From: Acidisarcina polymorpha
Lineage (GTDB): Bacteria; Acidobacteriota; Terriglobia; Terriglobales; Acidobacteriaceae
Length of the DNA stretch: 64,000 bases
Assembly: GCF_003330725.1 (NCBI RefSeq)
Contig: NZ_CP030840.1
Coordinates: 1,426,001-1,490,000, forward strand
Direction: 5' to 3'
A model generated the notes under the pieces. The model saw only the letters and a program-made list of their open reading frames with translations. It was not told where the DNA came from and searched no databases. Position numbers and translations under genes: made by a program. Below are positions 1 to 64,000 of this stretch, piece after piece. Position 1 is the first letter of the stretch; the number at the start of each line of letters is the position of its first letter.

Positions 1-108
1 CTCAGGGTCTGCTGCGTGAATGATTGCGCGCACCTGCGCGAACGTCTTGCCGCGCCAGTCTGCAAGCTGCTTGATCTTCGCGTCGATTTGTGCGGAGGCG
101 GATTCCAC
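1..108 (-). CDS. DUF1801 domain protein, 5' part only
   Basis: The first 36 codons are visible and the gene runs off the left edge of the window. The GTG start at 108 has an AAAGG ribosome site about 8 bases upstream. The peptide contains DWRGKTFAQVRAIIHAADPE, the characteristic opening of DUF1801 (YdhG-like) proteins, which usually read I..LGDWRG..L..VR.LI..ADP. The fold is related to frataxin-like small domains and the biochemical role is not settled. The start could alternatively lie slightly upstream, but no other start with a good ribosome site is seen. Confidence 0.72.
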   Translation of the reverse strand, partial: MESASAQIDAKIKQLADWRGKTFAQVRAIIHAADPE

Positions 109-201
109 GATACAGACCTTTCCACTCCAATCACGTTCCTAATTTAGCTTCGCCGCTCCAGGGTCTGCAAGCTCCCGCCGCCTTCTCTTGGCACTTCCCA
201 A

Positions 202-771
202 CTACTTGGCCGCGAGGCGGCCTGGGTCAGGGGTATCGCCGATACTTCCGGCCTCGACATCGGCGAGTACCGCGCGGAGCCAGCGCAGGTCGAGACGGCA
301 TTGCTCCGCCATGTGCTGCATGAGGTGGCGGCTGCCGGTGGGGAGCATCGCCTCCCACTGCTGGCGCAATTTCCGGATCTCCGCGAGCCGCGCATTCTGC
401 CTGTCGATCTGGTGGCGCAGAGCCGCAGCCACCAGATCGAGGTCGGCGAGATGCAGGAAGAGCATGGGCCCGTAGAGGGTCTGCCTAAGGTCGCCCTCGG
501 CGGCGAACTGCGCGTGCAGTAGTTCGCGAAAGCGGTCCCTGCCGCGCGGAGTGATGCGATAAACCGTACGCATACCGCCCCGCGCCACGCGCTCGTGGGC
601 GACGGCGGCCAACAATCCGGACCGGGCAAGCTGGGCCACGGCGTAGTAGAGCGTGCCGACATCGACATCGGTAAAGCACTCGATCATGGCCTGGCTCAGC
701 CGCCGCTTGATCTCATAGGGATGAAAATCGCCGCGATGCAGAACGCCCAAGATAAATAGCTCCGCTTTCAT
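202..771 (-). CDS. PadR-family transcriptional regulator
   Basis: A 189-residue protein. Residues 1-90 form the PadR winged helix: ELFILGVLHRGDFHPYEIKRRL, then DVGTLYYAVAQLARSGLLA as the recognition helix and wing, then RTVYRITPRGRDRFREL. The C-terminal half (about 95-180) is the helical dimerisation region of the longer PadR subfamily (PadR/Vir type). It probably represses its own gene and the divergent membrane-protein gene starting at 817. The 45-bp gap between them holds nested inverted repeats (771-802). The inducer is unknown. The PadR assignment is firm; the target is inferred from the divergent layout. Confidence 0.88.
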   Translation of the reverse strand: MKAELFILGVLHRGDFHPYEIKRRLSQAMIECFTDVDVGTLYYAVAQLARSGLLAAVAHERVARGGMRTVYRITPRGRDRFRELLHAQFAAEGDLRQTLYGPMLFLHLADLDLVAAALRHQIDRQNARLAEIRKLRQQWEAMLPTGSRHLMQHMAEQCRLDLRWLRAVLADVEAGSIGDTPDPGRLAAK

Positions 772-802
772 TAGTCTAATTGTACTATTATGATCGGACT
801 AA
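771..802. promoter_or_regulatory. Nested inverted repeats between padR-type gene and divergent gene
   Basis: TTAGTC (771-776) and GACTAA (797-802) form a perfect 6-bp inverted repeat. Inside it, TAATTGTACTATTA (777-790) is a near-perfect 14-bp palindrome centred on GTAC with one mismatched pair. The site sits in the only gap between a PadR gene and a divergent gene, where a PadR operator is expected. Operator function is inferred. Confidence 0.5.
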
Positions 803-816
803 AGGAGGAGCCTGCC

Positions 817-1200
817 GTGAAGCGCTCTATTCTCGCCTGCCTCGCAGGACTGCTTACCTGGGCTGTGGTTGTCACCGTGATCGACCGGGTTCTTCGTCTG
901 AGCCTGGCGAACTACAGCGCGGCGGAACACACGCTCCACTTCACGCTGGGCATGAAGTGGGCGCGTCTGTTGATGGCAATCGCGACTTCGCTGGCGGCTG
1001 GCGCGGTGACCCGATGGGTATCCCAATCGAGCCGCTGGGCGCCGTTGATCGTCGGCAGCGTGGTGTTTGCCATGTTCGTGCCTGCGCACCTTGCCATCTG
1101 GAGCAAATTTCCGGTGTGGTATCACCTGACATTTCTGCTGACGATTATTCCGTCGGTGCTTGCGGGTGCGCTGTTGCCGCAGCGCCAGGCAGGATCCTGA
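817..1200 (+). CDS. Small multi-span membrane protein of unknown function
   Basis: The GTG start at 817 is chosen because AAAGGAGGA lies 7-8 bases upstream (801-809). An ATG at 790 in the same frame lies inside the operator region and has no ribosome site. The 127-residue product begins MKRSILACLAGLLTWAVVVT and has about four hydrophobic spans (near residues 5-25, 45-65, 75-95 and 100-122), with a short basic tail after the last. No catalytic motif or known family is recognisable. It is divergent from, and probably controlled by, the PadR regulator. Confidence 0.7.
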   Translation: MKRSILACLAGLLTWAVVVTVIDRVLRLSLANYSAAEHTLHFTLGMKWARLLMAIATSLAAGAVTRWVSQSSRWAPLIVGSVVFAMFVPAHLAIWSKFPVWYHLTFLLTIIPSVLAGALLPQRQAGS

Positions 1201-1238
1201 TGCCTGTGGCGAATCAGCAATCCAACGACCCAAGCCGT

Positions 1239-1283
1239 CAGCAATCCAGCAATCAGCAATCCAGCGATCAGCAATCCAGCGAT
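1239..1283. repeat. 15-bp tandem repeat, three copies
   Basis: CAGCAATCCAGCAAT at 1239-1253 is followed by two copies of CAGCAATCCAGCGAT (1254-1268, 1269-1283) and a partial copy. A degenerate copy lies at 1215-1228. The array is in the gap after the membrane-protein gene and is not inside a convincing gene. Confidence 0.85.
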
Positions 1284-1473
1284 CAGCGAACGCGTGCTTG
1301 CGTGACCTCTAGCGCGAAAAAGCCGATGGTCATGATGGATGCGTACCAGAGTGCCCCGATACTGTTGCGATGGCGATAGAGTTGACTGCCAGCCACGCAG
1401 CTTCTGGGACGACTGCCCCGGCGATCACCGACATCCCGATAGGCTTCATCCGGCTCCTATCGTGCACTGGGAG

Positions 1474-1923
1474 TTATCTGAACTTCGAGCCGAGCAGGAT
1501 TGGATCGGTTTCGATAAGGGTCAGGGACTTCACCATCTGCTGCGTCTGCTGTTTGTACTTCTTGAAGTGGGCCGATTGCAGGTGCGCCTGATAGGAAGCC
1601 GCATCGCGATAGGTCTCGAAGAGCCAGACCTGTTCGGGATGGTCTTTGATGGAAACGGCGTTCAAGGTCAGCACACCCGGCTCGATGCGGATTGATGCGT
1701 CGATTTCTTCTTCGAGTGCTGCTCTGTAGGCGCTCAGTTGATCGGGATAAATTTCCAGCTCTGCGATCCTGACGATGCGGTCTTCCTTCTGTTCTGAATA
1801 TCCGCGCCGTATCGCCCAGAAGAAACACGAGGAGATCAGGGTTAAGCCGAGAATCAAACCAAGGATCGAACCATGGATCGAACCATGGATCAAACCAGGG
1901 ACCACGACTTGTTGTCTTTTCAT
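1474..1923 (-). CDS. Membrane-anchored antibiotic biosynthesis monooxygenase (ABM)-fold protein
   Basis: A 149-residue protein with GAGGGA just upstream of the ATG. Residues 1-40 are hydrophobic (repeats HGSIHGSILGLILGL, then TLISSCFFWAI), likely a signal or membrane anchor. Residues 50-135 match the ABM/quinol monooxygenase fold: RIAELEIYPDQLSAYRAALEEEI, EPGVLTLNAVSIKDHPEQVWLFETYRDAASYQAHLQS, HFKKYKQQTQQMV. Such proteins form dimeric ferredoxin-like barrels that may oxidise small aromatics, but many members have no known substrate. The N-terminal repeat is encoded by a 12-bp minisatellite (1853-1900). Confidence 0.8.
   Translation of the reverse strand: MKRQQVVVPGLIHGSIHGSILGLILGLTLISSCFFWAIRRGYSEQKEDRIVRIAELEIYPDQLSAYRAALEEEIDASIRIEPGVLTLNAVSIKDHPEQVWLFETYRDAASYQAHLQSAHFKKYKQQTQQMVKSLTLIETDPILLGSKFR
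1853..1900. repeat. 12-bp in-frame tandem repeat in the ABM gene
   Basis: Four consecutive 12-mers: ATCAAACCAAGG, ATCGAACCATGG, ATCGAACCATGG, ATCAAACCAGGG. They encode the repeated hydrophobic N-terminus of the ABM protein on the minus strand, so copy-number change would alter only the anchor length. Confidence 0.85.
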
Positions 1924-1980
1924 GTTTCCCTCGCGGCGGGTGTTTGATCTTTGCAGCGTCGCTATCTTGGTCGGCTTTTC

Positions 1981-2442
1981 TTAGGCGATGTTAGCGGCGA
2001 GCGGGTTCATCTCGGCCTGCCTGTTGGTTGCTGGCCGGTTTGTCGAACCGGATAGAATGCGGATGGTTCTGCTTTCCGGCCGGAGCGCCCAGGAGGCCAC
2101 AGTAAGCCCAGTAAGGATCAAAGGGGCGAAGATGTGGAAGCCATAAGCGCCGTAGCCGCCGACCGCGGCGCAAGATAGGGCCGCGCCGGTGAGATCGAAG
2201 AAGATGCCGGCATAGGCCCATTCTTTGAGGCGCGGAAGGCGCGGTGCGAGTATGGCAAGGGCGCCGAGCACTTTCCAAGATCCCAGGATGGCAAAGAAGT
2301 AGGTTGGGTAGCCGAGGACGGGCACGAGGCCATGGGGATTGGTTCGAAATTGCATTACCTGCGCGCCGCCGCCGCCTCCGATGAAAAAGGCTACGAGGAT
2401 GGTTGTGGTCCAATATGCGGTGTATTTTGCCTTCGCCGTCAT
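1981..2442 (-). CDS. DoxX-like membrane protein
   Basis: The ATG at 2442 is chosen because it overlaps the TGA of the upstream SRPBCC gene (ATGA); a longer frame upstream lies inside that gene. The 153-residue product (MTAKAKYTAYWTTTILVAFF...) has four hydrophobic segments and the DoxX_2 signature around LGYPTYFFAILGSWKVLGALAIL and RLPRLKEWAYAGIFFDLTGAA. DoxX-like proteins are four-helix membrane proteins with poorly defined roles, and in Acidobacteriota and Bacteroidota they often follow ArsR-SRPBCC pairs. It is the third gene of a tight ArsR-SRPBCC-DoxX operon. Confidence 0.85.
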   Translation of the reverse strand: MTAKAKYTAYWTTTILVAFFIGGGGGAQVMQFRTNPHGLVPVLGYPTYFFAILGSWKVLGALAILAPRLPRLKEWAYAGIFFDLTGAALSCAAVGGYGAYGFHIFAPLILTGLTVASWALRPESRTIRILSGSTNRPATNRQAEMNPLAANIA

Positions 2443-2921
2443 TGCAACCCTCCAATCACACTCTCCAGTTTGCCGAAGAAACTCTGCCATCCGTAATTGG
2501 CGCCCTGATATGCTGCCTGCTGATTCGGTCCGAAGCCGGACTGTTCCATGCGAAGCTGGGTGCCAGCTTCGACCGGGGTCAAGGTCAAGCTCACGACCCA
2601 TTGGAGGCCTGATTCGGCTCCGCCGACACCCCAGTTGTAGGTGAGGCGTTGGAGGGGCTCGACGACCAGCACCTCGCAGTCGACGATGCCATTCCAGTTC
2701 GGCATGGGATCGGCCCGGAATTGGAACTTTCGCCCGACGACCGGCTCGAAGTCATTGTTCATCATCCACTGGGCGAGGAGCGGGCCTTCGGTGAGGGCGC
2801 GCCATAGCTTCTCCGGAGGGTGGGGGAAGACTCTCTCGATGACGAGAGTGCGGGGGCTGTCTGCTGGGTTGCTCATAGCTGGATTGCTCCTAGTTGCATT
2901 GCTCATGGTTGGATTGCTCAT
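2439..2921 (-). CDS. SRPBCC (AHSA1-like) domain protein
   Basis: A 160-residue START-fold/AHSA1 protein: RTLVIERVFPHPPEKLWRAL, then GPLLAQWMM, PNWNGIVDCEVLVVEPLQRL and GTQLRMEQSGF. These small hydrophobic-pocket proteins accompany ArsR repressors in many soil bacteria; the ligand is unknown. The first 20 residues are a low-complexity MSNPT/MSNAT/RSNPA/MSNPA repeat encoded by 15-bp minisatellite units, so the true start could be any of several in-frame ATGs. Its ATG overlaps the ArsR stop and its stop overlaps the DoxX start, both ATGA, implying translational coupling. Confidence 0.88.
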   Translation of the reverse strand: MSNPTMSNATRSNPAMSNPADSPRTLVIERVFPHPPEKLWRALTEGPLLAQWMMNNDFEPVVGRKFQFRADPMPNWNGIVDCEVLVVEPLQRLTYNWGVGGAESGLQWVVSLTLTPVEAGTQLRMEQSGFGPNQQAAYQGANYGWQSFFGKLESVIGGLQ

Positions 2922-2925
2922 GGGA
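2866..2925. repeat. 15-bp in-frame tandem repeat at the SRPBCC start
   Basis: Four 15-bp units on the plus strand: GGGTTGCTCATAGCT, GGATTGCTCCTAGTT, GCATTGCTCATGGTT, GGATTGCTCATGGGA. They encode the repeated M-S-N-P-x pentapeptide at the N-terminus of the minus-strand SRPBCC protein, supplying several possible ATG starts. Confidence 0.82.
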
Positions 2926-3289
2926 CTTGTTCATCCATCCTTCCCAAGAGGGTTTCGAGACGGTCAAAGCGCTCGCGCCAGAAAGCGCCGTAGAGATTGA
3001 GCCAGTCGACCATCGGGGCCAGCGCTTCTTGCTGAGCGCGATAGTGAGTTTCGCGTCCTTCGCGGCGATGCCGAACCAGCTTGGCCCGCTTCAGTACGGT
3101 CAGATGTTTGGAGACAGCGGGCTGGGAGACGCCCGCGGAACGAGTAAGTGCGTGAACGGTCTGTTCGCCTTGCCGGGTGAGCTGCTCGAAAATCGCCCGG
3201 CGGGTGGGGTCGGCGAGAGCCCGGAAGACGTGATTGGCAGCGGCCAGCTTCACGAGACAAACCATAACCAAATGGTTATGGTTTGTCAA
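2918..3289 (-). CDS. ArsR-family winged-helix repressor
   Basis: A 123-residue protein with the ArsR fold: HVFRALADPTRRAIFEQLTR, HALTRSAGVSQPAVSKHLTVLKRAKLV as the helix-turn-helix, and RREGRETHYRAQQEALAPMVDWL. It has no CxC metal motif, so it belongs to the non-metal ArsR group paired with SRPBCC proteins. The start may be the ATG at 3289 or the in-frame ATG at 3265; both lie in or next to a perfect 15-bp-arm palindrome (3256-3287), strongly suggesting autorepression. It is first in the operon ArsR-SRPBCC-DoxX, with a 4-bp overlap to the next gene. Confidence 0.9.
   Translation of the reverse strand: MTNHNHLVMVCLVKLAAANHVFRALADPTRRAIFEQLTRQGEQTVHALTRSAGVSQPAVSKHLTVLKRAKLVRHRREGRETHYRAQQEALAPMVDWLNLYGAFWRERFDRLETLLGRMDEQVP
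3256..3287. promoter_or_regulatory. Perfect palindromic operator over the ArsR start
   Basis: GACAAACCATAACCA (3256-3270), spacer AA, TGGTTATGGTTTGTC (3273-3287): 15-bp arms with no mismatch. It spans the start region of the ArsR gene (ATG at 3289 or 3265). It is most simply the ArsR dimer's operator for autoregulation. A hairpin in the mRNA leader is the alternative reading. Confidence 0.75.
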
Positions 3290-3302
3290 TGCGAATTTGA
3301 GC

Positions 3303-3524
3303 CTATTTAGCGGTGTCAGGGGATTGTCCAGCTACATGTGCGTTGTGGCGACGTGCGGGATCAGAGGCTCCGGGCGGGTACCCGATGATTAACATTGAGC
3401 CTTCCTTGCCGGGGATATTCGTGAGGTCCTTCGACAAGATCTCCGTCACCTGGGCATCCTGCGCGATCAGCCAGGTCGGGTCAAACCACGCCAGACATAG
3501 AATCAGTTTCGCTATTTTCATCAA
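3303..3524 (-). pseudogene. Truncated secreted cupin-domain protein
   Basis: A 73-residue frame with a signal peptide (MMKIAKLILCLAWFDPTWLIAQ) followed by VTEILSKDLTNIPGKEGSML, IIGYPPGASDPARRHNAHV, which is the first half of the familiar small secreted cupins (V.E.LSKDL..IPGKE.....YPPG..DP.HRHNAH.FVYVLEG). The reading stops 11 residues after HNAHV, where the rest of the beta-barrel and the remaining metal ligands should follow, so only the N-terminal part survives. The deletion joins it to the ArsR promoter region. Confidence 0.65.
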
Positions 3525-3594
3525 TCCATCTCCTCAGGTTTTCTTCGGTTGGTGTTGGAGAGCCTAAGCGGGGTTCAGCAGGCTCTGCTTCGGT

Positions 3595-4270
3595 TTAGCG
3601 GAACGCGACCGCTGTGGACCGTAAGAGCCATGTCTCGAAATTCGTTTCGCCAAGTAAGGCGTCCTTACCGGGGACCAGAGTGCGCTCGTCAACCTCGACG
3701 CCGAAGTAGCCGGCCGCAGGGTCGGCTACGACTACGCGGCGGTCGTGATGGGCGCGAAGCCCCTGCAGAACAAAGTCATTGAGGCGGAACTGCTGCGGTC
3801 CGCCCACTTCAACGATTCCACTCACAGGAGCGCCAACGACGACTTGGGCTACCGCTGTCGCAACATCGTCAGCGGCCATAGGCTGAATGAGCACCGGCGC
3901 CAAGCGAACGCTCTCGCCATCGCGCGAAGCATCAGCGATACCTTTAAAAAACTCGAAGAACTGCGTGGCGCGGACGATTGAAGACGGAACAGAAGATTCT
4001 TTGATCAATTTCTCGTGGATGAGCTTCGAAAGGAAGTATCCGCGAATTGTTTTTTCCTTATCTGACTGCCTTTCTCTGGGCCAAACGATCGGTCCCAACC
4101 ACTGACAGCGCGACGTGGTGCCGCACGCCTGCGGCTTGCTCGTACCGAAGCAGGTTGGATGTGGCCGTAGTGAAGAAGTTCACTGCCGCCATTTCCTCAA
4201 ACGAAGGGGAATTTGATACATCAACGACCACCGAGGTTTCGTGACACCATGCCAATGATTTGTGCGCCAT
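3595..4270 (-). pseudogene. Frameshifted, 5'-truncated NAD(P)-binding (NmrA/SDR-like) oxidoreductase
   Basis: Two minus-strand frames make one protein. The upstream frame (4270 to about 4065) gives VVVDVSNSPSFEEMAAVNFF and GVRHHVALSVVGTDR. The downstream frame (about 4090 to 3595) gives GYFLSKLIHEKLIKESSVPS, TIVRATQFFEFF-type sequence (SSIVRATQFFEFF), IQPMAADDVATAVAQV and GTNFE-like FETWL. This is the common atypical SDR often annotated NAD(P)H-binding or NmrA family. The first about 50 residues with the GxxGxxG Rossmann loop are absent and a frameshift falls near 4075, so it cannot be functional as read. Confidence 0.72.
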
Positions 4271-4722
4271 CTCGGGAGTTCATTCATACCCATAAAAACT
4301 GTGGGGAGAAAGTGTCACAAATCCAGGCCGTAACTGGTCTGTGCTTGTACGTTTCTCATGTAGATCAGGGGGATCCGCATGAGGAGAGACAGCAGAGGGG
4401 TGAGAGAGGAAATGAGAATCATGTTCATCTACGAGACCAACGAGGAAGATACCTCAACCTATCCCGAGACTTGTCGCGAGATACTCGCCAACGATACTCG
4501 CTGGCGGTACTAGCCAACTGGCGAGGAGATTTACCTCGAAGGACAGGGGAAGACTTGCGAATGAGTCGGGTATCCGAGATCCACCTTTGACGGAAGGCCG
4601 GTCATGGAGTCAAAGATGCCGTTAAGGAACTCACCACCGGAGACCACTTAGCCAAAGACGGTAGAGGAAAGCCTCCTCAATATGACTTCTTCTAGTGACA
4701 TCGATCTGCAGGGCGATAAACT
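4271..4722. other. Gap with no supportable gene
   Basis: About 450 bases between the broken oxidoreductase and the sigma-factor gene. Short frames exist, including one at about 4411 reading MRIMFIYETNEEDTSTYPET that stops after 33 codons, but none matches a family I recognise. It is probably decayed sequence plus the promoter of the sigma gene. Confidence 0.5.
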
Positions 4723-5648
4723 ATGACCATTGCAATGGCAGAAGAACAGGTATCGGAAACGTTCGCGGCCGAACACGACGATGGACTTTCGGCCTTTGCC
4801 GAAGTGCGCGCTTGTTCGGAATAGCTTACCGGGTACTTGGAAGCACAGCAGAAGCCGAGGACATCGTGCAGGACGCCTGGATGCGGTGGCAGGCTACCGA
4901 TCGCAGTGTCGTTGATAACCCGTCAACACGCCTGGCCACGACGACAACACGAATGTGTATTAATTTCGCCCAGAGCGCTCAGTCTCGTCGAGAAACTTAT
5001 CTCGGGTCCTGGCTTTCCGAACCGGTCGACACTAGCACCGATCCCATGTTAGGCGCGGAGCGTGCCGAAGCGTTGAAGCTTGCCGTGCTGATTCTCCTGG
5101 AAAAGCTTCCTCCTACGGAACGCGCCGCATATGTTCTGCGCGAGGCATTCGACTATTCTTATCGCCAGATCGCTGAAATATTACAGATCGAGGAAGCAAA
5201 TGCCAGGCAGATCATAACTCGCGCTCGTAAGCATGTTACGGAGGAACGGCGCATCCCCGTCAGTGCTGATGAGCAACGACGCCTTCTGGAGACATTCATT
5301 GCTGCCGCGCAAAAGGGAGATCTGGCGGCTCTCGAGGGTCTGTTCGCCGAAGAGGTCGTCTCGTTCTCGGATGGCGGCGGGATCGTGCGTTCGGCTGCAC
5401 GTGTCCCAGTCATCGGACGCGAGCGAGTTGCGAAGTTTGTCGCTGCCTTCGCGTCACACTTCTGGACGGGAATTACGCTGACCTGGGTTGAAACAAATGG
5501 CCAGGCATCTGTTCTTTTGTTACGCCAAGGCGCCCCCTCTGCGCTCGCGACGATTGATGCCTCGGCGCAGGGCATCGATCGGATCATGTGGATGCTGAGG
5601 CCAAGTAAGCTCGCTGCTGTTTCAACGGTCAAGCAAACTATCCGCTGA
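4723..5648 (+). pseudogene. SigJ/ECF41-type sigma factor with a frameshift near the N-terminus
   Basis: The natural start is ATG 4723 (MTIAMAEEQVSETFAAEHDD...FAEVRA), but this frame hits a stop at about 4822. The rest continues in another frame as RLFGIAYRVLGSTAEAEDIV (sigma region 2), LPPTERAAYVLREAFDYSYR and QIAEILQIEEANARQIITRA (region 4), and a SnoaL-like C-terminal domain (residues about 200-300) typical of ECF41 factors, which modulates activity. One base is missing near 4810 (GAAGTGCGCGC then TTGTTCGG). This is either a true inactivation or a sequencing error. A longer in-frame start at 4695 would give an N-terminus unlike the family. Confidence 0.75.
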
Positions 5649-5811
5649 TTGAGGCAAGCGACCGCCGTTGAGCCGCTCGAGATCATTGGTAACGGGAGAT
5701 ACGGACGCTGGAGGAACGCCTCTCGTGCGATGACCAATTGCCTTAGTACGCAATACCAAACGATGAGTAACTATATCCATCTCGAGCACCTGCAGGAGGT
5801 AGCCACCGCTC

Positions 5812-6381
5812 CTAGCCGCGGCTATCGATCCCAAGATACCCGCAGGCTGCGCCATAGGTTCGTCGGGCGAGGCCCGACCTGTCCTCCTCGAAACGCTCAC
5901 CCGTCGCGTCCGTTAAGGCTCGGATCAGGCTAAGCACGTCCCAGGCAGCCACGCTGCGGTCGTCAACCTCAGGTGCATCCAGGCGCCCGAGGAGGTCTGC
6001 CAGGACACGGTGAACCTTGTTGACGTCACCCTTTGCAAGATCCTCGAACGAAGCCTACTTTTCTGCGAAGTCGATGCGCCTGGCCAGCTCCGGCCGGCGC
6101 ACCTGCTGCACGATCGACGCTTCGATCACCCTGCGCAGAGCCGCCCGAAAAGGCAGATCTGCCGGTATCTGTTTCATAGCCGAAATAAACGGGTGTACTT
6201 CACGTTCGATGAGGCTGGCGAGCAACGATTCCTTGTTCGGAAAGTACTGATAAAGCGAGCCGGTGCCCACGCCGGCACGGTCAGCGACGGCGTTGGTGTT
6301 GGCTCCTGGGCAGTCGCCCCTACGCCTATCGTGATCGGGGAGGATGTAAACACGATTGTTGATCCCTGCAAGACCGTCCAT
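5812..6381 (-). pseudogene. TetR-family regulator interrupted by an in-frame stop
   Basis: Read on the minus strand from about 6381, the helix-turn-helix is clear: TNAVADRAGVGTGSLYQYFP, NKESLLASLIEREV. The ligand-binding part follows (RAALRRVIEASIVQQVRRPE, LARRIDFAEK), then a TAG at 6055. The same frame continues after the TAG for 80 codons with plausible TetR C-terminal sequence (ASFEDLAKGDVNKVHRVLAD...WDVLSLIRALTDATGERFEE) to a TAG at 5812. The residues before TNAVAD do not look like a normal TetR helix 1, so the 5' end has also decayed. Confidence 0.7.
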
Positions 6382-6445
6382 GGCTTCTAGAAAGTAACAA
6401 GTCCTCCTTGTAGTCTAGGCACCGCTCGAGGAGCTTGGACCAGAC

Positions 6446-7702
6446 TCAAAGGTATCGCAACCACCATTGTTCAGGATGGACCCTCTTGTAATCGGCATAC
6501 CACTTGACTGGAAGATATAGAGCGAGAATGATGACCACCCAAATGACATAGACACCTGGAAGGCTAAAACCATAACCCTTGGGAGGACCCGCGATGAAGC
6601 TCCCGTAAGGTAATGGCGTCGCAAATCGATGCCAGTCATGGCCAGTCATTGCGCATGTCACAATGGCCAACAAATGAATGAGGGCCAAATGCGCGATGTA
6701 GTAAGCCAGAGGTGCGCGACCGTACACCTCCAATGTGGTTCGCAACCACGGAGCGCGGCCAGTAGAAAGCGAAGCGTCTATCCACCCGAGCAGAAGAAGC
6801 ACGATTCCGATCGTAATTGCAACGTACTGCAGAGAAGGTGGGTACTTTTCTACGTTCAAAAACGAAGTGACCGTCCGCTCCGTGGGCCCATAGTTTATCC
6901 AGGTATTGGGATCCCCATAGCTATGAAGGGCGCGCAAGACGATGAATAGGGCGATGGACGAGAAGCCTAGCCAAGCAGTCATGCGTGTGCGGTCTCGAAG
7001 AGGCAGGATCCACAGCTGTCCGAAGCTGTATCCGAGCAGCATAAGGCCGCTCCACGGAGCGAAGGGATACACAACAGATAGGAGCAGCCTCCCATGAAAG
7101 CTTATGAAACCCCTCTCGTGCGCGATCTTCCACAGTGCCGACCAGTGCCCTAGATGTTCTGCATGTACGGTATCGAATACGTTATGACCAGCAACAACGG
7201 CAATACCGATTGCGGTGATACTTGGGAGCGGCAGCCAGACCATCACTGCCAGGACCAACATGGAAAGACCAATGGCTCCGATGATCTGAAGGATGCCGAC
7301 CCCCGGTGGCCCTATGAGGACAAAATAGACGACTGTGAACTGCAGAATAATCAGCCAACATCCCCTCACCAACAGAAGCTTGGATAGTTCTGCCCTACTC
7401 TTCCCGCTTGACGCTTGCAAATACACTGATAGTCCAGACAAAAACACGAATGTAGGTGCGCAAAGGTGCGTGATCCAGCGGGTAAAGAAATATGGAAGCG
7501 TGAGGCGAGAAGGATCGGCCACACTAATAATTTGTGCGGAGAAGAAATCCCTCGTGTGGTCGAGGGCTATCAGCACCATGACAAATCCCCGCAGTACATC
7601 GATGGAAGGAACGCGGCGGCGGCCCTTCTGCGACACAGGTTGAAGTGGCTCTGAAGATGTACGGTGGTAGGCTAGCTGTTGCGAGAAGGACATTGGCTCC
7701 AT
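6446..7702 (-). CDS. DUF1624 / heparan-alpha-glucosaminide N-acetyltransferase-like membrane protein
   Basis: A 418-residue integral membrane protein with about ten hydrophobic helices. The hallmark RVPSIDVLRGFVMVLIALDH, TRDFF is near residues 30-55, followed by RWITHLCAPTFVFLSGLSVYL, and GRAPLAYYIAHLALIHLLA near the C-terminus. These mark the DUF1624/YeiB-like acyltransferase superfamily (HGSNAT catalytic domain), thought to move acyl groups across the membrane. The substrate cannot be predicted. The C-terminus ends HPEQWWLRYL, intact for the family. It is flanked by two broken genes and shows no operon partner. Confidence 0.85.
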   Translation of the reverse strand: MEPMSFSQQLAYHRTSSEPLQPVSQKGRRRVPSIDVLRGFVMVLIALDHTRDFFSAQIISVADPSRLTLPYFFTRWITHLCAPTFVFLSGLSVYLQASSGKSRAELSKLLLVRGCWLIILQFTVVYFVLIGPPGVGILQIIGAIGLSMLVLAVMVWLPLPSITAIGIAVVAGHNVFDTVHAEHLGHWSALWKIAHERGFISFHGRLLLSVVYPFAPWSGLMLLGYSFGQLWILPLRDRTRMTAWLGFSSIALFIVLRALHSYGDPNTWINYGPTERTVTSFLNVEKYPPSLQYVAITIGIVLLLLGWIDASLSTGRAPWLRTTLEVYGRAPLAYYIAHLALIHLLAIVTCAMTGHDWHRFATPLPYGSFIAGPPKGYGFSLPGVYVIWVVIILALYLPVKWYADYKRVHPEQWWLRYL

Positions 7703-7748
7703 GAAGTACCTGCACTTAATAGCACTGTATGCGTGAAGACGTGATCTA

Positions 7749-8213
7749 TTAGCCTCTGTATTTAAGGGACCAAGTGTAGGCTTCAGTGATCCTTACGATT
7801 GACTCATGCCGGCATCGCGTGAAGGCGGGCACAAAGCCTTCAAGATCGGAGGAATATAGAGGGATCGCACGCTCGCTATCATCCAGCACTCCAGCATCCA
7901 TGAGGATCACCTTGTCTGCTTGATCCGGATACCGTTCCGCACAATCGAGCGCCATCGAATCTCCGTTATCATGGCTATAACAAATGAGGGACTTAGGCCC
8001 TTGGTAATCAAACAAATAATCAAAATCGTCGGCCATACCTTTTGTACGCATTCGAGACCCGCCGGCGGGCTGAGTGGATAATCCACTGCCTCTCGTATAC
8101 AGAAATACAAAGTAAGGCGCTATCCAGCGGCGCAAGGCCATTGACAAGGTAGGTCGAGCCCACACCCATCTTGGGGACGTCACGATTACGGGACGTCGCT
8201 CGCCCGGCGACAT
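7749..8213 (-). pseudogene. Decayed alpha/beta-hydrolase
   Basis: The frame reads PYFVFLYTRGSGLSTQPAGG, MADDFDYLFDYQGPKSLICY, SHDNGDSMALDCAERYPDQA, DKVILMDAGVLDD. This follows proline-iminopeptidase/epoxide-hydrolase-like proteins (tRGSG.S, then G-H-S-x-G-G..A..YA.RYP), but the nucleophile elbow is damaged (CYSHDNGDS). The upstream GVGSTYLVNGLAPL piece is in a different frame at about 8160, and the C-terminal third with the catalytic His is missing. It is a pseudogene. Confidence 0.6.
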
Positions 8214-8628
8214 GATAGTGAAAGGTTAACCTTGGAAAGCTGCGCGTTATGATCTCCTTACAGTAACCTTCGGTGCGGGCAAAGAGGTTGATGCAAAAGG
8301 TGGAAATGTAAATACGATGAGGCAATACACAAGTCGTAGAAAGAGCTCTCCTAACAAGAAGACTCCTAAGATTTAAGCTGAGACACACCCGTCCCGGGCC
8401 ACGGGTTAGCGTGTTAAACAACCAGATAGCAGTTTTATTCCCGATGCCGTGATAGATCATCACTGAGATGAAAAACGAGTCGCAGTGGCTCGACCCCTCT
8501 CTAATTCTGGGAATATTCAGACTAAAACCGGCCCACGGCGCAGGCCTAACGTGCTTGGGTTGCTCATCGTTATGTTCGAGAGCGTCGGCCAGCAAGGAGA
8601 GGAAACGGATGCCGAAGCCTCAACGTCC
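8214..8628. other. Gap without a convincing gene
   Basis: A 415-base stretch between two remnants. A long minus-strand frame crosses it but its composition and content (many Arg, Ser, Cys, no recognisable motif) are not protein-like except for a short part belonging to the hydrolase remnant at about 8150-8250. I see no terminator or RNA gene. Confidence 0.45.
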
Positions 8629-8931
8629 TTAGGATAGGCTGTTATGCAGATCGAGCATCCCTGCGGAATGTGCTTCAAGCCTCGCTTGATAATTGTTCTG
8701 CTTCGCAGGATCGTTGAAACGTTGTAGTGCGGCAGTATATCTCCGCAGACGATCCGTCTTGGCTTTAACCTAGCGGCTTCCTGGATTGCCTCCCACCCAG
8801 CGGCCGCCCTGCCTTTGTAGGCTGGTCCCCTTTCTCATGAAAGCCCTCCTTGCAACTCCCCAGTAAGCCATCGCACACCCCGGGTCGCTCTTGGTCAGTG
8901 TAGTAAATTGTTCCGTGGTCGTTTCATATCC
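8629..8931 (-). pseudogene. Remnant of a TPR-repeat protein
   Basis: Minus-strand translation gives GYETTTEQFTTLTKSDPGCA, MAYWGVA (8931 to about 8845) and, in another frame, VKAKTDRLRRYTAALQRFND, PAKQNNYQARLEAHSAGMLD, LHNSLS then stop at 8629. These match the secreted TPR proteins common in Acidobacteriota (..F..A...DP.CAMAYWG.A..., AL.LKAKTDRERDYIAALE..Y). A frameshift and losses between the two pieces, and missing flanks, make it a fragment. Confidence 0.55.
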
Positions 8932-9203
8932 GCCCTGCTAGCCGTTGGATTCTTTGGCTTCTTTATGGTGGGGAGGAGGTGGTCTGGGTCGTTGAGCCCC
9001 TTTCTCAGAGGCATCATAAAGACCGACGAGGCGCAGCTTGATTCGCTTCTCCTGCAGCGTTCTTGAGCGGCTTAGGTTCCCGGCCGTTAGTACCTGAACC
9101 CGAGCTTCGCCCGGAATGAGAGCTGAACTTCTATGCCAGGGAATATACCAGGCGGTGAAGTGTTTACTCTTCTTCTGATAGAAGCGCCAACGGAGAAACG
9201 TCT

Positions 9204-10459
9204 ATGCCTATTTCACAAGCACTCACGATCGAGCAGGCCCGTATCGATCCGCTCTCCAATGAGAACATTCAAAATCCTTTCGTCTTGTTTGAGCATCTTC
9301 GGCAAAAGGGACCGGTTTTTTGGAATGAGCAACGTTCTTTTTGGATGGTCTCCAGCTATGACACTGTCAAGTCGGTCCTGCAGGATGTAGAGCACTTCTC
9401 CTCGGACACGGAGGGCATGTCCATTAGGCGAGCTGAGGGCTTACCGGCCTCCTCGCGTAACAGCTTCGAGGTTAGCAAGCGGGTTTTTTTCATCGTCATA
9501 TTCAGGCCGCAGACGCGCCTGTGCATACGGTACACCGGAGGGCGATCATGCGCGGCTTCATGCCCTTGGTAGCGGATGTGGTGAAGACTTCTATACAAGT
9601 CCGTGTCGATCGGATGATCGACTCACTCTTCGCTAAAGGATCTTTCGACTTTGTCGCAGACTTTGCTTATCCGCTTCCTTCATTAGTCATCTTCGATCTT
9701 CTAGGCATACCGGAGGAGGACCATGCCACCATCCGTGATACCGCCAAACTGTTCTGGCTCTTCCCCGTGGCGATGTATCAGCAAGATCTAGAACTCCTTG
9801 ACAGGATTGCGAACCAAGCTCTGTGCGCCGAGGGTACGCTGCTTCGGATAATGGATCAGAGGCGCAGCAACCCGCAGATGGATCTCATCTCCTCGCTGAT
9901 CCGCCCAACTGAGGGAGACGAGTCCATTCCCGACGACGACATCGTGGTGATGTGTATTTTTCTTTTGATGGCGGGGCACGAAACTACAGCGAACCTTTTA
10001 AGCGGAGCACTGCTACATCTGCTCAGGGAGCGCGCACACTGGGATCTGCTCAGATCCAATCCACAAATTCTTGGGAGCGCTGTCGAAGAGTTGCTGCGCT
10101 TTATCAGCCCTGTCCTCTGGGTGGCACGCCTCGTCCGCAAAGATGTTCAGGTCGGAGGGAAATGGCTTCGCGCAGGAGAGGAAGTCCGAGTATCCATCGG
10201 CGCCGCAAACCACGATCCAACGCGGTTTGATCATCCAGAGAGACTTGACCTCACGAGGACCGGTAGCTCATCTCTTGCATTTGGTTATGGAATCCATACC
10301 TGCCTGGGCGCGGCTTTGGCACGCATGGAGACAAATGTTGCTCTTGCAAGTTTGCTGCGCCGCGCTCCGGGCATTCGCCTACTGAGCGACAGTGTAGAGT
10401 ATGCCCCAATCTATTTTTTCCGCGCGCTTAAATCCCTTCCCATTTCGATTGCCAGCTAA
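9204..10459 (+). pseudogene. Cytochrome P450, complete apart from one frameshift
   Basis: ATG 9204 follows GGAGAAACG. The first frame gives MPISQALTIEQARIDPLSNE...NPFVLFEHLRQKGPVFW up to about 9484. After a run of seven T (9484-9490) the protein continues one frame over as FFHRHIQAADAPVHTVHRRA, IMRGFMPLVADVV to the end. All P450 landmarks are present: I-helix LLMAGHETTANLL, K-helix EELLRF, heme loop SSLAFGYGIHTCLGAALARM with the Cys ligand. Restoring an eighth T would give a normal bacterial class-I P450 of about 418 residues. It opens the biosynthetic cluster. The homopolymer location makes sequencing error quite possible. Confidence 0.82.
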
Positions 10460-10857
10460 CACAGTGAATGTGGCTTCCGAAGGGTTGGGTATTCAGCGCG
10501 CGTTGCCTCAGGCTCGGCTTTGATGAGGGCATCGTCAACTTAACGGTGCTTGAGCAGCTGAGGTGCTGAGCGGCGCAGAGCGGTATCATCGTCATTGATT
10601 TCCGATCGAAGTCGTTGAGCACTGCATCGCCTCGACCCCAATCTCGCTTATGATTTCGTATCCTAAGCGTGCTGCGTACAATGCCGGGCACTGGGTGTGC
10701 CATTCAGGAAGCGATGGACGTCCGGCGCATATGTGATCGGTCCGTTCGCGAACTCGAAGGGGTGCGCGTGTGCGGCCCACCCTGTAGCTGCTGGTTCCAG
10801 TAAAAGGTCAAGTTCCGGACGTACATACAAGGCACGACGCTATTTGCACCAGAGCCC
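10460..10857. other. Gap between P450 and ABC exporter genes
   Basis: About 400 bases where the plus-strand P450 and minus-strand ABC gene converge. Small frames exist on both strands but none resembles a known family, and no clear hairpin terminator was found. It probably holds decayed sequence. Confidence 0.45.
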
Positions 10858-12480
10858 TCAAAACATGGTTGACGTTGGAGACCAGGCCGACAATCGTCCA
10901 TTGCACATCTGCAGGACGCGATCCGCGTAGTGGAAATACTGGCTGTCGTGAGTGATGGCGACCACGGCCTTACCGGCTCGCCTTAACTCTGGCAGCAGTT
11001 CTGAATAAAACATGTGCCGGAACTGCGGATCCTGATCGGCGGCCCATTCGTCGAAGACATATACGGGACGATCTTCCAGGTAGGCTGACACGAGAGCGAG
11101 GCGCTTCCTCTGGCCGGAGGAAAGCGCCATGGAGCTGAACCGCCCTTCGGTGATTGACGTTTTATCTCCCAGACGTAGCTTCTCCAGCAGGACAGTTGCT
11201 CGTGCGGCTGTTTCTAGAGAGCAATCAAAAATCGTATCGAACAGCTCGTAATCGGAGAAAACTGCCGAGAAGTAGGATCGGTAGCGATCGAGCTCATGAG
11301 CTTCAATATTTTTCCGGTTGAGTAGAATGCAGCCATCCTTCGGCTCATACAGGCCAAGCAGCAGCATCATGAGCGTTGTTTTGCCGCTTCCGTTCCCTCC
11401 CACAATAAAGACGATTTCGCTTGGTTGGAGAGTGAAATTCACTGGTCCGACCTTAAATGCGTGTGTGCCGTTTGTTGTGTATTCGTGTATGAGTTCCCGC
11501 AGCTCGATGCTTTCAAAATGGGGCTTAGGAGACGGCTTCTGCTGCGTCACTCTCGGAGCCTGCTGCATAATATCGAACATCGCAAGAACATGAGAGAGCG
11601 AAGCAGTGGCTCGTCCCATGTCCGGCAAGAGGTGCAAGAGCTCACCGATCGAGGAACTGACAAACAACATCACGATGATCGCCGAAGCCGTCACAGTTGC
11701 CGTAGCGTGCGGGCTGAACACGGGCAGCAGCAGCAGCAGCAGAGCGGAGAAGAACATCAGCTCGCCAAGGCTCGTGACCAGCGCGAACTGGCCCATGCAT
11801 TCTGCAACGAGCTGGGCTGTCTTTCCTGCGTACCTCGATACCGCTGTCTCAAGATAAAAGGTGGCGCGCTGACGGTTCAGTTGCAGCTCGCGAGCGCCCC
11901 GAACTAGCCTGGAAAGTGATTCATGAAGGGAGTCCAACGTCCGCCGTGCCTGGGCAGCGCGTGCTATCGGCCATCGTGTCGCGCGATTCTGGATGACCAC
12001 GCCGACGAGCAGAAACGAGAGTAGCATCACTCCAAAGGGCACATAGATCGCGAACAGGTAGGCGATGCTGCTTAAGACTACGACGGTGTTCAAAAGTGCG
12101 TTAATCAATGCCCGATAGCCTGCCGACATGATGTCCATGTCAGTGGTGAGAGCGGCGAGTATTTTGGGGTTACCGCAGCGGGAGATTTGCTCGATGGGCG
12201 TCTCCAGAATCAGCTTGCAAAGATCAACCCGCGCGCGCGAGATGGCGTTTTCAGAAAGCCGCATCATGAGGCGCACGCTAGCAAACCTTGCACCCGTGTG
12301 CATCAAGGCGCAAGCACAAAACATCTGCGTGGCAACCTGCCAGGAGAGTTGGTGCGCTATTACCTTCTCCACGACGACGATCAGAAGTGAGTACGACAAG
12401 CCTGCGCACAAGCCCAAAAGGATCACGAAGAAAATGGAGAGCCATTTCTTTACACCCAGGAAACGAACGAGCTGAATCAC
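10858..12480 (-). CDS. Cyclic-peptide/siderophore-type ABC exporter (fused permease and ATPase)
   Basis: A 540-residue half-transporter. Residues 1-290 carry six membrane helices; residues 330-535 are the nucleotide-binding domain with Walker A GGNGSGKTTL, Q-loop region YFSAVFSDYELF, signature LSSGQRKRLAL, Walker B PVYVFDEWAADQDPQFR and H-loop AITHDSQYF. The DEWAADQDP form and overall length are typical of the SyrD/PvdE exporters encoded beside NRPS genes, which pump peptides to the periplasm or outside. It lies 64 bp downstream of the NRPS on the same strand, so co-transcription is likely. It is probably the product exporter of this cluster. Confidence 0.92.
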   Translation of the reverse strand: MIQLVRFLGVKKWLSIFFVILLGLCAGLSYSLLIVVVEKVIAHQLSWQVATQMFCACALMHTGARFASVRLMMRLSENAISRARVDLCKLILETPIEQISRCGNPKILAALTTDMDIMSAGYRALINALLNTVVVLSSIAYLFAIYVPFGVMLLSFLLVGVVIQNRATRWPIARAAQARRTLDSLHESLSRLVRGARELQLNRQRATFYLETAVSRYAGKTAQLVAECMGQFALVTSLGELMFFSALLLLLLPVFSPHATATVTASAIIVMLFVSSSIGELLHLLPDMGRATASLSHVLAMFDIMQQAPRVTQQKPSPKPHFESIELRELIHEYTTNGTHAFKVGPVNFTLQPSEIVFIVGGNGSGKTTLMMLLLGLYEPKDGCILLNRKNIEAHELDRYRSYFSAVFSDYELFDTIFDCSLETAARATVLLEKLRLGDKTSITEGRFSSMALSSGQRKRLALVSAYLEDRPVYVFDEWAADQDPQFRHMFYSELLPELRRAGKAVVAITHDSQYFHYADRVLQMCNGRLSAWSPTSTMF

Positions 12481-12544
12481 CGAATTTGCCTAATCCTCGT
12501 CATGACACGAATAGAATTTTGATCCCGTCCAAACCTCTTCATGA

Positions 12545-15500
12545 CTATGAGATTTCGTTGACGAGCCACGCAAGTCGATTTTCCAAGTTGGCAACAAATG
12601 TCGTCATAAACTGCGAATCAAATAGTTCCTTTGCATAGTGGATCGTGACAAACAATTCGCCGCCTTCTTCGGAGAAGAAGATATCCAATTGCATGGGCTG
12701 CCGGGGCGAATGGTCTTGTTGTTGCATGACTGGCGACACGCGCAGATCGCCTGCCCATGTTTCGGATATCTCTTGAGGATGGTTTTGCATCCGCACCCAA
12801 ACCGGCATCGTCCGCGTGCCGAGGCGCTCCTCCACCAACCTGTACGGGTAAGGCATCCCACCATGTGTTAAGGCATCGATGATAGATCCCCGGACCGCGG
12901 CGACCGATTCAGACGCGGACATGGATTCCTCAAGACGCGCATGCAGGGGAAGCACGTTTACGAATCCCCCGACCACATGTTCCATGCTGTGATGCGTTCG
13001 GCCTGACGTGATTGTGGCTAAACAGAAATCAGGCTGCGAAGTGTAGTTCCGCATCACTAGACCAAGTCCCGACACAAGCAGCATGAAGAGACTAGCGTTG
13101 CTGCGGACAGCTACGCTGCTGAGCTTTTCATATAGATCCTGCATCACCATCTGGCGGATGGAAGAGGTTTTGTACGGGAACACCGCATCGTTCGGCATGT
13201 GAGGCCGCAGGGGTCGCGGTTGCTGAACGCTTTGGAGCTGCTGCTGCCAGTACGCATAATCGTCTGAAAACGGGTTCGTTCGCTGCCAGATCGCGTAATC
13301 GGAATACTGCAGTGCTGGGGCGCTAAGTGCAGGGCTGGTGCCCGCGAGATGAGCTTCGTAAAGATATTGCAGGTCCTGGGTAAGGAGTGTTCGCGACCAA
13401 CCGTCCACCAAGATGTTGTCCATGCATAACGACAGGATATGTCGTGTTGGATTAAGGCGAAGCAGGAGCATGTCGACGGGAGGAGTCGCATTCAGGTCGA
13501 ATACTGTGGACAGTTGAGAGCGCAAGCACTCTTGCACGAGGCTCTCTTCCACATCCTCGATCCGGATCTTCGGAGTCCAATTGAACATCACCTCGGCGAG
13601 TGGTTCTTCTCCTTGCTGACGATTGATGAATCGGGTCTTCAGGGCAGGATGACGCTCGGCAAGATCGTGCACCGCCATCTGGAGGGCACGGAGAGATAAG
13701 TTACCTTGCAGAAGTATGGCGCCCCCGATGTTGATCGGGGCAGTTGGGAAGTCCCTGTGAATCTTCCAGTAGGTCAGTTGAAAGTGCGAGAGAGGATATT
13801 GAGGATCGCGAACGGACAGCGGCACCGGGTGGGAGATGATCGGCGATGGAGTGTTTTCGTCAAGAAGGAGCGCCACATCCCGCAGCAGAGGGCGATCGAA
13901 GAATGTCTTAAGGGTCAGTTCCCTCGAAAAGCTCTTCCCCGTCCGGAGAACAAACTGAACGGCAAGGCGCGAGTCGCCACCGAGGTCAAAGAAGTTATCG
14001 TGCCGTCCAATTTTCTCGACGTTCAGGAGCTCCGTCCAAATCTCTGCGAGGAGAATTTCGGTGTTCCCCTGAGGAGCCTCATATGCATGCCTGCTGTAGG
14101 CCTGTTCTCCCGGATCCGGAAGTGCCCGGCGGTCGAGCTTTCCATTCGGAGTGGTGGGAAACGCGGCCATCACAGTGTACGCCGCAGGAACCATGTAGGC
14201 CGGCAGGTACGCGGAAAGGTGGGCGCGCAGCACTTCACTGGATGGTGTACTGTCCGAAACAGGGACGAAGTAGGCTAACAGGTGGAGATCGCCTGATTTA
14301 CTTTCACGAGCGATGACCGCTGCCTCGCGCACATCGGGATGCTCTGCCAGCCTAGCTTCAATCTCGCCCAGCTCGATACGGAAGCCGCGAATTTTGACTT
14401 GATTGTCATTGCGGCCGCGATAGATAACCTTTCCGTTCTCGAGCCAAACGGCGCGGTCGCCCGTGCGATACATCCTCGCGCCCGGCTCCGTGGAGAACGC
14501 GTGAGGCAGGAAGCGTTCTTCGTTGAGTTCGGGACGGTTGAGATAGCCGCGTGCAACGCCTGCCCCTGCGATGAATAGATCTCCTTCCACACCAACCGGC
14601 GCCGGCTTTCCATGTTCATCTAGGATGAAAAGCTGGGTGTTCCACAAGGGAGAGCCGATGCTGACCTCTTTGCTGCCCAACTGCAACTGCTCCGCTGTAG
14701 ACCAGATCGTCGTTTCGGTGGGTCCGTACAAGTTCCATACTTCATTTCCGCTGGCTGTCAGGGTTTCCGCGAGGCTTCGTTCTAACTCCTCTCCGCCACT
14801 AAGCACTTTGAGCCGTGGAGGTGGTAGCCAACCTACCGCGATGAGTTGTTTCCAAGCTGTTGGAGTTGCCTGCATGATGGTGACTGGCTCCCTGCGAAGC
14901 AACCTGGCTAGCTGGGTTGCGTCGCCTGCTACCTCAGTGGGACACAGCACCACGCATGCTCCGCTGATCAGAGGCAGATACAGCTCCAGTCCAGCGATAT
15001 CAAATGTAATCGTGGTGGTGGCGAGCCACCGGTCTGCGGGAGAGAGTGCGAGCCTCTCCGCAAAGCACTGGAGTAGGTTGACGACACTCCGGTGTTCGAT
15101 CATGACACCCTTCGGGCGGCCGGTCGAGCCAGACGTATAAAGGATGTAAGCGACCATGTCGGCGGTGCGCATTGGGGCCGAAGGATTCTGGCGTGTTTCG
15201 GGAGTATCCTCCATCTCGGCATTGTCCACCAGGATGAGCCTGGGGCAGCCGTCCAGAGACGCGATGCTCGGCGCGAGACTTGTGTTTGTCAATATCGCCA
15301 CGGGGCAGCTGTCGGTCAGTACCCACTCAATCCGATGAGCGGGATGCGTGGGATCCAGTGGAATATAGGTCGCACCCACTTTCATTGTCGCCAGCAGGGC
15401 CACGAGCATGGATACGCTTCGGTCTAGGTACATGGCCAGGTACGCGCCAGGCTTTACGCCGGCGACAAGCAGGGCGTGCGCAAGGATGTTTGCCTGCGTG

Positions 15501-18500
15501 TTTAGCGCGTCGTAGGTGACGCGTTGCCCCTGGAAAACAACTGCTTCTCTATTAGGGGTGTGTGCCGCTTGCGCTTCGAACAGAGTTTCAATCCGCTGAA
15601 GCGCGGAGTAGGGATGGGCTGTTTTATTGAAGGCGACCAGAGTCTGGTGAGCTTCTGCGGAGGGCAGGATCTGGATGCGCGATGGCGGAACATGTGGCGT
15701 TTTTTGGAGTGCCTCCACAAGCTCCTTCAAGGCGTGTTCGAGATAGCCGCACAAGCGTGATGGATCGATGTCGGCTGTTACCTGGGCGGTGAGCGAGAAG
15801 CCTTCGTGCCAGTCATCTACATTTATGCTGATGGGATAGTTCGTCCATTCGTCTGCCCTGAGTGTGGCGACACCGTCAATCAGGTCGTCGATCTTTATAG
15901 CGTTTTCGCGCCCTGAATTGTGACGATAGTTCAGCAGGGCACTAAAAAGCGGCATACTTGTATCCAGCTGACTGGCACGTTTTGCCAAGCTGAGGGGTGC
16001 ATCCTCATGCTGAATCAGGTTTGTCAGCGTCTGGTGCACGTATCGCAGTTCGGATTCAACACTTCCTCGACTCAGTCTGACGCGCATTGGCAGAGTATTG
16101 ACGAACAAACCGAGCGTCCGCTCGATACCGCTCCAGCTTGCTGAGCGGCCAAGCAGCACGGTCCCGAAGATCGCATCGTCGATGCCTGAAAGCTGTCCGA
16201 CGACTACTCCATAGGCAAAATGAAACAGGCTAGCTGGACTTACTTGGAAGGTTTTCGCGGTATCCCGGATGGCTCGCGACAGGCTCACATCCAGGCAAAG
16301 ATTGGCCTGCTTCCATGCATGATCAACTTCGGAATGGGGAATTCCGTAAGGATATGTAGCGCCTTTCGTGCCCGCCAGTAGTTCACGGAAGAACTCTGCG
16401 TGTTTCTTCTGTGACGTACCGGAGGTGACGTGGGCGATGTGATTGCGGAACTGGCCTGGCGCGGGCAAGTTGGTCGCTGTATTGCTCATGTGTGCGGCTA
16501 TCTCTTCGGTCAAAACCTCGACACTTACATGGTCCAGGAGAAGATGATGTTCTAAAACAAGAACAATCCAGCGACTCTCGCTGGGATCATAAGCGAGGAA
16601 GACACGAAGGAGCGGTGCGTTGCTGATATCGAAATGGTAATGCTGAGGATCAAAGCGCTGCTGGAGCTGCGCGACAACACTCCCGCGATCGATGTTCAGA
16701 TCGATCTCCTGCACTTTCAAATCTGCTTGTCGTAAAACAACCTGCACGGGCGATCGTAGACCTTTCCAGAGCACGATGGTTCGCAGAGAATCGTGGCGTT
16801 CGCAGCAGAATTTGAGCGCGAGAATAAACTGGTTTACGAGTTCGCTGTCGCGGAACGAGAGGATAACCCTGGAGACATAAGGGTCGCTATCAGGGGATGA
16901 CAAGTGGTGAAAGAAAATACCTTCCTGGAGTGGGGACAACGCATAGATGTCCTGTATGTTGGCGTCTCCGCCGGGCGTCCCCGCCACGATTTTCTCGATC
17001 TCCTCCTGGCTCACCTGGGCCAGAGGCACCATCCAGGGCTCAATCGGACCTTCGCCGATGCTATTGAGGGGCACAATGTGCTGCTCTGATGCGCCTTCCA
17101 ATTCTTTCGCCAATTGCGAGAGCACGGGATGAGAGAAAACCTTCGCGAAGCCAAGCTCTCTACCCATCCGTTGTCGCACTATCGAGAGGAGGTGCAGCAC
17201 GCGAATGGAGTCTCCGCCAAGCTCGAAGAAGTTGTCGTTGCGGCCAATGCGGTCAAGCACGAATAGCTCGGACCACACCGCCGCCAGCGATGTTTCCAGC
17301 AGTCCGCGAGGCTCTTCGTAGACGCGCTGTGCATATGCGTCTTGGCTGGCGATCGGAAGCGCATTACGGTCCAGCTTTCCGTTGCTTGTTAGGGGAAGCT
17401 GCCGCAGATGCACATACGCAGCGGGAACCATGTACTCTGGCAGACTGATGGTCAGGTAAGCCCGCAACGCAGCCGGAAGGATGGGCTCGGCGTATGAGTT
17501 GTCATCGGTTAGGGTGTAATACGCGACGAGCTGCTTATCGCTGCCATCCTGCCGATCCGCAGTGACAACCACGGAATCTCGAATGCCGGGATACTCTGCC
17601 AAACGGGCCTCAATCTCCCCCGCCTCAATCCTAAAACCGCGAACCTTGATCTGATAATCGCTGCGCCCTAGATATTCAAGCGAGCTATCGGGAAGATAAC
17701 GGACCAGGTCGCCGGTTCGATACAGGCGATCTCCTGAAACGAATGGATTCGCCAGGAAACGCTCGGCGTTCTCCTCGGGGAGGTGATGGTAGCCCCGTGC
17801 GATGCCAGCGCCCCCTAGATAAAGCTCGCCCGTAACCCCGATCGGAACCGGCTCTTTTTGTTCATCCAGCACGTACACCCTCGTGTTCCATAAGGGCTTC
17901 CCGATCGATACATGTCTGACATTCTCGGGCCGCAGCTCGGCAACGGTAGCATTCACGGTGGCTTCTGTGGGGCCATAGGCGTTATACAGTCTTGGGCGAG
18001 GCTCCGGATGCGCGAACCATGTGGTGAGCGCTTGCGAAGAGACAGCATCGCCTCCGATGGCGATCTGCCGAATGCATGCCGGCATACGAGAGCCGGAAGA
18101 CTGCAGCAACTGCTGCCAGAACACCGGCGGTAGGTTCAGCATGGTGATTCCGACCTGTTCGCAGCGGGATAAGAAAGCCTGTGTGCTGGCTAGCCATTCT
18201 TCGGAGCGTAGTACCAAGCAGGCACCAGAGAGCAGTGCGCCGAAAATCTCTTCGACGGACATGTCAAAAGCGACGGAGGCGAACTGCAGCAAGCGATCTG
18301 AGTTCGTGATCCCATAAGTGGCGCGCAGGGCTTCAATCTGATTGACCACACTACGGTGCTCGATCATCACGCCTTTCGGCTGTCCCGTGGTACCGGATGT
18401 ATAGATGATGTAGGCCAGATTGCGAGAAGTTAGCCCCTCAACGTGCGGCTTGGGATGATAGTCATTCTCCGCGGCCCAGAGCCCAACATCGGCGCCCAGA

Positions 18501-20260
18501 TCCAACACCATCTCGCCGCGAACCGTAGCCGCACGGATGGACTCGCGCGTCGACTGATCCACGATGATGGCGACGGGCTCGCAGTCCTGGAGAATTGCCT
18601 GTAATCGCTTTATGGGGTAGCGCGTTTCGAGCGGCACGTAGGCGCCGCCTGCTTTCAAAACCGCCAGCAGCGCCACAATTAAGGCAGGAGAACGCTCCAT
18701 GCACACGGCGATACAGCGATCCGGACCTACCCCCAGCAGACTCAGGTGATGCGCCAAATGGTTGGCACGTACATTGAGCTCTCGATACGTAAGCTCCGTG
18801 TCATTTTGCTTGAGGGCTGGAGCGTCCGGCACTCGCAAAGCCTGCAACTCAAAAAGCTGGTGTACGCAGAGATGTGAGGGATAAGAAACTTCTGTTTGGT
18901 TCCACTTCTCCAGAAGCTGCTCACGTTCTTCCTGTGGCAAAAGTGGGATTGCGTCAACTGGGAGATCCGGCTGTTCAATGCACTGGCGGCAGAAGGCGCT
19001 GAATCGGCGAGCATGGAGGGCGCTCTCAGCGGCAGAGTAAAGCCCCTCGTTGAAGTTCATCTCCACCGAGAAAGGGGATTCGGGGCCAAAGTCAAAGATC
19101 TCGACGCCAAGATCCTCAACCAGGCCCACGGAGATGATTTCGAGCGATGCTGGAATTTGATCTAGCGAAAAGTCATATTCGAATGCCGAGTAGCTGACCG
19201 TTACGCGACAGAGAGTTTCGCCGCCGTTTTTGGACCGATAGTGACGCTCGATGTCTTCTAAACGGTACCGCTGGTGACGGAGCACGCGCTTGACCTTCGA
19301 CGCAGCCCTGGAGCTCAGTTGAGAGATGGTGTTTGCAGGATCGACCGCGAGGCGCAGGGGAACTATGTTGGCGAAGCTTCCGATGGCATCGCGGGCCTCA
19401 CGTCCGATACGTGCCTTGACAGGCAATCCCAATAGGACGTCCTCCGCACCGGTTAGCCTATACAGATACGCCGCAATTATGGCGAAGACAATATGCGGCA
19501 CGTCGACGCCCCTCTGTGCCGCAAGCGCTCGCAGTCTTGCTTCGACTCCCGCATCGAGGTGAATGCGCTGCCTGCGAAAGTCTGGAGACGATGTCCCACC
19601 TGAAAGCGCCAGCGTTGTTGTGCTGCCGAACCCTTCCAACTCCGACTGCCAGAAAGCGCCATCCTTCCGCTTCTGTTCAGAGTCCCCATACGCAACATCC
19701 ATCGCGAGGATTTCGGCCGGTCCGATCAGGTCGAGTGCGGGTGTTTGCCCACGGACAAGTGAGGCATACAACTCCACAACACGACGGGTCACGAGCGTCC
19801 CTCCGTAGCCGTCAATAAGCAGATGATGCGCTCGCATGTACCAGGCGTACTCACTGTTGCCCAGGTGAAACAGGGCTGTGCTGTACAGGTACGGTCTGTC
19901 CACCTGTGTCTTCCGCTTCATGTCGCCATCGATCCAGCCCCGCATCTCCGCTCGGGCATCCGGATGCGTGGACAAGTCCACGATCAAAAGACTGTCAAGG
20001 CTCGGCGGGTGGACTGTCTGACGCACGTCTCCATCGACAAAAGCAAACGTGCTTCGCAGAGCCGGAGCGGCTTCGATCAAAAGACCGTACGCCTGAGAGA
20101 AAGCCTGCACGTCAACCGAACCATGGATCATAAGAATCTGGGCAACGCTGTTTTCGCCGCCCTGTGCGTGATATTTCTCGGAAAACCACAAACCCTTCTG
20201 GGTGGCAGTTGCCGGTAAATGCTCTCTCAGAGCAGGATCCAGGTCGCCCATATAATTCAT
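12545..20260 (-). CDS. Two-module nonribosomal peptide synthetase, C-A-T-C-A-T-C*
   Basis: A 2571-residue protein from the ATG at 20260; the frame stays open to an ATG at 20341, but LPATATQKGLWF of the first C domain follows 20260 closely and an AAGAG lies upstream of it. Domains: C1 about 10-440 (active HHLLIDG at 145), A1 about 460-975 (TSGTTGQPKG at 621), T1 about 985-1060 (LGGDS, Ser 1018), C2 about 1100-1530 (YALSPLQEG; HHLLLDH at 1238, last Gly replaced by His), A2 about 1555-2045 (TSGSTGRPKG at 1709), T2 about 2065-2130 (LGGDS, Ser 2097), and a terminal C-like domain about 2150-2560 whose HHxxxDG reads DNILVDG (2281-2287). No TE, R or E domain is seen. Pocket residues aligned to GrsA-PheA give DMENAGAVN for A1 (near ornithine-type codes) and DILQLGLIW for A2 (the glycine code). 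C1 sits at the start of the chain, so it would accept an acyl group, probably from the ACP operon. A C-terminal C-like domain could release the chain or bind a P450. No MbtH gene is seen. Confidence 0.95.
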   Translation of the reverse strand: MNYMGDLDPALREHLPATATQKGLWFSEKYHAQGGENSVAQILMIHGSVDVQAFSQAYGLLIEAAPALRSTFAFVDGDVRQTVHPPSLDSLLIVDLSTHPDARAEMRGWIDGDMKRKTQVDRPYLYSTALFHLGNSEYAWYMRAHHLLIDGYGGTLVTRRVVELYASLVRGQTPALDLIGPAEILAMDVAYGDSEQKRKDGAFWQSELEGFGSTTTLALSGGTSSPDFRRQRIHLDAGVEARLRALAAQRGVDVPHIVFAIIAAYLYRLTGAEDVLLGLPVKARIGREARDAIGSFANIVPLRLAVDPANTISQLSSRAASKVKRVLRHQRYRLEDIERHYRSKNGGETLCRVTVSYSAFEYDFSLDQIPASLEIISVGLVEDLGVEIFDFGPESPFSVEMNFNEGLYSAAESALHARRFSAFCRQCIEQPDLPVDAIPLLPQEEREQLLEKWNQTEVSYPSHLCVHQLFELQALRVPDAPALKQNDTELTYRELNVRANHLAHHLSLLGVGPDRCIAVCMERSPALIVALLAVLKAGGAYVPLETRYPIKRLQAILQDCEPVAIIVDQSTRESIRAATVRGEMVLDLGADVGLWAAENDYHPKPHVEGLTSRNLAYIIYTSGTTGQPKGVMIEHRSVVNQIEALRATYGITNSDRLLQFASVAFDMSVEEIFGALLSGACLVLRSEEWLASTQAFLSRCEQVGITMLNLPPVFWQQLLQSSGSRMPACIRQIAIGGDAVSSQALTTWFAHPEPRPRLYNAYGPTEATVNATVAELRPENVRHVSIGKPLWNTRVYVLDEQKEPVPIGVTGELYLGGAGIARGYHHLPEENAERFLANPFVSGDRLYRTGDLVRYLPDSSLEYLGRSDYQIKVRGFRIEAGEIEARLAEYPGIRDSVVVTADRQDGSDKQLVAYYTLTDDNSYAEPILPAALRAYLTISLPEYMVPAAYVHLRQLPLTSNGKLDRNALPIASQDAYAQRVYEEPRGLLETSLAAVWSELFVLDRIGRNDNFFELGGDSIRVLHLLSIVRQRMGRELGFAKVFSHPVLSQLAKELEGASEQHIVPLNSIGEGPIEPWMVPLAQVSQEEIEKIVAGTPGGDANIQDIYALSPLQEGIFFHHLSSPDSDPYVSRVILSFRDSELVNQFILALKFCCERHDSLRTIVLWKGLRSPVQVVLRQADLKVQEIDLNIDRGSVVAQLQQRFDPQHYHFDISNAPLLRVFLAYDPSESRWIVLVLEHHLLLDHVSVEVLTEEIAAHMSNTATNLPAPGQFRNHIAHVTSGTSQKKHAEFFRELLAGTKGATYPYGIPHSEVDHAWKQANLCLDVSLSRAIRDTAKTFQVSPASLFHFAYGVVVGQLSGIDDAIFGTVLLGRSASWSGIERTLGLFVNTLPMRVRLSRGSVESELRYVHQTLTNLIQHEDAPLSLAKRASQLDTSMPLFSALLNYRHNSGRENAIKIDDLIDGVATLRADEWTNYPISINVDDWHEGFSLTAQVTADIDPSRLCGYLEHALKELVEALQKTPHVPPSRIQILPSAEAHQTLVAFNKTAHPYSALQRIETLFEAQAAHTPNREAVVFQGQRVTYDALNTQANILAHALLVAGVKPGAYLAMYLDRSVSMLVALLATMKVGATYIPLDPTHPAHRIEWVLTDSCPVAILTNTSLAPSIASLDGCPRLILVDNAEMEDTPETRQNPSAPMRTADMVAYILYTSGSTGRPKGVMIEHRSVVNLLQCFAERLALSPADRWLATTTITFDIAGLELYLPLISGACVVLCPTEVAGDATQLARLLRREPVTIMQATPTAWKQLIAVGWLPPPRLKVLSGGEELERSLAETLTASGNEVWNLYGPTETTIWSTAEQLQLGSKEVSIGSPLWNTQLFILDEHGKPAPVGVEGDLFIAGAGVARGYLNRPELNEERFLPHAFSTEPGARMYRTGDRAVWLENGKVIYRGRNDNQVKIRGFRIELGEIEARLAEHPDVREAAVIARESKSGDLHLLAYFVPVSDSTPSSEVLRAHLSAYLPAYMVPAAYTVMAAFPTTPNGKLDRRALPDPGEQAYSRHAYEAPQGNTEILLAEIWTELLNVEKIGRHDNFFDLGGDSRLAVQFVLRTGKSFSRELTLKTFFDRPLLRDVALLLDENTPSPIISHPVPLSVRDPQYPLSHFQLTYWKIHRDFPTAPINIGGAILLQGNLSLRALQMAVHDLAERHPALKTRFINRQQGEEPLAEVMFNWTPKIRIEDVEESLVQECLRSQLSTVFDLNATPPVDMLLLRLNPTRHILSLCMDNILVDGWSRTLLTQDLQYLYEAHLAGTSPALSAPALQYSDYAIWQRTNPFSDDYAYWQQQLQSVQQPRPLRPHMPNDAVFPYKTSSIRQMVMQDLYEKLSSVAVRSNASLFMLLVSGLGLVMRNYTSQPDFCLATITSGRTHHSMEHVVGGFVNVLPLHARLEESMSASESVAAVRGSIIDALTHGGMPYPYRLVEERLGTRTMPVWVRMQNHPQEISETWAGDLRVSPVMQQQDHSPRQPMQLDIFFSEEGGELFVTIHYAKELFDSQFMTTFVANLENRLAWLVNEIS

Positions 20261-20347
20261 TTGCTCTTCATGTCGTTCAAGCTGTGGCAGCACGGATCTA
20301 GCACCATCTTCGCAATTATGGTCAAAGCGAATCAGAACCATTCGGAT

Positions 20348-20623
20348 TTAAAACCCATTCCTGCGGCCTCGGATGCCTTTCACGCCGTGTTTAAGAAACC
20401 GATGGAAGATCACGTACTTGGCTTTTTGATATAGACACAGAGATAACAGCATTCCAACGGCTTTATTCCCATATTCGCTTCTGCTCAGCGGCGTCAAGAG
20501 ATCCGAGAAGGTATGAACGGCAGGACCGAGCTCCGGCCTCGCCAGACTCTGTTGCTGCATTGTTATCCGACAGCGGTGCAGTTTTGTGGAATAAACATCT
20601 CGGTGGCTTGTTCTTGTCAGCAT
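20348..20623 (-). CDS. Possible small protein upstream of the NRPS
   Basis: A 91-codon frame ending a few bases before the most upstream possible ATG of the NRPS (20341). The sequence is MLTRTSHRDVYSTKLHRCRI...LSRSEYGNKAVGMLLSLCLY, with a basic C-terminus (FLKHGVKGIRGRRNGF). It does not match MbtH or a carrier protein. Position suggests it could lead the NRPS operon, but base composition and motifs give little support, and it may just be leader sequence. Confidence 0.25.
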   Translation of the reverse strand: MLTRTSHRDVYSTKLHRCRITMQQQSLARPELGPAVHTFSDLLTPLSRSEYGNKAVGMLLSLCLYQKAKYVIFHRFLKHGVKGIRGRRNGF

Positions 20624-21112
20624 AACGTTGTTTGCTCCTAAGCCTGGGGCAGGGCCGCCGACTACTCCAACCGCCGATGAAAGAAGGGATTTAAAGGATG
20701 GACTTGAAACCAGAGCAGAGAGCAGTTTACCTTTCTGAAGAGTCGTGGGTGCAGCTAGGGTTGTACGCCGGCAATCACGATCCCGCTCATTGCTTCACCG
20801 GATACGCTGAACCGGAGACGATAACGTCCTGGTTCGCAGGCGTTAGGGTGTGGGCAGCACTACTGCATAGGTGCCACCCAGGCAACGCTTAAAAGTAAAC
20901 TGTCCCTAAGTGCGATTCTCCAGTGGTTTCCGGTGATTTCGCTCATCTCTGACACCTTAAAATACTAACCCGCATATTGGATGCTTTCGCTGAAGTTGCA
21001 GCCGGTCCATCTGAACAATGCAGGCTAGGTGACTATCTGGCTGCATGGTTTCTCACGACCTACCTTGCAAATCAGCACGTGAGACAAACATACAAAGAAT
21101 GAAATCCCTCTT
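20624..21112. other. Divergent intergenic region between NRPS and glycosyltransferase genes
   Basis: About 490 bases separating the leftward NRPS/ABC unit from the rightward glycosyltransferases. Promoters for both are expected here. A 64-codon plus-strand frame (20698-20892, MDLKPEQRAVYLSEESWVQL) follows GGGATTTAAAGG but matches nothing. No clear regulator binding repeat was found. Confidence 0.5.
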
Positions 21113-22420
21113 ATGAAACTCGCTATTTATATGTTGCCTTTCCAGAGCCATGTGTCCGTGCTGCTGTCGGTCGCCCGGGAGATGCGTCGCCGCGGACATG
21201 AGATCGTCGTGCTTGGACTCCGCGATCTGGAGGAGAGAGTCGCTCAAGAAGTTGGAATGACTTTCGTGCCCATGTGTGACAGAGAGTACCCTCTAGGGGC
21301 GACGCGAGCAGCGCTCGCCCCGCTGCGCTCTATGTCTGGTATTGCTGGTACAGAGTTCTGCATTAATATGCTGACGCATCTATGCGCTGCGGTGCTGGAG
21401 GACGGCCCCCGGGCTCTCCGCGAAAGTCAAGCTGAGGCCCTCATCCTTGATTTCTCCTCGAGGGGGATGGATGCGGTGGCCGTCTCCATGGACATCCCCT
21501 ACGTGCACATTTCGAATGCTGTACATAGCGACTATTCGGGGAACACGCCGTTCTGGTGCTACGATTGGCCACCGGAAACAACAGAGGAAGCGCTAGCCAG
21601 GAACCGTGCTGGGTTGGTTCGCCTGGCAAAAGCAGCGGCTCCAATGCATGCGTTGCTCAGGAGCTTTCTGGAGGAGGCTGGCGTGGACATCGCATGGAGC
21701 GACCTTCACGCACTGACTTCGAAGCTTGCATGGCTCACACAGATCCCTCCGGAACTTGACTTTAAAAACTCCCATTGGCCGAAGCAGCTCATCCACGTGG
21801 GACCGCTTTGCCAGCCTCCGAGCATGCCAGATACCAACTTCCCGTGGCATCGCCTGACGGGAGAGCCGCTGATCTATGTGTCGTTTGGAACGCTGCAGAC
21901 GGACCTGTTTTCACTCTATGAGGTGGTCGTCAAGATTGCCCGTACCAAGGGGTACCAGATTGTGCTGTCGACAGGTGGATTTCCAATGGACGAAAAGCTC
22001 AAGGATATCCCAGACAACTTGATCCTAGTCCGCTTCGCCCCACAAGTTGAGATTTTGAGGCAAGCCGCACTATGCATCACGCATGGGGGCGTCAACACGG
22101 TGCTGGAAGCTCTCCAGTGCGGAGTTCCCCTCGTTGTTCTTCCGATCACCAATGATCAGCCTGGGGTCGCTGCCCGAGTTGCGTACGCAGGGGTAGGTGC
22201 ATTTTGTCGTGTGGAGGATCTTAATCCCTCAAACCTCTCCGGTCTGATCGACGAGGTGATGCAGAACCCCGGCTACCGTGCGCGTGCGAAGCAGCTACAA
22301 AGTGTTCTGAGCTATGAAAGAAGTATTGTGCGTGCTGGCGAGTATATCGAGAAAGCCCTTGCCAGCGTGGTTGCTGATCACACCGAAGCCGCGCGAGAAC
22401 ACTTTGCAGGAAGCGAGTGA
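21113..22420 (+). CDS. GT1/MGT-family glycosyltransferase (UDP-sugar type)
   Basis: A 435-residue GT-B glycosyltransferase. The N-terminal acceptor domain begins MKLAIYMLPFQSHVSVLLSV with the family's conserved QSHV in place of GHV. The C-terminal donor domain has GEPLIYVSFGTLQTD, FAPQVEILRQAALCITHGGV, NTVLEALQCGVPLVVLPITN and DQPGVAARV, the sugar-nucleotide loop of CrtX/macrolide-type enzymes. It most likely glycosylates a small molecule, plausibly the NRPS product. It is the first of two tandem paralogues (the second starts at 22773). The C-terminal tail (ADHTEAAREHFAGSE) is absent from the second copy. Confidence 0.92.
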   Translation: MKLAIYMLPFQSHVSVLLSVAREMRRRGHEIVVLGLRDLEERVAQEVGMTFVPMCDREYPLGATRAALAPLRSMSGIAGTEFCINMLTHLCAAVLEDGPRALRESQAEALILDFSSRGMDAVAVSMDIPYVHISNAVHSDYSGNTPFWCYDWPPETTEEALARNRAGLVRLAKAAAPMHALLRSFLEEAGVDIAWSDLHALTSKLAWLTQIPPELDFKNSHWPKQLIHVGPLCQPPSMPDTNFPWHRLTGEPLIYVSFGTLQTDLFSLYEVVVKIARTKGYQIVLSTGGFPMDEKLKDIPDNLILVRFAPQVEILRQAALCITHGGVNTVLEALQCGVPLVVLPITNDQPGVAARVAYAGVGAFCRVEDLNPSNLSGLIDEVMQNPGYRARAKQLQSVLSYERSIVRAGEYIEKALASVVADHTEAAREHFAGSE

Positions 22421-22423
22421 GCA

Positions 22424-22730
22424 ATGAATCAAACATTTGAGCGATTCGCCATCCCGAAAGATTGTTATGCGTTCTTAGAGCTACAGACAACCTGCTACAC
22501 ATATGATCTATCTGCCCAGGAAACGCTGGAGATTCTCCATTTCAGTTCAGATGGCCAGGGACGAGATCGATGAATTCGTCGGCGATTATGGCATTGCCTT
22601 GGCTTTTGACGACGCAGCGCTTTTCGGATTCTTCTGCCTGATGCACGTCGAGCACATGAACAATCCTGTTCTCAGCGCGCTCGTTGAGACTCACGCATGC
22701 ACGCATAATCTTTCACCCTCAACCAACTAA
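22424..22730 (+). CDS. Possible small gene between the two glycosyltransferases, perhaps frameshifted
   Basis: ATG 22424 starts 3 bases after the first glycosyltransferase stop and encodes 49 residues (MNQTFERFAIPKDCYAFLEL, QTTCYTYDLSAQETLEILHF, SSDGQGRDR). From about 22560 another frame continues with protein-like sequence DEIDEFVGDYGIALAFDDAA, LFGFFCLMHVEHMNNPVLSA to 22730. The two could be one about 100-residue protein with a frameshift, or the first alone could be a short real gene. No family is recognised. Confidence 0.35.
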
Positions 22731-22772
22731 TCACCGTTCACCGTCGCAAGGTACAGACGAGGGCTACCGAAT

Positions 22773-24029
22773 ATGAAATTCGCTATATATACTGCGCTCT
22801 CCCACAGTCACATTCGGGTCATGTCGGCACTTGCGAAAGAGTTGGAGACGTTTGGCCATTCAGTGTGCGCCATCGGCATGGAAGACCATGCGCCTGTGTT
22901 TCACTCGTTGGATATGGAATTCTTTCCCGTCTGCTTACGGGAGTTTCCGCGTGGGGAGCTCCAACGGAGGTACGAGCCTGTTCGCGAGATGTACGGAATG
23001 GACGCACTGCGGGCAACGAGCGCCGTGGGTTGCGATGTCGTAGCGGGCGTTTTAAAGGATGGGGAAAGAGCTGTCAGGGCGAGCGGCGCAGACGCCTTGC
23101 TTCTGGATACTTCCGCGCGTGGACTAGAGGTGATCGCGATGCATATGGGAATGCCTTTTGCTCACGTCTCTGCACAGCTCCACGACGACTATTCGGGTGT
23201 CACCCCTCATTGGTTTTTTGACTGGCCACCCGAGACGAGTAGTGAAGCCATCGAGCGAAATAAAAACAATCTAAACTTTCTTCGGGAGTTGGGCGCGCCG
23301 GCCCGTTCTGCAGCTCTCGACTATCTTGCAGCCAGAAATATTCACCCAGACTTGACTACGCCTTATCCCTTCTTCCTTTCTACAGACACCTGGATTACGC
23401 AGGTCCCGAAGGAGTTTGATTTTGAGAACCAGCTTTGGCCTGAACATCTCTTCCATGCTGGGCTTATTAGCCCTCGCGAGCAAAGCTCTGCGATTGACTT
23501 TCCGTGGGAGCGCCTTACCGGGGAATCACTCATCTACGTATCGATGGGAACCATGCTGACGAACGCGAAGCAGCGGTTGCGCATGGCGGTACAAGCCGCT
23601 CAAGGTGCAGGTAGACAGGTCGTTGTTTCCACTGGACCCCAGATTGGGGTGGAAGAGATCGGCCCGCTGGCTGCGAACACGATCGTGCTCCCTTATGTTC
23701 CTCAGACCGGGATTCTTGAACGCGCAGAGCTATTCGTAACGCACGGTGGGCTCAACAGTGTTCTGGAATCGCTCTATCGCGGAGTGCCCCTCGTTGTTTT
23801 GCCGATCAGTTTCGACCAGCCCGGAGTAGCGGCAAGAGTCGCTTACCATGGCGTCGGTGAATTTCTAAACGCCCAACTACTCAATCAAAAGCTTCTCACC
23901 GAAACGATAGTCAGCGTGCTGGGTAACCCATCGTACAAAGAAGCCGCGCGGAAGTTGCAGGCGAAGATTGCGTGGCAGGATGGGGCACAGCGTGCGGCCA
24001 AGCATCTGCATAAAGTGATGCACCGCTAA
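22773..24029 (+). CDS. GT1/MGT-family glycosyltransferase, second tandem copy
   Basis: A 418-residue paralogue of the gene at 21113, beginning MKFAIYTALSHSHIRVMSAL. It shares the DDYSGVTPHWFFDWPPET acceptor-domain block (DYSGNTPFWCYDWPPET in the first copy) and the donor loop YVPQTGILERAELFVTHGGL, NSVLESLYRGVPLVVLPISF, DQPGVAARV. Two copies suggest addition of two sugars or two acceptors; they are clearly diverged rather than a fresh duplication. An IS6-type terminal repeat begins 3 bp after its stop, so the natural 3' end may have been cut by insertion. Confidence 0.92.
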   Translation: MKFAIYTALSHSHIRVMSALAKELETFGHSVCAIGMEDHAPVFHSLDMEFFPVCLREFPRGELQRRYEPVREMYGMDALRATSAVGCDVVAGVLKDGERAVRASGADALLLDTSARGLEVIAMHMGMPFAHVSAQLHDDYSGVTPHWFFDWPPETSSEAIERNKNNLNFLRELGAPARSAALDYLAARNIHPDLTTPYPFFLSTDTWITQVPKEFDFENQLWPEHLFHAGLISPREQSSAIDFPWERLTGESLIYVSMGTMLTNAKQRLRMAVQAAQGAGRQVVVSTGPQIGVEEIGPLAANTIVLPYVPQTGILERAELFVTHGGLNSVLESLYRGVPLVVLPISFDQPGVAARVAYHGVGEFLNAQLLNQKLLTETIVSVLGNPSYKEAARKLQAKIAWQDGAQRAAKHLHKVMHR

Positions 24030-24031
24030 TT

Positions 24032-24480
24032 GGTTCTGTCGCAATGAAGACGACTTGCTGTTGTTGCACTGACGGCATCGCAATAGAACCGCGGCTCGCA
24101 GGTTCTTCCAACAAGCAGTCGAGCGGAACGGCGCACCCGAGAAAATGACTCTAAATAAGACCGGCGCGAATGTAGAAGCTCTGGAGACCATGTACGCAGG
24201 ACGAGGGGAGACGATCGTTGTGCGACAGGTAAAGTACCTGAGCAACATCGTCGAGCAAGACCACCTTGCCGTGCAACGTCGTACGATGCCGATGTTCGGG
24301 TTCCAGGACTATCTCCCCGCCCGCATCCTTCTCTCCGGCATCCAGCTCGTGCATATGATTAGCAAAAGGCAAATGAACACCAGTGGCGGCGGACGCTCCC
24401 CCACAGCAGTTCTACTCCTTGGCAGGGTAAGCCCGAACCTATGCTTTTCATCGTTCATACACCTTTACCGCAACAGAACC
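24032..24480 (+). mobile_element. IS6-family insertion sequence remnant (both ends, C-terminal transposase part)
   Basis: The left end GGTTCTGTCGCAATG (24032-24046) and right end CCGCAACAGAACC (24468-24480) are IS6-like inverted ends. An extra inverted copy, CATCGCAATAGAACC, lies at 24076-24090. Between them, 24145-24420 encodes TLNKTGANVEALETMYAGRG, RQVKYLSNIVEQDHLAVQRR, TMPMFGFQDYLPARILLSGI and QLVHMISKRQM, the C-terminal part of an IS6 DDE transposase with the last catalytic Glu (VEQDH). The N-terminal two-thirds is deleted. Confidence 0.8.
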
Positions 24481-24662
24481 TCGGTGAGTCACCTCGAGTC
24501 TAAAGCGCCTGAACCAGCAGGAAAACGCCTCACAGATTACCCCGGGTGACAGTGTTGTTGAGTTTGGCCCAAGATAATGTTTGTCACGACCGGGGAAATC
24601 TGATCACAGCAGGTGTTAGTGTGTCGCAACCCATCCAGAGGTCCCAAACACTGATACAACAA

Positions 24663-25082
24663 ATGGATAAGTTGGCAACTGTCGTACTTTCAGGATTCTC
24701 CGGCCCCTGCGATCGTCATCAGGAAGAGCGAACAAGTGGAGACAATGCACTGGGCCTAGATCGTTACCCCAGCACCCCGCCCAGGTTCCACTCGCTTGAC
24801 AGCCTTCGTGCGGGGATGATGTTCCTCGGCATCGTATTATATGGAGCTCTGCCGTACACTAGAATTCGCATGTGGCCGGTTAACGACCCCACCGCACATC
24901 CCATATTTTGGAATGCAATCGTCTTTGCTATACATGTTTTTCGGATGCCTCTCTTCTTTGTGTTGGCAGGTTTCTTCGCAAACCTCCTCTTCAAGATGTC
25001 TGGCTGCGAGTTGAGCTCGATCAACCGCGCAAACTGTGCTGGCATTCTTCGAACCGCGTTCCTCTATAAGAGGATCAGATAG
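24663..25082 (+). pseudogene. Truncated membrane acyltransferase (acyltransferase-3/OafA-like)
   Basis: From about 24783 the frame reads FHSLDSLRAGMMFLGIVLYG, ALPYTRIRMWPVNDPTAHPI, FWNAIVFAIHVFRMPLFFVL, AGFFANLL, the start of an acyltransferase-3 family protein (first three membrane helices, with the usual SLD.LRA motif). It loses homology near 25040 and stops at 25082, exactly where an IS6 N-terminal fragment begins. Normal members have about 350-400 residues, so about two-thirds is missing. It may once have acylated the cluster product. Confidence 0.65.
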
Positions 25083-25300
25083 GCCCATACACCGCGAATC
25101 TTCACGTAAGTCTCGTCAATCCGCCAGCTCGTCGATCGAAATGGGGCACCGTCAGCGCAGTCGCTTCTCGGTCTCGGCAACGTACCGCCCAACCAGTGAT
25201 AGATGGTGGAAGAATCGGCGCTCACGCTCCGCCCGCCCATCATCCTGCTCTAGATCGCGATAGCCAATGCCATACCAGCAGTACCAACGCCAAACAATGA
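25083..25300 (-). mobile_element. IS6-family transposase N-terminal fragment
   Basis: The minus strand from 25298 encodes IVWRWYCWYGIGYRDLEQDD, then VGRYVAETEKRLR, the DNA-binding N-terminus of IS6 transposases (.RWY.RYGLSYRDLEE....PELEKRLR). In another frame WRIDETYVKIRGVWA (25128-25083) contains the first catalytic Asp. Frameshifts break it. Its 3' limit abuts the truncated acyltransferase. Together with the C-terminal piece at 24145 on the opposite strand it accounts for most of one transposase. Confidence 0.7.
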
Positions 25301-25501
25301 TTTGGCTGCCAACCGAACACTGACATAGCCAGCTCCGCTCGTCTTCATCCCGTTTTCACGTCGACATCCCTATGTCGGTTCCAGGAGGTGGCGGACGGAG
25401 GTCCCGACGATGCCGAGTCGTCTTGCGAGTTCTCAATTTGGAGAGCTTTTCCTCGCTATAACGTCTAGTTTCGGAAGTCTTGTCAGCGACATAGTTCCGT
25501 C

Positions 25502-25523
25502 TACAGAACGTGCTTGTTCTGTA
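25502..25523. promoter_or_regulatory. Inverted repeat upstream of the ketosynthase operon
   Basis: TACAGAAC (25502-25509), 6-base spacer, GTTCTGTA (25516-25523): perfect 8-bp arms, about 100 bases before the ATG at 25626 and the only strong dyad in this 320-base gap. It has the size of a dimeric repressor operator. The regulator is not identifiable; function is inferred from position. Confidence 0.5.
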
Positions 25524-25625
25524 ACTATGCTGCAGTGTTACTGCCCTGATTTGCGAGAAGGGCAGATTGCTTGGAATAAGGGACATGTCAATGCGTTATT
25601 CCGTATGACACGGATAGGAGAATAT

Positions 25626-26669
25626 ATGAGGATCGCCGGAGTAAAAGCGGTCATACCTTCGCAAGTGATTGATAACGCCACGATAGAGCTGATGGTTGCC
25701 GAACACAGCAGTCGAACACTGAGTGTTCAACTGAATGACGTCCTTAAGCGCATAAGGTATTATCTGCTTCACTCGGGCTCACATCAGCGGCGCTGGCTAG
25801 CCAGTGGCGAGAGACCATTCGACCTCTTACAACAAGCCATCTCTGAGACACTCGCTCAAGCAGGTGCCAGAGGATCAGATGTCGATCTCATCATCTACAC
25901 TGGCGTCGATCGTGGCTTTCTCGAGCCCGCGATGGCAAATGTGGTCGCTGTCGCTTGCGGGATGCCGCAAGCTCACTGCTTTGATATCGTCGACGCCTGC
26001 ATGAGCTGGGTCAGAGCCATCTTTGTGGCCTACACTATGTTCCGCTCCGGCGTGTATAAGAATGCTCTTGTCGTTAACTGTGAATGCAGCATGCGTCCCG
26101 GAGGGCGGGTCAATCCAGGATGCTTCCAACTTGATAGCGTGGATGCGGTTGAGTGGAATTTTCCCGCGTACACCATGGGAGAAGCAGCCTCTGCAACCTT
26201 TCTCATCCGTGATGACTCCAGACCCTGGGAGTTCCACTTCAGCAGCCACTCGGATCTGAGCGACCTTTGCAGTATTCCGCTGGAGTGCTTCGATCGTTAC
26301 TGCCAGCCGCAGCCCCGGCTTGGACGTAATGGGGCCAACCAGTTCACCTCATTTGGGGGCGATATGTTCCGCCTTGGATGGTCACATGGCGTGGAGATAT
26401 TCAAGCGCCTGTCCACTCCTCTTGACGAGATAAAGGAAATATTTCCCCACGCCGCATCCAAGAAGCTGTGGATGGACATGGGAGCCGAAGTCGGCGTCCA
26501 GGACAAGATCAGATTTATCTATCCCGACTATGGGAATCTGGTTTCGGCTTCTGTTCCCGCCGGGATCGCAATGGCGCAGGAAGAAGGAACGATCCAAGAA
26601 GGTGATACGCTCGCCGGGTGGGTAGGAAGTGCGGGAATGTCCTTCGCTTCCTTTGCGTTTCAGCTATAA
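25626..26669 (+). CDS. KASIII-like ketosynthase lacking the HQAN histidine
   Basis: ATG 25626 has AGGAG 6 bases upstream; the frame stays open to 25410 but that part is not protein-like. The 347-residue product has the thiolase/KASIII fold: LIIYTGVDRGFLEPAMANVV, active-site Cys 125 in FDIVDACMSWVRAIF, and the Asn loop DYGNLVSASVPAG (Asn 304). Where KASIII has HQAN it reads MDMGAEVG (283-290), so the catalytic His is absent. This suggests an acyltransfer or partner role rather than ordinary decarboxylative condensation. It is the first gene of a five-gene operon, 70 bp before a canonical KASIII. Compare PqsB/PqsC-type pairs in which one partner is degenerate. Confidence 0.85.
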   Translation: MRIAGVKAVIPSQVIDNATIELMVAEHSSRTLSVQLNDVLKRIRYYLLHSGSHQRRWLASGERPFDLLQQAISETLAQAGARGSDVDLIIYTGVDRGFLEPAMANVVAVACGMPQAHCFDIVDACMSWVRAIFVAYTMFRSGVYKNALVVNCECSMRPGGRVNPGCFQLDSVDAVEWNFPAYTMGEAASATFLIRDDSRPWEFHFSSHSDLSDLCSIPLECFDRYCQPQPRLGRNGANQFTSFGGDMFRLGWSHGVEIFKRLSTPLDEIKEIFPHAASKKLWMDMGAEVGVQDKIRFIYPDYGNLVSASVPAGIAMAQEEGTIQEGDTLAGWVGSAGMSFASFAFQL

Positions 26670-26738
26670 GCATTGTGACATCGTTCCAAACGTTATATGG
26701 CAGATGACACTGCACGAAGCAACATGATTGCTTGAGAG

Positions 26739-27761
26739 ATGACAATGACCCCGCCCTTAGACGCCCGATTACACGTAGTATCTCTCGGACACTTCCATCC
26801 GAGAGGCATTATTGATAACGAGTTTCTCGAATCATTAGATATCGGTGCAGATGCTAAATGGATCGCAGAGCGAGTTGGTATACGCTCACGCAGAACCGTA
26901 TTACCCCTTGACTACATCCGAACTACCAAGAACTGCGACCTGCGGGCGGCCGATGAAGCTGCTGAGTTTACAAATGCTGAGACTGGTGCCGAGGCGGCCC
27001 GGATGGCAATGGCTCGCGTAGGTCTGCGGCCAGAGGACGTTGGAATGATTATTTCTGGCGGTTGCTCACCGCGATATTCAACACCAGCAGAGGCATGCAC
27101 GATAGCTGCTGAGTTAGGTATCGAATGCCCCGCATTCGACGTCAGTTCAGCCTGTTCGACCTTTGTGGCCCAGATCCATATGCTGAAGAATATGAGACCG
27201 GAGGCCCTACCTGAGTATATTTTACTCGTCACCGCCGAGAATACTACGCGGAAGGTCGATTATGGCGATAGAAAGACTGCTGTATTGTGGGGGGATGGAT
27301 CCACGGCCGCAATAGTATCTACACGCATACCTGGAAGGTTATCAGTTATAAAAACTTCCCTGCAGAGCGATCCTAGTGGATGGGACAAAGTAACCATTCC
27401 CACTGGGGGCTTTTTTAAACAGGATGGACCTGCAGTTCAGTCTTTCGCAATACGAAAAAGCGTTCTGGTTATCGACGAACTATGTTCGAGAAGTGACGAG
27501 AGGATTGAACTGGCGGGCTTTGTAGGCCATCAAGCAAATTTGCTAATGCTCAAAGCCGTCTGCAGAAAAGCCGGCATTCCGGAGAGGCATCATTTGTTCA
27601 ACGTCGATAGATATGGAAACTGTGGGGCTAGCGGCGCACTGTCGGTACTCTCTGAGCTCTGGGGCGATTTACCCGTAGGACTTATTTGTGTGGCTCTCGT
27701 TGGTTCAGGGTTGACCTGGGGCGGGATGTTGTTTGATGCGGGTCCACCTCCTAGCCCCTAG
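26739..27761 (+). CDS. 3-oxoacyl-ACP synthase III (FabH-like)
   Basis: A 340-residue KASIII with the full Cys-His-Asn triad: Cys 139 in PAFDVSSACSTFVAQ, His 264 in FVGHQANLLML, Asn 294 in RYGNCGASGA. The N-terminal ADAKWIAERVGIRSRR is the classic FabH specificity segment, and LLVTAENTTRKVDYGDRKTA, LWGDGSTAAI is the standard core. It probably starts acyl chains by condensing an acyl-CoA with a malonyl-carrier, or releases or modifies chains. Second in the operon, 6 bp before the dehydratase. This gene and its neighbours look more AT-rich than flanking DNA, hinting at acquisition from elsewhere. Confidence 0.9.
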   Translation: MTMTPPLDARLHVVSLGHFHPRGIIDNEFLESLDIGADAKWIAERVGIRSRRTVLPLDYIRTTKNCDLRAADEAAEFTNAETGAEAARMAMARVGLRPEDVGMIISGGCSPRYSTPAEACTIAAELGIECPAFDVSSACSTFVAQIHMLKNMRPEALPEYILLVTAENTTRKVDYGDRKTAVLWGDGSTAAIVSTRIPGRLSVIKTSLQSDPSGWDKVTIPTGGFFKQDGPAVQSFAIRKSVLVIDELCSRSDERIELAGFVGHQANLLMLKAVCRKAGIPERHHLFNVDRYGNCGASGALSVLSELWGDLPVGLICVALVGSGLTWGGMLFDAGPPPSP

Positions 27762-27767
27762 GTCAAT

Positions 27768-28244
27768 GTGAACATGGTAGATAAGTCGACCCAAGCGGAT
27801 CGAGATGAACTCCTGGCATTGTTGCCACAGACAGTGCCTTTCCGATTTGTGGATCAGATTCTCGAGATTGACGACCAGCATGTCTGTGCAACATATCAAT
27901 TTCGCGGTGACGAGTACTTTTATACGGGTCATTTTCAGGGCGATCCGGTAACACCCGGTGTGATTCTTCTAGAGGCCATGGCACAAGGAGGTGTGGTCGT
28001 GCAGGCGCTATACCTGATGCGCAAAGTGTTGGATGCTTCACAGGTCGTCAAGCTACGTACGGTATTAACTGACGTTCAGGGTGAATTCTATCGTCCGGTT
28101 CTTCCGCCAGAAGGTGTCATAATCCGCAGCGAGGTTGTACTGTGGCGTGCCCGCAAGATTCGCTGCCACATAAAAATGTTCAACCAGAACTTGGACTTAG
28201 TTGCTACAGCAACCATAGGCGGAATGGGAGTGTCAATTGCATAG
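27768..28244 (+). CDS. FabA/FabZ-type hotdog 3-hydroxyacyl-ACP dehydratase
   Basis: A 158-residue single hotdog domain. VPFRFVDQILEIDDQHVCAT, then YTGHFQGDPVTPGVILLEAM, AQGGVVVQALYLM contain the catalytic His (GHFQGDP) and Glu (LLEAMAQ). The FQGDP and TPG forms are typical of secondary-metabolism and thioesterase-like relatives rather than housekeeping FabZ. The start is GTG 27768 or ATG 27774. It lies 6 bp after the KASIII and overlaps the following KASII by 8 bp. It should introduce the double bond after each elongation; no ketoreductase lies inside the operon. Confidence 0.88.
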   Translation: MNMVDKSTQADRDELLALLPQTVPFRFVDQILEIDDQHVCATYQFRGDEYFYTGHFQGDPVTPGVILLEAMAQGGVVVQALYLMRKVLDASQVVKLRTVLTDVQGEFYRPVLPPEGVIIRSEVVLWRARKIRCHIKMFNQNLDLVATATIGGMGVSIA

Positions 28245-29526
28245 AGTTGTCGTTACTGGTGTCGGTGTTATAGCTGCAAATGGTTCTTGCGTGCGTGACT
28301 TTGAAACTGCGCTAAGAGAAGGTAGGTCGGGGATACGGAGCCACTCGCGCATGAGGGAATTGAACTTGCACTGTCAGGTTGCAGGAGAGCCAGAAGTGAG
28401 TGAGGCGAGACTGGCGAAAACATTTAATGCGCTGACGCTCCGTACCATAAACAGCGGTATGCTCTATGCGGGACTAGCCGCAATAGAGTGCTGGCGAGAT
28501 GCTGGGTTTGCCTACGATCCCTGCATCCCTGGGCCAGTGGACTGGATGACTGGGGCGGTAGTTGGTACTGGCCTAGGAGGTGTCGACACTATCTCTGAGA
28601 AGCTAGTTTCGATGATCAATCTCGGAATGGCGCGGCGCATGGGAAGCGCGCTCGTAGAGCAATTCATGAGTAGCGCAGTAAGCGCCTTCGTGGGAGGACT
28701 ACTGGGGTTGGGTGGCGAGGTTAACACCATAAGCAGCGCATGTGCTACGGGTACAGAGGCTTTGGTTCAGGCGGTCAGATGTCTAAAGATGGGTCAAGCC
28801 TGCCGGATGATGGCTGGAAGTGCCGAGGGAGCGTCAGTTCATGCGTGGGCGGCTTTTGACGCCATGCGGGTCTGCTGTAGAGCCTTCAACGACGAACCTG
28901 AACGGGCTTCGCGCCCGCTCAGCAAGACTGCTGGAGGGTTCGTCCCTTCCGCCGGTGCAGGCATGCTGATGCTAGAGACACTCGACAGTGCTCAAAGCCG
29001 CGGAGCCCGTATCTATGCTGAAATTGTCGGCACTGGCGCGACGTGTGGTGGGCAGCGCAATGGGGGATCCATCACCTCTGGCAACCCCTCTGGGATGCGA
29101 CGCTGCATACAGAATGCGCTCTCCTCAGCCCACCTAGAAGGCGCAGATATTGATTACATAAACGGTCACCTGACAGCTACAATAGCCGACACAAAAGAGG
29201 TTGAAAATATAAAGGCTGCGCTGGATCTGCCTGAAGATTTGTTCCCCTTGCTCAATTCAACTAAGTCGATGATAGGCCATTCACTTGGGGCATCTGGCTC
29301 CATTGAGTCGGTTGCCACGGTGCTTCAACTCGACCGAGGGTTTATCCATCCATCACTCAATACAGAAGATCTGCACCCATCCGTGGAATGGTTGCGGCCG
29401 CGAATCCCGCAGACTTGCATCGCAAGCCCAATCTCTACAGCAATGAAAGTAAGCTTTGGATTTGGAGATGTAAATGCATGCGTGATTCTTCGAAAATGGG
29501 GCTGTAAGACTTCGGCTGCTTGTTAG
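28237..29526 (+). CDS. 3-oxoacyl-ACP synthase II (FabF-like)
   Basis: A 429-residue elongating ketosynthase starting at TTG 28237 with GGGAG 6 bases upstream, overlapping the dehydratase stop. Catalytic residues: Cys 169 in NTISSACATGTEA, His 311 in YINGHLTATIADTKE (family form NAHGTST), Lys 343 and His 348 in STKSMIGHSLGASG. The HLTAT sequence replaces the usual HGTGT. It is the only elongating KS in the operon and has an intact Cys, so it is a KS alpha and not a chain-length factor. It probably extends the chain held on the ACP encoded next. Confidence 0.9.
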   Translation: MHRVVVTGVGVIAANGSCVRDFETALREGRSGIRSHSRMRELNLHCQVAGEPEVSEARLAKTFNALTLRTINSGMLYAGLAAIECWRDAGFAYDPCIPGPVDWMTGAVVGTGLGGVDTISEKLVSMINLGMARRMGSALVEQFMSSAVSAFVGGLLGLGGEVNTISSACATGTEALVQAVRCLKMGQACRMMAGSAEGASVHAWAAFDAMRVCCRAFNDEPERASRPLSKTAGGFVPSAGAGMLMLETLDSAQSRGARIYAEIVGTGATCGGQRNGGSITSGNPSGMRRCIQNALSSAHLEGADIDYINGHLTATIADTKEVENIKAALDLPEDLFPLLNSTKSMIGHSLGASGSIESVATVLQLDRGFIHPSLNTEDLHPSVEWLRPRIPQTCIASPISTAMKVSFGFGDVNACVILRKWGCKTSAAC

Positions 29527-29604
29527 GCTACCAACACCTACCAAGAGGCGCCTTATCACTTGAAACTACTTCGGAATCGTGACTCATATACTTAGGAGCG
29601 AAAT

Positions 29605-29859
29605 TTGACGAATAGCGAAATATATTGTGGAGTGGAAAGCGTCATTCTGACTTACACGGTTAAAGATGGTCCAATAAAGATCACTGAAGGAACCAACCTG
29701 TCTGAGAATTTAGGTATTAATTCTGCGCGTATGGTTGATATCGTGTTGGATCTTGAAGATAAGTTCAAAATTTCAATTCCTGATTCGGACATGGAACAAA
29801 TGAATACCGTTGGAGAAATTGTCACACTCATCTATTCACTGTGCAATGGAGCATCGTGA
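29605..29859 (+). CDS. Acyl carrier protein
   Basis: An 84-residue four-helix carrier starting at TTG 29605 (AGGAG 6 bases upstream). The phosphopantetheine site is in NLGINSARMVDIVLDLEDKF (Ser 40); the usual DSL is NSA, so the Asp before the Ser has become Asn. Downstream KISIPDSDMEQMNTVGEIVT, LI is normal ACP helix III-IV sequence. It is last in the ketosynthase operon and presumably carries the growing acyl chain before transfer to the NRPS. No phosphopantetheinyl transferase is in the window. Confidence 0.88.
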   Translation: MTNSEIYCGVESVILTYTVKDGPIKITEGTNLSENLGINSARMVDIVLDLEDKFKISIPDSDMEQMNTVGEIVTLIYSLCNGAS

Positions 29860-30062
29860 ATATATCTCGGAGCTTTTGTCCCCCCAAGCAAACCTGGCAG
29901 GGACAACCGATCTGGAATACATTATGCTCTCGCGCGTTACATCCATAGCCGCCCACCAACAGATGTCGCGATAGCGCGACTGATGGAAGAGGACCACCAC
30001 GGGATTTAAGAGCGCCACATATTCCTGCCCTAACCTGGCAGATCATCAGGATTCGGAGTCAT

Positions 30063-30812
30063 ATGAAGAAACTCGAAGGTAAGATCGCTATCATCACCGG
30101 CGGAAACAGTGGCATCGGTTTAGCAACGGCCAAGCGCTACGTCGAGGAGGGCGCCTACGTCTACATCACCGGCCGACGGCAGAAGGAACTGGATCTTGCC
30201 GCTGAGCGTATCGGGAGAAACGTCACCGCAGTTCAGGGGGATGTTGCCGTCACCGCCGACCTCGATCGACTGTATGAACAAGTACGCAGCGAGCAGGGTC
30301 GCGTCGACATCGTTTTCGCGAATGCCGGTATCGGAGTGTGGGCTCCTATCGAGCACGTCGCAGAGAGCTGTTTCGATTCAATCTTTAACGTGAACGTGCG
30401 CGGAGTTTTCTTTACCGTGCAAAAAGCGCTTCCGTTGATGCCCGACGGCAGCTCCGTCATCCTCTGTGGTTCTTCCAGCGCAACCAAGGGCATGCCCGGT
30501 TTGAGCGTGTACATCGCCAGCAAGGCTGCGCTTCGCGGCTTCGCCCGGAGTTGGTCGGCGGAGTTGAAACCCCGAAGGATCCGCGTCAACGTCTTGACTC
30601 CTGGCCCGACCGAGACTCCCATCTTCGGCAAAGCTGGCCTGCCCGCCGACCAGATCGACGCGATGAAGTCGAAGGTCGCTTCCGAGACGCTGACCGGCGT
30701 CTTCGCCGACCCCGATGAGATTGCAAAAGCCGCAGTGTTTCTGGCCTCCGATGACAGCACCTTCATCATCGGAGCGGATATTCCCGTCGATGGTGGCCAT
30801 GCTCAAGTTTAG
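30063..30812 (+). CDS. SDR-family oxidoreductase
   Basis: A 249-residue classical short-chain dehydrogenase: cofactor loop ITGGNSGIGLATA (residues about 11-23), NAG motif (FANAGIG), Ser in ILCGSSSATKG, YIASKAALRGFARSW with catalytic Tyr and Lys, and the C-terminal GADIPVDGGHAQV. The ITGRRQ segment after strand beta-2 favours NADP(H). It could supply the ketoreduction missing from the ketosynthase operon, but such SDRs are abundant, it is 200 bp away, and it looks more GC-rich than that operon, so the link is tentative. Confidence 0.88.
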   Translation: MKKLEGKIAIITGGNSGIGLATAKRYVEEGAYVYITGRRQKELDLAAERIGRNVTAVQGDVAVTADLDRLYEQVRSEQGRVDIVFANAGIGVWAPIEHVAESCFDSIFNVNVRGVFFTVQKALPLMPDGSSVILCGSSSATKGMPGLSVYIASKAALRGFARSWSAELKPRRIRVNVLTPGPTETPIFGKAGLPADQIDAMKSKVASETLTGVFADPDEIAKAAVFLASDDSTFIIGADIPVDGGHAQV

Positions 30813-31119
30813 GAGACATGGTCTGGGATGTCGGACCATCGGAGCTGAACTCGAACGACGGCCAAGGCAAACCAACTGCGAGTCTGGGTAAATATGTCGT
30901 GGTTTGGAAGGGCCTGGAAGCAGGCCCATCAGAGGTTTGGAGATCGGCCTGGAAGCTGCAAGGCCCGGTTGTCGCAAGAGGTGCGACGATCAAGACGCAG
31001 AAGAATTCTGTAAAGAAAGAATCTGCTCCTTAGATGACCTGCTCCCCCGGGAACCGCACATACGGAAGTATGATCTCGGATTCAGGGAGGGGCGGAATTG
31101 CCGAGGAATCAGCGTGGCG
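30813..31119. other. Gap after the SDR gene
   Basis: About 300 bases before the IS3 remnant. A 71-codon plus-strand frame (30818-31033) is present but carries no recognisable motif. I see no clear terminator. It is probably scarred by insertion sequence activity. Confidence 0.4.
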
Positions 31120-31414
31120 AAGCGGGGACTATCGCGGCGTTGAAGCAGGTGTAGGCGGGGCGCAAGGTGGAGGACGTGGCATGGGAGTACAGCGTGTCCA
31201 GACACACAATCCCTACCTGGAAAGCCGAGCCGATGAAGTTCTTCACGAACGGCTGTTGTTACTGGCTCGAGAAAGGCCGCGCTATCGATATCGTCGATTG
31301 CGCGTGCTGATCGAGCGGGAAGGGGAACGCGTGAACCACAAGCGGCGGTACAGGATCTATCGCGCAGCCGGGCTGTGCTTAAACGGAAGAAGCGCAGACA
31401 TTGTCTTCGCGTAG
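31120..31414 (+). mobile_element. IS3-family insertion sequence remnant
   Basis: Plus-strand fragments of both IS3 reading frames. The orfA part, TIAALKQV (stop) AGRKVEDVAWEYSVSRHTIP, TWKAE, has an in-frame stop. The orfB part at about 31230-31370 reads DEVLHERLLLLARERPRYRY, RRLRVLIEREGERVNHKRRY, RIYRAAGL. The DDE core and terminal repeats are gone. It separates the SDR from the second P450 gene. Confidence 0.75.
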
Positions 31415-31549
31415 ATCTGCCAAAGACACAGACGCGAGCGTCGAACTAGTAAGCAGCTTTCGTTACCGATCGAGAGGGTGCTACCGACGGGCCACATAAT
31501 AAGACGGCGTCCATTTTTGGTATCTACAAACATGGAGTGTTAACGATCG

Positions 31550-32956
31550 ATGGAATCTCCGAATCGAAACCCGGCTAGTGACACGCAACACTCTAGCCAA
31601 GAGCGAGCGGGAGCAATGAAGCCGTTCGCCACCTTGCCGGGCATTCCATTCTTCAGCACCATTATCCCGCTGAGCCGCAACGCTCTGAGCTTCTTTATGC
31701 GGACATTTGATACCCACGGAGACCGTGTGCAACTCCGTGTTTTCAGCCGCAATGTTTTACTCTTGTGCAATCCCGATGACATTGAAGCCGTGCTTGTCAA
31801 CGAGCGCGATAGCTTCGGGCGGTCATCAGAGGTGCGCAATCTCCGCCCCATCCTCGGCAATGGCCTCTTTGCCAGCGAAGGTGAGTTATGGCGCAGTCAG
31901 CGGCGCCTGATTCAGCCGAAATTCCACAGTAGTGCGATTCAGAGTTATGCCAGCGTAATGCTGGAGTGCGTCTCGCAGCGGATCGAGGGTTGGCGCCCAG
32001 GAGATTTGAGGAACCTCCACTTGGAAATGATGCACTATACACGCGACGTAGTCTGCAGGACTCTATTTGGCAGCAAACCGGATGTCGATGCCATGGCCAT
32101 CGCTCAGGCCGTCACTACTGTCTTCGATGATTTGCGGAGTGAGGTTCTCTACCTCAATTTATGGAGAAGATTGCCGCTGCCGCGAAGCATTTGTTGGAAT
32201 CGGGCTGTAAAAGTCTTGGATCAGGCGATCTCGCGGATGATCTCTCATCGGAGGAGGGCGAGAGCGGGAACGGGCCAATCCGCCTCGTCTTCCGACATGC
32301 TGAACGTTCTTCTCGATGCGCGCGGTGAAGATGGCACATCGATGTCCGACCGGCAGATCCACGATGAAATCATGAATATGTTTATAGCGGGTCACGAGAC
32401 TTCCGCGCTCACGCTTGCGTGGGCAATGCATCTTCTCAGCACGAACCCCGACATTCAGGATCACGCCGCTTCTGAGGTTCTCAAGGTCACAAGCAACCGT
32501 CCCTTGCGTCCAGAGGATATGCCAAGCCTTCGCTATCTCTCTGCGATTGTCCAGGAGACCCTCCGGCTCTATCCGCCGCTGTGGTGCATTGGACGCTACA
32601 CAATCCGGAATACGACGCTTTCTGGCTTTCCTGTCGCCAGAGGGACCCACATCTGGTTGTGTATCTATCGGCTTCATCGCGATCCCCGCTGGTTCTCTGA
32701 TCCTGAGGCATTTCAGCCGGAACGCTGGCAGGATGGGACTTCCTTAAAGAAGTTCACTTATGTCCCTTTTGGGGTGGGGCCACGTGTGTGCATCGGTCAA
32801 CACTTCGCTATGGTTGAAATTGTCCTTGGACTGGCAGCTATTCTCTCTCGCTTTCGCCTTTCCAGCCCACCTGGAAGTAGCGTAGCCCCCGAGGCCTGGA
32901 TGACCCTTCGCCCTAAGCATGCGGTGTCACTCCGGATCGATGCGCGCTCACGGTGA
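31550..32956 (+). CDS. Cytochrome P450 (CYP4/CYP102-like clade), intact
   Basis: A 468-residue soluble P450. I-helix MNMFIAGHETSALTLAWAMH (residues about 276-295), K-helix ETLR (336-339) with LYPPLW, PERF-type FQPERWQDG, and heme loop YVPFGVGPRVCIGQHFAMVE with Cys 414. The sequence is of the CYP4/CYP102 kind, often fatty-acid or acyl-chain hydroxylases, unlike the shorter class-I P450 at 9204. An in-frame ATG at 31616 (MKPFATLPGIPFF) is a good alternative start. It closes the likely cluster and could oxidise the acyl chain or peptide. No ferredoxin gene is nearby. Confidence 0.92.
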   Translation: MESPNRNPASDTQHSSQERAGAMKPFATLPGIPFFSTIIPLSRNALSFFMRTFDTHGDRVQLRVFSRNVLLLCNPDDIEAVLVNERDSFGRSSEVRNLRPILGNGLFASEGELWRSQRRLIQPKFHSSAIQSYASVMLECVSQRIEGWRPGDLRNLHLEMMHYTRDVVCRTLFGSKPDVDAMAIAQAVTTVFDDLRSEVLYLNLWRRLPLPRSICWNRAVKVLDQAISRMISHRRRARAGTGQSASSSDMLNVLLDARGEDGTSMSDRQIHDEIMNMFIAGHETSALTLAWAMHLLSTNPDIQDHAASEVLKVTSNRPLRPEDMPSLRYLSAIVQETLRLYPPLWCIGRYTIRNTTLSGFPVARGTHIWLCIYRLHRDPRWFSDPEAFQPERWQDGTSLKKFTYVPFGVGPRVCIGQHFAMVEIVLGLAAILSRFRLSSPPGSSVAPEAWMTLRPKHAVSLRIDARSR

Positions 32957-33075
32957 ACCGTGGCTCTTTGCGCAAAACTCAAAGCCCGACGGGTATCGTC
33001 AACTTAGGCGACAGAGTGCATGAACGGGAGTGAGGAGTATCTTCCACACTCGATTGCTATCTGTCTATCTACCCT

Positions 33076-33305
33076 TTAGTGTATCTTCCAGGCAACAATA
33101 GGGGCGATGTTGGTGTCGAAGCGCCCGGTTATGACCAGGACAGGAACGCGAAAACCCGCTATCTGTGAGGTTAGGTCCACGCCCTGCATATCCCTGGAGA
33201 CGGCTTCGCCCACAGATTGGTTCGCGCCGCTCTCTTTGAGATCTGCCACAAATGCGTCATGGTTTTCCTTCGAATAGACAACATGCTGAAATATCTCTCG
33301 AAGCC
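33076..33305 (-). pseudogene. Fragment of an alpha/beta-hydrolase
   Basis: The minus strand reads EIFQHVVYSKENHDAFVADL, KESGANQSVGEAVSRDMQGV, DLTSQIAGFRVPVLVITGRF, DTNIAPIVAWKIH then stop. The VPVLVITGRFD..IAP segment holds the catalytic Asp region of proline-iminopeptidase-like hydrolases. Both the nucleophile half and the C-terminal His are missing, and its 5' side joins an IS110 fragment. Confidence 0.6.
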
Positions 33306-33422
33306 GTTGAAGGCATAGGGCCAGTCCCCGCGACTGCCATCGCGGCTGCTGTGAGCAACGGACCGCTTTCGAAATGGAAGGCAATTGCCGCGTGGCTGGG
33401 CTTGGTGCCGCGGCAGAAATGG
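33306..33422 (+). mobile_element. IS110-family transposase C-terminal fragment
   Basis: The plus strand encodes VEGIGPVPATAIAAAVSNGP, LSKWKAIAAWLGLVPRQKW, matching the C-terminal helix-hairpin-helix region of IS110 transposases (I.GIG..TA.A..A.......F...R..AAWLGLVPRQ). The usual STGGK that follows is replaced by PepSY-type sequence, marking a recombination joint near 33423. Confidence 0.75.
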
Positions 33423-33425
33423 GGG

Positions 33426-33645
33426 GGCGTGTTGTTTTCCCTCCATGTTGCCGTCATCGCGCTTACCGGCTCCATTCTTGTCTTCAGAACTGAGCGCACA
33501 AGGGCCCTCCTTCCAAAGAACTGAATCAGTTCAACCCGGACCGCGTCGTTCCGATTGCAACAGTCATCGAGCACTTCAAGAGCGCCCATCCACAGGGATA
33601 TGGTCCTTCGTGGCAGTTTCCTCCCCGCTTTGCAGGAATTGCTTG
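33426..33645 (+). pseudogene. PepSY transmembrane protein fragment
   Basis: GVLFSLHVAVIALTGSILVF, RTERTRALLPKN is the first membrane helix of PepSY-associated proteins. After a frameshift, ELNQFNPDRVVPIATVIEHF, KSAHPQGYGPS continues as the periplasmic PepSY repeat and then stops. Neither the start nor the remaining helices are present. It is fused in frame to the IS110 fragment. Confidence 0.6.
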
Positions 33646-33998
33646 AAGTGCCCTATCCCGCCTAGCAAGACTGCCATTGGTATGAGTTCCCCGGCGTGCC
33701 CGGTTCGCAACAGCATCCATAAGCTTATTGCTCCGGCCTGTATGAGGTGGGTGGCGAAGAGGCTCATCAAATTCCAAAGGACTGCGATAGAGAAGCCAGC
33801 CCCATACCCCCACGCGCTATCTCGGCGTGCCAGAACGATCACGGCAACGTATATCAGTGCCTGTAAGGAGTGAAGCACACGTAGTTCGGGATCAAGAACG
33901 GCCGATACGAGCAGCGCCAACAGGAAGAGTCCTGCCCCTACAACGATCCATGCTTGCGCCGAGCGGTATCCGTCGAGATGAGCACCGTTCCGCCTCAT
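33576..33998 (-). CDS. Membrane protein of unknown function, probably 3'-truncated
   Basis: The start ATG 33998 (MRRNGAHLDGYRSAQAWIVV) is preferred over one at 34163, whose first 55 residues are not protein-like. Four hydrophobic spans follow (AWIVVGAGLFLLALLVSAVL; LIYVAVIVL; FSIAVLWNLMSLFATHLI; LIPMAVLLGGIGHF). After GGIGHF the frame enters sequence antisense to the PepSY fragment, so the natural C-terminus seems lost. No function is assignable. Confidence 0.5.
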   Translation of the reverse strand: MRRNGAHLDGYRSAQAWIVVGAGLFLLALLVSAVLDPELRVLHSLQALIYVAVIVLARRDSAWGYGAGFSIAVLWNLMSLFATHLIQAGAISLWMLLRTGHAGELIPMAVLLGGIGHFKQFLQSGEETATKDHIPVDGRS

Positions 33999-34163
33999 GG
34001 ATCCCAATACGGCTACGCTAGGTAATCCGTTCCCCAACGAAACGGCGCTTCTTCTTGCTCTTGTGAGATTGCGGAAGGCATGAGTTTTGAGAAACGCCGT
34101 TCCGTCAGAAGTGATCTCGCTGAGCAACGCCGAACTCCCATTCTCTTTTGACGGCACGTACAC

Positions 34164-34682
34164 TCAGATTGCTGTCCCGGGACAATATGCGTGCAATTTC
34201 ACCCACATAAAAACCCCGATTACATTGTAGGTACCTGTATCAATAGCTCCACTTACGCAATAGAGGGCGGTTGTTGGAACACCCACGTTGTAGCACATCA
34301 ATCGGAAGCAGTCGCTCTATGAATAGCTGGTAGTAGGTCAGTGTGAATAAACAGGGGGTGTGTGTCAACTTCCGCACTGAAATCCTCTTGAATTAGTGGA
34401 GGATGCCATCCCTTCAGATGTTTTCCTCCCTGTCCTAAAGTATCGGTGCACACTCAACACTTCATTTCGCTTCAAACTTACAAATCCTATGTCGTGCACG
34501 GACCACTCGAAAGCCTTGGCGTTACAAAGATCTAGCCGGTTCAATTCTCTTCCTTAACAAGGACCAGTCGTCAACTTGGGAACTCGTCTAACCACTCGAC
34601 TCCAAGAAATTTAGGTTAGTGATGGTTGGTGAAAGTCAGCGTTCCTTGCACACAACGAGACACGTCCAGGGAACGGGCTTAA
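34164..34682. other. Gap without a recognisable gene
   Basis: About 520 rather AT-rich bases with no frame longer than 60 codons and no matching family. No RNA gene structure or terminator is evident. It separates scrap DNA from the SDR/HxlR pair. Confidence 0.5.
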
Positions 34683-35492
34683 CTATTTCAACCCGTATCG
34701 TGTGGCGGGCTTGCCACTTTCGAACACAGCTTGCAGCAGTGCACCAGCAGCAGCCTCGAGGTTGCGTAGCAATGTCTCGTCTTGAAGCGAGGGAACCGTG
34801 ATCAACTCGCCGCGATCAAGGCCGGAGAGAGCCGCATCCACGCAATCCTCGGTGGTCATAACAGTAGCCGGATCAATAGTATCGAGAGAGACGCCAGCGA
34901 CATCCCAACCTTCGGACACTACGGCGCCCGGCAGAACCAGTTGAACCCGAACGTTAGTGCCCTCTACGTGCTGTTGAAGTATCTGCGTGAACTGAAGTAC
35001 GTAGGCCTTTGTTGGACCGTATACGGGGATCCAGGCGATAGGAGCTACTCCAGCGCCGGAGCCGATATTGATGATCGTGCCATTCCCGCGCAGCGTGAAG
35101 CGTTCCAGAGCCGCCTTCGAGAGTGCCGTGAGCGCAATGACATTGAGGGCGATCATGTTGGCCATGACTTCCGACCCCGTTTCCGTCAGCGGTTTCGCCA
35201 ACGAGTAGCCCGCGTTGTTCACCAGCACAGAGATGGATTCATCGCTGACTATCTTCTCAATCGTCGCAGAGAGGCCGGCGGGTTGGCTGAGATCTGCGAC
35301 GAGCACTTCCGCCCGGATGGAGAAACGCTCCTGGAGGTCGGCCGCGATCTGCTGTAGACGGTCGGTGCGACGTGCTACGAGAACAAGATCGTAGCCACGT
35401 GCCGCCAACCGGTCGGCATACACCTTCCCGATTCCTGAGGAAGCGCCGGTGACGATAGCAGTCCCAAGGCTGCTGGAATTCGATTCGCTCAA
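34683..35492 (-). CDS. SDR-family NAD(P)-dependent oxidoreductase
   Basis: The start TTG 35492 has AAGGAG 7 bases upstream; an ATG at 35531 in frame has none. The 269-residue product has TAIVTGASSGIGKVYADRLA, NNAGYS, NIGSGAG, YGPTKAYVLQFTQ with catalytic Tyr and Lys, and a long C-terminal helix region as in DltE-like SDRs. It is divergent from an HxlR regulator, sharing a 115-bp promoter region with a palindromic site. This layout is common: HxlR controls the SDR in response to electrophiles or quinones. The substrate is unknown. Confidence 0.9.
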   Translation of the reverse strand: MSESNSSSLGTAIVTGASSGIGKVYADRLAARGYDLVLVARRTDRLQQIAADLQERFSIRAEVLVADLSQPAGLSATIEKIVSDESISVLVNNAGYSLAKPLTETGSEVMANMIALNVIALTALSKAALERFTLRGNGTIINIGSGAGVAPIAWIPVYGPTKAYVLQFTQILQQHVEGTNVRVQLVLPGAVVSEGWDVAGVSLDTIDPATVMTTEDCVDAALSGLDRGELITVPSLQDETLLRNLEAAAGALLQAVFESGKPATRYGLK

Positions 35493-35540
35493 TGTTTCTC
35501 CTTGATGTTGCGCGTCCCGACAGGACGCCATGTAACGAAT

Positions 35541-35557
35541 GGTATATAACCTATACC
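35541..35557. promoter_or_regulatory. Inverted repeat between the SDR and HxlR genes
   Basis: GGTATA (35541-35546), 5-base spacer, TATACC (35552-35557): a perfect dyad in the divergent promoter region, 51 bases from the HxlR start and 49 from the SDR start. Its size fits an HxlR-family operator. The role is inferred. Confidence 0.55.
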
Positions 35558-35607
35558 TGGTGTCAATTAGGCACTTTTGCTAGCCTAGGTTTACTGGAGG
35601 AAACTCA

Positions 35608-36027
35608 TTGGAGACAAAAGAAACAGAGATAATGGCGACGCTCCCGGCAGTGCGCCCAATTCTTGAGCAGATCGCGAATAAATGGGCAATCCTGGTCCTT
35701 ACCTTCGTCTGCGATAAACCTCAGCGCTTTAACGTGATTAAGCGTCGTCTGGATGGGATTACCCAGAAGGCTCTCACGGAGACTCTGCGCCGACTTGAGA
35801 GGAACGGGCTTGTTGCGCGACGAGTCATTCCGGTTTCGCCGGTTGCGGTGGAGTATTCCATCACAAAGCTCGGGCGGACACTACAAGATCCCTTCGCGGC
35901 GCTTTACGACTGGTCGGTGACTCACCAGTCGGAGATCGAGAAAGCCCAGTCACAATTCGACGCGTTCGCCACAGCCAGCAAGGGGTGCGGAAACCTTGAA
36001 GGCAACTTCGAAGGACCGACCGCCTGA
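35608..36027 (+). CDS. HxlR-family transcriptional regulator
   Basis: A 139-residue winged-helix protein starting at TTG 35608 with GGAGG 7 bases upstream. ILEQIANKWAILVLTFVCDK, RFNVIKRRLDGITQKALTET, LRRLERNGLVARRVIPVSPV and AVEYSITKLGRTLQDP are the HxlR core. It lacks the N-terminal Cys seen in the redox-sensing members (HypR, YodB), so its signal may not be thiol-based. It most likely represses the divergent SDR. Confidence 0.92.
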   Translation: METKETEIMATLPAVRPILEQIANKWAILVLTFVCDKPQRFNVIKRRLDGITQKALTETLRRLERNGLVARRVIPVSPVAVEYSITKLGRTLQDPFAALYDWSVTHQSEIEKAQSQFDAFATASKGCGNLEGNFEGPTA

Positions 36028-36288
36028 GCTGCCCGGATCGATGAACATCGCTCGGCTTCCCGCTTCGAATGCGCCATGATCTTAGGAAATTGTTCGAGAA
36101 GACGTGCCATGTGATTCATCTGCTTTCATATCGTTCATGATGTAAAGAATGGGTATCCCGTAACGGGAGGCATCAGAAACTGGTAGTCAGGGATCGGCAT
36201 TTTGTAATGGTCGCAGGTTTAAGGCAGATAATGCACGACTGTACAAAGCTTGCGAAGGCGTGGAAAGAACGAAACGCCTAAGGCCGCA

Positions 36289-36615
36289 TCACCCTTCGTA
36301 CGCGGCCTGCTCTGTGAACCACTTCGCATAGGGCGTATTGCGGGCCATGTGCCGATTCCAGTCCTGCGCTCCGTCCGTCCACCAGACTGCGCCGCGTTCG
36401 CCAAGTGCCTGCTTCGCTTGGTCTATCCTCTGCCGGGCTAGTTCCCTGCCCTCGGTGTCGCCATCCCGCATGGCGCGTCTCTTGTCGCGGCGGGCATCCA
36501 TTAATTCGCGGGTTAGCTGCGCTCGCCGTTCGGCTGTCAGGTTCGGGTTGGAGCAGCGCCAGAGCCGGCGCCCCACCACGAAATAGCGGCCGTCCGGGGT
36601 GACCGGATATCTCAT
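36289..36615 (-). CDS. Conserved hypothetical protein, proteobacterial type
   Basis: ATG 36615 overlaps the stop of the upstream SRAP fragment (ATGA). The 108-residue product reads MRYPVTPDGRYFVVGRRLWR, CSNPNLTAERRAQLTRELMD, ARRDKRRAMRDGDTEGRELA, then ALGERGAVWWTDGAQDWNRH. Similar small proteins are common in Proteobacteria, where I recall them as unassigned; the function is unknown. Together with the SRAP fragment it looks like a transferred two-gene unit. Intact length and motifs suggest the gene itself is not broken. Confidence 0.7.
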   Translation of the reverse strand: MRYPVTPDGRYFVVGRRLWRCSNPNLTAERRAQLTRELMDARRDKRRAMRDGDTEGRELARQRIDQAKQALGERGAVWWTDGAQDWNRHMARNTPYAKWFTEQAAYEG

Positions 36616-36850
36616 GCGCTGTTCAGCATCTCCGGCACGTTGTTGCGCGGATTGCCGACCATCGGATTGCAGGCCTTCGCCAGCATGGCGTCGGCTTCGT
36701 AGGCCGCAGCAGATCGACCGGCGAGCGGTTCGTTTCGCCGCAATCAAGCCAACGGTCATAGTCCCGTTCGTGCAGGATGACCGGCATGCGGCTGTGCAAT
36801 TCCGCCGTCAGCTCGTTCGGCTCCGTCGATATCGGTGGAGGAGAACTCTT
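36612..36850 (-). pseudogene. SRAP (YedK/HMCES-like) C-terminal fragment
   Basis: The minus strand gives ISTEPNELTAELHSRMPVIL, HERDYDRWLDCGETNRSPVD, LLRP, then in another frame AYEADAMLAKACNPMVGNPR, NNVPEMLNSA stop. This is the C-terminal third of SOS-response-associated peptidases, which crosslink to abasic sites; HSRMPVIL contains the conserved catalytic His region. The N-terminal catalytic Cys 2 part is absent and a frameshift is present. The stop overlaps the next gene's ATG. Confidence 0.72.
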
Positions 36851-36975
36851 CATCACACCTCGAGGCGAACATCGTAGCCTAAATGTCTCACAAAGGGTCC
36901 TTTTCGCCCCATGGGTTTTGAACAAGATGGCACGGTCCGACTAAAATCGCGCACAGGAGTAATAGACCTTTCAAC

Positions 36976-37398
36976 ATGACAGCAGAAAACAAAGTCGTAA
37001 TGCGCCGTTTCGTAGAGTTCATCAACACCGGCAGCGAGGAACTTGCCCAAGAACTTATTTCGCCGGATGCGGTGTTCCATGTGCCGGGACGTCCCGAACC
37101 AATGCGCGGCCCGGCTGGCTACCTTGCAGTTATCGGAATGATGCGGAGCGGCTTCCCCGATATTCAATGGACGCTTGAAGAGATGATTTCCGAAAACGAC
37201 AAAGTGGCCGCACGCTTTACCATGCGGGGCACGCATCACGGCAGTTTCTTCGGTGTGCCACCAACCGGGAAAACGATTGCGGTTCAGGCGATGAATTTCT
37301 ATCGACTGTCAGGGGGCCAACTCGTCGAGGAACGTGGTCAGCCAGATTTACTTGGATTGCTCATGCAGATCGGCGCAGTGCCACCACCTGGAGCCTAG
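36976..37398 (+). CDS. SnoaL-like/ester cyclase family protein
   Basis: A 140-residue single-domain NTF2-fold protein: NKVVMRRFVEFINTGSEELA, PDAVFHVPGRPEPMRGPAGY, VAARFTMRGTHHGSFFGVPP, TGKTIAVQAMNFYRLSGGQL, VEERGQPDLLGLLMQIG. This is the SnoaL-like polyketide cyclase/ester cyclase family, whose many bacterial members lack assigned substrates. It has no signal peptide and stands alone between a pseudogene and DoxX. Confidence 0.85.
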   Translation: MTAENKVVMRRFVEFINTGSEELAQELISPDAVFHVPGRPEPMRGPAGYLAVIGMMRSGFPDIQWTLEEMISENDKVAARFTMRGTHHGSFFGVPPTGKTIAVQAMNFYRLSGGQLVEERGQPDLLGLLMQIGAVPPPGA

Positions 37399-37621
37399 TC
37401 TCGAAAAGGATAAGTTTTGACCCACGACTTCCCTGCCTTGTTTTCAGTGGCTTGCACGGGTCGAAAGCCGGAGCCCGGGGCGCTGATGTTCCCTTGACGT
37501 CTCAAAAGAGTCCTTTGCGAGTATGGTGGCCGAGTTTCCCAATAGCTGACTTTCGGGGAACGTTGGTCCGAAAGGTTGACGGAAGCCTTACTTCGCTTAG
37601 CACCGAAGCCCAGGAGCGGCT

Positions 37622-38008
37622 TTAACTGATCTCCGGTGCCGCAATGAACAGCCCGCGGAAACTGGACCGGTAAGCCCAGATCAGAAAAATCTCCAGCCCG
37701 GTACACACTAGTCCCGTAATGATGCCCCGCACTTGAAACAGGATGTGGAATAGCAGGATATTTACCAAGATCGGCCCCAGCAGCACCAGCCCGATCGGAA
37801 CAAAACGGCCCACCAGCAGAAGTAATCCGCCGATCAGCATGAGCAGCGCCACAAATACGGTGTAGTTGTGCGCCACCATCAGGGTCAGGAAAGTCGTAGC
37901 ATCGGCCGGCATTCCGCCCATTTTGCCGAGCTTCAGAATACTAACCACACCCGAGGCGGCAAAGACGAATCCGAGCAGGATGCGGGCGATCAGAATGGCA
38001 ATCTTCAT
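37622..38008 (-). CDS. DoxX-family membrane protein
   Basis: The start ATG 38008 has GGGAGC upstream; a longer frame to 38101 is not protein-like. The 128-residue product (MKIAILIARILLGFVFAASG, VVSILKLGKMGGMPADATTF) has four hydrophobic helices typical of DoxX. Such proteins are membrane components of uncertain role (oxidative stress complexes in mycobacteria). It stands alone. An ADOP permease tail fragment lies upstream on the other strand. Confidence 0.82.
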   Translation of the reverse strand: MKIAILIARILLGFVFAASGVVSILKLGKMGGMPADATTFLTLMVAHNYTVFVALLMLIGGLLLLVGRFVPIGLVLLGPILVNILLFHILFQVRGIITGLVCTGLEIFLIWAYRSSFRGLFIAAPEIS

Positions 38009-38109
38009 GGCGCAGCTCCCAAGGAACACGAATGAGATGCGATGAGAATACCCGAAGTAGGTCATTTCCGTCCGCGTCACAACGGCAAATCCGGCCATCA
38101 ACTAAGGCT

Positions 38110-38329
38110 TCGTAAACGGGTTCTCTGGCGGGCGTCGTCGTTGGACTCATAGGCGCGCTCGGACTGACACGTATGATGAGCAGTCTGCGGTTCCAGTGTG
38201 ACGCCCACCGATCCGTTCACATTTTTCTCTGTGCTGGCGCTGCTAATCTTAGTCGCGCTGTCCGCGTGCCTTTTCCCTGCGGGTCGAGCCATGCGTATCG
38301 ACCCCATGGTTGCGCTGCGAACAGAGTAG
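38110..38329 (+). pseudogene. C-terminal fragment of an ADOP/MacB-like permease
   Basis: The plus strand reads LAGVVVGLIGALGLTRMMSS, LRF, then after a one-base shift VTPTDPFTFFSVLALLILVA, LSACLFPAGRAMRIDPMVAL, RTE stop. This is the closing helix and PARRAM.IDPM.ALR.E tail of acidobacterial FtsX/MacB-like permeases. Everything upstream of the last two helices is absent. Confidence 0.75.
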
Positions 38330-38584
38330 CCGCTGATATATCCGTGGAACATCGATGCGACTACTGGCGATGCAGTGTCAACTCGCCAGTCGCGGGGACT
38401 TGTTGCGGAAGCCCGCCAACACTCGGATATGTTATGGAAGTTTGCAATGACGCCAACAGCCCAACTCACGTTTCAGACACCGGTTTCCGTCGAATCGCGC
38501 ATTGACGATTTTGCAAAGATCGAATCTCCCATCTCCGTGTTGAAATCCAACCAAGTGTGTTTGGCCTGCCCGTTTGCTTTCGAC

Positions 38585-41310
38585 TTACTCGCCCCTCAAC
38601 GCTGTGGCGGCATCAATGGAAGCAGCACGCCGTGCTGGAATAATTCCGGCGACGCACGTTGCCATTGTCAAGGCAACAATGGCTTCGGTCATCACCCGGG
38701 CATCGGCACTGGTAATTTCGTAGAGTTGAGACTTGACGAATCGTACACTGAGCAGGGCCACTGGAATCCCAATGGCCAGCCCTAGCGCGGTTTGAACGAT
38801 AGCTCCGCGCATCACCATCCCGACCACGCCTTTACGCTCCGCGCCGAGAGCCATGCGGATGCCGATCTCCGGTGTCCGCCGCTCGACCGAATAGGCGGTG
38901 ACGCCGTAAAGACCAATGGTGGCCAGCAACAGCGCCAATGCGCCAAACAGCATGGTCAGTCGCGCGATCAATCGCTGTTGTGTGAACTGTATTGCGATTT
39001 GTTCGCTAAATGTTTGAAACTGAACCACGGTCAGATTTGGGTTGATGCCGGCAGTATCTTACTTGCAATTCTCTCCATGCCATCGATGGGCTGCGCGGTC
39101 TCAAGCACTATAGTTCCTGCATAAAGCGATATGTCTCTTTCGATCGGAGATTTATCACTTGCGGGTCGCTGCATCATGGGCACGAAATACATGGGGTCGT
39201 CTTTCAAATGAACATCTGTGTAAACGGTATTGTCCACCACCCCTACAATCTCGAAATCACCGGGCGAATCAGGGAAGCCGATTCGCTGCCCTATCGGATT
39301 CTTCCCGCCAAAAAACTTCTGTTGAAAGGCCTGATTCACCACGGCCACTGAGGGAGCGTTCGACGTGTCCCGCGGATCGAACCCACGCCCCATCACGACC
39401 TTCGTGCCGACGGAGTTGAAGTAGTCCGCGTTGGCCCTTACAAACCCGGCTAGGCCCTTTGCTCCAGGATCTCTCTGAACCATGATGTAGTTGCTCCAGC
39501 GGTTATCTTCCATCGGAGCATAAGTGGAGATGCCAACTTTGACGACGCCCGGCACCGCGTGAAACCGATCTTCGATGGTCCGATAAAGGGCCTCCAACTG
39601 TATCCCCGAGTAGCCTGCGGCCTGGGGATTGATGTGCACGATATAGCGGTTGCGAGCATCGAGCCTCAAGTCAGTATTCTGAAGTTTGCCCAGGCTCTGT
39701 GAAAATAATCCCGCGCCCACCAGCAGCACTAGAGACAACGCGGCCTGCAGAACCACCAGCGTCCGCTGAAGCAGGGATGTTCCGGATACGGTGGTACGGG
39801 TACCGCTGCGCAAGGCATCCGCGGGCCTGGCCTGTGCCGAGATCCATGCAGGAGCCACGCCGAACAGGATGCCCGTCAACACCGAAAGCGCAAACGCAAA
39901 ACCAATCACAGCGAGCGACGGTGTGGCCTCAATGGGGACATTCTGCGCGCCAGGAAATGCGAGCACAAGCAGCATGCGCGAACCTCCGTATGCAAGAGCC
40001 AAACCCAGGAGGCCACCCAAGGACGCCAGCAAGATGCTCTCCGTCAAAAGCTGGCGAACGATCCTTCCGCGCATTGCCCCCAACGCCAACCGAACCGACA
40101 TTTCCGTCCGCCTTCCCATGCCCCTCACCAGCAGAAGGTTGGCGATGTTGGCGCAGGCAATCAGCAGTACCACCCCGGCAATCCACATCAGCAGATGGAG
40201 TTGAAACCCGTAGCCTTCTTGCATCGTCTGGATACCTTCACCGCCCGGCGTCAGAGTCGCATGGACCCTTGCCAAAAAACTCTTGCCGTTCACAGTGGAG
40301 AAATCGCGTTGCATTGCAAACGCCTGCCGCAAGACTGCATTCACCTTTTCCTGAAGCAGGGCCGGCGGAACTTCCGGTTTGACGCGCCCGATAATGTAGA
40401 GCCAGTTCGTCTCCGGGTCATTGACGTAAGAGGCATTTGCCAACGAGGCCATCGTCTGAATCGGCAGGTAGAAGTCCGGAGGTGTGACTGCCATCCGGTC
40501 GCCGAAAAACCCTCGCGGCGCCACTCCGACCACCGTCAGCGGTTTGGTATTCACCCAGAAAGTACTACCGACGATCGCGGTATCTCCGTTGAATTCATGT
40601 TGCCACGTTTCATAACTCATGACCGCGGTAGCCGGCGCGCCAGGCAGGTCGTCCGCATCAATGAGCAATCGTCCCGCTCCGGGGCGCAGCCCAAATGTCG
40701 CGAAGTAATTTCCCGACACAAACTCGGCCGTCACCGAACGGGCTTCATTCTGCGCGCCATCTCGCCGCGCTATGACGGGTCGGTAGGCCCACCCGGCCTG
40801 CATCGCGGCCAACTCTTCGAATTCAGGCAAACTCTGCTTGAGACGCACGTATGTGTCGGTTGAGAAGTTCGAGTAGGCCCCTTCTTCTCTAGTGCCGTTG
40901 CGGCCGACACAGCAGTCGTGGCTGTTATCGCCTAGACGCACGAGCCGCTTTGGATCGGACACAGGCAAATTCTTCAGGAGAACCGCGTTCACGAGCGAGA
41001 AGATCGCCGCGTTGGCCCCAATGCCCAGAGCCAGCGTGAGCAGAACCGTCGTCGTGAATGCCGGCGTTCTCCTTAACTGGCGCAACGCAAAGCGCAAGTC
41101 CTGCGCCAGCCGCTCCAGGCGCAGCCATCCCCAGCGCTCGCGCGTCACATCCGCAACCAACGGAACATTCCCGAACTCGCGAACTGCGGCTCTCCTCGCG
41201 TCAACGGGTGACTCCCCGCGAGCCACTCTGTCTGCAGTCGCCATCCTGAGGTGGCTCTCAATCTCTTCCCTAAGTTCCGTTTTGCGGCGAAGGATCTCAA
41301 GCATCTTCAT
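38585..41310 (-). pseudogene. ADOP (MacB/FtsX-like) duplicated permease with one frameshift
   Basis: Two adjacent minus-strand frames make one protein of about 907 residues. Part 1 (41310 to about 39050): an N-terminal cytoplasmic segment (MKMLEILRRKTELREEIESH), AVREFGNVPLVADVTRERWG, first helix TTTVLLTLALGIGANAAIFS, periplasmic MacB core domain, and central helices with LLIACANIANLLLVRGMGRR. Part 2 (about 39046 to 38585): INPNLTVVQFQTFSEQIAIQ, ATIGLYGVTAYSVERRTPEI, GIRMALGAERKGVV, final PARRAASIDAATAL. One base is gained or lost near 39048 in CTGCCGGCATC. It has no ATPase of its own, as usual for orphan ADOPs. Its ATG overlaps the PadR stop. Confidence 0.85.
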
Positions 41311-41666
41311 ACAACGCCTCGCCTGGAAGTCATGATTGCCTCGATGGTCGCGACCATCTTTTCCCAGCGCTCATAGTCGGAGGCCAACTGCTCTTTACCC
41401 AGCTTCGTGATCTTGTAGAACTTAGCTCGCTGATTGCTCTCGCTCTGTTTCCACTCGGCAGTGACCCAACCCTGCCGCTCCAACCGATGAAGAGCCGGAT
41501 ACAGAGATCCTGTTTCGACCTGCAATACCTCACCGGAAGTCACTCGAATTGCCTGGCTTATGCCGTAACCGTGCTGCGCTCCCCATTGCAGTGTTTTCAG
41601 GATCAGCATGTCCAATGTTCCCTGCAGGAGTTCAATTCGATTTTGATAGCTGCTTCTGGTCGCCAT
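41307..41666 (-). CDS. PadR-family regulator of the ADOP permease
   Basis: The start ATG 41666 (MATRSSYQNRIELLQGTLDM) is chosen because the longer frame to 41789 covers the operator and is not protein-like. The 119-residue product has LLQGTLDMLILKTLQWGAQH, GYGISQAI, GSLYPALHRLERQGWVTAEW, YKITKLGKEQLASDYERWEK: the short PadR type (PadR-s2) that accompanies ADOP permeases throughout Acidobacteriota. The ATGA overlap with the permease gives translational coupling, and a perfect palindrome 14 bases upstream is a likely self-operator. Confidence 0.92.
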   Translation of the reverse strand: MATRSSYQNRIELLQGTLDMLILKTLQWGAQHGYGISQAIRVTSGEVLQVETGSLYPALHRLERQGWVTAEWKQSESNQRAKFYKITKLGKEQLASDYERWEKMVATIEAIMTSRRGVV

Positions 41667-41679
41667 AGGCTGTAGAACC

Positions 41680-41697
41680 TCTACATCAAGATGTAGA
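41680..41697. promoter_or_regulatory. Palindromic operator upstream of the PadR/ADOP operon
   Basis: TCTACATC AA GATGTAGA: perfect 8-bp arms with a 2-base centre, 14 bases before the PadR ATG. PadR regulators of this class are known to bind short dyads of this kind over their own promoters. Assignment is by position and symmetry. Confidence 0.65.
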
Positions 41698-42195
41698 CAA
41701 TCTACCGCCTCCCATGTGGAAAGGCAAATTGACTCCTCACAAACGGAACCCGCACCTAAGAATGAGGATCGAGCGTCACATTGCGACAACAGGCAAATGC
41801 ACTTACTGAGTGACTCGGCGATAGTGCGTCAAATGAAGCGAAAGACTCAGGATCTGTTCGCGCTCGGCGCCCAGGGGAACGCGGATGGCGATTTCGGAAA
41901 CTCCGTCTCCACGTTATGGAAAAGACGGGGGGCAGAATCTCTTGCACATCTTTGTCCGGAGGACGGAAAGACTAAGAACCTCCTTGCGAAAGTAAGGAGC
42001 CGTCTCCTGCTAAAGCAGGATGGTTTTCGGTCTCCCATGAAGCTAGGCTCCAATCTGCAGCCGGTTATTCGGGCAGCAGATCGGACGCAGAGATTGATTC
42101 GAGGGGCATGGCCCATCATCTCGACGTTGAACTAAGTGAGCACACCTGCGTATAAGTTTTGGTAAGCCGAAAGACCTGGCTCTGTAAGGGACTAT
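41698..42195. other. Gap with promoter region, no convincing gene
   Basis: About 500 bases between divergent PadR and hydrolase genes. A 139-codon plus-strand frame (41716-42135) crosses it but its sequence is rich in Arg, Ser and Gln without a family match, and an antisense frame is equally unconvincing. Promoters for both neighbours must lie here. Confidence 0.45.
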
Positions 42196-43722
42196 ATGAC
42201 CGCACGGACAAACCGTCGTGACGTGATTCGGTGGATGCTCTCGGCGGTGATGGGCGGCATCACCGAGGCGAGGCTCAGTGCCAGCACCGCGCTCTTCGCT
42301 GGTGCGGAGTACCTGTCGAAGTTCGCACCGGTACGCAGGTGGATCCAGCAGGCGGTGGCGACCGGCGAGGCAACCGGGGTTGCGGTCGCAGTGGTTCACC
42401 GAGGACGCATCGTTTGGGAGGAGGGTTTTGGTTGGGCCAACCGGGAGGCGAGTCTGAGGGCTACGCCGCATACTCCGTTCGGCATGGCCTCGATCACCAA
42501 GCCGTTTACTACGACGACGCTCATGACTTTGGTTGCTGAAGGCAAGCTTCGCCTCGATGAGCCCGCTAACAAATACCTTGCAGAAAGCAAGATCTGCGGC
42601 AGGAACGGTGACGCGGACGCCGCGACTGTTCGTCTGCTGGGTTCGCACGCTAGCGGCCTTCCGGGTATATACGAATCCTACGACGCTGATGAAGCAAGCC
42701 TCGTTCCTACTTCGAACGCCCTGATTCATGCTTACGGCAGGCTCGCGTACCCACCTGCCACTTGTTATGAGTACAGCAACCTGGGATTTGCGGTCTTGAA
42801 CGGGATCGCTTCAGGCCTGACCCAGACGGAGCTTGGCGCACTCATGCATCGAAAGGTGATTGTCCCCCTTGGTCTCAATGACACCTTTTTCGGTAGGGAC
42901 TCCAAGAGATTGCGAAGCAGTGCGGCGCGATACGACGCGCACGGCGGTCTTATCCCGCATTACACAACATCGACGCCTGCTTCGGGTGAGTTGTATGCGA
43001 GCGCTCACGATCTTGCTCGCTTCGCACTCTTCAACATGCGTCAGCGTTCTTCAGGTCTAGCGGCGATTCTGAACGACGAACAAATTGACGAACTGCATCG
43101 GCCGGTCTTCACCGGGCCCACCGGGGTTGCGACCACCTTCGGCTGGTTTACGGGCCACACGGCCTCCGGTATTCCTTTCTTTTTCAAGAGCGGCGGCGAC
43201 CCGGGAGTCGCCAACAGGATGTGCTTTCTACCGTCGCACGACTTAGCCTGTGTGGCCATCACCAATCGATCCAACGGGTCGGAGCTGGCCTACAGCGTGT
43301 GTGATGAAGTGATCGCGAACTTCCTGCCAGACTGGCGCCGGCCAGAGGAAGATTGTGGCTTTCCGAGCAAACTCTTCGTCGCGACTCCGGCTTGGAGAGG
43401 GCGATGGCAGGGATGGCTTGAAAATGACGGCGCCAAGATGCCGGTTCAGCTGAACATCGAGTCAGAGGCATCCGCGTCTCTGGCCCTTGGAACGAACCGC
43501 GCCGAGATAATCACCGGGATGCGGGCTGAGGGCGAGGCGTTTACAGGCGTCTCCACCGGCCGAATCAACTCGCCTGACGCGATCAGGACGGCGGCCACTG
43601 CGCTACAAATCAAACTGCTTCCCTCGAACGGCCGGCTGGTTGGCCGGGTATTCGCCATTGCGGGCGATCCGAACATTAAGAATGTGAGGTTGCCTTACGT
43701 GCTGACGCTGCAGCGGAGCTGA
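42196..43722 (+). CDS. Tat-exported beta-lactamase-family serine hydrolase
   Basis: A 508-residue class C beta-lactamase/penicillin-binding-like esterase. The N-terminus NRRDVIRWMLSAVMGG has a twin-arginine motif. The catalytic SxxK is SITK in FGMASITKPFTTTTLMTL, the YxN is YSN in CYEYSNLGFAVLNGIA, and a late KSG-type motif is FFFKSGGDPG. Residues 390-508 form the lipocalin-like C-terminal domain often attached to these enzymes. Probable activity is periplasmic hydrolysis of esters, D-amino peptides or amides; the substrate is unknown. There is no operon partner. Confidence 0.9.
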   Translation: MTARTNRRDVIRWMLSAVMGGITEARLSASTALFAGAEYLSKFAPVRRWIQQAVATGEATGVAVAVVHRGRIVWEEGFGWANREASLRATPHTPFGMASITKPFTTTTLMTLVAEGKLRLDEPANKYLAESKICGRNGDADAATVRLLGSHASGLPGIYESYDADEASLVPTSNALIHAYGRLAYPPATCYEYSNLGFAVLNGIASGLTQTELGALMHRKVIVPLGLNDTFFGRDSKRLRSSAARYDAHGGLIPHYTTSTPASGELYASAHDLARFALFNMRQRSSGLAAILNDEQIDELHRPVFTGPTGVATTFGWFTGHTASGIPFFFKSGGDPGVANRMCFLPSHDLACVAITNRSNGSELAYSVCDEVIANFLPDWRRPEEDCGFPSKLFVATPAWRGRWQGWLENDGAKMPVQLNIESEASASLALGTNRAEIITGMRAEGEAFTGVSTGRINSPDAIRTAATALQIKLLPSNGRLVGRVFAIAGDPNIKNVRLPYVLTLQRS

Positions 43723-43800
43723 GACGTTGATGAGTTCCGCTGCACGCCTGCTTCACTCGGAATGACGGGGTGGTTGTCTCGCGATTTCGGATTCCGCACC

Positions 43801-44388
43801 TTAGTGCATATGCAACCGCCAGGCGGTGTAGCTGGCGATTTCATGCCAGAGCCGCTGCGCTGCTTTCCAGCGGGAGATGGTCTTGGTTTCGGGTCTAGGT
43901 GAGGTGTAGACGTCGAGCCCCTCCTGGGCACAGAGGGAGTGAATTCGAAATAAGTGGGTGCCGTCGCTCACCACTACGATTCGTTGCAGGTGATTTTCCC
44001 TGGCGATGACGGCCAGCCGCTCGGCGGATTCTTTGGTATTGCCGCTTTGGGTCTCGGCGATGATCTGGTTTTCAGGAATACCTTGAGCGAGCAGATAATC
44101 GTGGCCGACGGAGCCTTCGGAATGATCTCCGTCACCTGCTCCGCCGAGGGTGATCACCAAGGGCGCAATTCCCTGGCGGTGGAGAGCGAGCCCATGATTC
44201 AACCGAGCTCGGAAGACCGGCGAGGGGCGGCCATCGTATTCCGCCGCGCCGAAGATGGCGATCGCATCCGCAGGGCGCGCTTCGTCCAGATGGGCATAGT
44301 ATTGGATCTGCCGATTCACCCAGACGAACCAGCTCAGCACACCCAGGGCGACAACACCAAACAGCAGAATAAGAAGCCTGGCTTTCAT
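43801..44388 (-). CDS. YdcF-like DUF218 membrane-anchored protein
   Basis: The start ATG 44388 follows GGAAGAAAAGG; an ATG at 44421 is also in frame. The 195-residue product has an N-terminal helix (LLILLFGVVALGVLSWFVWV) and the DUF218 core: DAIAIFGAAEYDGRPSPVFR, ARLNHGLALHRQGIAPLVIT, LGGAGDGDHSEGSVGHDYLL, ETQSGNTKESAERL, RIVVVSDGTHLFRIHSLCAQ. DUF218 proteins (SanA/ElyC/YdcF) are linked to envelope integrity. It lies 39 bp downstream of TsaC on the same strand, so it is probably co-transcribed. Confidence 0.85.
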   Translation of the reverse strand: MKARLLILLFGVVALGVLSWFVWVNRQIQYYAHLDEARPADAIAIFGAAEYDGRPSPVFRARLNHGLALHRQGIAPLVITLGGAGDGDHSEGSVGHDYLLAQGIPENQIIAETQSGNTKESAERLAVIARENHLQRIVVVSDGTHLFRIHSLCAQEGLDVYTSPRPETKTISRWKAAQRLWHEIASYTAWRLHMH

Positions 44389-44427
44389 CCTTTTCTTCCA
44401 ACCGACTTCAGGCACTTCCAACCGGCG

Positions 44428-45072
44428 TCAGGCCTGAAGAATCAGCGCGATTTCGTGGGTCGGGATCGAACCCTCGCGCAGCACCTGCCAGGCGTCTTCC
44501 CCGCCGGAAAGATCGACAATGGTGGTTGGCAATCCTTGACCGCTGGGGCCGCCGTCGATGATCAGCGGGATGCGGTCTCCGATCTGGTCGCGCACGCACG
44601 CCGCATAGGTGCATTCCGGCAACCCCTGGAGGTTGGCGGAGGTGGCGGTGATGGGAAGCCCAAAAGCCTCCACGACTGCCCGTGGGATTGCGGCATCAGG
44701 GACGCGCAGGGCCACGTTGCCGGTATTTGCGGTGCTTCGCAGCGGCAGCCGCGAACTGGCGCGGACGATGATCGTGAGGGGACCGGGCCAGAACCGCTCG
44801 GCCAGCCGGTCGAAGCCGGTCCCGATGTCCCGTGCAAGTTCATAGGCCTGAGCGGCGTTGCTGATGAGTAGCGACAGCGGCTTGTGGCGCATGCGGGTTT
44901 TGATTTCGTAAATGCGATCGACTGCCCGGAGATTGACGGGATCGACCGCCAAGCCATAAAAGGTGTCCGTGGGCAAACCGACGACACTACCACTGCGCAA
45001 GCAGGAGACAATGTATTCGATTCGTTCTGCTTCCGGTTCGTCCGGGTGAACGCGAAGGATTTCCGCCGACAA
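44428..45072 (-). CDS. tsaC: L-threonylcarbamoyladenylate synthase
   Basis: A 214-residue Sua5/YciO/YwlC-fold enzyme that makes threonylcarbamoyl-AMP from Thr, bicarbonate and ATP for the t6A modification of ANN-decoding tRNAs. Diagnostic blocks are GSVVGLPTDTFYGLAVDPVN, IYEIKTRMRHKPLSLLIS (KxRxxxKPL), RFWPGPLTIIV, NVALRVPDAAIPRAVVEAFG, PITATSANLQGLPECT and IIDGGPSGQGLPTTIVDL. It lacks the extra Sua5 C-terminal domain, so it is the TsaC form. The symbol tsaC is used by function. It is divergent from the TrmH-type methylase. Confidence 0.93.
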   Translation of the reverse strand: MSAEILRVHPDEPEAERIEYIVSCLRSGSVVGLPTDTFYGLAVDPVNLRAVDRIYEIKTRMRHKPLSLLISNAAQAYELARDIGTGFDRLAERFWPGPLTIIVRASSRLPLRSTANTGNVALRVPDAAIPRAVVEAFGLPITATSANLQGLPECTYAACVRDQIGDRIPLIIDGGPSGQGLPTTIVDLSGGEDAWQVLREGSIPTHEIALILQA

Positions 45073-45154
45073 GATTTCTCCAAAAAGATGGGGTTGAGGC
45101 GGCTGCTATTGCGGGCCGGAACGACGTCGTGACCGGCGGGGTAAAATCGCAGCA

Positions 45155-46009
45155 ATGCCGCCAGCTTCACAACACAGGCTCTCTCGCATTGTACAGAGTC
45201 GTCAGAATGGCCGGGTCAAGGAATTGCGGGCCAGCTTCTCGCCCGGGAGCCGATTCGAGAGCGGCCGTGTCGGCATCGAAGGCGAACATCTTCTCTCCGA
45301 GGCAGTGCGCAGCGGGATTCGGATCATTTCGGTGTTCTTTCGGACCGGAGCAGAAGGGCTGCTGAGCCGCATTGCCCTCCCGGCAGAAGTAGAGGTGATC
45401 GAGCTTCCCGCGGAGATCTTTGCCAGCGCGGTGACGACCGAATCTCCGCAAGGAATAGCCGCTCTGGTCGAGCCGAAGGTCTTTTCGCTGGACGACATGC
45501 TGATTGGCAAGACCCCTCTGATCGTGGTCGCAGCGGGGTTGCAGGATCCTGGCAATCTGGGGACGCTGGTCCGTTCGGCCGAGGCCTTTGGGGCTACCGG
45601 TGTCATTACCCTGCCTGGAACGGTCAGTCCGTGGAACGCCAAAGCACTACGGGCCTCTTCGGGATCAACTCTCCGGGTAGCGGTGGTCCAGGCTCGCGAG
45701 GAAGAGGCGTTTTCCTGGCTGCGCGTGTCCGGCCTAAGGATCTTTGCCGCCGTAGCTGAAAAGGGTTCTGCGGCTGCAGCGACGAACCTCGGGCAACCGG
45801 CTGCACTGCTTATTGGCAATGAGGGGAGCGGACTGTCGCCCATCCTGCTGGATCAAGCAGACGAGCGGGTCACGATTCCCTGCCCTGGGCCGGTCGAATC
45901 CCTGAATGCAGCGGTAGCCGGCAGCATCCTCCTCTATGAAGCTTCAAGGCAGCGCGGAAGCTTCAAGGCAGCGGGCGGAGCAGATGAGAGCGGCAAGCCG
46001 GGCGCATAA
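45155..46009 (+). CDS. TrmH/SpoU-family RNA 2'-O-methyltransferase
   Basis: A 284-residue SPOUT enzyme. The N-terminal substrate-binding domain (ELRASFSPGSRFESGRVGIE, GEHLLSEAV) is followed by the knotted domain: motif 1 AAGLQDPGNLGTLVRSAEAF, motif 2 AALLIGNEGSGLSP, motif 3 VTIPCPGPVESLNAAVAGSI, LLYEA. It probably methylates a ribose in 23S rRNA (RlmB-like), using SAM bound by the knot. The C-terminus after YEA is lengthened by a 19-bp tandem duplication. It is divergent from tsaC with an 82-bp gap. Confidence 0.92.
   Translation: MPPASQHRLSRIVQSRQNGRVKELRASFSPGSRFESGRVGIEGEHLLSEAVRSGIRIISVFFRTGAEGLLSRIALPAEVEVIELPAEIFASAVTTESPQGIAALVEPKVFSLDDMLIGKTPLIVVAAGLQDPGNLGTLVRSAEAFGATGVITLPGTVSPWNAKALRASSGSTLRVAVVQAREEEAFSWLRVSGLRIFAAVAEKGSAAAATNLGQPAALLIGNEGSGLSPILLDQADERVTIPCPGPVESLNAAVAGSILLYEASRQRGSFKAAGGADESGKPGA
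45938..45975. repeat. 19-bp tandem duplication at the end of the methyltransferase gene
   Basis: GAAGCTTCAAGGCAGCGCG (45938-45956) is followed directly by GAAGCTTCAAGGCAGCGGG (45957-45975), 18 of 19 identical. As 19 is not a multiple of three the second copy is read in another frame, changing the C-terminal residues (EASRQRG then SFKAAGG). Confidence 0.9.
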
Positions 46010-46060
46010 CTCATTCGCGTACAAAATTCGCATCAAATCGGGAAAAGGACTGTCTAGACA

Positions 46061-46900
46061 ATGAGCACACCAAGCTACTCCAATGATTCAGCAGCCCAGG
46101 CCGTGGCTGACCGCCAGATCGATCCCTTGAACGATGACAAGCTGCGGCAGGCGGCTGAGTTGCTGCTGAGGGCGCGTCGTGAGCGCGAGCCCATTTCAGA
46201 GTTACCGGCGGGCTTGCGTCCGACGACTCTGGGCGAGGCGTATCGCTTGCAGGAGATCATGATCTCCACTTTAGGACCAGTCGGAGGCTGGAAGGTGGGA
46301 GCACCCTCGCCGGATGCCGTCCCGCTTTGCGCGCCAATGCCCCTGCTGGGCGGGTTTGGGCAATCGAACGTGACCATCGGCGCCAGCTTCAGCCGGTTTC
46401 GCGGGGTCGAGGCCGAGATCGCCTTTCGACTAAGAAGCGATCTGCCGCTTCGCGAAAGACCTTACAGCCGCGAAGAGGTCGTAGCCGCGATTGCCGGAGC
46501 TCACCCGGCAATCGAGATCCTGGAGGCGGCATTTTTAGATCCGGATTCAGCGGACCGGCTATCAGTCATCGGCGATTTACAGTCCCATGGCGGCTTCGTT
46601 CACGGAGCGGCTCTGCCCGATTGGCGCGATGTGGATTTCGCTCATGAATCGGTAATCATGATTGTGGATGGCGTCGTCCGCATCGAGTCGCGGGCGTCAA
46701 ACTTAGCGGGAGTCGATTTGCTCAGGCTGGTTACCTGGCTGGCGAACGAGGGCCAACCGCGCACTGGCGGGCTCAAGGCCGGCGACTGGATCACGACCGG
46801 CAGCTGGACGGGCAAAGTCCTGGCGTCTGCGGGCTCCGAGGCGATTGCCCGGTTCTCCACCTTTGGCGACGTCGTGGTCCGGTTTGCGGATGAGGAGTAA
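46061..46900 (+). CDS. 2-keto-4-pentenoate hydratase-like (MhpD/FAH-fold) protein
   Basis: A 279-residue member of the hydratase/decarboxylase branch of the fumarylacetoacetase superfamily: GEAYRLQEIMISTLGPVGGW, KVGAPSPDAVPLCAPMP, VEAEIAFRLRSDLPLRERPY, HPAIEILEAAFLD, DLQSHGGFVHGAALPDWRDV, and the closing LKAGDWITTGSWTGKV. The E-x-E (VEAEIAF) supplies metal ligands. It probably hydrates 2-hydroxypenta-2,4-dienoate-type acids or a related keto acid. No other aromatic meta-cleavage gene is adjacent. It may follow the methyltransferase in the same transcript (51-bp gap). Confidence 0.85.
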   Translation: MSTPSYSNDSAAQAVADRQIDPLNDDKLRQAAELLLRARREREPISELPAGLRPTTLGEAYRLQEIMISTLGPVGGWKVGAPSPDAVPLCAPMPLLGGFGQSNVTIGASFSRFRGVEAEIAFRLRSDLPLRERPYSREEVVAAIAGAHPAIEILEAAFLDPDSADRLSVIGDLQSHGGFVHGAALPDWRDVDFAHESVIMIVDGVVRIESRASNLAGVDLLRLVTWLANEGQPRTGGLKAGDWITTGSWTGKVLASAGSEAIARFSTFGDVVVRFADEE

Positions 46901-46909
46901 TTTTTTTCG

Positions 46910-48373
46910 CTAGGTTTGCGCTTGCTTAGCGAAGGGCCACTCACGCCGGTACCGTGCCCGCACAAAGTAGATCAGCAGACCAGAGATGGCGATCATGGCG
47001 CCATAACGCAGCTCTCGGGAGGCGTTCGGCCGGGAGATCAGGATAAAGAGGAAGCCGATCCCCGCGAGGACCGGTGGGAGCGGATAGAGCCACATCCGAA
47101 AAGGGCGATCACGATCGGGTTCCCGGATCCTGAGCAAAATGACGCCAACGTGCTGAAGCAGGAATTGAAGAATGATGCGAATGGCGACGAGCGCGGCGAT
47201 GACATTCGAGAGGTCAAAGAAGCAGAAGAAGGTCGCAACGGTTCCCAAGGCGAGCAGAGAGACATTGGGGAAGGCTTCGCGCGGATGAAGCCGGGCGAAG
47301 ATCTTGAAGTAGTTCCCGTCGAGCGCGGCTGCATACGGAACGCGGGAGTAGCCGAGCAGCAGAGCAAAGACCGAGGCAAAGGCCGTCCACATCACCAGCA
47401 GCGCGATGATCCGCGCCGCGGTCGCACCAAAGGTCCGCTGCATGACCAGGGCGACGACCGCGAAACGTCCTTGGGTATTGATGGAAGAATTCATTTCCTG
47501 CCATGGAATAACGCCGAGCACACTTACGTTCATCAGTAGATACAAGACGGCGACGATGAAGATGGAGATCAGGATTGCGCGGGGAATCGCGCGGCCTGGT
47601 TCGCGGATCTCGCCGCCGAGAAATGCGACGTTGTAGTAGCCCCAGTAGTCGTAAGTAGCGATGAGGGTCGCGGCGCCAAGTCCGGAGAAAAAAACGTGAC
47701 CTGGATGGAAGGCCCCGGAAGGGAAACTGAATGCCTGCGCGGAATGGAAGTGAGTAAATCCCGCTACGATGACGCTGGTGATGGTGATGAGCACACCGGC
47801 CCAGAGAATCCATGCCAGCCGGGTAATCGAGCGCACATTGCGATAGAGAAGCGCGACGGTCACGGCGCAGGTTGCGGCGGCCGCGAGACTGGTATAGCGC
47901 AGATCGCCCAGCCACGGCAAGTTCGAGTGGCTGAAGACTCGATTTGCCAGAGGGGACCAGAGATAGGCGGCGTACTGGGCGAGACCGATACACCCGGAGG
48001 CGATCGACAGTGGCGCACTGAACCCCATCTGCCAGACGTAAAGGAAAGACGCCAGGCGTCCGGCGCGATCGCGTCCGTACATCTCGCGCAGATAGGCGTA
48101 GGAGCCTCCCGCCTGCGGCATCATGGCTCCCAGCTCTGCCCACACCAGTCCATCGCAGATGGCAATGACGGCGCCGAGCACCCATCCGAGCATTGCCTGA
48201 GGACCGCCCATTGCGATCACTACCAGTGGCAAGGTGATGAAGGGTCCCACGCCGATCATGTTCATCATGTTGAGCGAGAGCGCGCTACCGAAGCTCACCT
48301 GGCGGGCAAGCTTTGGGGCAGCGGGGGAGGGGTTCGCAGTGGCGTCCGCGGGGCTGTTGGTGAATTTGGCCAT
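46910..48373 (-). CDS. APC-family amino acid permease
   Basis: The start ATG 48373 (MAKFTNSPAD); an upstream in-frame ATG at 48451 adds a non-conserved segment. The 487-residue product has about 12 hydrophobic helices with the APC signatures LNMMNMIGVGPFITLPLVVI, (M)MPQAGGSYAYLREMYGRDRA and YDYWGYYNVAFLGGEIREPG, RAIPRAI. It resembles the basic/neutral amino acid transporters (AdiC/YfnA type); the substrate cannot be fixed from sequence. It converges with the hydratase gene, only 9 bp between stops. Confidence 0.9.
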   Translation of the reverse strand: MAKFTNSPADATANPSPAAPKLARQVSFGSALSLNMMNMIGVGPFITLPLVVIAMGGPQAMLGWVLGAVIAICDGLVWAELGAMMPQAGGSYAYLREMYGRDRAGRLASFLYVWQMGFSAPLSIASGCIGLAQYAAYLWSPLANRVFSHSNLPWLGDLRYTSLAAAATCAVTVALLYRNVRSITRLAWILWAGVLITITSVIVAGFTHFHSAQAFSFPSGAFHPGHVFFSGLGAATLIATYDYWGYYNVAFLGGEIREPGRAIPRAILISIFIVAVLYLLMNVSVLGVIPWQEMNSSINTQGRFAVVALVMQRTFGATAARIIALLVMWTAFASVFALLLGYSRVPYAAALDGNYFKIFARLHPREAFPNVSLLALGTVATFFCFFDLSNVIAALVAIRIILQFLLQHVGVILLRIREPDRDRPFRMWLYPLPPVLAGIGFLFILISRPNASRELRYGAMIAISGLLIYFVRARYRREWPFAKQAQT

Positions 48374-48635
48374 CAATGCGTCATCGATCCATGTCCGAGA
48401 ATCCGAGCACGGGGTACTCGCATCTTTAGATATTCGAAAGTACCAAAGCACAAGTACAGATGGTGATGTGCCGGAGATTGATTCTGTAGGCGTTATCCCG
48501 GGGGGAAACGCCTGCGGACTTGAGCGGCACGCATTACAGTAGCTGTACTTCTGCTTTAGGAACTGCCCGGATTGTACACTGGGCTCTATTCACCCATTCA
48601 GATCTCGCACTTAGCTCATTAGGCTTGGACCGTTG

Positions 48636-51446
48636 ATGATTCGTCGTACAGTGCCGGTTGTTCTGCTCCTCGTTGTCGCGGCTGGAGCCATATCTTCGCG
48701 TCCGAACGCCGTGGCACAGCAGTCGCCGGTATCCCGAGAAGGAGCGTCGCTTCGTGGGGATGCGCAACCGCTCCCTGAAGATCGCGGAGCGAATGGACTG
48801 TGGCAGGATCTTAAGCGCCTGCATACCTGGGCGAGCATGATGATGATTGTCGCCCATCCCGACGATGAGGATGGCGGCATGTTGACTTACGAATCCCGAG
48901 GGCAGGGAGTGCGCACATCGATGCTCACTCTGACCCGGGGCGAAGGCGGCCAGAACGTGGTGTCCAGCGATGCGGACGATGCTCTGGGATTAATACGCAC
49001 CAACGAACTGCTCAAGGCAGATCAGTATTACGGCGTCGATCAGTACTGGTCACGCGTTGCCGACTACGGATTTTCGAAGACGATTGATGAGGCCTTTCAA
49101 CAATGGGGCCACGATCGCGTGCTCTACGATGCGGTACGAGCGGTACGTCTGAATCGGCCGCTGGTGATCACCGCAAGCTTTATTGGGGGCATTACGGACG
49201 GCCATGGTCAACACCAGGTCTCGGGCGAGATGGCGCAGGAGGTGTTCTCGGCGGCCGGCAATCCGGATGTGTTTCCCGATCAGATTCGCGCCGGTCTGCG
49301 CCCGTGGTCTCCACTGAAGGTCTACGCGAGGGTCCCCAATTATTCACTCGGCAAAGAAGGCATGTTCGATTACGCCACCGGTAAGTGGGCGCCGGTTCGC
49401 TTCTACAACTACATCACCAAGGAATGGAGCACCAGCGTTCCCTCGACCGATGTCGTCGTTCCAGAGGGCGCTTACGATCCTTTGCTGGGCTTAACTTATG
49501 TCCAGTTTGCCCGTCAGGGGTGGGGATTTCAAAAAACCCAGAATGGCGGCGGCTATGTGGTTCTACCGGGAGAGGTCAACTCCGACTATCACCGGTATGG
49601 ATCGCGGATGAAGAGTGGCGGAAGCGAGTCCTCTTTCTTTGATGGAATCGATACATCCCTGGGTGGAATCGCCAGCCTCGCTCACGGCGACACAGCGTTT
49701 TTAACGGCCGGTTTGAAAACCATCAATGCAAAAGTAGAAACGGCAATCGCCGCCTTTGACCCGGCTGCTCCGCAGAAGACAGCACCCGCGCTACACGATG
49801 GCTATCTGGCTACGGACAAACTGATCCGGCAACTCGATCAGAGTTCCCTCTCCGCTAGCGATAAGGCAAACGTTCGCGAGGAACTCGACTTGAAGCTACA
49901 GCAATTCAGCACCGCTCTTGCCGCGGCGCTCGGTCTGCAGATCGATGCACTGACAACGTCGGAAAAGTCGGCGACGCAAGCCGATACCCCCCCATTATCC
50001 GCAGAGGAGACGCCCGCTGCGGTAACTCCGGGATCGAAGGTGTTCGTACGACTGCATGTTTTCAATCCGGCCATGGGAAACGCGGGACCAGCTGCGAGGC
50101 TGGTAAAGACGTCGCTCGTCTCTCCGGTTGATGCTGCGTCAAGTGTGGAGCGCTTGCCGGAAACGAAATCCTCGGATGGCGCGCGCGACGCATTTTTTCG
50201 CGTCAGCCTGGCGGCGAATGCCGCTGTTACTCGTCCTTACTTCAGCCGCGAGAGCACCGAGCAGGGCTACTACAACGTGGATGATCCTCGATGGTTGAAC
50301 GAATCCTTTGCGCCTTACCCACTACAGGGGTGGGCGGACTTCGATTATGAGGGCGTTCCGATCAAGGTCGGCGAAGTGGTGCAGACGGTGCATCGCATCG
50401 AGGGTGCGGGCTCGGTCGAGAACCCGCTCGTCATCGCACCGGGAATCTCTATCAGTATTCATCCCCCAGCGGGCGCGGTTCCGCTTACGCAGACTGCATT
50501 CTCGCTCTCCACCAAAGTACACAGTAACCTCGACGGGCGTGCCGAAGGGACGGTACACCTCGATCTGCCGCACGGCTGGAGATCCGAGCCAGAAAGCACA
50601 GCCTTCCGTTTGAAGACGGGGGAAGAAGAGGAAGTCAGCTTCAAGGTCCTTCCTAATAAGCTTGAACAACGCTCCTATGAGATCAAGGCGATCGCCAGTG
50701 TTGGCGGCCACGAATATAAGGATGGCTACCGCACCGTCGGCTATCCGGGCCTGCAGCCTTACAACTACTACCGGCCGGCAACTTATCGCGCCCGCGGAGT
50801 GGATGTCCAGGTTGCACCGGGATTGAACCTGGGCTATGTCATGGGCCCGGGCGATGACATACCTCAGGCGCTCGAAGACTTAGGAGTCCATCCACATCTG
50901 CTCAGCACAGAGGAGATCGCTTCCGGCGATCTGAATAGATATAACGTCATCGTTCTTGGAATTCGGGCGTATGCGGCTCGTCCTGACTTAGCGGCCAACA
51001 ATAGTCGTCTGCTTGAGTATGTTCGCAACGGCGGCAACCTGGTGGTGCAATACCAAACTGGCGAATACGACCATAGCTATGGGCCTTATCCCTACGTGCT
51101 GGGGCGCAGTCCCGAGAAGGTAGTGGATGAAAGGGGCACGGTCACTCTGCTCGATCCTAAGAGCCCGCTGCTCAGTTGGCCGAACCAGATAACACCGGCG
51201 GACTTTCAAGGCTGGGTTGAGGAACGCGGGCACTCGTTCATGCAGAGCTGGGATTCGCACTATATCGCTCTTACAGAGACCCACGACCCTGAGCAGGATC
51301 CACAGAAAGGCGGCCTGCTCTATACGCGCGAAGGCAAGGGTATTTATATCTATGTCGCGTTTGCACTTTACCGGCAAACGCCGGAGGCAGTTCCGGGCGC
51401 CTACCGGCTGCTGGCTAACTTGATCAGCGCGGGGCTTCATCCCTAG
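48636..51446 (+). CDS. Secreted PIG-L/LmbE-family deacetylase-like protein, large
   Basis: ATG 48636 (a TTG directly before it is also possible). The 936-residue product has a signal peptide (MIRRTVPVVLLLVVAAGAIS, S). Residues about 60-270 are the PIG-L domain with zinc motif MMIVAHPDDEDGG and the distal DGHGQHQVSG. The middle region has beta-sandwich-like stretches (HLDLPHGWRSEPESTAFRLK). The C-terminal part resembles a glutamine-amidotransferase-like/ThuA-type fold (IVLGIRAYAARPDLAANNSR, LLEYVRNGGNLVVQYQTGEY). PIG-L enzymes deacetylate N-acetylglucosaminyl conjugates. This multi-domain secreted form is frequent in Acidobacteriota. Confidence 0.87.
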   Translation: MIRRTVPVVLLLVVAAGAISSRPNAVAQQSPVSREGASLRGDAQPLPEDRGANGLWQDLKRLHTWASMMMIVAHPDDEDGGMLTYESRGQGVRTSMLTLTRGEGGQNVVSSDADDALGLIRTNELLKADQYYGVDQYWSRVADYGFSKTIDEAFQQWGHDRVLYDAVRAVRLNRPLVITASFIGGITDGHGQHQVSGEMAQEVFSAAGNPDVFPDQIRAGLRPWSPLKVYARVPNYSLGKEGMFDYATGKWAPVRFYNYITKEWSTSVPSTDVVVPEGAYDPLLGLTYVQFARQGWGFQKTQNGGGYVVLPGEVNSDYHRYGSRMKSGGSESSFFDGIDTSLGGIASLAHGDTAFLTAGLKTINAKVETAIAAFDPAAPQKTAPALHDGYLATDKLIRQLDQSSLSASDKANVREELDLKLQQFSTALAAALGLQIDALTTSEKSATQADTPPLSAEETPAAVTPGSKVFVRLHVFNPAMGNAGPAARLVKTSLVSPVDAASSVERLPETKSSDGARDAFFRVSLAANAAVTRPYFSRESTEQGYYNVDDPRWLNESFAPYPLQGWADFDYEGVPIKVGEVVQTVHRIEGAGSVENPLVIAPGISISIHPPAGAVPLTQTAFSLSTKVHSNLDGRAEGTVHLDLPHGWRSEPESTAFRLKTGEEEEVSFKVLPNKLEQRSYEIKAIASVGGHEYKDGYRTVGYPGLQPYNYYRPATYRARGVDVQVAPGLNLGYVMGPGDDIPQALEDLGVHPHLLSTEEIASGDLNRYNVIVLGIRAYAARPDLAANNSRLLEYVRNGGNLVVQYQTGEYDHSYGPYPYVLGRSPEKVVDERGTVTLLDPKSPLLSWPNQITPADFQGWVEERGHSFMQSWDSHYIALTETHDPEQDPQKGGLLYTREGKGIYIYVAFALYRQTPEAVPGAYRLLANLISAGLHP

Positions 51447-51542
51447 TGAACTAACTGCTCGAGATGCTGTGGCGCGGGTGACGCGAATTTCTCTCATCAA
51501 GTTGACATAGGACACTTGAATGGAAATGCGCAGCTTAGGACC

Positions 51543-52460
51543 CTAGAACGGGATGCGCAGTGTTAGTACGGTCGCATGATTGTAGGTGTGAAAGTGAGTC
51601 AGGGCAATTTGCTCGCCGGCGCCAAAGGTCAAGCCTAGTCTGCCCGGACGTCCGCTGGCATCGTGCGAGAGAGGCACGCGGCCGAAGATGATGCCCGGGG
51701 TGCCAAATGTCGAGACGTGTCCGTCATTCGCACCACCTTTGTAGAAACTGGAGTTGAACTCCGCCTCGGGCCATATGAATCGTCCTAAACCGCTCGACGC
51801 GAGCCGGTATTGGATGGTGTTATTCCAAGTTATCGTGTGTCCCAGGCCTTTCGAGTTAGTTACCGGGAGCGAGCCACCGGCGGTTGAAACCAGATCGAGG
51901 CGGCCGAAACCCTTACCAACGGCGAGGGTCGGAGTGACCACCGCGCAGCAGCTTCCATTTCCGTTTTTGCCAGTGGGAATAGTTGCGGCAAAGAACACTG
52001 TAACGATCCCATTCCCATGCTCCTCGTTGCGGGAGTAGAGGCGGCCTTTCGCGAGGAACGACATATCTCCGAAGCCATCCTGTTCGCCATTAGAGCGATT
52101 AAAGAAGGGTGGAACATTAATGATGATTTCCGTATGCCTCTCGGGAATGAACTCCAGACCTTTGGAATTGCCGTAGTTCCACACGGCGAAGCCCTTCGGA
52201 TTGTACTGATGGACGAAGTCGGTGCGAAGCTCCTGCTCGAGCCGGGGCGTCACGGTCACCAGCGGAGTCACCCAGTGAGGCTGCTCCGCTTGAGTAGCGC
52301 TGACTCGCGCCTGGTAGCGCTCGATGAAGTTTTCAGGCGGAGGGCTGCTTTGTTGGGCGTGCGATCTAGAGGCAAAGAGCGTAATGGAATAGCCAATGAA
52401 CAGAAGCAGGTTCAGCAGGCATCCGGACGACGTGATTCTTCGAAGGCGGGGCAAGCTCAT
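51543..52460 (-). CDS. Predicted outer-membrane beta-barrel protein
   Basis: A 305-residue protein with a signal peptide (LLNLLLFIGYSITLFASRSH, AQQ). The mature part is rich in alternating aromatic strands: RLEQELRTDFVHQYNPKGFA, TEIIINVPPFFNRSNGEQDG, FGDMSFLAKGRLYSRNEEHG, VTVFFAATIPTGKNG, and it ends in ATVLTLRIPF, with a C-terminal Phe as expected for barrel assembly. It recalls the MetA-pathway/transporter family of alginate-like barrels. The solute is unknown. It converges with the LmbE-like gene. Confidence 0.78.
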   Translation of the reverse strand: MSLPRLRRITSSGCLLNLLLFIGYSITLFASRSHAQQSSPPPENFIERYQARVSATQAEQPHWVTPLVTVTPRLEQELRTDFVHQYNPKGFAVWNYGNSKGLEFIPERHTEIIINVPPFFNRSNGEQDGFGDMSFLAKGRLYSRNEEHGNGIVTVFFAATIPTGKNGNGSCCAVVTPTLAVGKGFGRLDLVSTAGGSLPVTNSKGLGHTITWNNTIQYRLASSGLGRFIWPEAEFNSSFYKGGANDGHVSTFGTPGIIFGRVPLSHDASGRPGRLGLTFGAGEQIALTHFHTYNHATVLTLRIPF

Positions 52461-52575
52461 GCTTCGATCCTATACGGTTCGAAATAACGAATCTAGCCGG
52501 TAGAACATTGTTCTTCCCGCTTGCTGATAAGCGGTAAAGATGCGGAGTATACTCGGCTGAGCGAATCTGAACGGA

Positions 52576-52995
52576 ATGGCAATGGGAAATGTAGACGTGC
52601 TGTTGAGACCTCGCGAAGCGGCGGCGGCTCTTGGTGTCAGCTATCCAACGATCAAGCAATGGATCCTGGCGGGGAAGCTAAAGACCATCAAGACACCGGG
52701 GGGCCATCATCGTGTTCCACAGAGCGAACTCAACCCGATGATGAAATCGAGACCGGAAGGTCCGTCGAAAGCGTCCCGCGATCGCTTCAGGAACGTGAGT
52801 GGAAGAAACCAGCTGGTAGGAAAAGTCACCGAAGTTCAGATCAGCGGTTTGATGGCGAAAGTGGTTCTTCAGATTGGCGACCAGAGTATTACTTCTATTA
52901 TCACTGCGGACGCCGCCCGCGAGATGCAGCTTCGAAAGGGGCAAACCGCGGCTGCATTGATCAAGTCCACAGAAGTCATGATCGTCAGAGTTTAG
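52576..52995 (+). CDS. HTH-TOBE protein (molybdate-responsive-type regulator)
   Basis: A 139-residue two-domain protein. Residues 8-55 are an excisionase/MerR-like helix-turn-helix (LLRPREAAAALGVSYPTIKQ, WILAGKLKTIKTPGGHHRVP). Residues 75-139 are one TOBE domain (SGRNQLVGKVTEVQISGLMA, KVVLQIGDQSITSIITADAA, MQLRKGQTAAALIKSTEVMI), which binds oxyanions such as molybdate or tungstate. It likely acts as a compact molybdate sensor or storage protein. No mod transport genes are nearby. The start could be the ATG at 52576 or 52582. Confidence 0.88.
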   Translation: MAMGNVDVLLRPREAAAALGVSYPTIKQWILAGKLKTIKTPGGHHRVPQSELNPMMKSRPEGPSKASRDRFRNVSGRNQLVGKVTEVQISGLMAKVVLQIGDQSITSIITADAAREMQLRKGQTAAALIKSTEVMIVRV

Positions 52996-53253
52996 AAGAA
53001 TCTTCCCTGGTAGTCTCTCGGCATCGCCATTCCTGGCACGCCTTGATTGTCCGGTTATTCACCCAAATTTAACCTAAAATTTACGCCGCCCTGCGACGCT
53101 TTGAATGGCGCAAGCTATTGCCGTTTTCCTTTTGCTGCGCAGTCATGTCGCTTCCTCCGAACGATGGCGAGGAGTATAGATCGCGGCACTCGGGCAAGCT
53201 GCAGTTTTTCTTCAGATCACGTTTATCTTGCAATTTGACTTAAGAGAGGCTCA

Positions 53254-55140
53254 ATGAAAACAAATTTGAAGGCGCTGGCGAGTCTGGCGCTTGTTCTGGC
53301 ACTCCCATCTGGATACGCCCAGACGGCATCCAGCGGAACGACCAGTTCCACGCCGAAGTCTACTCACAGGAAAGTCCATCGCGCCGCGAAGCCTGAGGGT
53401 CCTTCGGTTCAGTCGCAGATCGATTCATTGCGCACGGATATGCAAACCCAGATTCAAAGCCTGAAGCAGCAGCTTTCCGACAAGGATGCGCAGCTCCAGC
53501 AAGCACAGCAAGCGGCCGCAGCAGCACAGCAAGCGGCACAGCAGGCCCAAGCCGCGGCCCAGCAGGCGCAGCAAGGGAACACCGACAATACAACCGCGGT
53601 CAACAGCCTTCAAGGGGCGGTCACGGACCTCAAGTCCAACAATGCGAGCATCGTGCAGACCGTGCAGGATAATCAGAAGCAGACCCAAGCGGCGATCGAG
53701 CACCCTGATGCGCTTCACTACAAAGGCATCACGCTGTCCCCGACGGGCAGCTTCATTGAAGCCGCCACGGTGTACCGCAACGAGGCACTGGGCGCGGACA
53801 TTAACACCCCGTTCAACTCGATTCCTTTCAATGGTGCGGACAACGCAAATATCAGCGAGTTCTTCGGCACCGGCCGGCAATCGCGTCTGGCGCTGCTGGC
53901 AGAAGGCAAGCTGACCAACAACTGGACGCTGCGCGGGTACTACGAAATGGACTGGCTCGGCGCCGGCGTTACGTCCAACAATAACGAGAGCAACAGCTAC
54001 GTATTGCGCCAACGCCAACTCTGGGCGCAGGCCGAATCCAACAGCGGCTGGATTTTTACTGCCGGGCAGATGTGGAGCCTGGCGACCCAGACCAAGACGG
54101 GCATGATCAACCGCACCGAGGTGCTCCCCGCGACCATCGATCCGCAGTACAACGCGGGCTTCGTGTGGGAGCGTCAATATGGCGCACGCATCGTGAAGTC
54201 GCTTGACAACAAACAGGTTTGGCTCGGTCTGTCAATTGAGAATCCGCAGACGTTGACGCCGAGCTGCCAGGCGACCGGCACGGGGATCGCCTGCCCCTAC
54301 AACTACATCATCGGTGCGGCCGGCAGCGGTGGCGGCCTCTACAACGGCGGCGGCGCTCCGGGCGCTACGTCCTCTGCCCCGCTCGCAACCTACTCCTTCA
54401 ACGTGGCTCCAGACATGATTGCCAAGGCAGTTTTCGAACCTAAGGGTCTTGGTCACTATGAAGTTTTCGGAATTGCGCGCTTCTTCCGCAACCGGGTTTA
54501 CCCGAATGCACCCGCTCCGGTCGCGGGCGTTGTTACTCCGGTCCCGCAGGTTGGGGCTTATAACGACTCCACGGTTGGCGGCGGTATTGGCGGCAGCGGC
54601 TTCTACACGGTCAAGAAGCTTGTCGACTTGAACGTCAACGGCCTATGGGGCGATGGCGTTGGCCGGTATGGTTCCTCCACGTTGCCGGATCTGACTCTGC
54701 GCCCGGATGGACAGCTTGCGCTGTTGCACGGATTCTCGGCGCTGGGCCAGGTGACATTCCACGCCACTCCCCGGCTGGACGCTTACTTCAACTACGGCGG
54801 CGATTATGCCTTCCGCCGCTACTTCGCGGTTCCTGGCGGAACCGAGGGCTACGGTTCACCGGCCATCAGGGACTCTGGATGCGGCATCGAAGTCACGCCC
54901 TCCAACGTGCCTCAGGTCGGTTATCAGCCTAATGCCCCAGCTGGATGCGGCAGCCCAACAAAGGACGTCCAGGAGATCACTGCCGGATATTGGTATGACT
55001 TCTACAGGGGCCCGATGGGACGCTTTCGTCAGAGCATCCAGTACAGCTACTTTGATCGCTATGGCTGGTCTGGAACGGGCGGCACTCCGAAGGGCAACGA
55101 CAACGTCTTCGAAACCTCCTTCCGTTATTACCTTCCCTAG
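53254..55140 (+). CDS. Coiled-coil porin of the DcaP-like type
   Basis: A 628-residue outer-membrane protein. It has a signal peptide (LKALASLALVLALPSGYAQ), a basic linker (STHRKVHRAAKP), then a long coiled coil at about residues 50-150 with an Ala/Gln repeat (QQAQQAAAAAQQAAQQAQAA), and a barrel from about 155 to the end (LSPTGSFIEAATVYRNEALG, LRGYYEMDWLGAG, YVLRQRQLWAQAES, final SFRYYLP). The N-terminal coiled coil probably trimerises and anchors to the cell wall, as in DcaP. An intrinsic terminator follows. The likely role is diffusion of small anionic or peptide solutes. Confidence 0.86.
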   Translation: MKTNLKALASLALVLALPSGYAQTASSGTTSSTPKSTHRKVHRAAKPEGPSVQSQIDSLRTDMQTQIQSLKQQLSDKDAQLQQAQQAAAAAQQAAQQAQAAAQQAQQGNTDNTTAVNSLQGAVTDLKSNNASIVQTVQDNQKQTQAAIEHPDALHYKGITLSPTGSFIEAATVYRNEALGADINTPFNSIPFNGADNANISEFFGTGRQSRLALLAEGKLTNNWTLRGYYEMDWLGAGVTSNNNESNSYVLRQRQLWAQAESNSGWIFTAGQMWSLATQTKTGMINRTEVLPATIDPQYNAGFVWERQYGARIVKSLDNKQVWLGLSIENPQTLTPSCQATGTGIACPYNYIIGAAGSGGGLYNGGGAPGATSSAPLATYSFNVAPDMIAKAVFEPKGLGHYEVFGIARFFRNRVYPNAPAPVAGVVTPVPQVGAYNDSTVGGGIGGSGFYTVKKLVDLNVNGLWGDGVGRYGSSTLPDLTLRPDGQLALLHGFSALGQVTFHATPRLDAYFNYGGDYAFRRYFAVPGGTEGYGSPAIRDSGCGIEVTPSNVPQVGYQPNAPAGCGSPTKDVQEITAGYWYDFYRGPMGRFRQSIQYSYFDRYGWSGTGGTPKGNDNVFETSFRYYLP

Positions 55141-55167
55141 TCTCTTTAAGGAAGCTCAAAAAGAGAG

Positions 55168-55192
55168 GGGCACCCTACCGGGTGCCCTTTTT
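55168..55192 (+). terminator. Intrinsic terminator, probably bidirectional
   Basis: Stem GGGCACCC/GGGTGCCC with a TACC loop (55168-55187) followed by TTTTT, 28 bases after the porin stop. On the other strand the hairpin is followed by a CTCTCTTTTT run, so it can also end the convergent GH1 transcript. Confidence 0.9.
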
Positions 55193-55241
55193 CTGTTGTG
55201 CGTGACGGATAGCACGTTCGGTGTCAAGATGACATGTTCGT

Positions 55242-56765
<1,524 letters not shown>

Positions 56766-56826
56766 TGACACAGTGTCGTCCTCCGTTCGCGATGCTAGCA
56801 CCGGCGAAGTACGGCAGTAAACTGAT

Positions 56827-58170
56827 TTAAGCAGGCACCTTGCCGCTAAATATCTGGAGCAGCAACCACGCGTTCAATCCCGCGATCAGGAGTGCGCTCG
56901 CCCAACTGGCGGTGCGCAGCCAAGTCCGGTTGACAAATGGCCCCATTCGCTTTGGATCGCTGGTGAAGGCGACGAGCGGAAAAACGGCGAAACTTAGCTG
57001 CATGCTGAGGATCACCTGACTCAAAACCAGCAGCCTGGCAGTCCCTCCACTGCCGTAGAGGGCGGTCACGATCACTGCCGGGATGATCGCCAATAGTCGC
57101 GTGATCAAGCGGCGGAGCCAGTTCGGCAGCCGGATTTCAAGAAAGCCCTCCATGACGACTTGCCCGGCCAGCGTTCCGGTAATCGTGGAGTTTTGTCCGG
57201 AGGCCAGCAGCGCGAGAGCAAACATGGTGCTTGCGCCGGTGAAGCCGAGCAGCGGGGTCAGCAATTTATATGCGTCCCCAATTTCAGCAACCTCGTAGTG
57301 ACCCTGCTTATGAAAGACGGCTGCGGCCACGATCAAGATCGCTGCATTCACGAGCAGCGCCATCATCAGCGCGATGGCTGAATCAAGGCTGGCAAAACGG
57401 ATCGCCTCCCGCTTGCCCTCCTGAGTGCGCGGATATTTCCTACTCTGCACGATGGAGGAGTGCAGGTAGAGGTTATGCGGCATCACCGTCGCGCCCAGGA
57501 TGCCGATGGCGATGTACAGCATTGCCGAATCATGAAAGATCACGGGAGAAGGAACAAAGAGGTGATAAAAGATGGGAGCCCATTCGGGCCGGGAGAGTGC
57601 GATCTGGACGCCAAACAGCAAGGCGATGGTTCCAATCAGCACCATGACCAGCGCCTCGAGATAGCGAAAGCCGCGATGTTCAAGCAGGAGAATGGCGAGC
57701 ACATCAAAGCTGGTGATCAATACACCGACGATCAACGGAATATGGAACAAGAGTTGAAGGGCGATCGCCGAGCCAATGACCTCGGCCAGATCGCACGCTC
57801 CGATGGCGATCTCCGCAATCAGCCAAAGGGCAATGCTCACCGGCTTGCTGTAACTCTGACGGCAGGCCTGAGCGAGATCTCTCCCGGTAGCAATCCCCAG
57901 CTTAAGCGCCAGACTTTGCAGCAGGATGGCCAGGAGATTCGACGCCATGATGACGTACAGCAGCGTGTATCCGTAGCGCGATCCGGCCTGGAGGTCGGTT
58001 GCCCAGTTGCCGGGATCCATATAGCCGACGGAGATCAGGAAACCCGGCCCGAGAAAGCCCAAGGCGCGCCGCCATAATTGAGGCGATTGCGAAACGTGCA
58101 CCGACGAGAAGATGTCAGGGAGCGAGGCCCTGGACGGGGACGCATCGAGTTCGGATGAGGTGGCTGGCAT
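56827..58170 (-). CDS. mntH: Nramp-family Mn2+/Fe2+ transporter
   Basis: A 447-residue proton-coupled metal importer with 11 helices. Metal-site motif [17 protein letters not shown] in TM1 (Asp, Asn), and [20 protein letters not shown] in TM6 (Met, His). The intervening [20 protein letters not shown] and [19 protein letters not shown] are normal for MntH. It probably imports Mn2+ into the cytoplasm. A DtxR/MntR-type regulator lies 224 bp upstream on the same strand, consistent with control by metal, though I could not identify its box with confidence. Confidence 0.94.
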
Positions 58171-58290
58171 TTTAAAGGACGCGAGACCCGGGCGTTAGGT
58201 TTAGTATGGCACAAAGTCTTCACATTACTATCGCTGAAATGTTAATCATGGTTACAGTGTCCCGGATTTTCTCCTTTTACGATCCGGCGC

Positions 58291-58306
58291 GCGCGAACGT
58301 TCGCGC
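58291..58306. other. Perfect 16-bp GC-rich palindrome between mntH and mntR
   Basis: GCGCGAACGTTCGCGC is fully self-complementary, in the 223-bp gap downstream of the mntR stop and upstream of the mntH start. It has no T-run, so it is not a standard terminator. It could be a protein-binding site or chance. Confidence 0.4.
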
Positions 58307-58393
58307 AAGGCCTGCGGGAGTGGGGCTCCCGAAGATCTCCATTGAAGGCTGTCGGTAGGGTGATGCGGACCGAAGAGGAAGCGAAATATTGGT

Positions 58394-59065
58394 TTAGCGG
58401 CTGATGCGGCGTTTGACCCAGACTTTTTCGGCAGCCATTTGGCCGAGTACGGTGGCGCCTGCTGACGTCTCTATTGAAAGAGTCTGGTCGTAGTTTTTCT
58501 TGAGGACCCTGACTCTTCCGCCGGGAGCGAAGCCGAGTTGATGCAGGAAAACCAGCAGCTTGGGGTCGCGCTCATAGAAGCTGACGACGTTGTATTCCGC
58601 GCCTTCGACCGCTGCCGATAGCAGAATATGGCCGCGCTTAGCGCGCTGCGCGGGGGTCTCCGGGAGAACGGTGTTGCCGTGCGGGCAGAGTCCCTTATCG
58701 CCCAACCGCTCAATCAATTTGGCTTCGAAGGCAGGAGAGACGGCGTGTTCCAGATGTTCCGCTTCGTCGTGGATCTGGTACCACTCCATGCCGAAGATCT
58801 CGGTCAGCATTCGCTCCACCAGGTGGTGGCGCAGAGCGGTCTTGGTGGCGGTCTCACGGCCTTTTTGCGTAAGCCGCAAAATCCCGTCGGCCTTGACCTC
58901 GACGTAACCATCTCGCTTCAAGCGCTTGACCGCCATGGTCACTGCCGGAGCCGACACCGAAAGCCAGTGAGCGAGGACCGCTGGAAAGACGGTCTTGCCT
59001 TCGCTTTCGCTCTCAAGAATTGCCTTGAGGTAATCCTCTTTCGAAACTGTGATTAACTCGGTCAT
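58394..59065 (-). CDS. mntR: DtxR/MntR-family metal-dependent repressor
   Basis: A 223-residue protein: N-terminal winged helix (SKEDYLKAILESESEGKTVF, LAHWLSVSAPAVTMAVKRLK, DGYVEV), dimerisation/metal domain (HHLVERMLTEIFGMEWYQIH, DEAEHLEHAVSPAFEAKLIE, LCPHGNTVLPE) and a C-terminal FeoA/SH3-like domain (about 150-223, GGRVRVLKKNYDQTLSIETS). The ligand cluster DEAEHLEH fits the DtxR family. The second N-terminal ligand position of Bacillus MntR (Glu 11) appears as Lys. It probably represses mntH when Mn2+ or Fe2+ is ample. The FeoA domain makes it the longer form. Confidence 0.88.
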   Translation of the reverse strand: MTELITVSKEDYLKAILESESEGKTVFPAVLAHWLSVSAPAVTMAVKRLKRDGYVEVKADGILRLTQKGRETATKTALRHHLVERMLTEIFGMEWYQIHDEAEHLEHAVSPAFEAKLIERLGDKGLCPHGNTVLPETPAQRAKRGHILLSAAVEGAEYNVVSFYERDPKLLVFLHQLGFAPGGRVRVLKKNYDQTLSIETSAGATVLGQMAAEKVWVKRRISR

Positions 59066-59139
59066 GCAACGCTAGTGTTACTTCCAGACTACACTGAGAG
59101 GAGTTATACTCCTGCGCTGGGGCGAAAGGAAGTCACTGG

Positions 59140-59667
59140 ATGTTCGCAAAATGTCATCGGTATCTGCTCGTTCTGTTCGCGGTGTGCCTGGTTGGGTCTG
59201 GCTTGGCATGGAGCCAGGCGGCGCTCGTGCTTCATGCGCCAGAGGCCGCCAAAGTGCTTCCGGAGTCGGTGTTTTTTCGGGGGCAATCCGCTCCCTTGCA
59301 ACTGCGAAATTCCGCTGGCATCAAGTTCGACGATGGGATGTTCGTGCTCGCGGCATTGGTCGATACGTCGGGGTATTCCACGTCCGTCCAGCAGAAGTAC
59401 CAGGCCTACTTCATTACGGAAGCTGCGATTGAAATCAACGGACACAGCCTGGCTCCCGGGGCTTATGGGGTAGGCTTTGTCGGAGGACATTTCGGGCTTA
59501 TGGACATCGGTAACCACGATCTATTTTCGGTCGACTCCACCCGGGATACTGAACTGAAACGACCAACTCCGCTGCAGATGATTGCGGAGGAGACGACGCC
59601 GGGGCGCTACCGGTTATATGAAGGACGCGACTATGTTGTCATATCGCGTCCCGCTTCATCGAAGTAA
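59140..59667 (+). CDS. Secreted protein of unknown function
   Basis: A 175-residue protein with a signal peptide (HRYLLVLFAVCLVGSGLAWS, QA). The mature sequence (HAPEAAKVLPESVFFRGQSA, PLQLRNSAGIKFDDGMFVLA, ALVDTSGYSTSVQQKYQAYF, ITEAAIEINGHSLAPGAYGV) suggests a beta-rich domain and ends VVISRPASSK. Comparable DUF2911-like small exported proteins occur in Acidobacteriota, but I cannot assign a named family with certainty. It is convergent with the large GH13 gene and 74 bp divergent from mntR. Confidence 0.7.
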   Translation: MFAKCHRYLLVLFAVCLVGSGLAWSQAALVLHAPEAAKVLPESVFFRGQSAPLQLRNSAGIKFDDGMFVLAALVDTSGYSTSVQQKYQAYFITEAAIEINGHSLAPGAYGVGFVGGHFGLMDIGNHDLFSVDSTRDTELKRPTPLQMIAEETTPGRYRLYEGRDYVVISRPASSK

Positions 59668-59707
59668 ATCACCGGCGTGGCCATCCGCTAACGAGAGCTC
59701 GACCAAC

Positions 59708-62700
59708 TTAGTTCTCGTCAGAGGCCGGCGGACTGCCGGCGAGGATCACCACTTCGCGCTCTTCCGTCGCAATCCTGGGATCCAAGGATTTTCGAGCGGC
59801 CTTGGATATCGAGGACTTCTCTGCCGGGTGACTTTCCCCGCCTTCCTCTGGTTCTCCGGGAACCGGCGGATCGACCGCAGCGAAGTTGAGCCGGTAGCCA
59901 GCCTTCGCGGCTGCTGAAAGTAGCGATCCGATGGTCGCTGCGAGCTTCCGCAACCGTTCCTTCTCGGCGGCCGGATCGATTTCCATTTTGACCAATTCGG
60001 GGAGCGTCGACCACCAAATCATTTGCTCGTGCGACTCCTTGTTAAAGAACCAGCCATTGCTGGTCTCGTGCAAGCCGGTGAGCCAGCGTACGTCGGGGTC
60101 CTTCCACCACCCTTCGGCTTTGGGGTTCGTCACGCTCTCTTTGTCTAGCGACGCGGTATCTAGCGATGCGGGATCTAGCGACGCGGGAAGGAAGGCAGCA
60201 CGAATGCGGGCAGCCGCGCGCCACGCATCCTCGCCTTCGATGCCCATGGAGGCGAAGGTCTCGCCGAATGCGGACCTTAAGCGAAGCTGGTCGAAGAGAC
60301 TGACTGCCCTGGCATCGATCGCGGCGCTTAAGGGCTGATGACCGGCGTCTTCCCCGGCTTCGATCCACTCCGCTAAAACCCGCAGCAGCGCCCATCCCAA
60401 GACCGGCGCCCATAGACGGGTGCTATCGATAAGCGGGCTTCTGCTGGGGAATACGCGCCGTGCTTCCGCCGACCATAGCGAACCGCCAGCGCCGTCCTTT
60501 TTCACAACCAGAGTCTCCTCCATCTGAGGAATGCGCATCGTCTTGCGGAGCAAGCTTCTGAGGCTGATGGCAAGCTTCTCGGAGTCGAGCGACTCCTGTT
60601 CCGTAGAACCGGTCTTGGCGGGAGCACCTGAGAAACGATAGGCCTGATGGAAAAAGACACAAGCACGGTCACAAATGGTTTCGTAGAATTCGTGCCGCTT
60701 CTTGTGCACGGCGCTGGATTTGAGATCGTGCGCATCCTTTTCAGTCAGGACATCCTGCAATTCGGAGAGTTCTGCCAAAGTGCGGATCAATGCCGGATCG
60801 AGCACGGCACGCAGAGCGTTCGCGACCGGTTGCAGCTTCAACTGAACCAGCGCTTCATCGAGATCCCAAACGCCCTTGCCGTGGAGTGAATCGCAGAGCT
60901 TGTCCCAGGGATGTTCCTTATCCACTCTGAGTTCCCGCCAGTGCAGCAGCACACGATACTGATAGGCATGGAGGGAGACCGATAACCCCTTGTCGCGGAG
61001 TTCCTTCGCCCGGAGCATGTATTCGAGCCCGCTTACGGTTTCGCGATAGGCGACGAATGTTGAATCGTCGGGGGGTAAAGCGAGTGCATCTTGAAGCGGG
61101 ACCTGCCGCAAAGTACCAGTAGATTTGTCGGCAAATGCGGCGGAATGATGGATCGTTCCATGAGTCTCGCCGTAATGGTTATGGAACAAGACAATGGCCC
61201 TCTGCTCGCCGCGGCGATTCGAGTAAGCGTAGACATTCTCGTCAACCTCGCCATTTTCTTTCCAGAAGTCATAGAGGACGAAGCTGCCACTCTCAGCGAA
61301 GAGTTTGCGTTCGCGGAGCAACGGCGCGATCTCGCGCTGATGCCGATCGACGAGGCTTTGATTCGGAGTTTCTTCGTAGCGAGGCCGGTAATATTCCATC
61401 CCGTACTTCTCGGTAAAGCCTTCGATCTGGCCATGACCGAACATCGGCAATCCGGGCAGCGTCGCCATCATCGTGGCGACTCCGAAGTACTTGTCCCCGG
61501 TGCCGAACTGGTCGATGGCGGTGCGCTCATCAGGATTGCTCATGAAGTTGACGTAGCGCTTCATGATGTCGGGATCGAACTCCAGCGTATTTTTGAGTAC
61601 CGACCGATACTTGGCATTGTCTTCGTCGCGCAACATGACCATGAAGGCGCTGTTGTAGACGCGGTGCATGCCGAGCGTGCGAACGAAGTAGCCCTCCATC
61701 AGCCAAAAGGCCTCGGCCAGCAGCAGCGTGCCGGGAACTTCCGCGGCGACCCGATCGACGACCTCACGCCAGAACTCGTGCGGCATGAGCGCGTCGAACT
61801 CGGCCTGGGTCATGCTGTATTCGGCGCGGGAAGGAATCGCTCCGCCACTGCCGGGGAGCGGAAACCAGAGGCGCTGCACGTGACGCCGCGCCAAGGTCAT
61901 CGCCGCGTCGAAGCGGATGATCGGGAAAAGCCGCGCAACCTGGAGGATGGTCTGAATGACCTGCTCGCGAACCGCGGCGCTCAGATAGTTCAACTGAGCA
62001 GTGTCGTTCCACGGGAAGCTGGTGCCGTCATTCCCGTGATAGACGTAATCGATGTGGCCGGTGCGATTATCGCGGCGGCGAAAGACCACGGCGGCATCGG
62101 TCTGTTCGTAGTAGTGATCTTCGATCTTGATCTCGACGCGATTGTCATTCGACAGATCGGGACCGTCGAATCGATATGCCGGATAGGGTGAATCCGGACG
62201 AGAGAGAAACCACTCCGGATGCTCAATGACCCAGGTTGAATCGATGCCCATGTGATTGGGGACCATGTCGCTGGCCAGGCGAATCCCTCTGGCCGCTGCA
62301 CGATCGCGCAGGTTCACATATGCTGCGTCTCCACCCAAATCCGCTGACACGTTATAGGAGGCGAGCGAATAGGCCGATGCCACGGCGTCAGGATTGCCGC
62401 ATAGATGCTTGATGGTCTTCGAGGCGCGGCTGCGCTCCCACAACCCGATCAACCAGAGGCCGTTCAAGCCACGATCGCGCAGGATGTCCAACTCTTCATC
62501 GGGGATCTGGTCGAGGCGCTCGATCTGGCGGCCATATTGACGGGAGAGCTGAACGAGCCAGACGTAGGTGCTCTTGGCAATCAACACCACTCTCGGCATC
62601 CACTCCACATCCGGACTAAAGCGCTCATACTCCTGATCGGAGGAAGTAAAGCTCGGCACATCGGCGTGGCTCCCCATTTCGAACTGGTGCCACTCCTGGC

Positions 62701-63520
62701 GGCGCTGCCCGATGTCGCCGCCGTGAGGATGAAATCGCATCCAGATGGCGGTTTCTTCCTCTTTCAACACGTCGACCGCAAGCAGGAGCCGGCGAATGTC
62801 ATCGCCGAGCAGCTTTGGCCAGTTCTCTCGCAGGAAGGCCAGTTGGCCATTCAGGGAGTTTGGCGCTGCACGAAGCGGCGCCTGCAGCAGATCGAGCAAG
62901 CTCACTTTGGGGCTGTTGGGGTTGTCCTCGTCGAGAGAAATAGCCGGCCTGCCGGCGAAATAACTTCCAAGATCTGCTGTCACCGCGGGATAGTCCGTAG
63001 ATTGACCGAGGCCTTGATCGTCAAAGAGCTCTTTGAAAGGACTGAAGGCCTGATTCTGATTGGCGAGCCACAGTAACAGAATCTCTTCGAGCGCGGCTTC
63101 GCGATGAGGCATTCCGCCCGTCGATCCGGCGAGCCATTCCTCCGGCTTCTCCTCACCGCGGAAAACAGCGGTATTGGGGAACTCGGCGACGAAAGAGCGC
63201 AGCAGCTTATCGACGCCTTCTCGACCGATCTTGGTCTCGAACCAAAAAAGCGCGCGGGTCATCACCTGCGGGTCATAGTTCTTGCGGTAATACTCGACCA
63301 GAGCATGGCTGATCTCATCGATCAGGCCCATAGCGAAGAGCGCGGCCGGGTTAACGATCGCCTCCGGATCATTCTTGGTATCGCGTACTTCATTCATCCG
63401 GTTGGCGAGTTCGCGGCTCGCCGCCAAATCCGCGAAGACCACATTGCCCGTATAGCTGAAGAGGACGTCGTTCACCTGATACCGGCTACGAGTGGCGCGC
63501 GAAATGTGGAACTCCATCAT
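59708..63520 (-). CDS. Large GH13 alpha-amylase-family protein
   Basis: The start ATG 63520 has AAAGGAAG upstream; the open frame to 63736 is not protein-like. The 1270-residue product has about 300 N-terminal residues of no family I recognise (MMEFHISRATRSRYQVNDVL...), then a GH13 barrel: region I LASDMVPNHMG (418-424), region II IIRFDAAMT (nucleophile Asp 538), region III LLAEAFW (acid Glu 603), region IV FMSNPDE (Asp 664; Pro where most GH13 have His). The C-terminal about 450 residues form helical regions of unknown role, with a 5-residue repeat (DPASLDTASLDKES). It is intracellular by lack of a signal. It probably handles storage alpha-glucans or trehalose. Confidence 0.85.
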   Translation of the reverse strand: MMEFHISRATRSRYQVNDVLFSYTGNVVFADLAASRELANRMNEVRDTKNDPEAIVNPAALFAMGLIDEISHALVEYYRKNYDPQVMTRALFWFETKIGREGVDKLLRSFVAEFPNTAVFRGEEKPEEWLAGSTGGMPHREAALEEILLLWLANQNQAFSPFKELFDDQGLGQSTDYPAVTADLGSYFAGRPAISLDEDNPNSPKVSLLDLLQAPLRAAPNSLNGQLAFLRENWPKLLGDDIRRLLLAVDVLKEEETAIWMRFHPHGGDIGQRRQEWHQFEMGSHADVPSFTSSDQEYERFSPDVEWMPRVVLIAKSTYVWLVQLSRQYGRQIERLDQIPDEELDILRDRGLNGLWLIGLWERSRASKTIKHLCGNPDAVASAYSLASYNVSADLGGDAAYVNLRDRAAARGIRLASDMVPNHMGIDSTWVIEHPEWFLSRPDSPYPAYRFDGPDLSNDNRVEIKIEDHYYEQTDAAVVFRRRDNRTGHIDYVYHGNDGTSFPWNDTAQLNYLSAAVREQVIQTILQVARLFPIIRFDAAMTLARRHVQRLWFPLPGSGGAIPSRAEYSMTQAEFDALMPHEFWREVVDRVAAEVPGTLLLAEAFWLMEGYFVRTLGMHRVYNSAFMVMLRDEDNAKYRSVLKNTLEFDPDIMKRYVNFMSNPDERTAIDQFGTGDKYFGVATMMATLPGLPMFGHGQIEGFTEKYGMEYYRPRYEETPNQSLVDRHQREIAPLLRERKLFAESGSFVLYDFWKENGEVDENVYAYSNRRGEQRAIVLFHNHYGETHGTIHHSAAFADKSTGTLRQVPLQDALALPPDDSTFVAYRETVSGLEYMLRAKELRDKGLSVSLHAYQYRVLLHWRELRVDKEHPWDKLCDSLHGKGVWDLDEALVQLKLQPVANALRAVLDPALIRTLAELSELQDVLTEKDAHDLKSSAVHKKRHEFYETICDRACVFFHQAYRFSGAPAKTGSTEQESLDSEKLAISLRSLLRKTMRIPQMEETLVVKKDGAGGSLWSAEARRVFPSRSPLIDSTRLWAPVLGWALLRVLAEWIEAGEDAGHQPLSAAIDARAVSLFDQLRLRSAFGETFASMGIEGEDAWRAAARIRAAFLPASLDPASLDTASLDKESVTNPKAEGWWKDPDVRWLTGLHETSNGWFFNKESHEQMIWWSTLPELVKMEIDPAAEKERLRKLAATIGSLLSAAAKAGYRLNFAAVDPPVPGEPEEGGESHPAEKSSISKAARKSLDPRIATEEREVVILAGSPPASDEN
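60144..60188. repeat. 15-bp in-frame tandem repeat in the GH13 gene
   Basis: Three units on the plus strand: TCTAGCGACGCGGTA, TCTAGCGATGCGGGA, TCTAGCGACGCGGGA. They encode the repeated pentapeptide (PASLD / PASLD / TASLD) of the minus-strand protein, in a linker of its C-terminal part. Confidence 0.85.
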
Positions 63521-63958
63521 GGCTGCTTCCTTTTTTTGTGACACTTCTTCTTGCAAATGCAGGACCACTCTAGGGTAGCGAAAATCCGAAATGACAGCCT
63601 TTTCCGTTGGAAAGGCTTTGCAAGGATCCATGTTCCACGCTACACCTACCCTGCTCCTGCTCAAGGGCCTGCTTGCAATAGCCAACGCAGAACCGGTTTC
63701 TCCTGACGCGGCCTTGACAAGCCGCGACGAGTTCACACTACCACCAACAAACCACGAAAATGCTCATCGGATCCTGAGCCGTCCGTCAGTTTAGCTAAGA
63801 GGTCATCTGGTGGGATGCACCGGAAGGGATTTGGGCTGACTATGGGGGGCGGCGGAATCGATGGAGCTTGCCGGGCGCAATCTGCTGAGGGCAGAAATAG
63901 CCCGACAAGCCAGCATGGAGCAGCGGAAGAGCGGGGTTAAAGAGAACTTCTCTTGCGG
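63521..63958. other. Upstream region of the GH13 gene, no gene seen
   Basis: About 440 bases. Frames on both strands are short or antisense without recognisable motifs. The GH13 promoter is expected near its right-hand start. No RNA gene is evident. Confidence 0.45.
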
Positions 63959-64000
63959 TTAGGGGCTGACGACGATCACACTGAAGGTCCCTGGGAGGAT
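63959..64000 (-). CDS. Possible 3' end of a gene entering from the right edge
   Basis: The minus-strand frame open at the edge reads ILPGTFSVIVVSP and ends with TAA at 63961-63959. Thirteen residues are too few to identify a family. The pattern resembles the last beta-strand of a secreted repeat or Ig-like domain protein. Confidence 0.25.
   Translation of the reverse strand: MLPGTFSVIVVSP

Follow-up and report, generated by a model that had tools for sequence, protein, structure and literature searches.

The biosynthetic genes gathered in 24 kb of the Acidisarcina polymorpha chromosome probably represent a mosaic, in which three separately derived biosynthetic blocks lie on one chromosomal stretch with mobile-DNA scars between them. 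These genes are part of a window of 64,000 nucleotides (contig NZ_CP030840.1, positions 1,426,001 to 1,490,000), whose numbering is used below except where positions are given in Mb. The nearest kin of each block are located elsewhere, without the other blocks. In block A, the first condensation domain (C1) of an NRPS would N-acylate an ornithine-like residue, the adenylation domain A2 would add glycine and an exporter would carry the product out; release would occur via or despite a terminal condensation domain (C3) without the motif histidines. Block B is a cassette of a P450, two GTs and an acyltransferase that recurs at 5.87 Mb of the same chromosome; here the acyltransferase and the P450 adjoining glycosyltransferase 1 (GT1) are down to relics. 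Block C, beyond an insertion-sequence scar, is probably a stripped KASIII-DH-KASII-ACP set akin to a widespread FAS-like operon, and is preceded by a KASIII-like gene of different kinship.

Gene content of the 24-kb stretch

An earlier note on this DNA had listed a SyrD/PvdE-type exporter, a C-A-T-C-A-T-C NRPS, two GT1-type genes, KASIII-like/KASIII/dehydratase/KASII/ACP, an SDR and two P450s. Pfam and NCBIfam searches found all of these within 24 kb except that the first P450 (P450a) is frameshifted, and the two halves are not contiguous. Chance alone would by no means account for such a gene set. The features are as follows.

9204–10459, plus strand: P450a, two overlapping ORFs (9204–9572 and 9521–10459), frameshifted (Pfam p450 on 9521–10459; paralogue alignment)
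10858–12480, minus strand: SyrD/PvdE-type cyclic peptide exporter, membrane and ATPase parts (TIGR01194, 377 bits, cut-off 286.2)
12545–20341, minus strand: NRPS, 2598 aa, C1-A1-T1-C2-A2-T2-C3, no thioesterase (Pfam: three Condensation, two AMP-binding, two PP-binding)
12560–13801, minus strand: C3, terminal condensation domain, degenerate motif DNILVDG (domain placement, PDB search, motif)
15644–16954, minus strand: C2, condensation domain, HHLLLDH (domain placement, motif)
18911–20224, minus strand: C1, starter-type condensation domain, HHLLIDG (best PDB matches, motif)
20792–21016, plus strand: relic of a third P450, 75 codons of the C-terminal part with two stops (52% identical to the P450 paralogue)
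21113–22420, plus strand: GT1-type glycosyltransferase 1, GT1 (Pfam UDPGT/EryCIII-like_C; paralogue 63% at 5.876–5.878 Mb)
22773–24029, plus strand: GT1-type glycosyltransferase 2, GT2 (Pfam UDPGT; paralogue 61% at 5.874–5.876 Mb)
24075–24481, plus strand: insertion-sequence relic, IS240-type DDE transposase end (71–75% identical to copies on own-genome sequences C3, C4 and C5, which are not C domains)
24580–24990, plus strand: acyltransferase-3 relic, N-terminal part (82% DNA identity to the complete gene, located at 5.873 Mb)
24994–25076, plus strand: relic, end of a GT2-type gene (79% DNA identity)
25076–25370, plus strand: relic of a second multi-copy element (69–77% to several places)
25626–26669, plus strand: KASIII-like enzyme, corrected start; Cys, His and Asn kept (Pfam; homologue alignment)
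26739–27761, plus strand: KASIII, SSAC, GHQAN, YGN (Pfam; motifs)
27768–28244, plus strand: FabA/Z-like dehydratase, DH (Pfam)
28237–29526, plus strand: KASII (FabF-like), long branch (Pfam; tree; column comparison)
29605–29859, plus strand: acyl carrier protein, ACP, Ser in INSA (Pfam)
30063–30812, plus strand: SDR oxidoreductase (Pfam; own-genome paralogue 52% in L006)
31550–32956, plus strand: P450b, full length (Pfam)
34123–34473, plus strand: relic (87% DNA identity to a site adjoining the acyltransferase gene in the 5.87 Mb copy; no match elsewhere in the genome)

Between 10.8 and 33 kb, the annotated genes serve biosynthesis or export or are fragments of mobile elements, and no housekeeping genes were seen among them; real clusters have such a composition, which counts against the mosaic reading. 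The G+C content was 0.56 in the NRPS gene, 0.50–0.54 in KASIII-DH-KASII and 0.39 in the ACP gene.

The two-module NRPS and its exporter

The PDB comparison supports the earlier proposal that C1 is of the acylating kind of C domain. Its top matches were 7c1k, 7c1h and 7c1p, EntF, ObiF1 and CDA synthetase I at 194–140 bits, followed by 1l5a at 94 bits (a ranking by similarity only), and 7C1H is named RzmA (RzmA-Cs) in PMC7804268. Neither a TE nor an R domain was found in the NRPS by Pfam. The ornithine-like and glycine residues of the earlier note also agreed with our reading, in which we take A1 to be ornithine-like and A2 to be glycine-specific, with codes read by hand against reference codes; the literature search found no paper on the adenylation codes. 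A HHLSSPDSD stretch near the start of C2 resembles the motif of dual E/C domains. The product made by the NRPS alone is most likely an acyl-(ornithine-like)-glycine. The exporter gene lies 64 bp downstream of the NRPS gene on the same strand, and copies of parts of it, 94–96% identical in DNA, are present at 5.893 Mb on this chromosome.

Three ideas were rejected. Solanimycin SolG, considered as a close homologue, gave the best NCBIfam name for the NRPS, but its 1500 bits over two stretches fell below the cut-off of 2200. The 91-aa ORF at 20348–20623, considered as an MbtH-like partner, had no Pfam match. A search for repeats bordering an NRPS insertion returned GT1/GT2 homology and weak two-copy pairs only.

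In C3, DN stands in place of HH and both motif histidines are gone, which argues against an active-C release domain. Its nearest relatives among 396 sampled genomes of the phylum are 28–33% identical, and 250 sampled family genomes held no close relative at 1e-60 besides that of the genome itself. The best PDB matches were other C domains, with 5u89 at 138 bits, 4tx2, which we take to be an X domain, at 82 bits and the bacillamide Cy domain at 53 bits. C3 might, like the X domain of glycopeptide synthetases, be a dead terminal C domain that serves as a docking platform and brings a P450 to the dipeptide on the carrier; its terminal position, its resemblance to ordinary C domains, the alteration of HHxxxDG to DNILVDG and the neighbouring P450 genes fit such a role, and passages of PMC8949500 and PMC11546977 describe X domains as LCL-related domains with a broken HHxxxDG that recruit monooxygenases. 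We nevertheless consider this very doubtful, given that the X motif HRxxxDD is absent, that 4tx2 scored below 5u89 and that P450a has a paralogue which exists without an NRPS. It is highly improbable that C3 is a heterocyclisation-like domain: DNILVDGWS fits DxxxxDxxS by letters, and a passage of PMC11546977 gives the Cy motif as DxxxxD, but the nearest PDB chains are not Cy domains and no Cys/Ser/Thr-type module stands behind C3.

A second copy of the glycosylation cassette and the scars between the halves

Block B has a second copy at 5.872–5.879 Mb of the same chromosome, with P450a' 47%, GT1' 63%, GT2' 61% and the acyltransferase 76% identical (over 119 aa). In the 40 kb read around this locus, no window-type NRPS or KAS genes were matched. 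The relics at 20792–21016, which lie directly before GT1, at 24580–25076 and at 34123–34473 all match the 5.87 Mb locus. Alignment to the one-frame paralogue at 5.878 Mb placed the P450a frameshift at 9485–9503, at a seven-T run (9484–9490), the two parts being 39% and 47% identical to the paralogue; the shift is either a homopolymer sequencing error or the mark of a broken gene. The P450/GT cassette recurs without NRPS or KAS genes, and relatives in general give the single-pathway reading no backing.

The two halves of the stretch are separated by 24075–25370, where two mobile-element pieces flank acyltransferase and GT relics; both elements are multi-copy in this genome. Further downstream, 31034–31414 gave an IS3-type HTH_21 match below the Pfam cut-off, and 31131–31229 is present in three copies at 71%.

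Block C and a widespread FAS-like operon

Relatives of block C form a FAS-like operon found in at least nine phyla. We compared the best 80 of 166 confirmed KASIII loci, 44 of which had at least 5 kb of DNA on both sides. DH was found in 65 of these 80 loci, KASII in 63 (one only 30% identical), ACP in 54, an acyltransferase in 53 and a PPTase in 52. The order KASIII, DH, KASII, ACP is kept in the window. FabA sits between KASIII and DH in all 66 loci having both within 3.5 kb; in the window only 6 bp separate the two genes, and a FabA query matched only DH, at 27%. No operon-type acyltransferase or PPTase was matched anywhere in the window at E 0.1. The ACP of the related operon L075 likewise has NSA. 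The widespread KASIII-FabA-DH-KASII-ACP operon often comes with SDRs, an acyltransferase and a PPTase. The idea that KR and ENR are both fixed in it was rejected; their best matches overlap in 43 of the 51 loci having both, which by this measure leaves a single SDR in most loci, and all nine genes with two separate SDRs occur in only 5 of the 80. The SDR at 30063–30812 is not demonstrably the reductase of the operon, being 28% identical to the ketoreductase, and the nearest protein seen is the 52% SDR of its own genome.

The earlier note had given the NRPS its own ketosynthase/ACP operon, which the comparison did not support. None of the 80 KASIII loci carried an NRPS, GT or P450 of the window type (E 1e-6). 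In the relatives searched, the NRPS half and the ketosynthase half showed no conserved synteny, an outcome that the note had named as refuting its proposal. Close kin of C3 were missing in the phylum and family samples, and the same gene set was not found together in the KASIII loci, in either sample, beside the closest relative of the KASIII-like gene or in the same-chromosome cassette. Among the matches listed in plasmid protein searches, the best identities were 31% for KASIII, 35% for KASII, 39% for the NRPS, 32% for GT2 and 38% for the KASIII-like enzyme; the last match, on a Paraburkholderia caribensis plasmid, has unrelated genes around it. In a same-family genome, a KASIII relative (46%) is near PKS genes and directly before a C-T didomain protein, a precedent for recruiting this KASIII into such clusters.

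The KASIII-like ORF had been listed from 25410; close homologues align from residue 70–73 on, placing the true start at 25626, and the 81% relative, 347 aa long, begins at the corrected start. In a family genome this relative lies 46 bp from a P450 gene, with two GT1-type genes roughly 4 and 7 kb away, so part of the history of blocks B and C may be common to both. The relatives at 66% and 48% stand next to genes for an acyl-AMP ligase-ACP protein and for DUF3419. As far as their contigs show, the KASIII block is beside none of the three. Membership of the KASIII-like gene in the widespread operon was rejected, with one weak match (24%) in the 80 loci.

One pathway or a mosaic

The genes could instead form one functional cluster, in which a chain made by the KAS/ACP block is loaded by C1 on the ornithine-like residue and the acyl-ornithine-glycine is oxidised by P450b, glycosylated by the two GTs and exported; the acyl chain would be unusual and perhaps unsaturated, since the lone SDR is perhaps no enoyl reductase. 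The closest matches of C1 are acylating C domains, and the KASIII-like, KASIII, DH, KASII and ACP genes are open, tightly spaced and on the same strand, with the catalytic residues of all three synthases retained, so that block C hardly looks dead. In KASII, 15 of 140 near-invariant columns are altered (the largest number among relatives is 10), which fits a changed task. We consider one cluster unlikely, however, as none of the sets searched showed conserved synteny, a mobile-element scar separates the halves, P450a is frameshifted and the GTs belong to a cassette existing without an NRPS. That block C is a functionless leftover, in which a truncated FAS-like operon has been drifting since its transfer, is also improbable. 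Its missing FabA, acyltransferase and PPTase, the adjoining relics and the long end branches (KASII 1.39 against a median of 0.16; KASIII 0.79 against 0.24) speak for drift, but five consecutive open genes, catalytic residues kept in the three synthases, and a KASIII with a change in only 1 of 68 near-invariant columns speak against it. There is only a slim chance of a freshly assembled hybrid, in which the stripped operon and the foreign-lineage KASIII-like enzyme would feed an unusual acyl chain to the two-module NRPS, dead C3 would pass acyl-ornithine-glycine to an external acceptor or dock a P450, and the duplicated GT pair would finish the product.

We favour the mosaic, with the certainty tempered by the facts that genomes were sampled and that short contigs carry many of the 80 loci; the blocks may still function together, for instance after a recent functional fusion. 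Cluster-calling by proximity would take the 24 kb for a single pathway with a single product. Judging from the relics and the paralogue within this genome, mobile elements and duplication can apparently juxtapose unrelated biosynthetic sets, which makes the locus a clean case for testing when neighbouring genes work as partners. A further outcome is a multi-phylum FAS-like operon for which, among the papers listed and judged by titles or the starts of abstracts, we found neither a description nor a name. According to PMC9723581, such clusters can be plentiful in soil Acidobacteria; no title in the acidobacterial lipopeptide NRPS literature concerned such a locus, and none of the matches listed for such a cluster in general did.

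Comparison with known systems

Like the starter-C lipopeptide NRPSs (rhizomide RzmA, CDA synthetase), the present NRPS has an apparently acylating N-terminal C domain with a canonical HHxxxDG, followed by A-T modules; unlike them, it has two modules only, a final C domain without the motif histidines and no TE. C3 resembles the glycopeptide X domain as a terminal C-like domain with a broken HHxxxDG and P450 genes nearby, but it has DNxxxDG rather than HRxxxDD, no TE lies behind it and no Oxy-type P450 is demonstrated at the locus. The exporter exceeds the curated cut-off for SyrD/PvdE cyclic peptide exporters, with no differences seen. Compared with the widespread FAS-like operon, the window lacks FabA, acyltransferase and PPTase, has a KASIII-like gene placed in front, and its one SDR is only 28–32% like those of the L075 operon; it shares the gene order, an NSA-type ACP and identities of 48–61% for KASIII, 41–53% for DH and 50–58% for KASII (30% at one locus). 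The 5.87 Mb locus, where NRPS and KAS genes are absent and exporter fragments only lie about 14 kb off, shares with the window its P450a, GT1, GT2 and acyltransferase homologues.

Gene content of the region

The window lies at C1:1,426,001-1,490,000. Its genome, 7.6 Mb split over 5 contigs, is the sole representative of its genus among the genomes compared. Nearly all genes named in the earlier note were confirmed by Pfam and NCBIfam, and its inventory was mostly right: the first P450 (P450a) changes frame relative to its paralogue, the alignment placing the switch at 9485-9503, where seven T follow one another; the KASIII-like gene is present, with its start corrected from 25410 to 25626. The reading of 9204-32956 as a single pathway was not supported: conserved synteny, whose absence the earlier note had named as refuting, was found in none of the sets searched, the family and phylum samples being even draws rather than complete sets.

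The NRPS and its exporter

The NRPS is a single open frame of 2598 aa ordered C-A-T-C-A-T-C, with both T-domain serines present (GGDS) and no thioesterase found by Pfam. The neighboring exporter scores above the NCBIfam TIGR01194 cut-off and is thus a member of that family. C1 carries a canonical HHLLIDG motif, and its closest PDB matches were the 7c1 entries (194 bits), EntF (164), ObiF1 (148) and CDA synthetase I (140); further matches scored 94 or less. The C domains of these closest solved relatives acylate the first residue. PMC7804268 gives 7C1H as RzmA, 4JN5 as CdaPS1 and 5JA1 as EntF. The adenylation codes, taken by hand from the motifs, read DMENAGAVNK for A1 and DILQLGLIWK for A2. 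The former is nearest to ornithine codes, and we take the latter to be a glycine code; neither was found printed in the literature searched. C2 contains HHLSSPDSD, which resembles the dual epimerization/condensation motif and may mean that the first residue is converted to the D form. C3 is akin to ordinary C domains (top PDB match 5u89, 138 bits) and reads DNILVDG at the expected HHxxxDG position. In RzmA-Cs the second His of the motif serves substrate placement (PMC7804268), though some C domains remain active when it is lost (PMC11546977). Our best guess is therefore that the product would be an acyl-(ornithine-like)-glycine chain.

The whole-genome NRPS search, which used the last domain only, found no C3 relative at E 1e-60 in 250 family genomes besides the own genome, and the best matches in 396 phylum genomes were 28-33% identical. 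The own genome has a second NRPS locus at G000:C1 6400001-6420000 (L152), with a P450 33% identical to P450a.

A duplicated glycosyltransferase cassette

At E 1e-75 in 396 phylum genomes (at most 4 candidates per genome scored), the GT2 matches listed were confined to four own-chromosome genes (GT2, GT1 and two others) and one gene in G094 (35%). One of the two others is 61% identical to GT2, the other 63% identical to GT1; they belong to a paralogous P450a'-GT1'-GT2' series with a convergent acyltransferase at 5.872-5.879 Mb (G000:C1 5872246-5879080; L150/L151), near an FAD-monooxygenase-like gene and a flavin-reductase-like gene, the latter below cut-off. No match to the window NRPS or KAS genes was found in the 40 kb read at this locus. 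Exporter pieces are copied ~14 kb from it at 94-96% DNA identity, so their copying is probably a younger event.

Directly before GT1 lies a 75-codon P450 relic that contains two stops. Four pieces were found between GT2 and the KASIII-like gene:

24075-24481, end of a multi-copy IS
24580-24990, first part of an acyltransferase
24994-25076, terminal part of a GT2-type gene
25076-25370, second multi-copy element

The P450 relic, the acyltransferase relic and a relic at 34123-34473 all match the paralogous locus, the last matching no other place in the own genome. Consecutive minus-strand ORFs of 100-160 aa each at 36289-39028 look as if derived from at least one broken gene.

Relatives of the ketosynthase genes

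The closest relative of the KASIII-like gene (81%) comes from a genome of the same family, G528, where a P450 lies 46 bp away and two GT1 genes lie at ~4 and 7 kb; no match to the KASIII block, NRPS or exporter was found there within the 60 kb read. The KASIII-like, P450 and GT genes may form an older grouping there, shared with the cassette and ketosynthase blocks here, a point against the mosaic reading. The next-best relatives in 297 phylum genomes (66% and 48%) neighbor an acyl-AMP ligase-ACP protein, a BtaA-like DUF3419 gene and a weakly acyl-CoA-dehydrogenase-like gene; one side of each locus is unseen because both lie near a contig end. KASIII-like genes with these neighbors are those of L038:946-8037, where an ABC1 kinase-aminotransferase fusion is also present, and L039:2945-8743, possibly an unusual amino-lipid pathway.

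A scan of genome_contigs based on two peptide patterns yielded 166 KASIII relatives, and the 80 best were retained (L065-L144; for example L075:9036-15656). These span at least 11 named phyla, and loci whose KASII entered the KASII tree at least 9. The usual order is KASIII, FabA, a second dehydratase, KASII and an ACP bearing an NSA motif; one or two SDRs, an acyltransferase and a PPTase are frequent companions. Our literature search found no published description of this FAS-like operon. Among these 80, the window queries matched DH in 65, KASII in 63 (62 at ≥50% identity, one at 30%) and ACP in 54. An NRPS, GT or P450 of the window type was found at E 1e-6 in 0/80, and at E 1e-3 one locus had a 25% match to the NRPS; the absence is weaker for part of the set, since only 44/80 are flanked by 5 kb or more in both directions.

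Neither window KASIII nor window KASII has a supported sister in its tree. Their end branches are 0.79 (median 0.24) and 1.39 (median 0.16), and KASII is the first to branch off under midpoint rooting. KASII deviates at 15 of 140 near-invariant columns (relatives: largest 10, median 1) and KASIII at 1 of 68, and the three synthases retain the catalytic Cys/His/Asn or Cys/His/His. The block would thus, as we read these sequences, be either still used, for an altered task, or in early decay, the data favoring neither. The ACP gene (29605-29859) has a G+C of 0.39 versus 0.56 for the window.

Origin of the arrangement

The sequence bears traces of mobile elements and duplication, events by which the blocks could have come together. 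Against a mosaic count the adjoining position of the blocks, with no housekeeping gene seen among them, and a 46% KASIII relative in G103 of the same family (C33; L048, L049), which lies directly before a C-T didomain protein. Near that relative are also large PKS genes that include methyltransferase domains, as well as a free acyltransferase and a PPTase, so members of this KASIII family are indeed taken up into such clusters.

In the FAS-like operon, FabA stood between KASIII and DH in 66/66 loci having both within 3.5 kb, whereas in the window only 6 bp separate the two genes, without FabA. Overall, we class the region as an uncharacterized two-module starter-C NRPS with exporter, of a known type and set in a mosaic, rather than a new kind of cluster.
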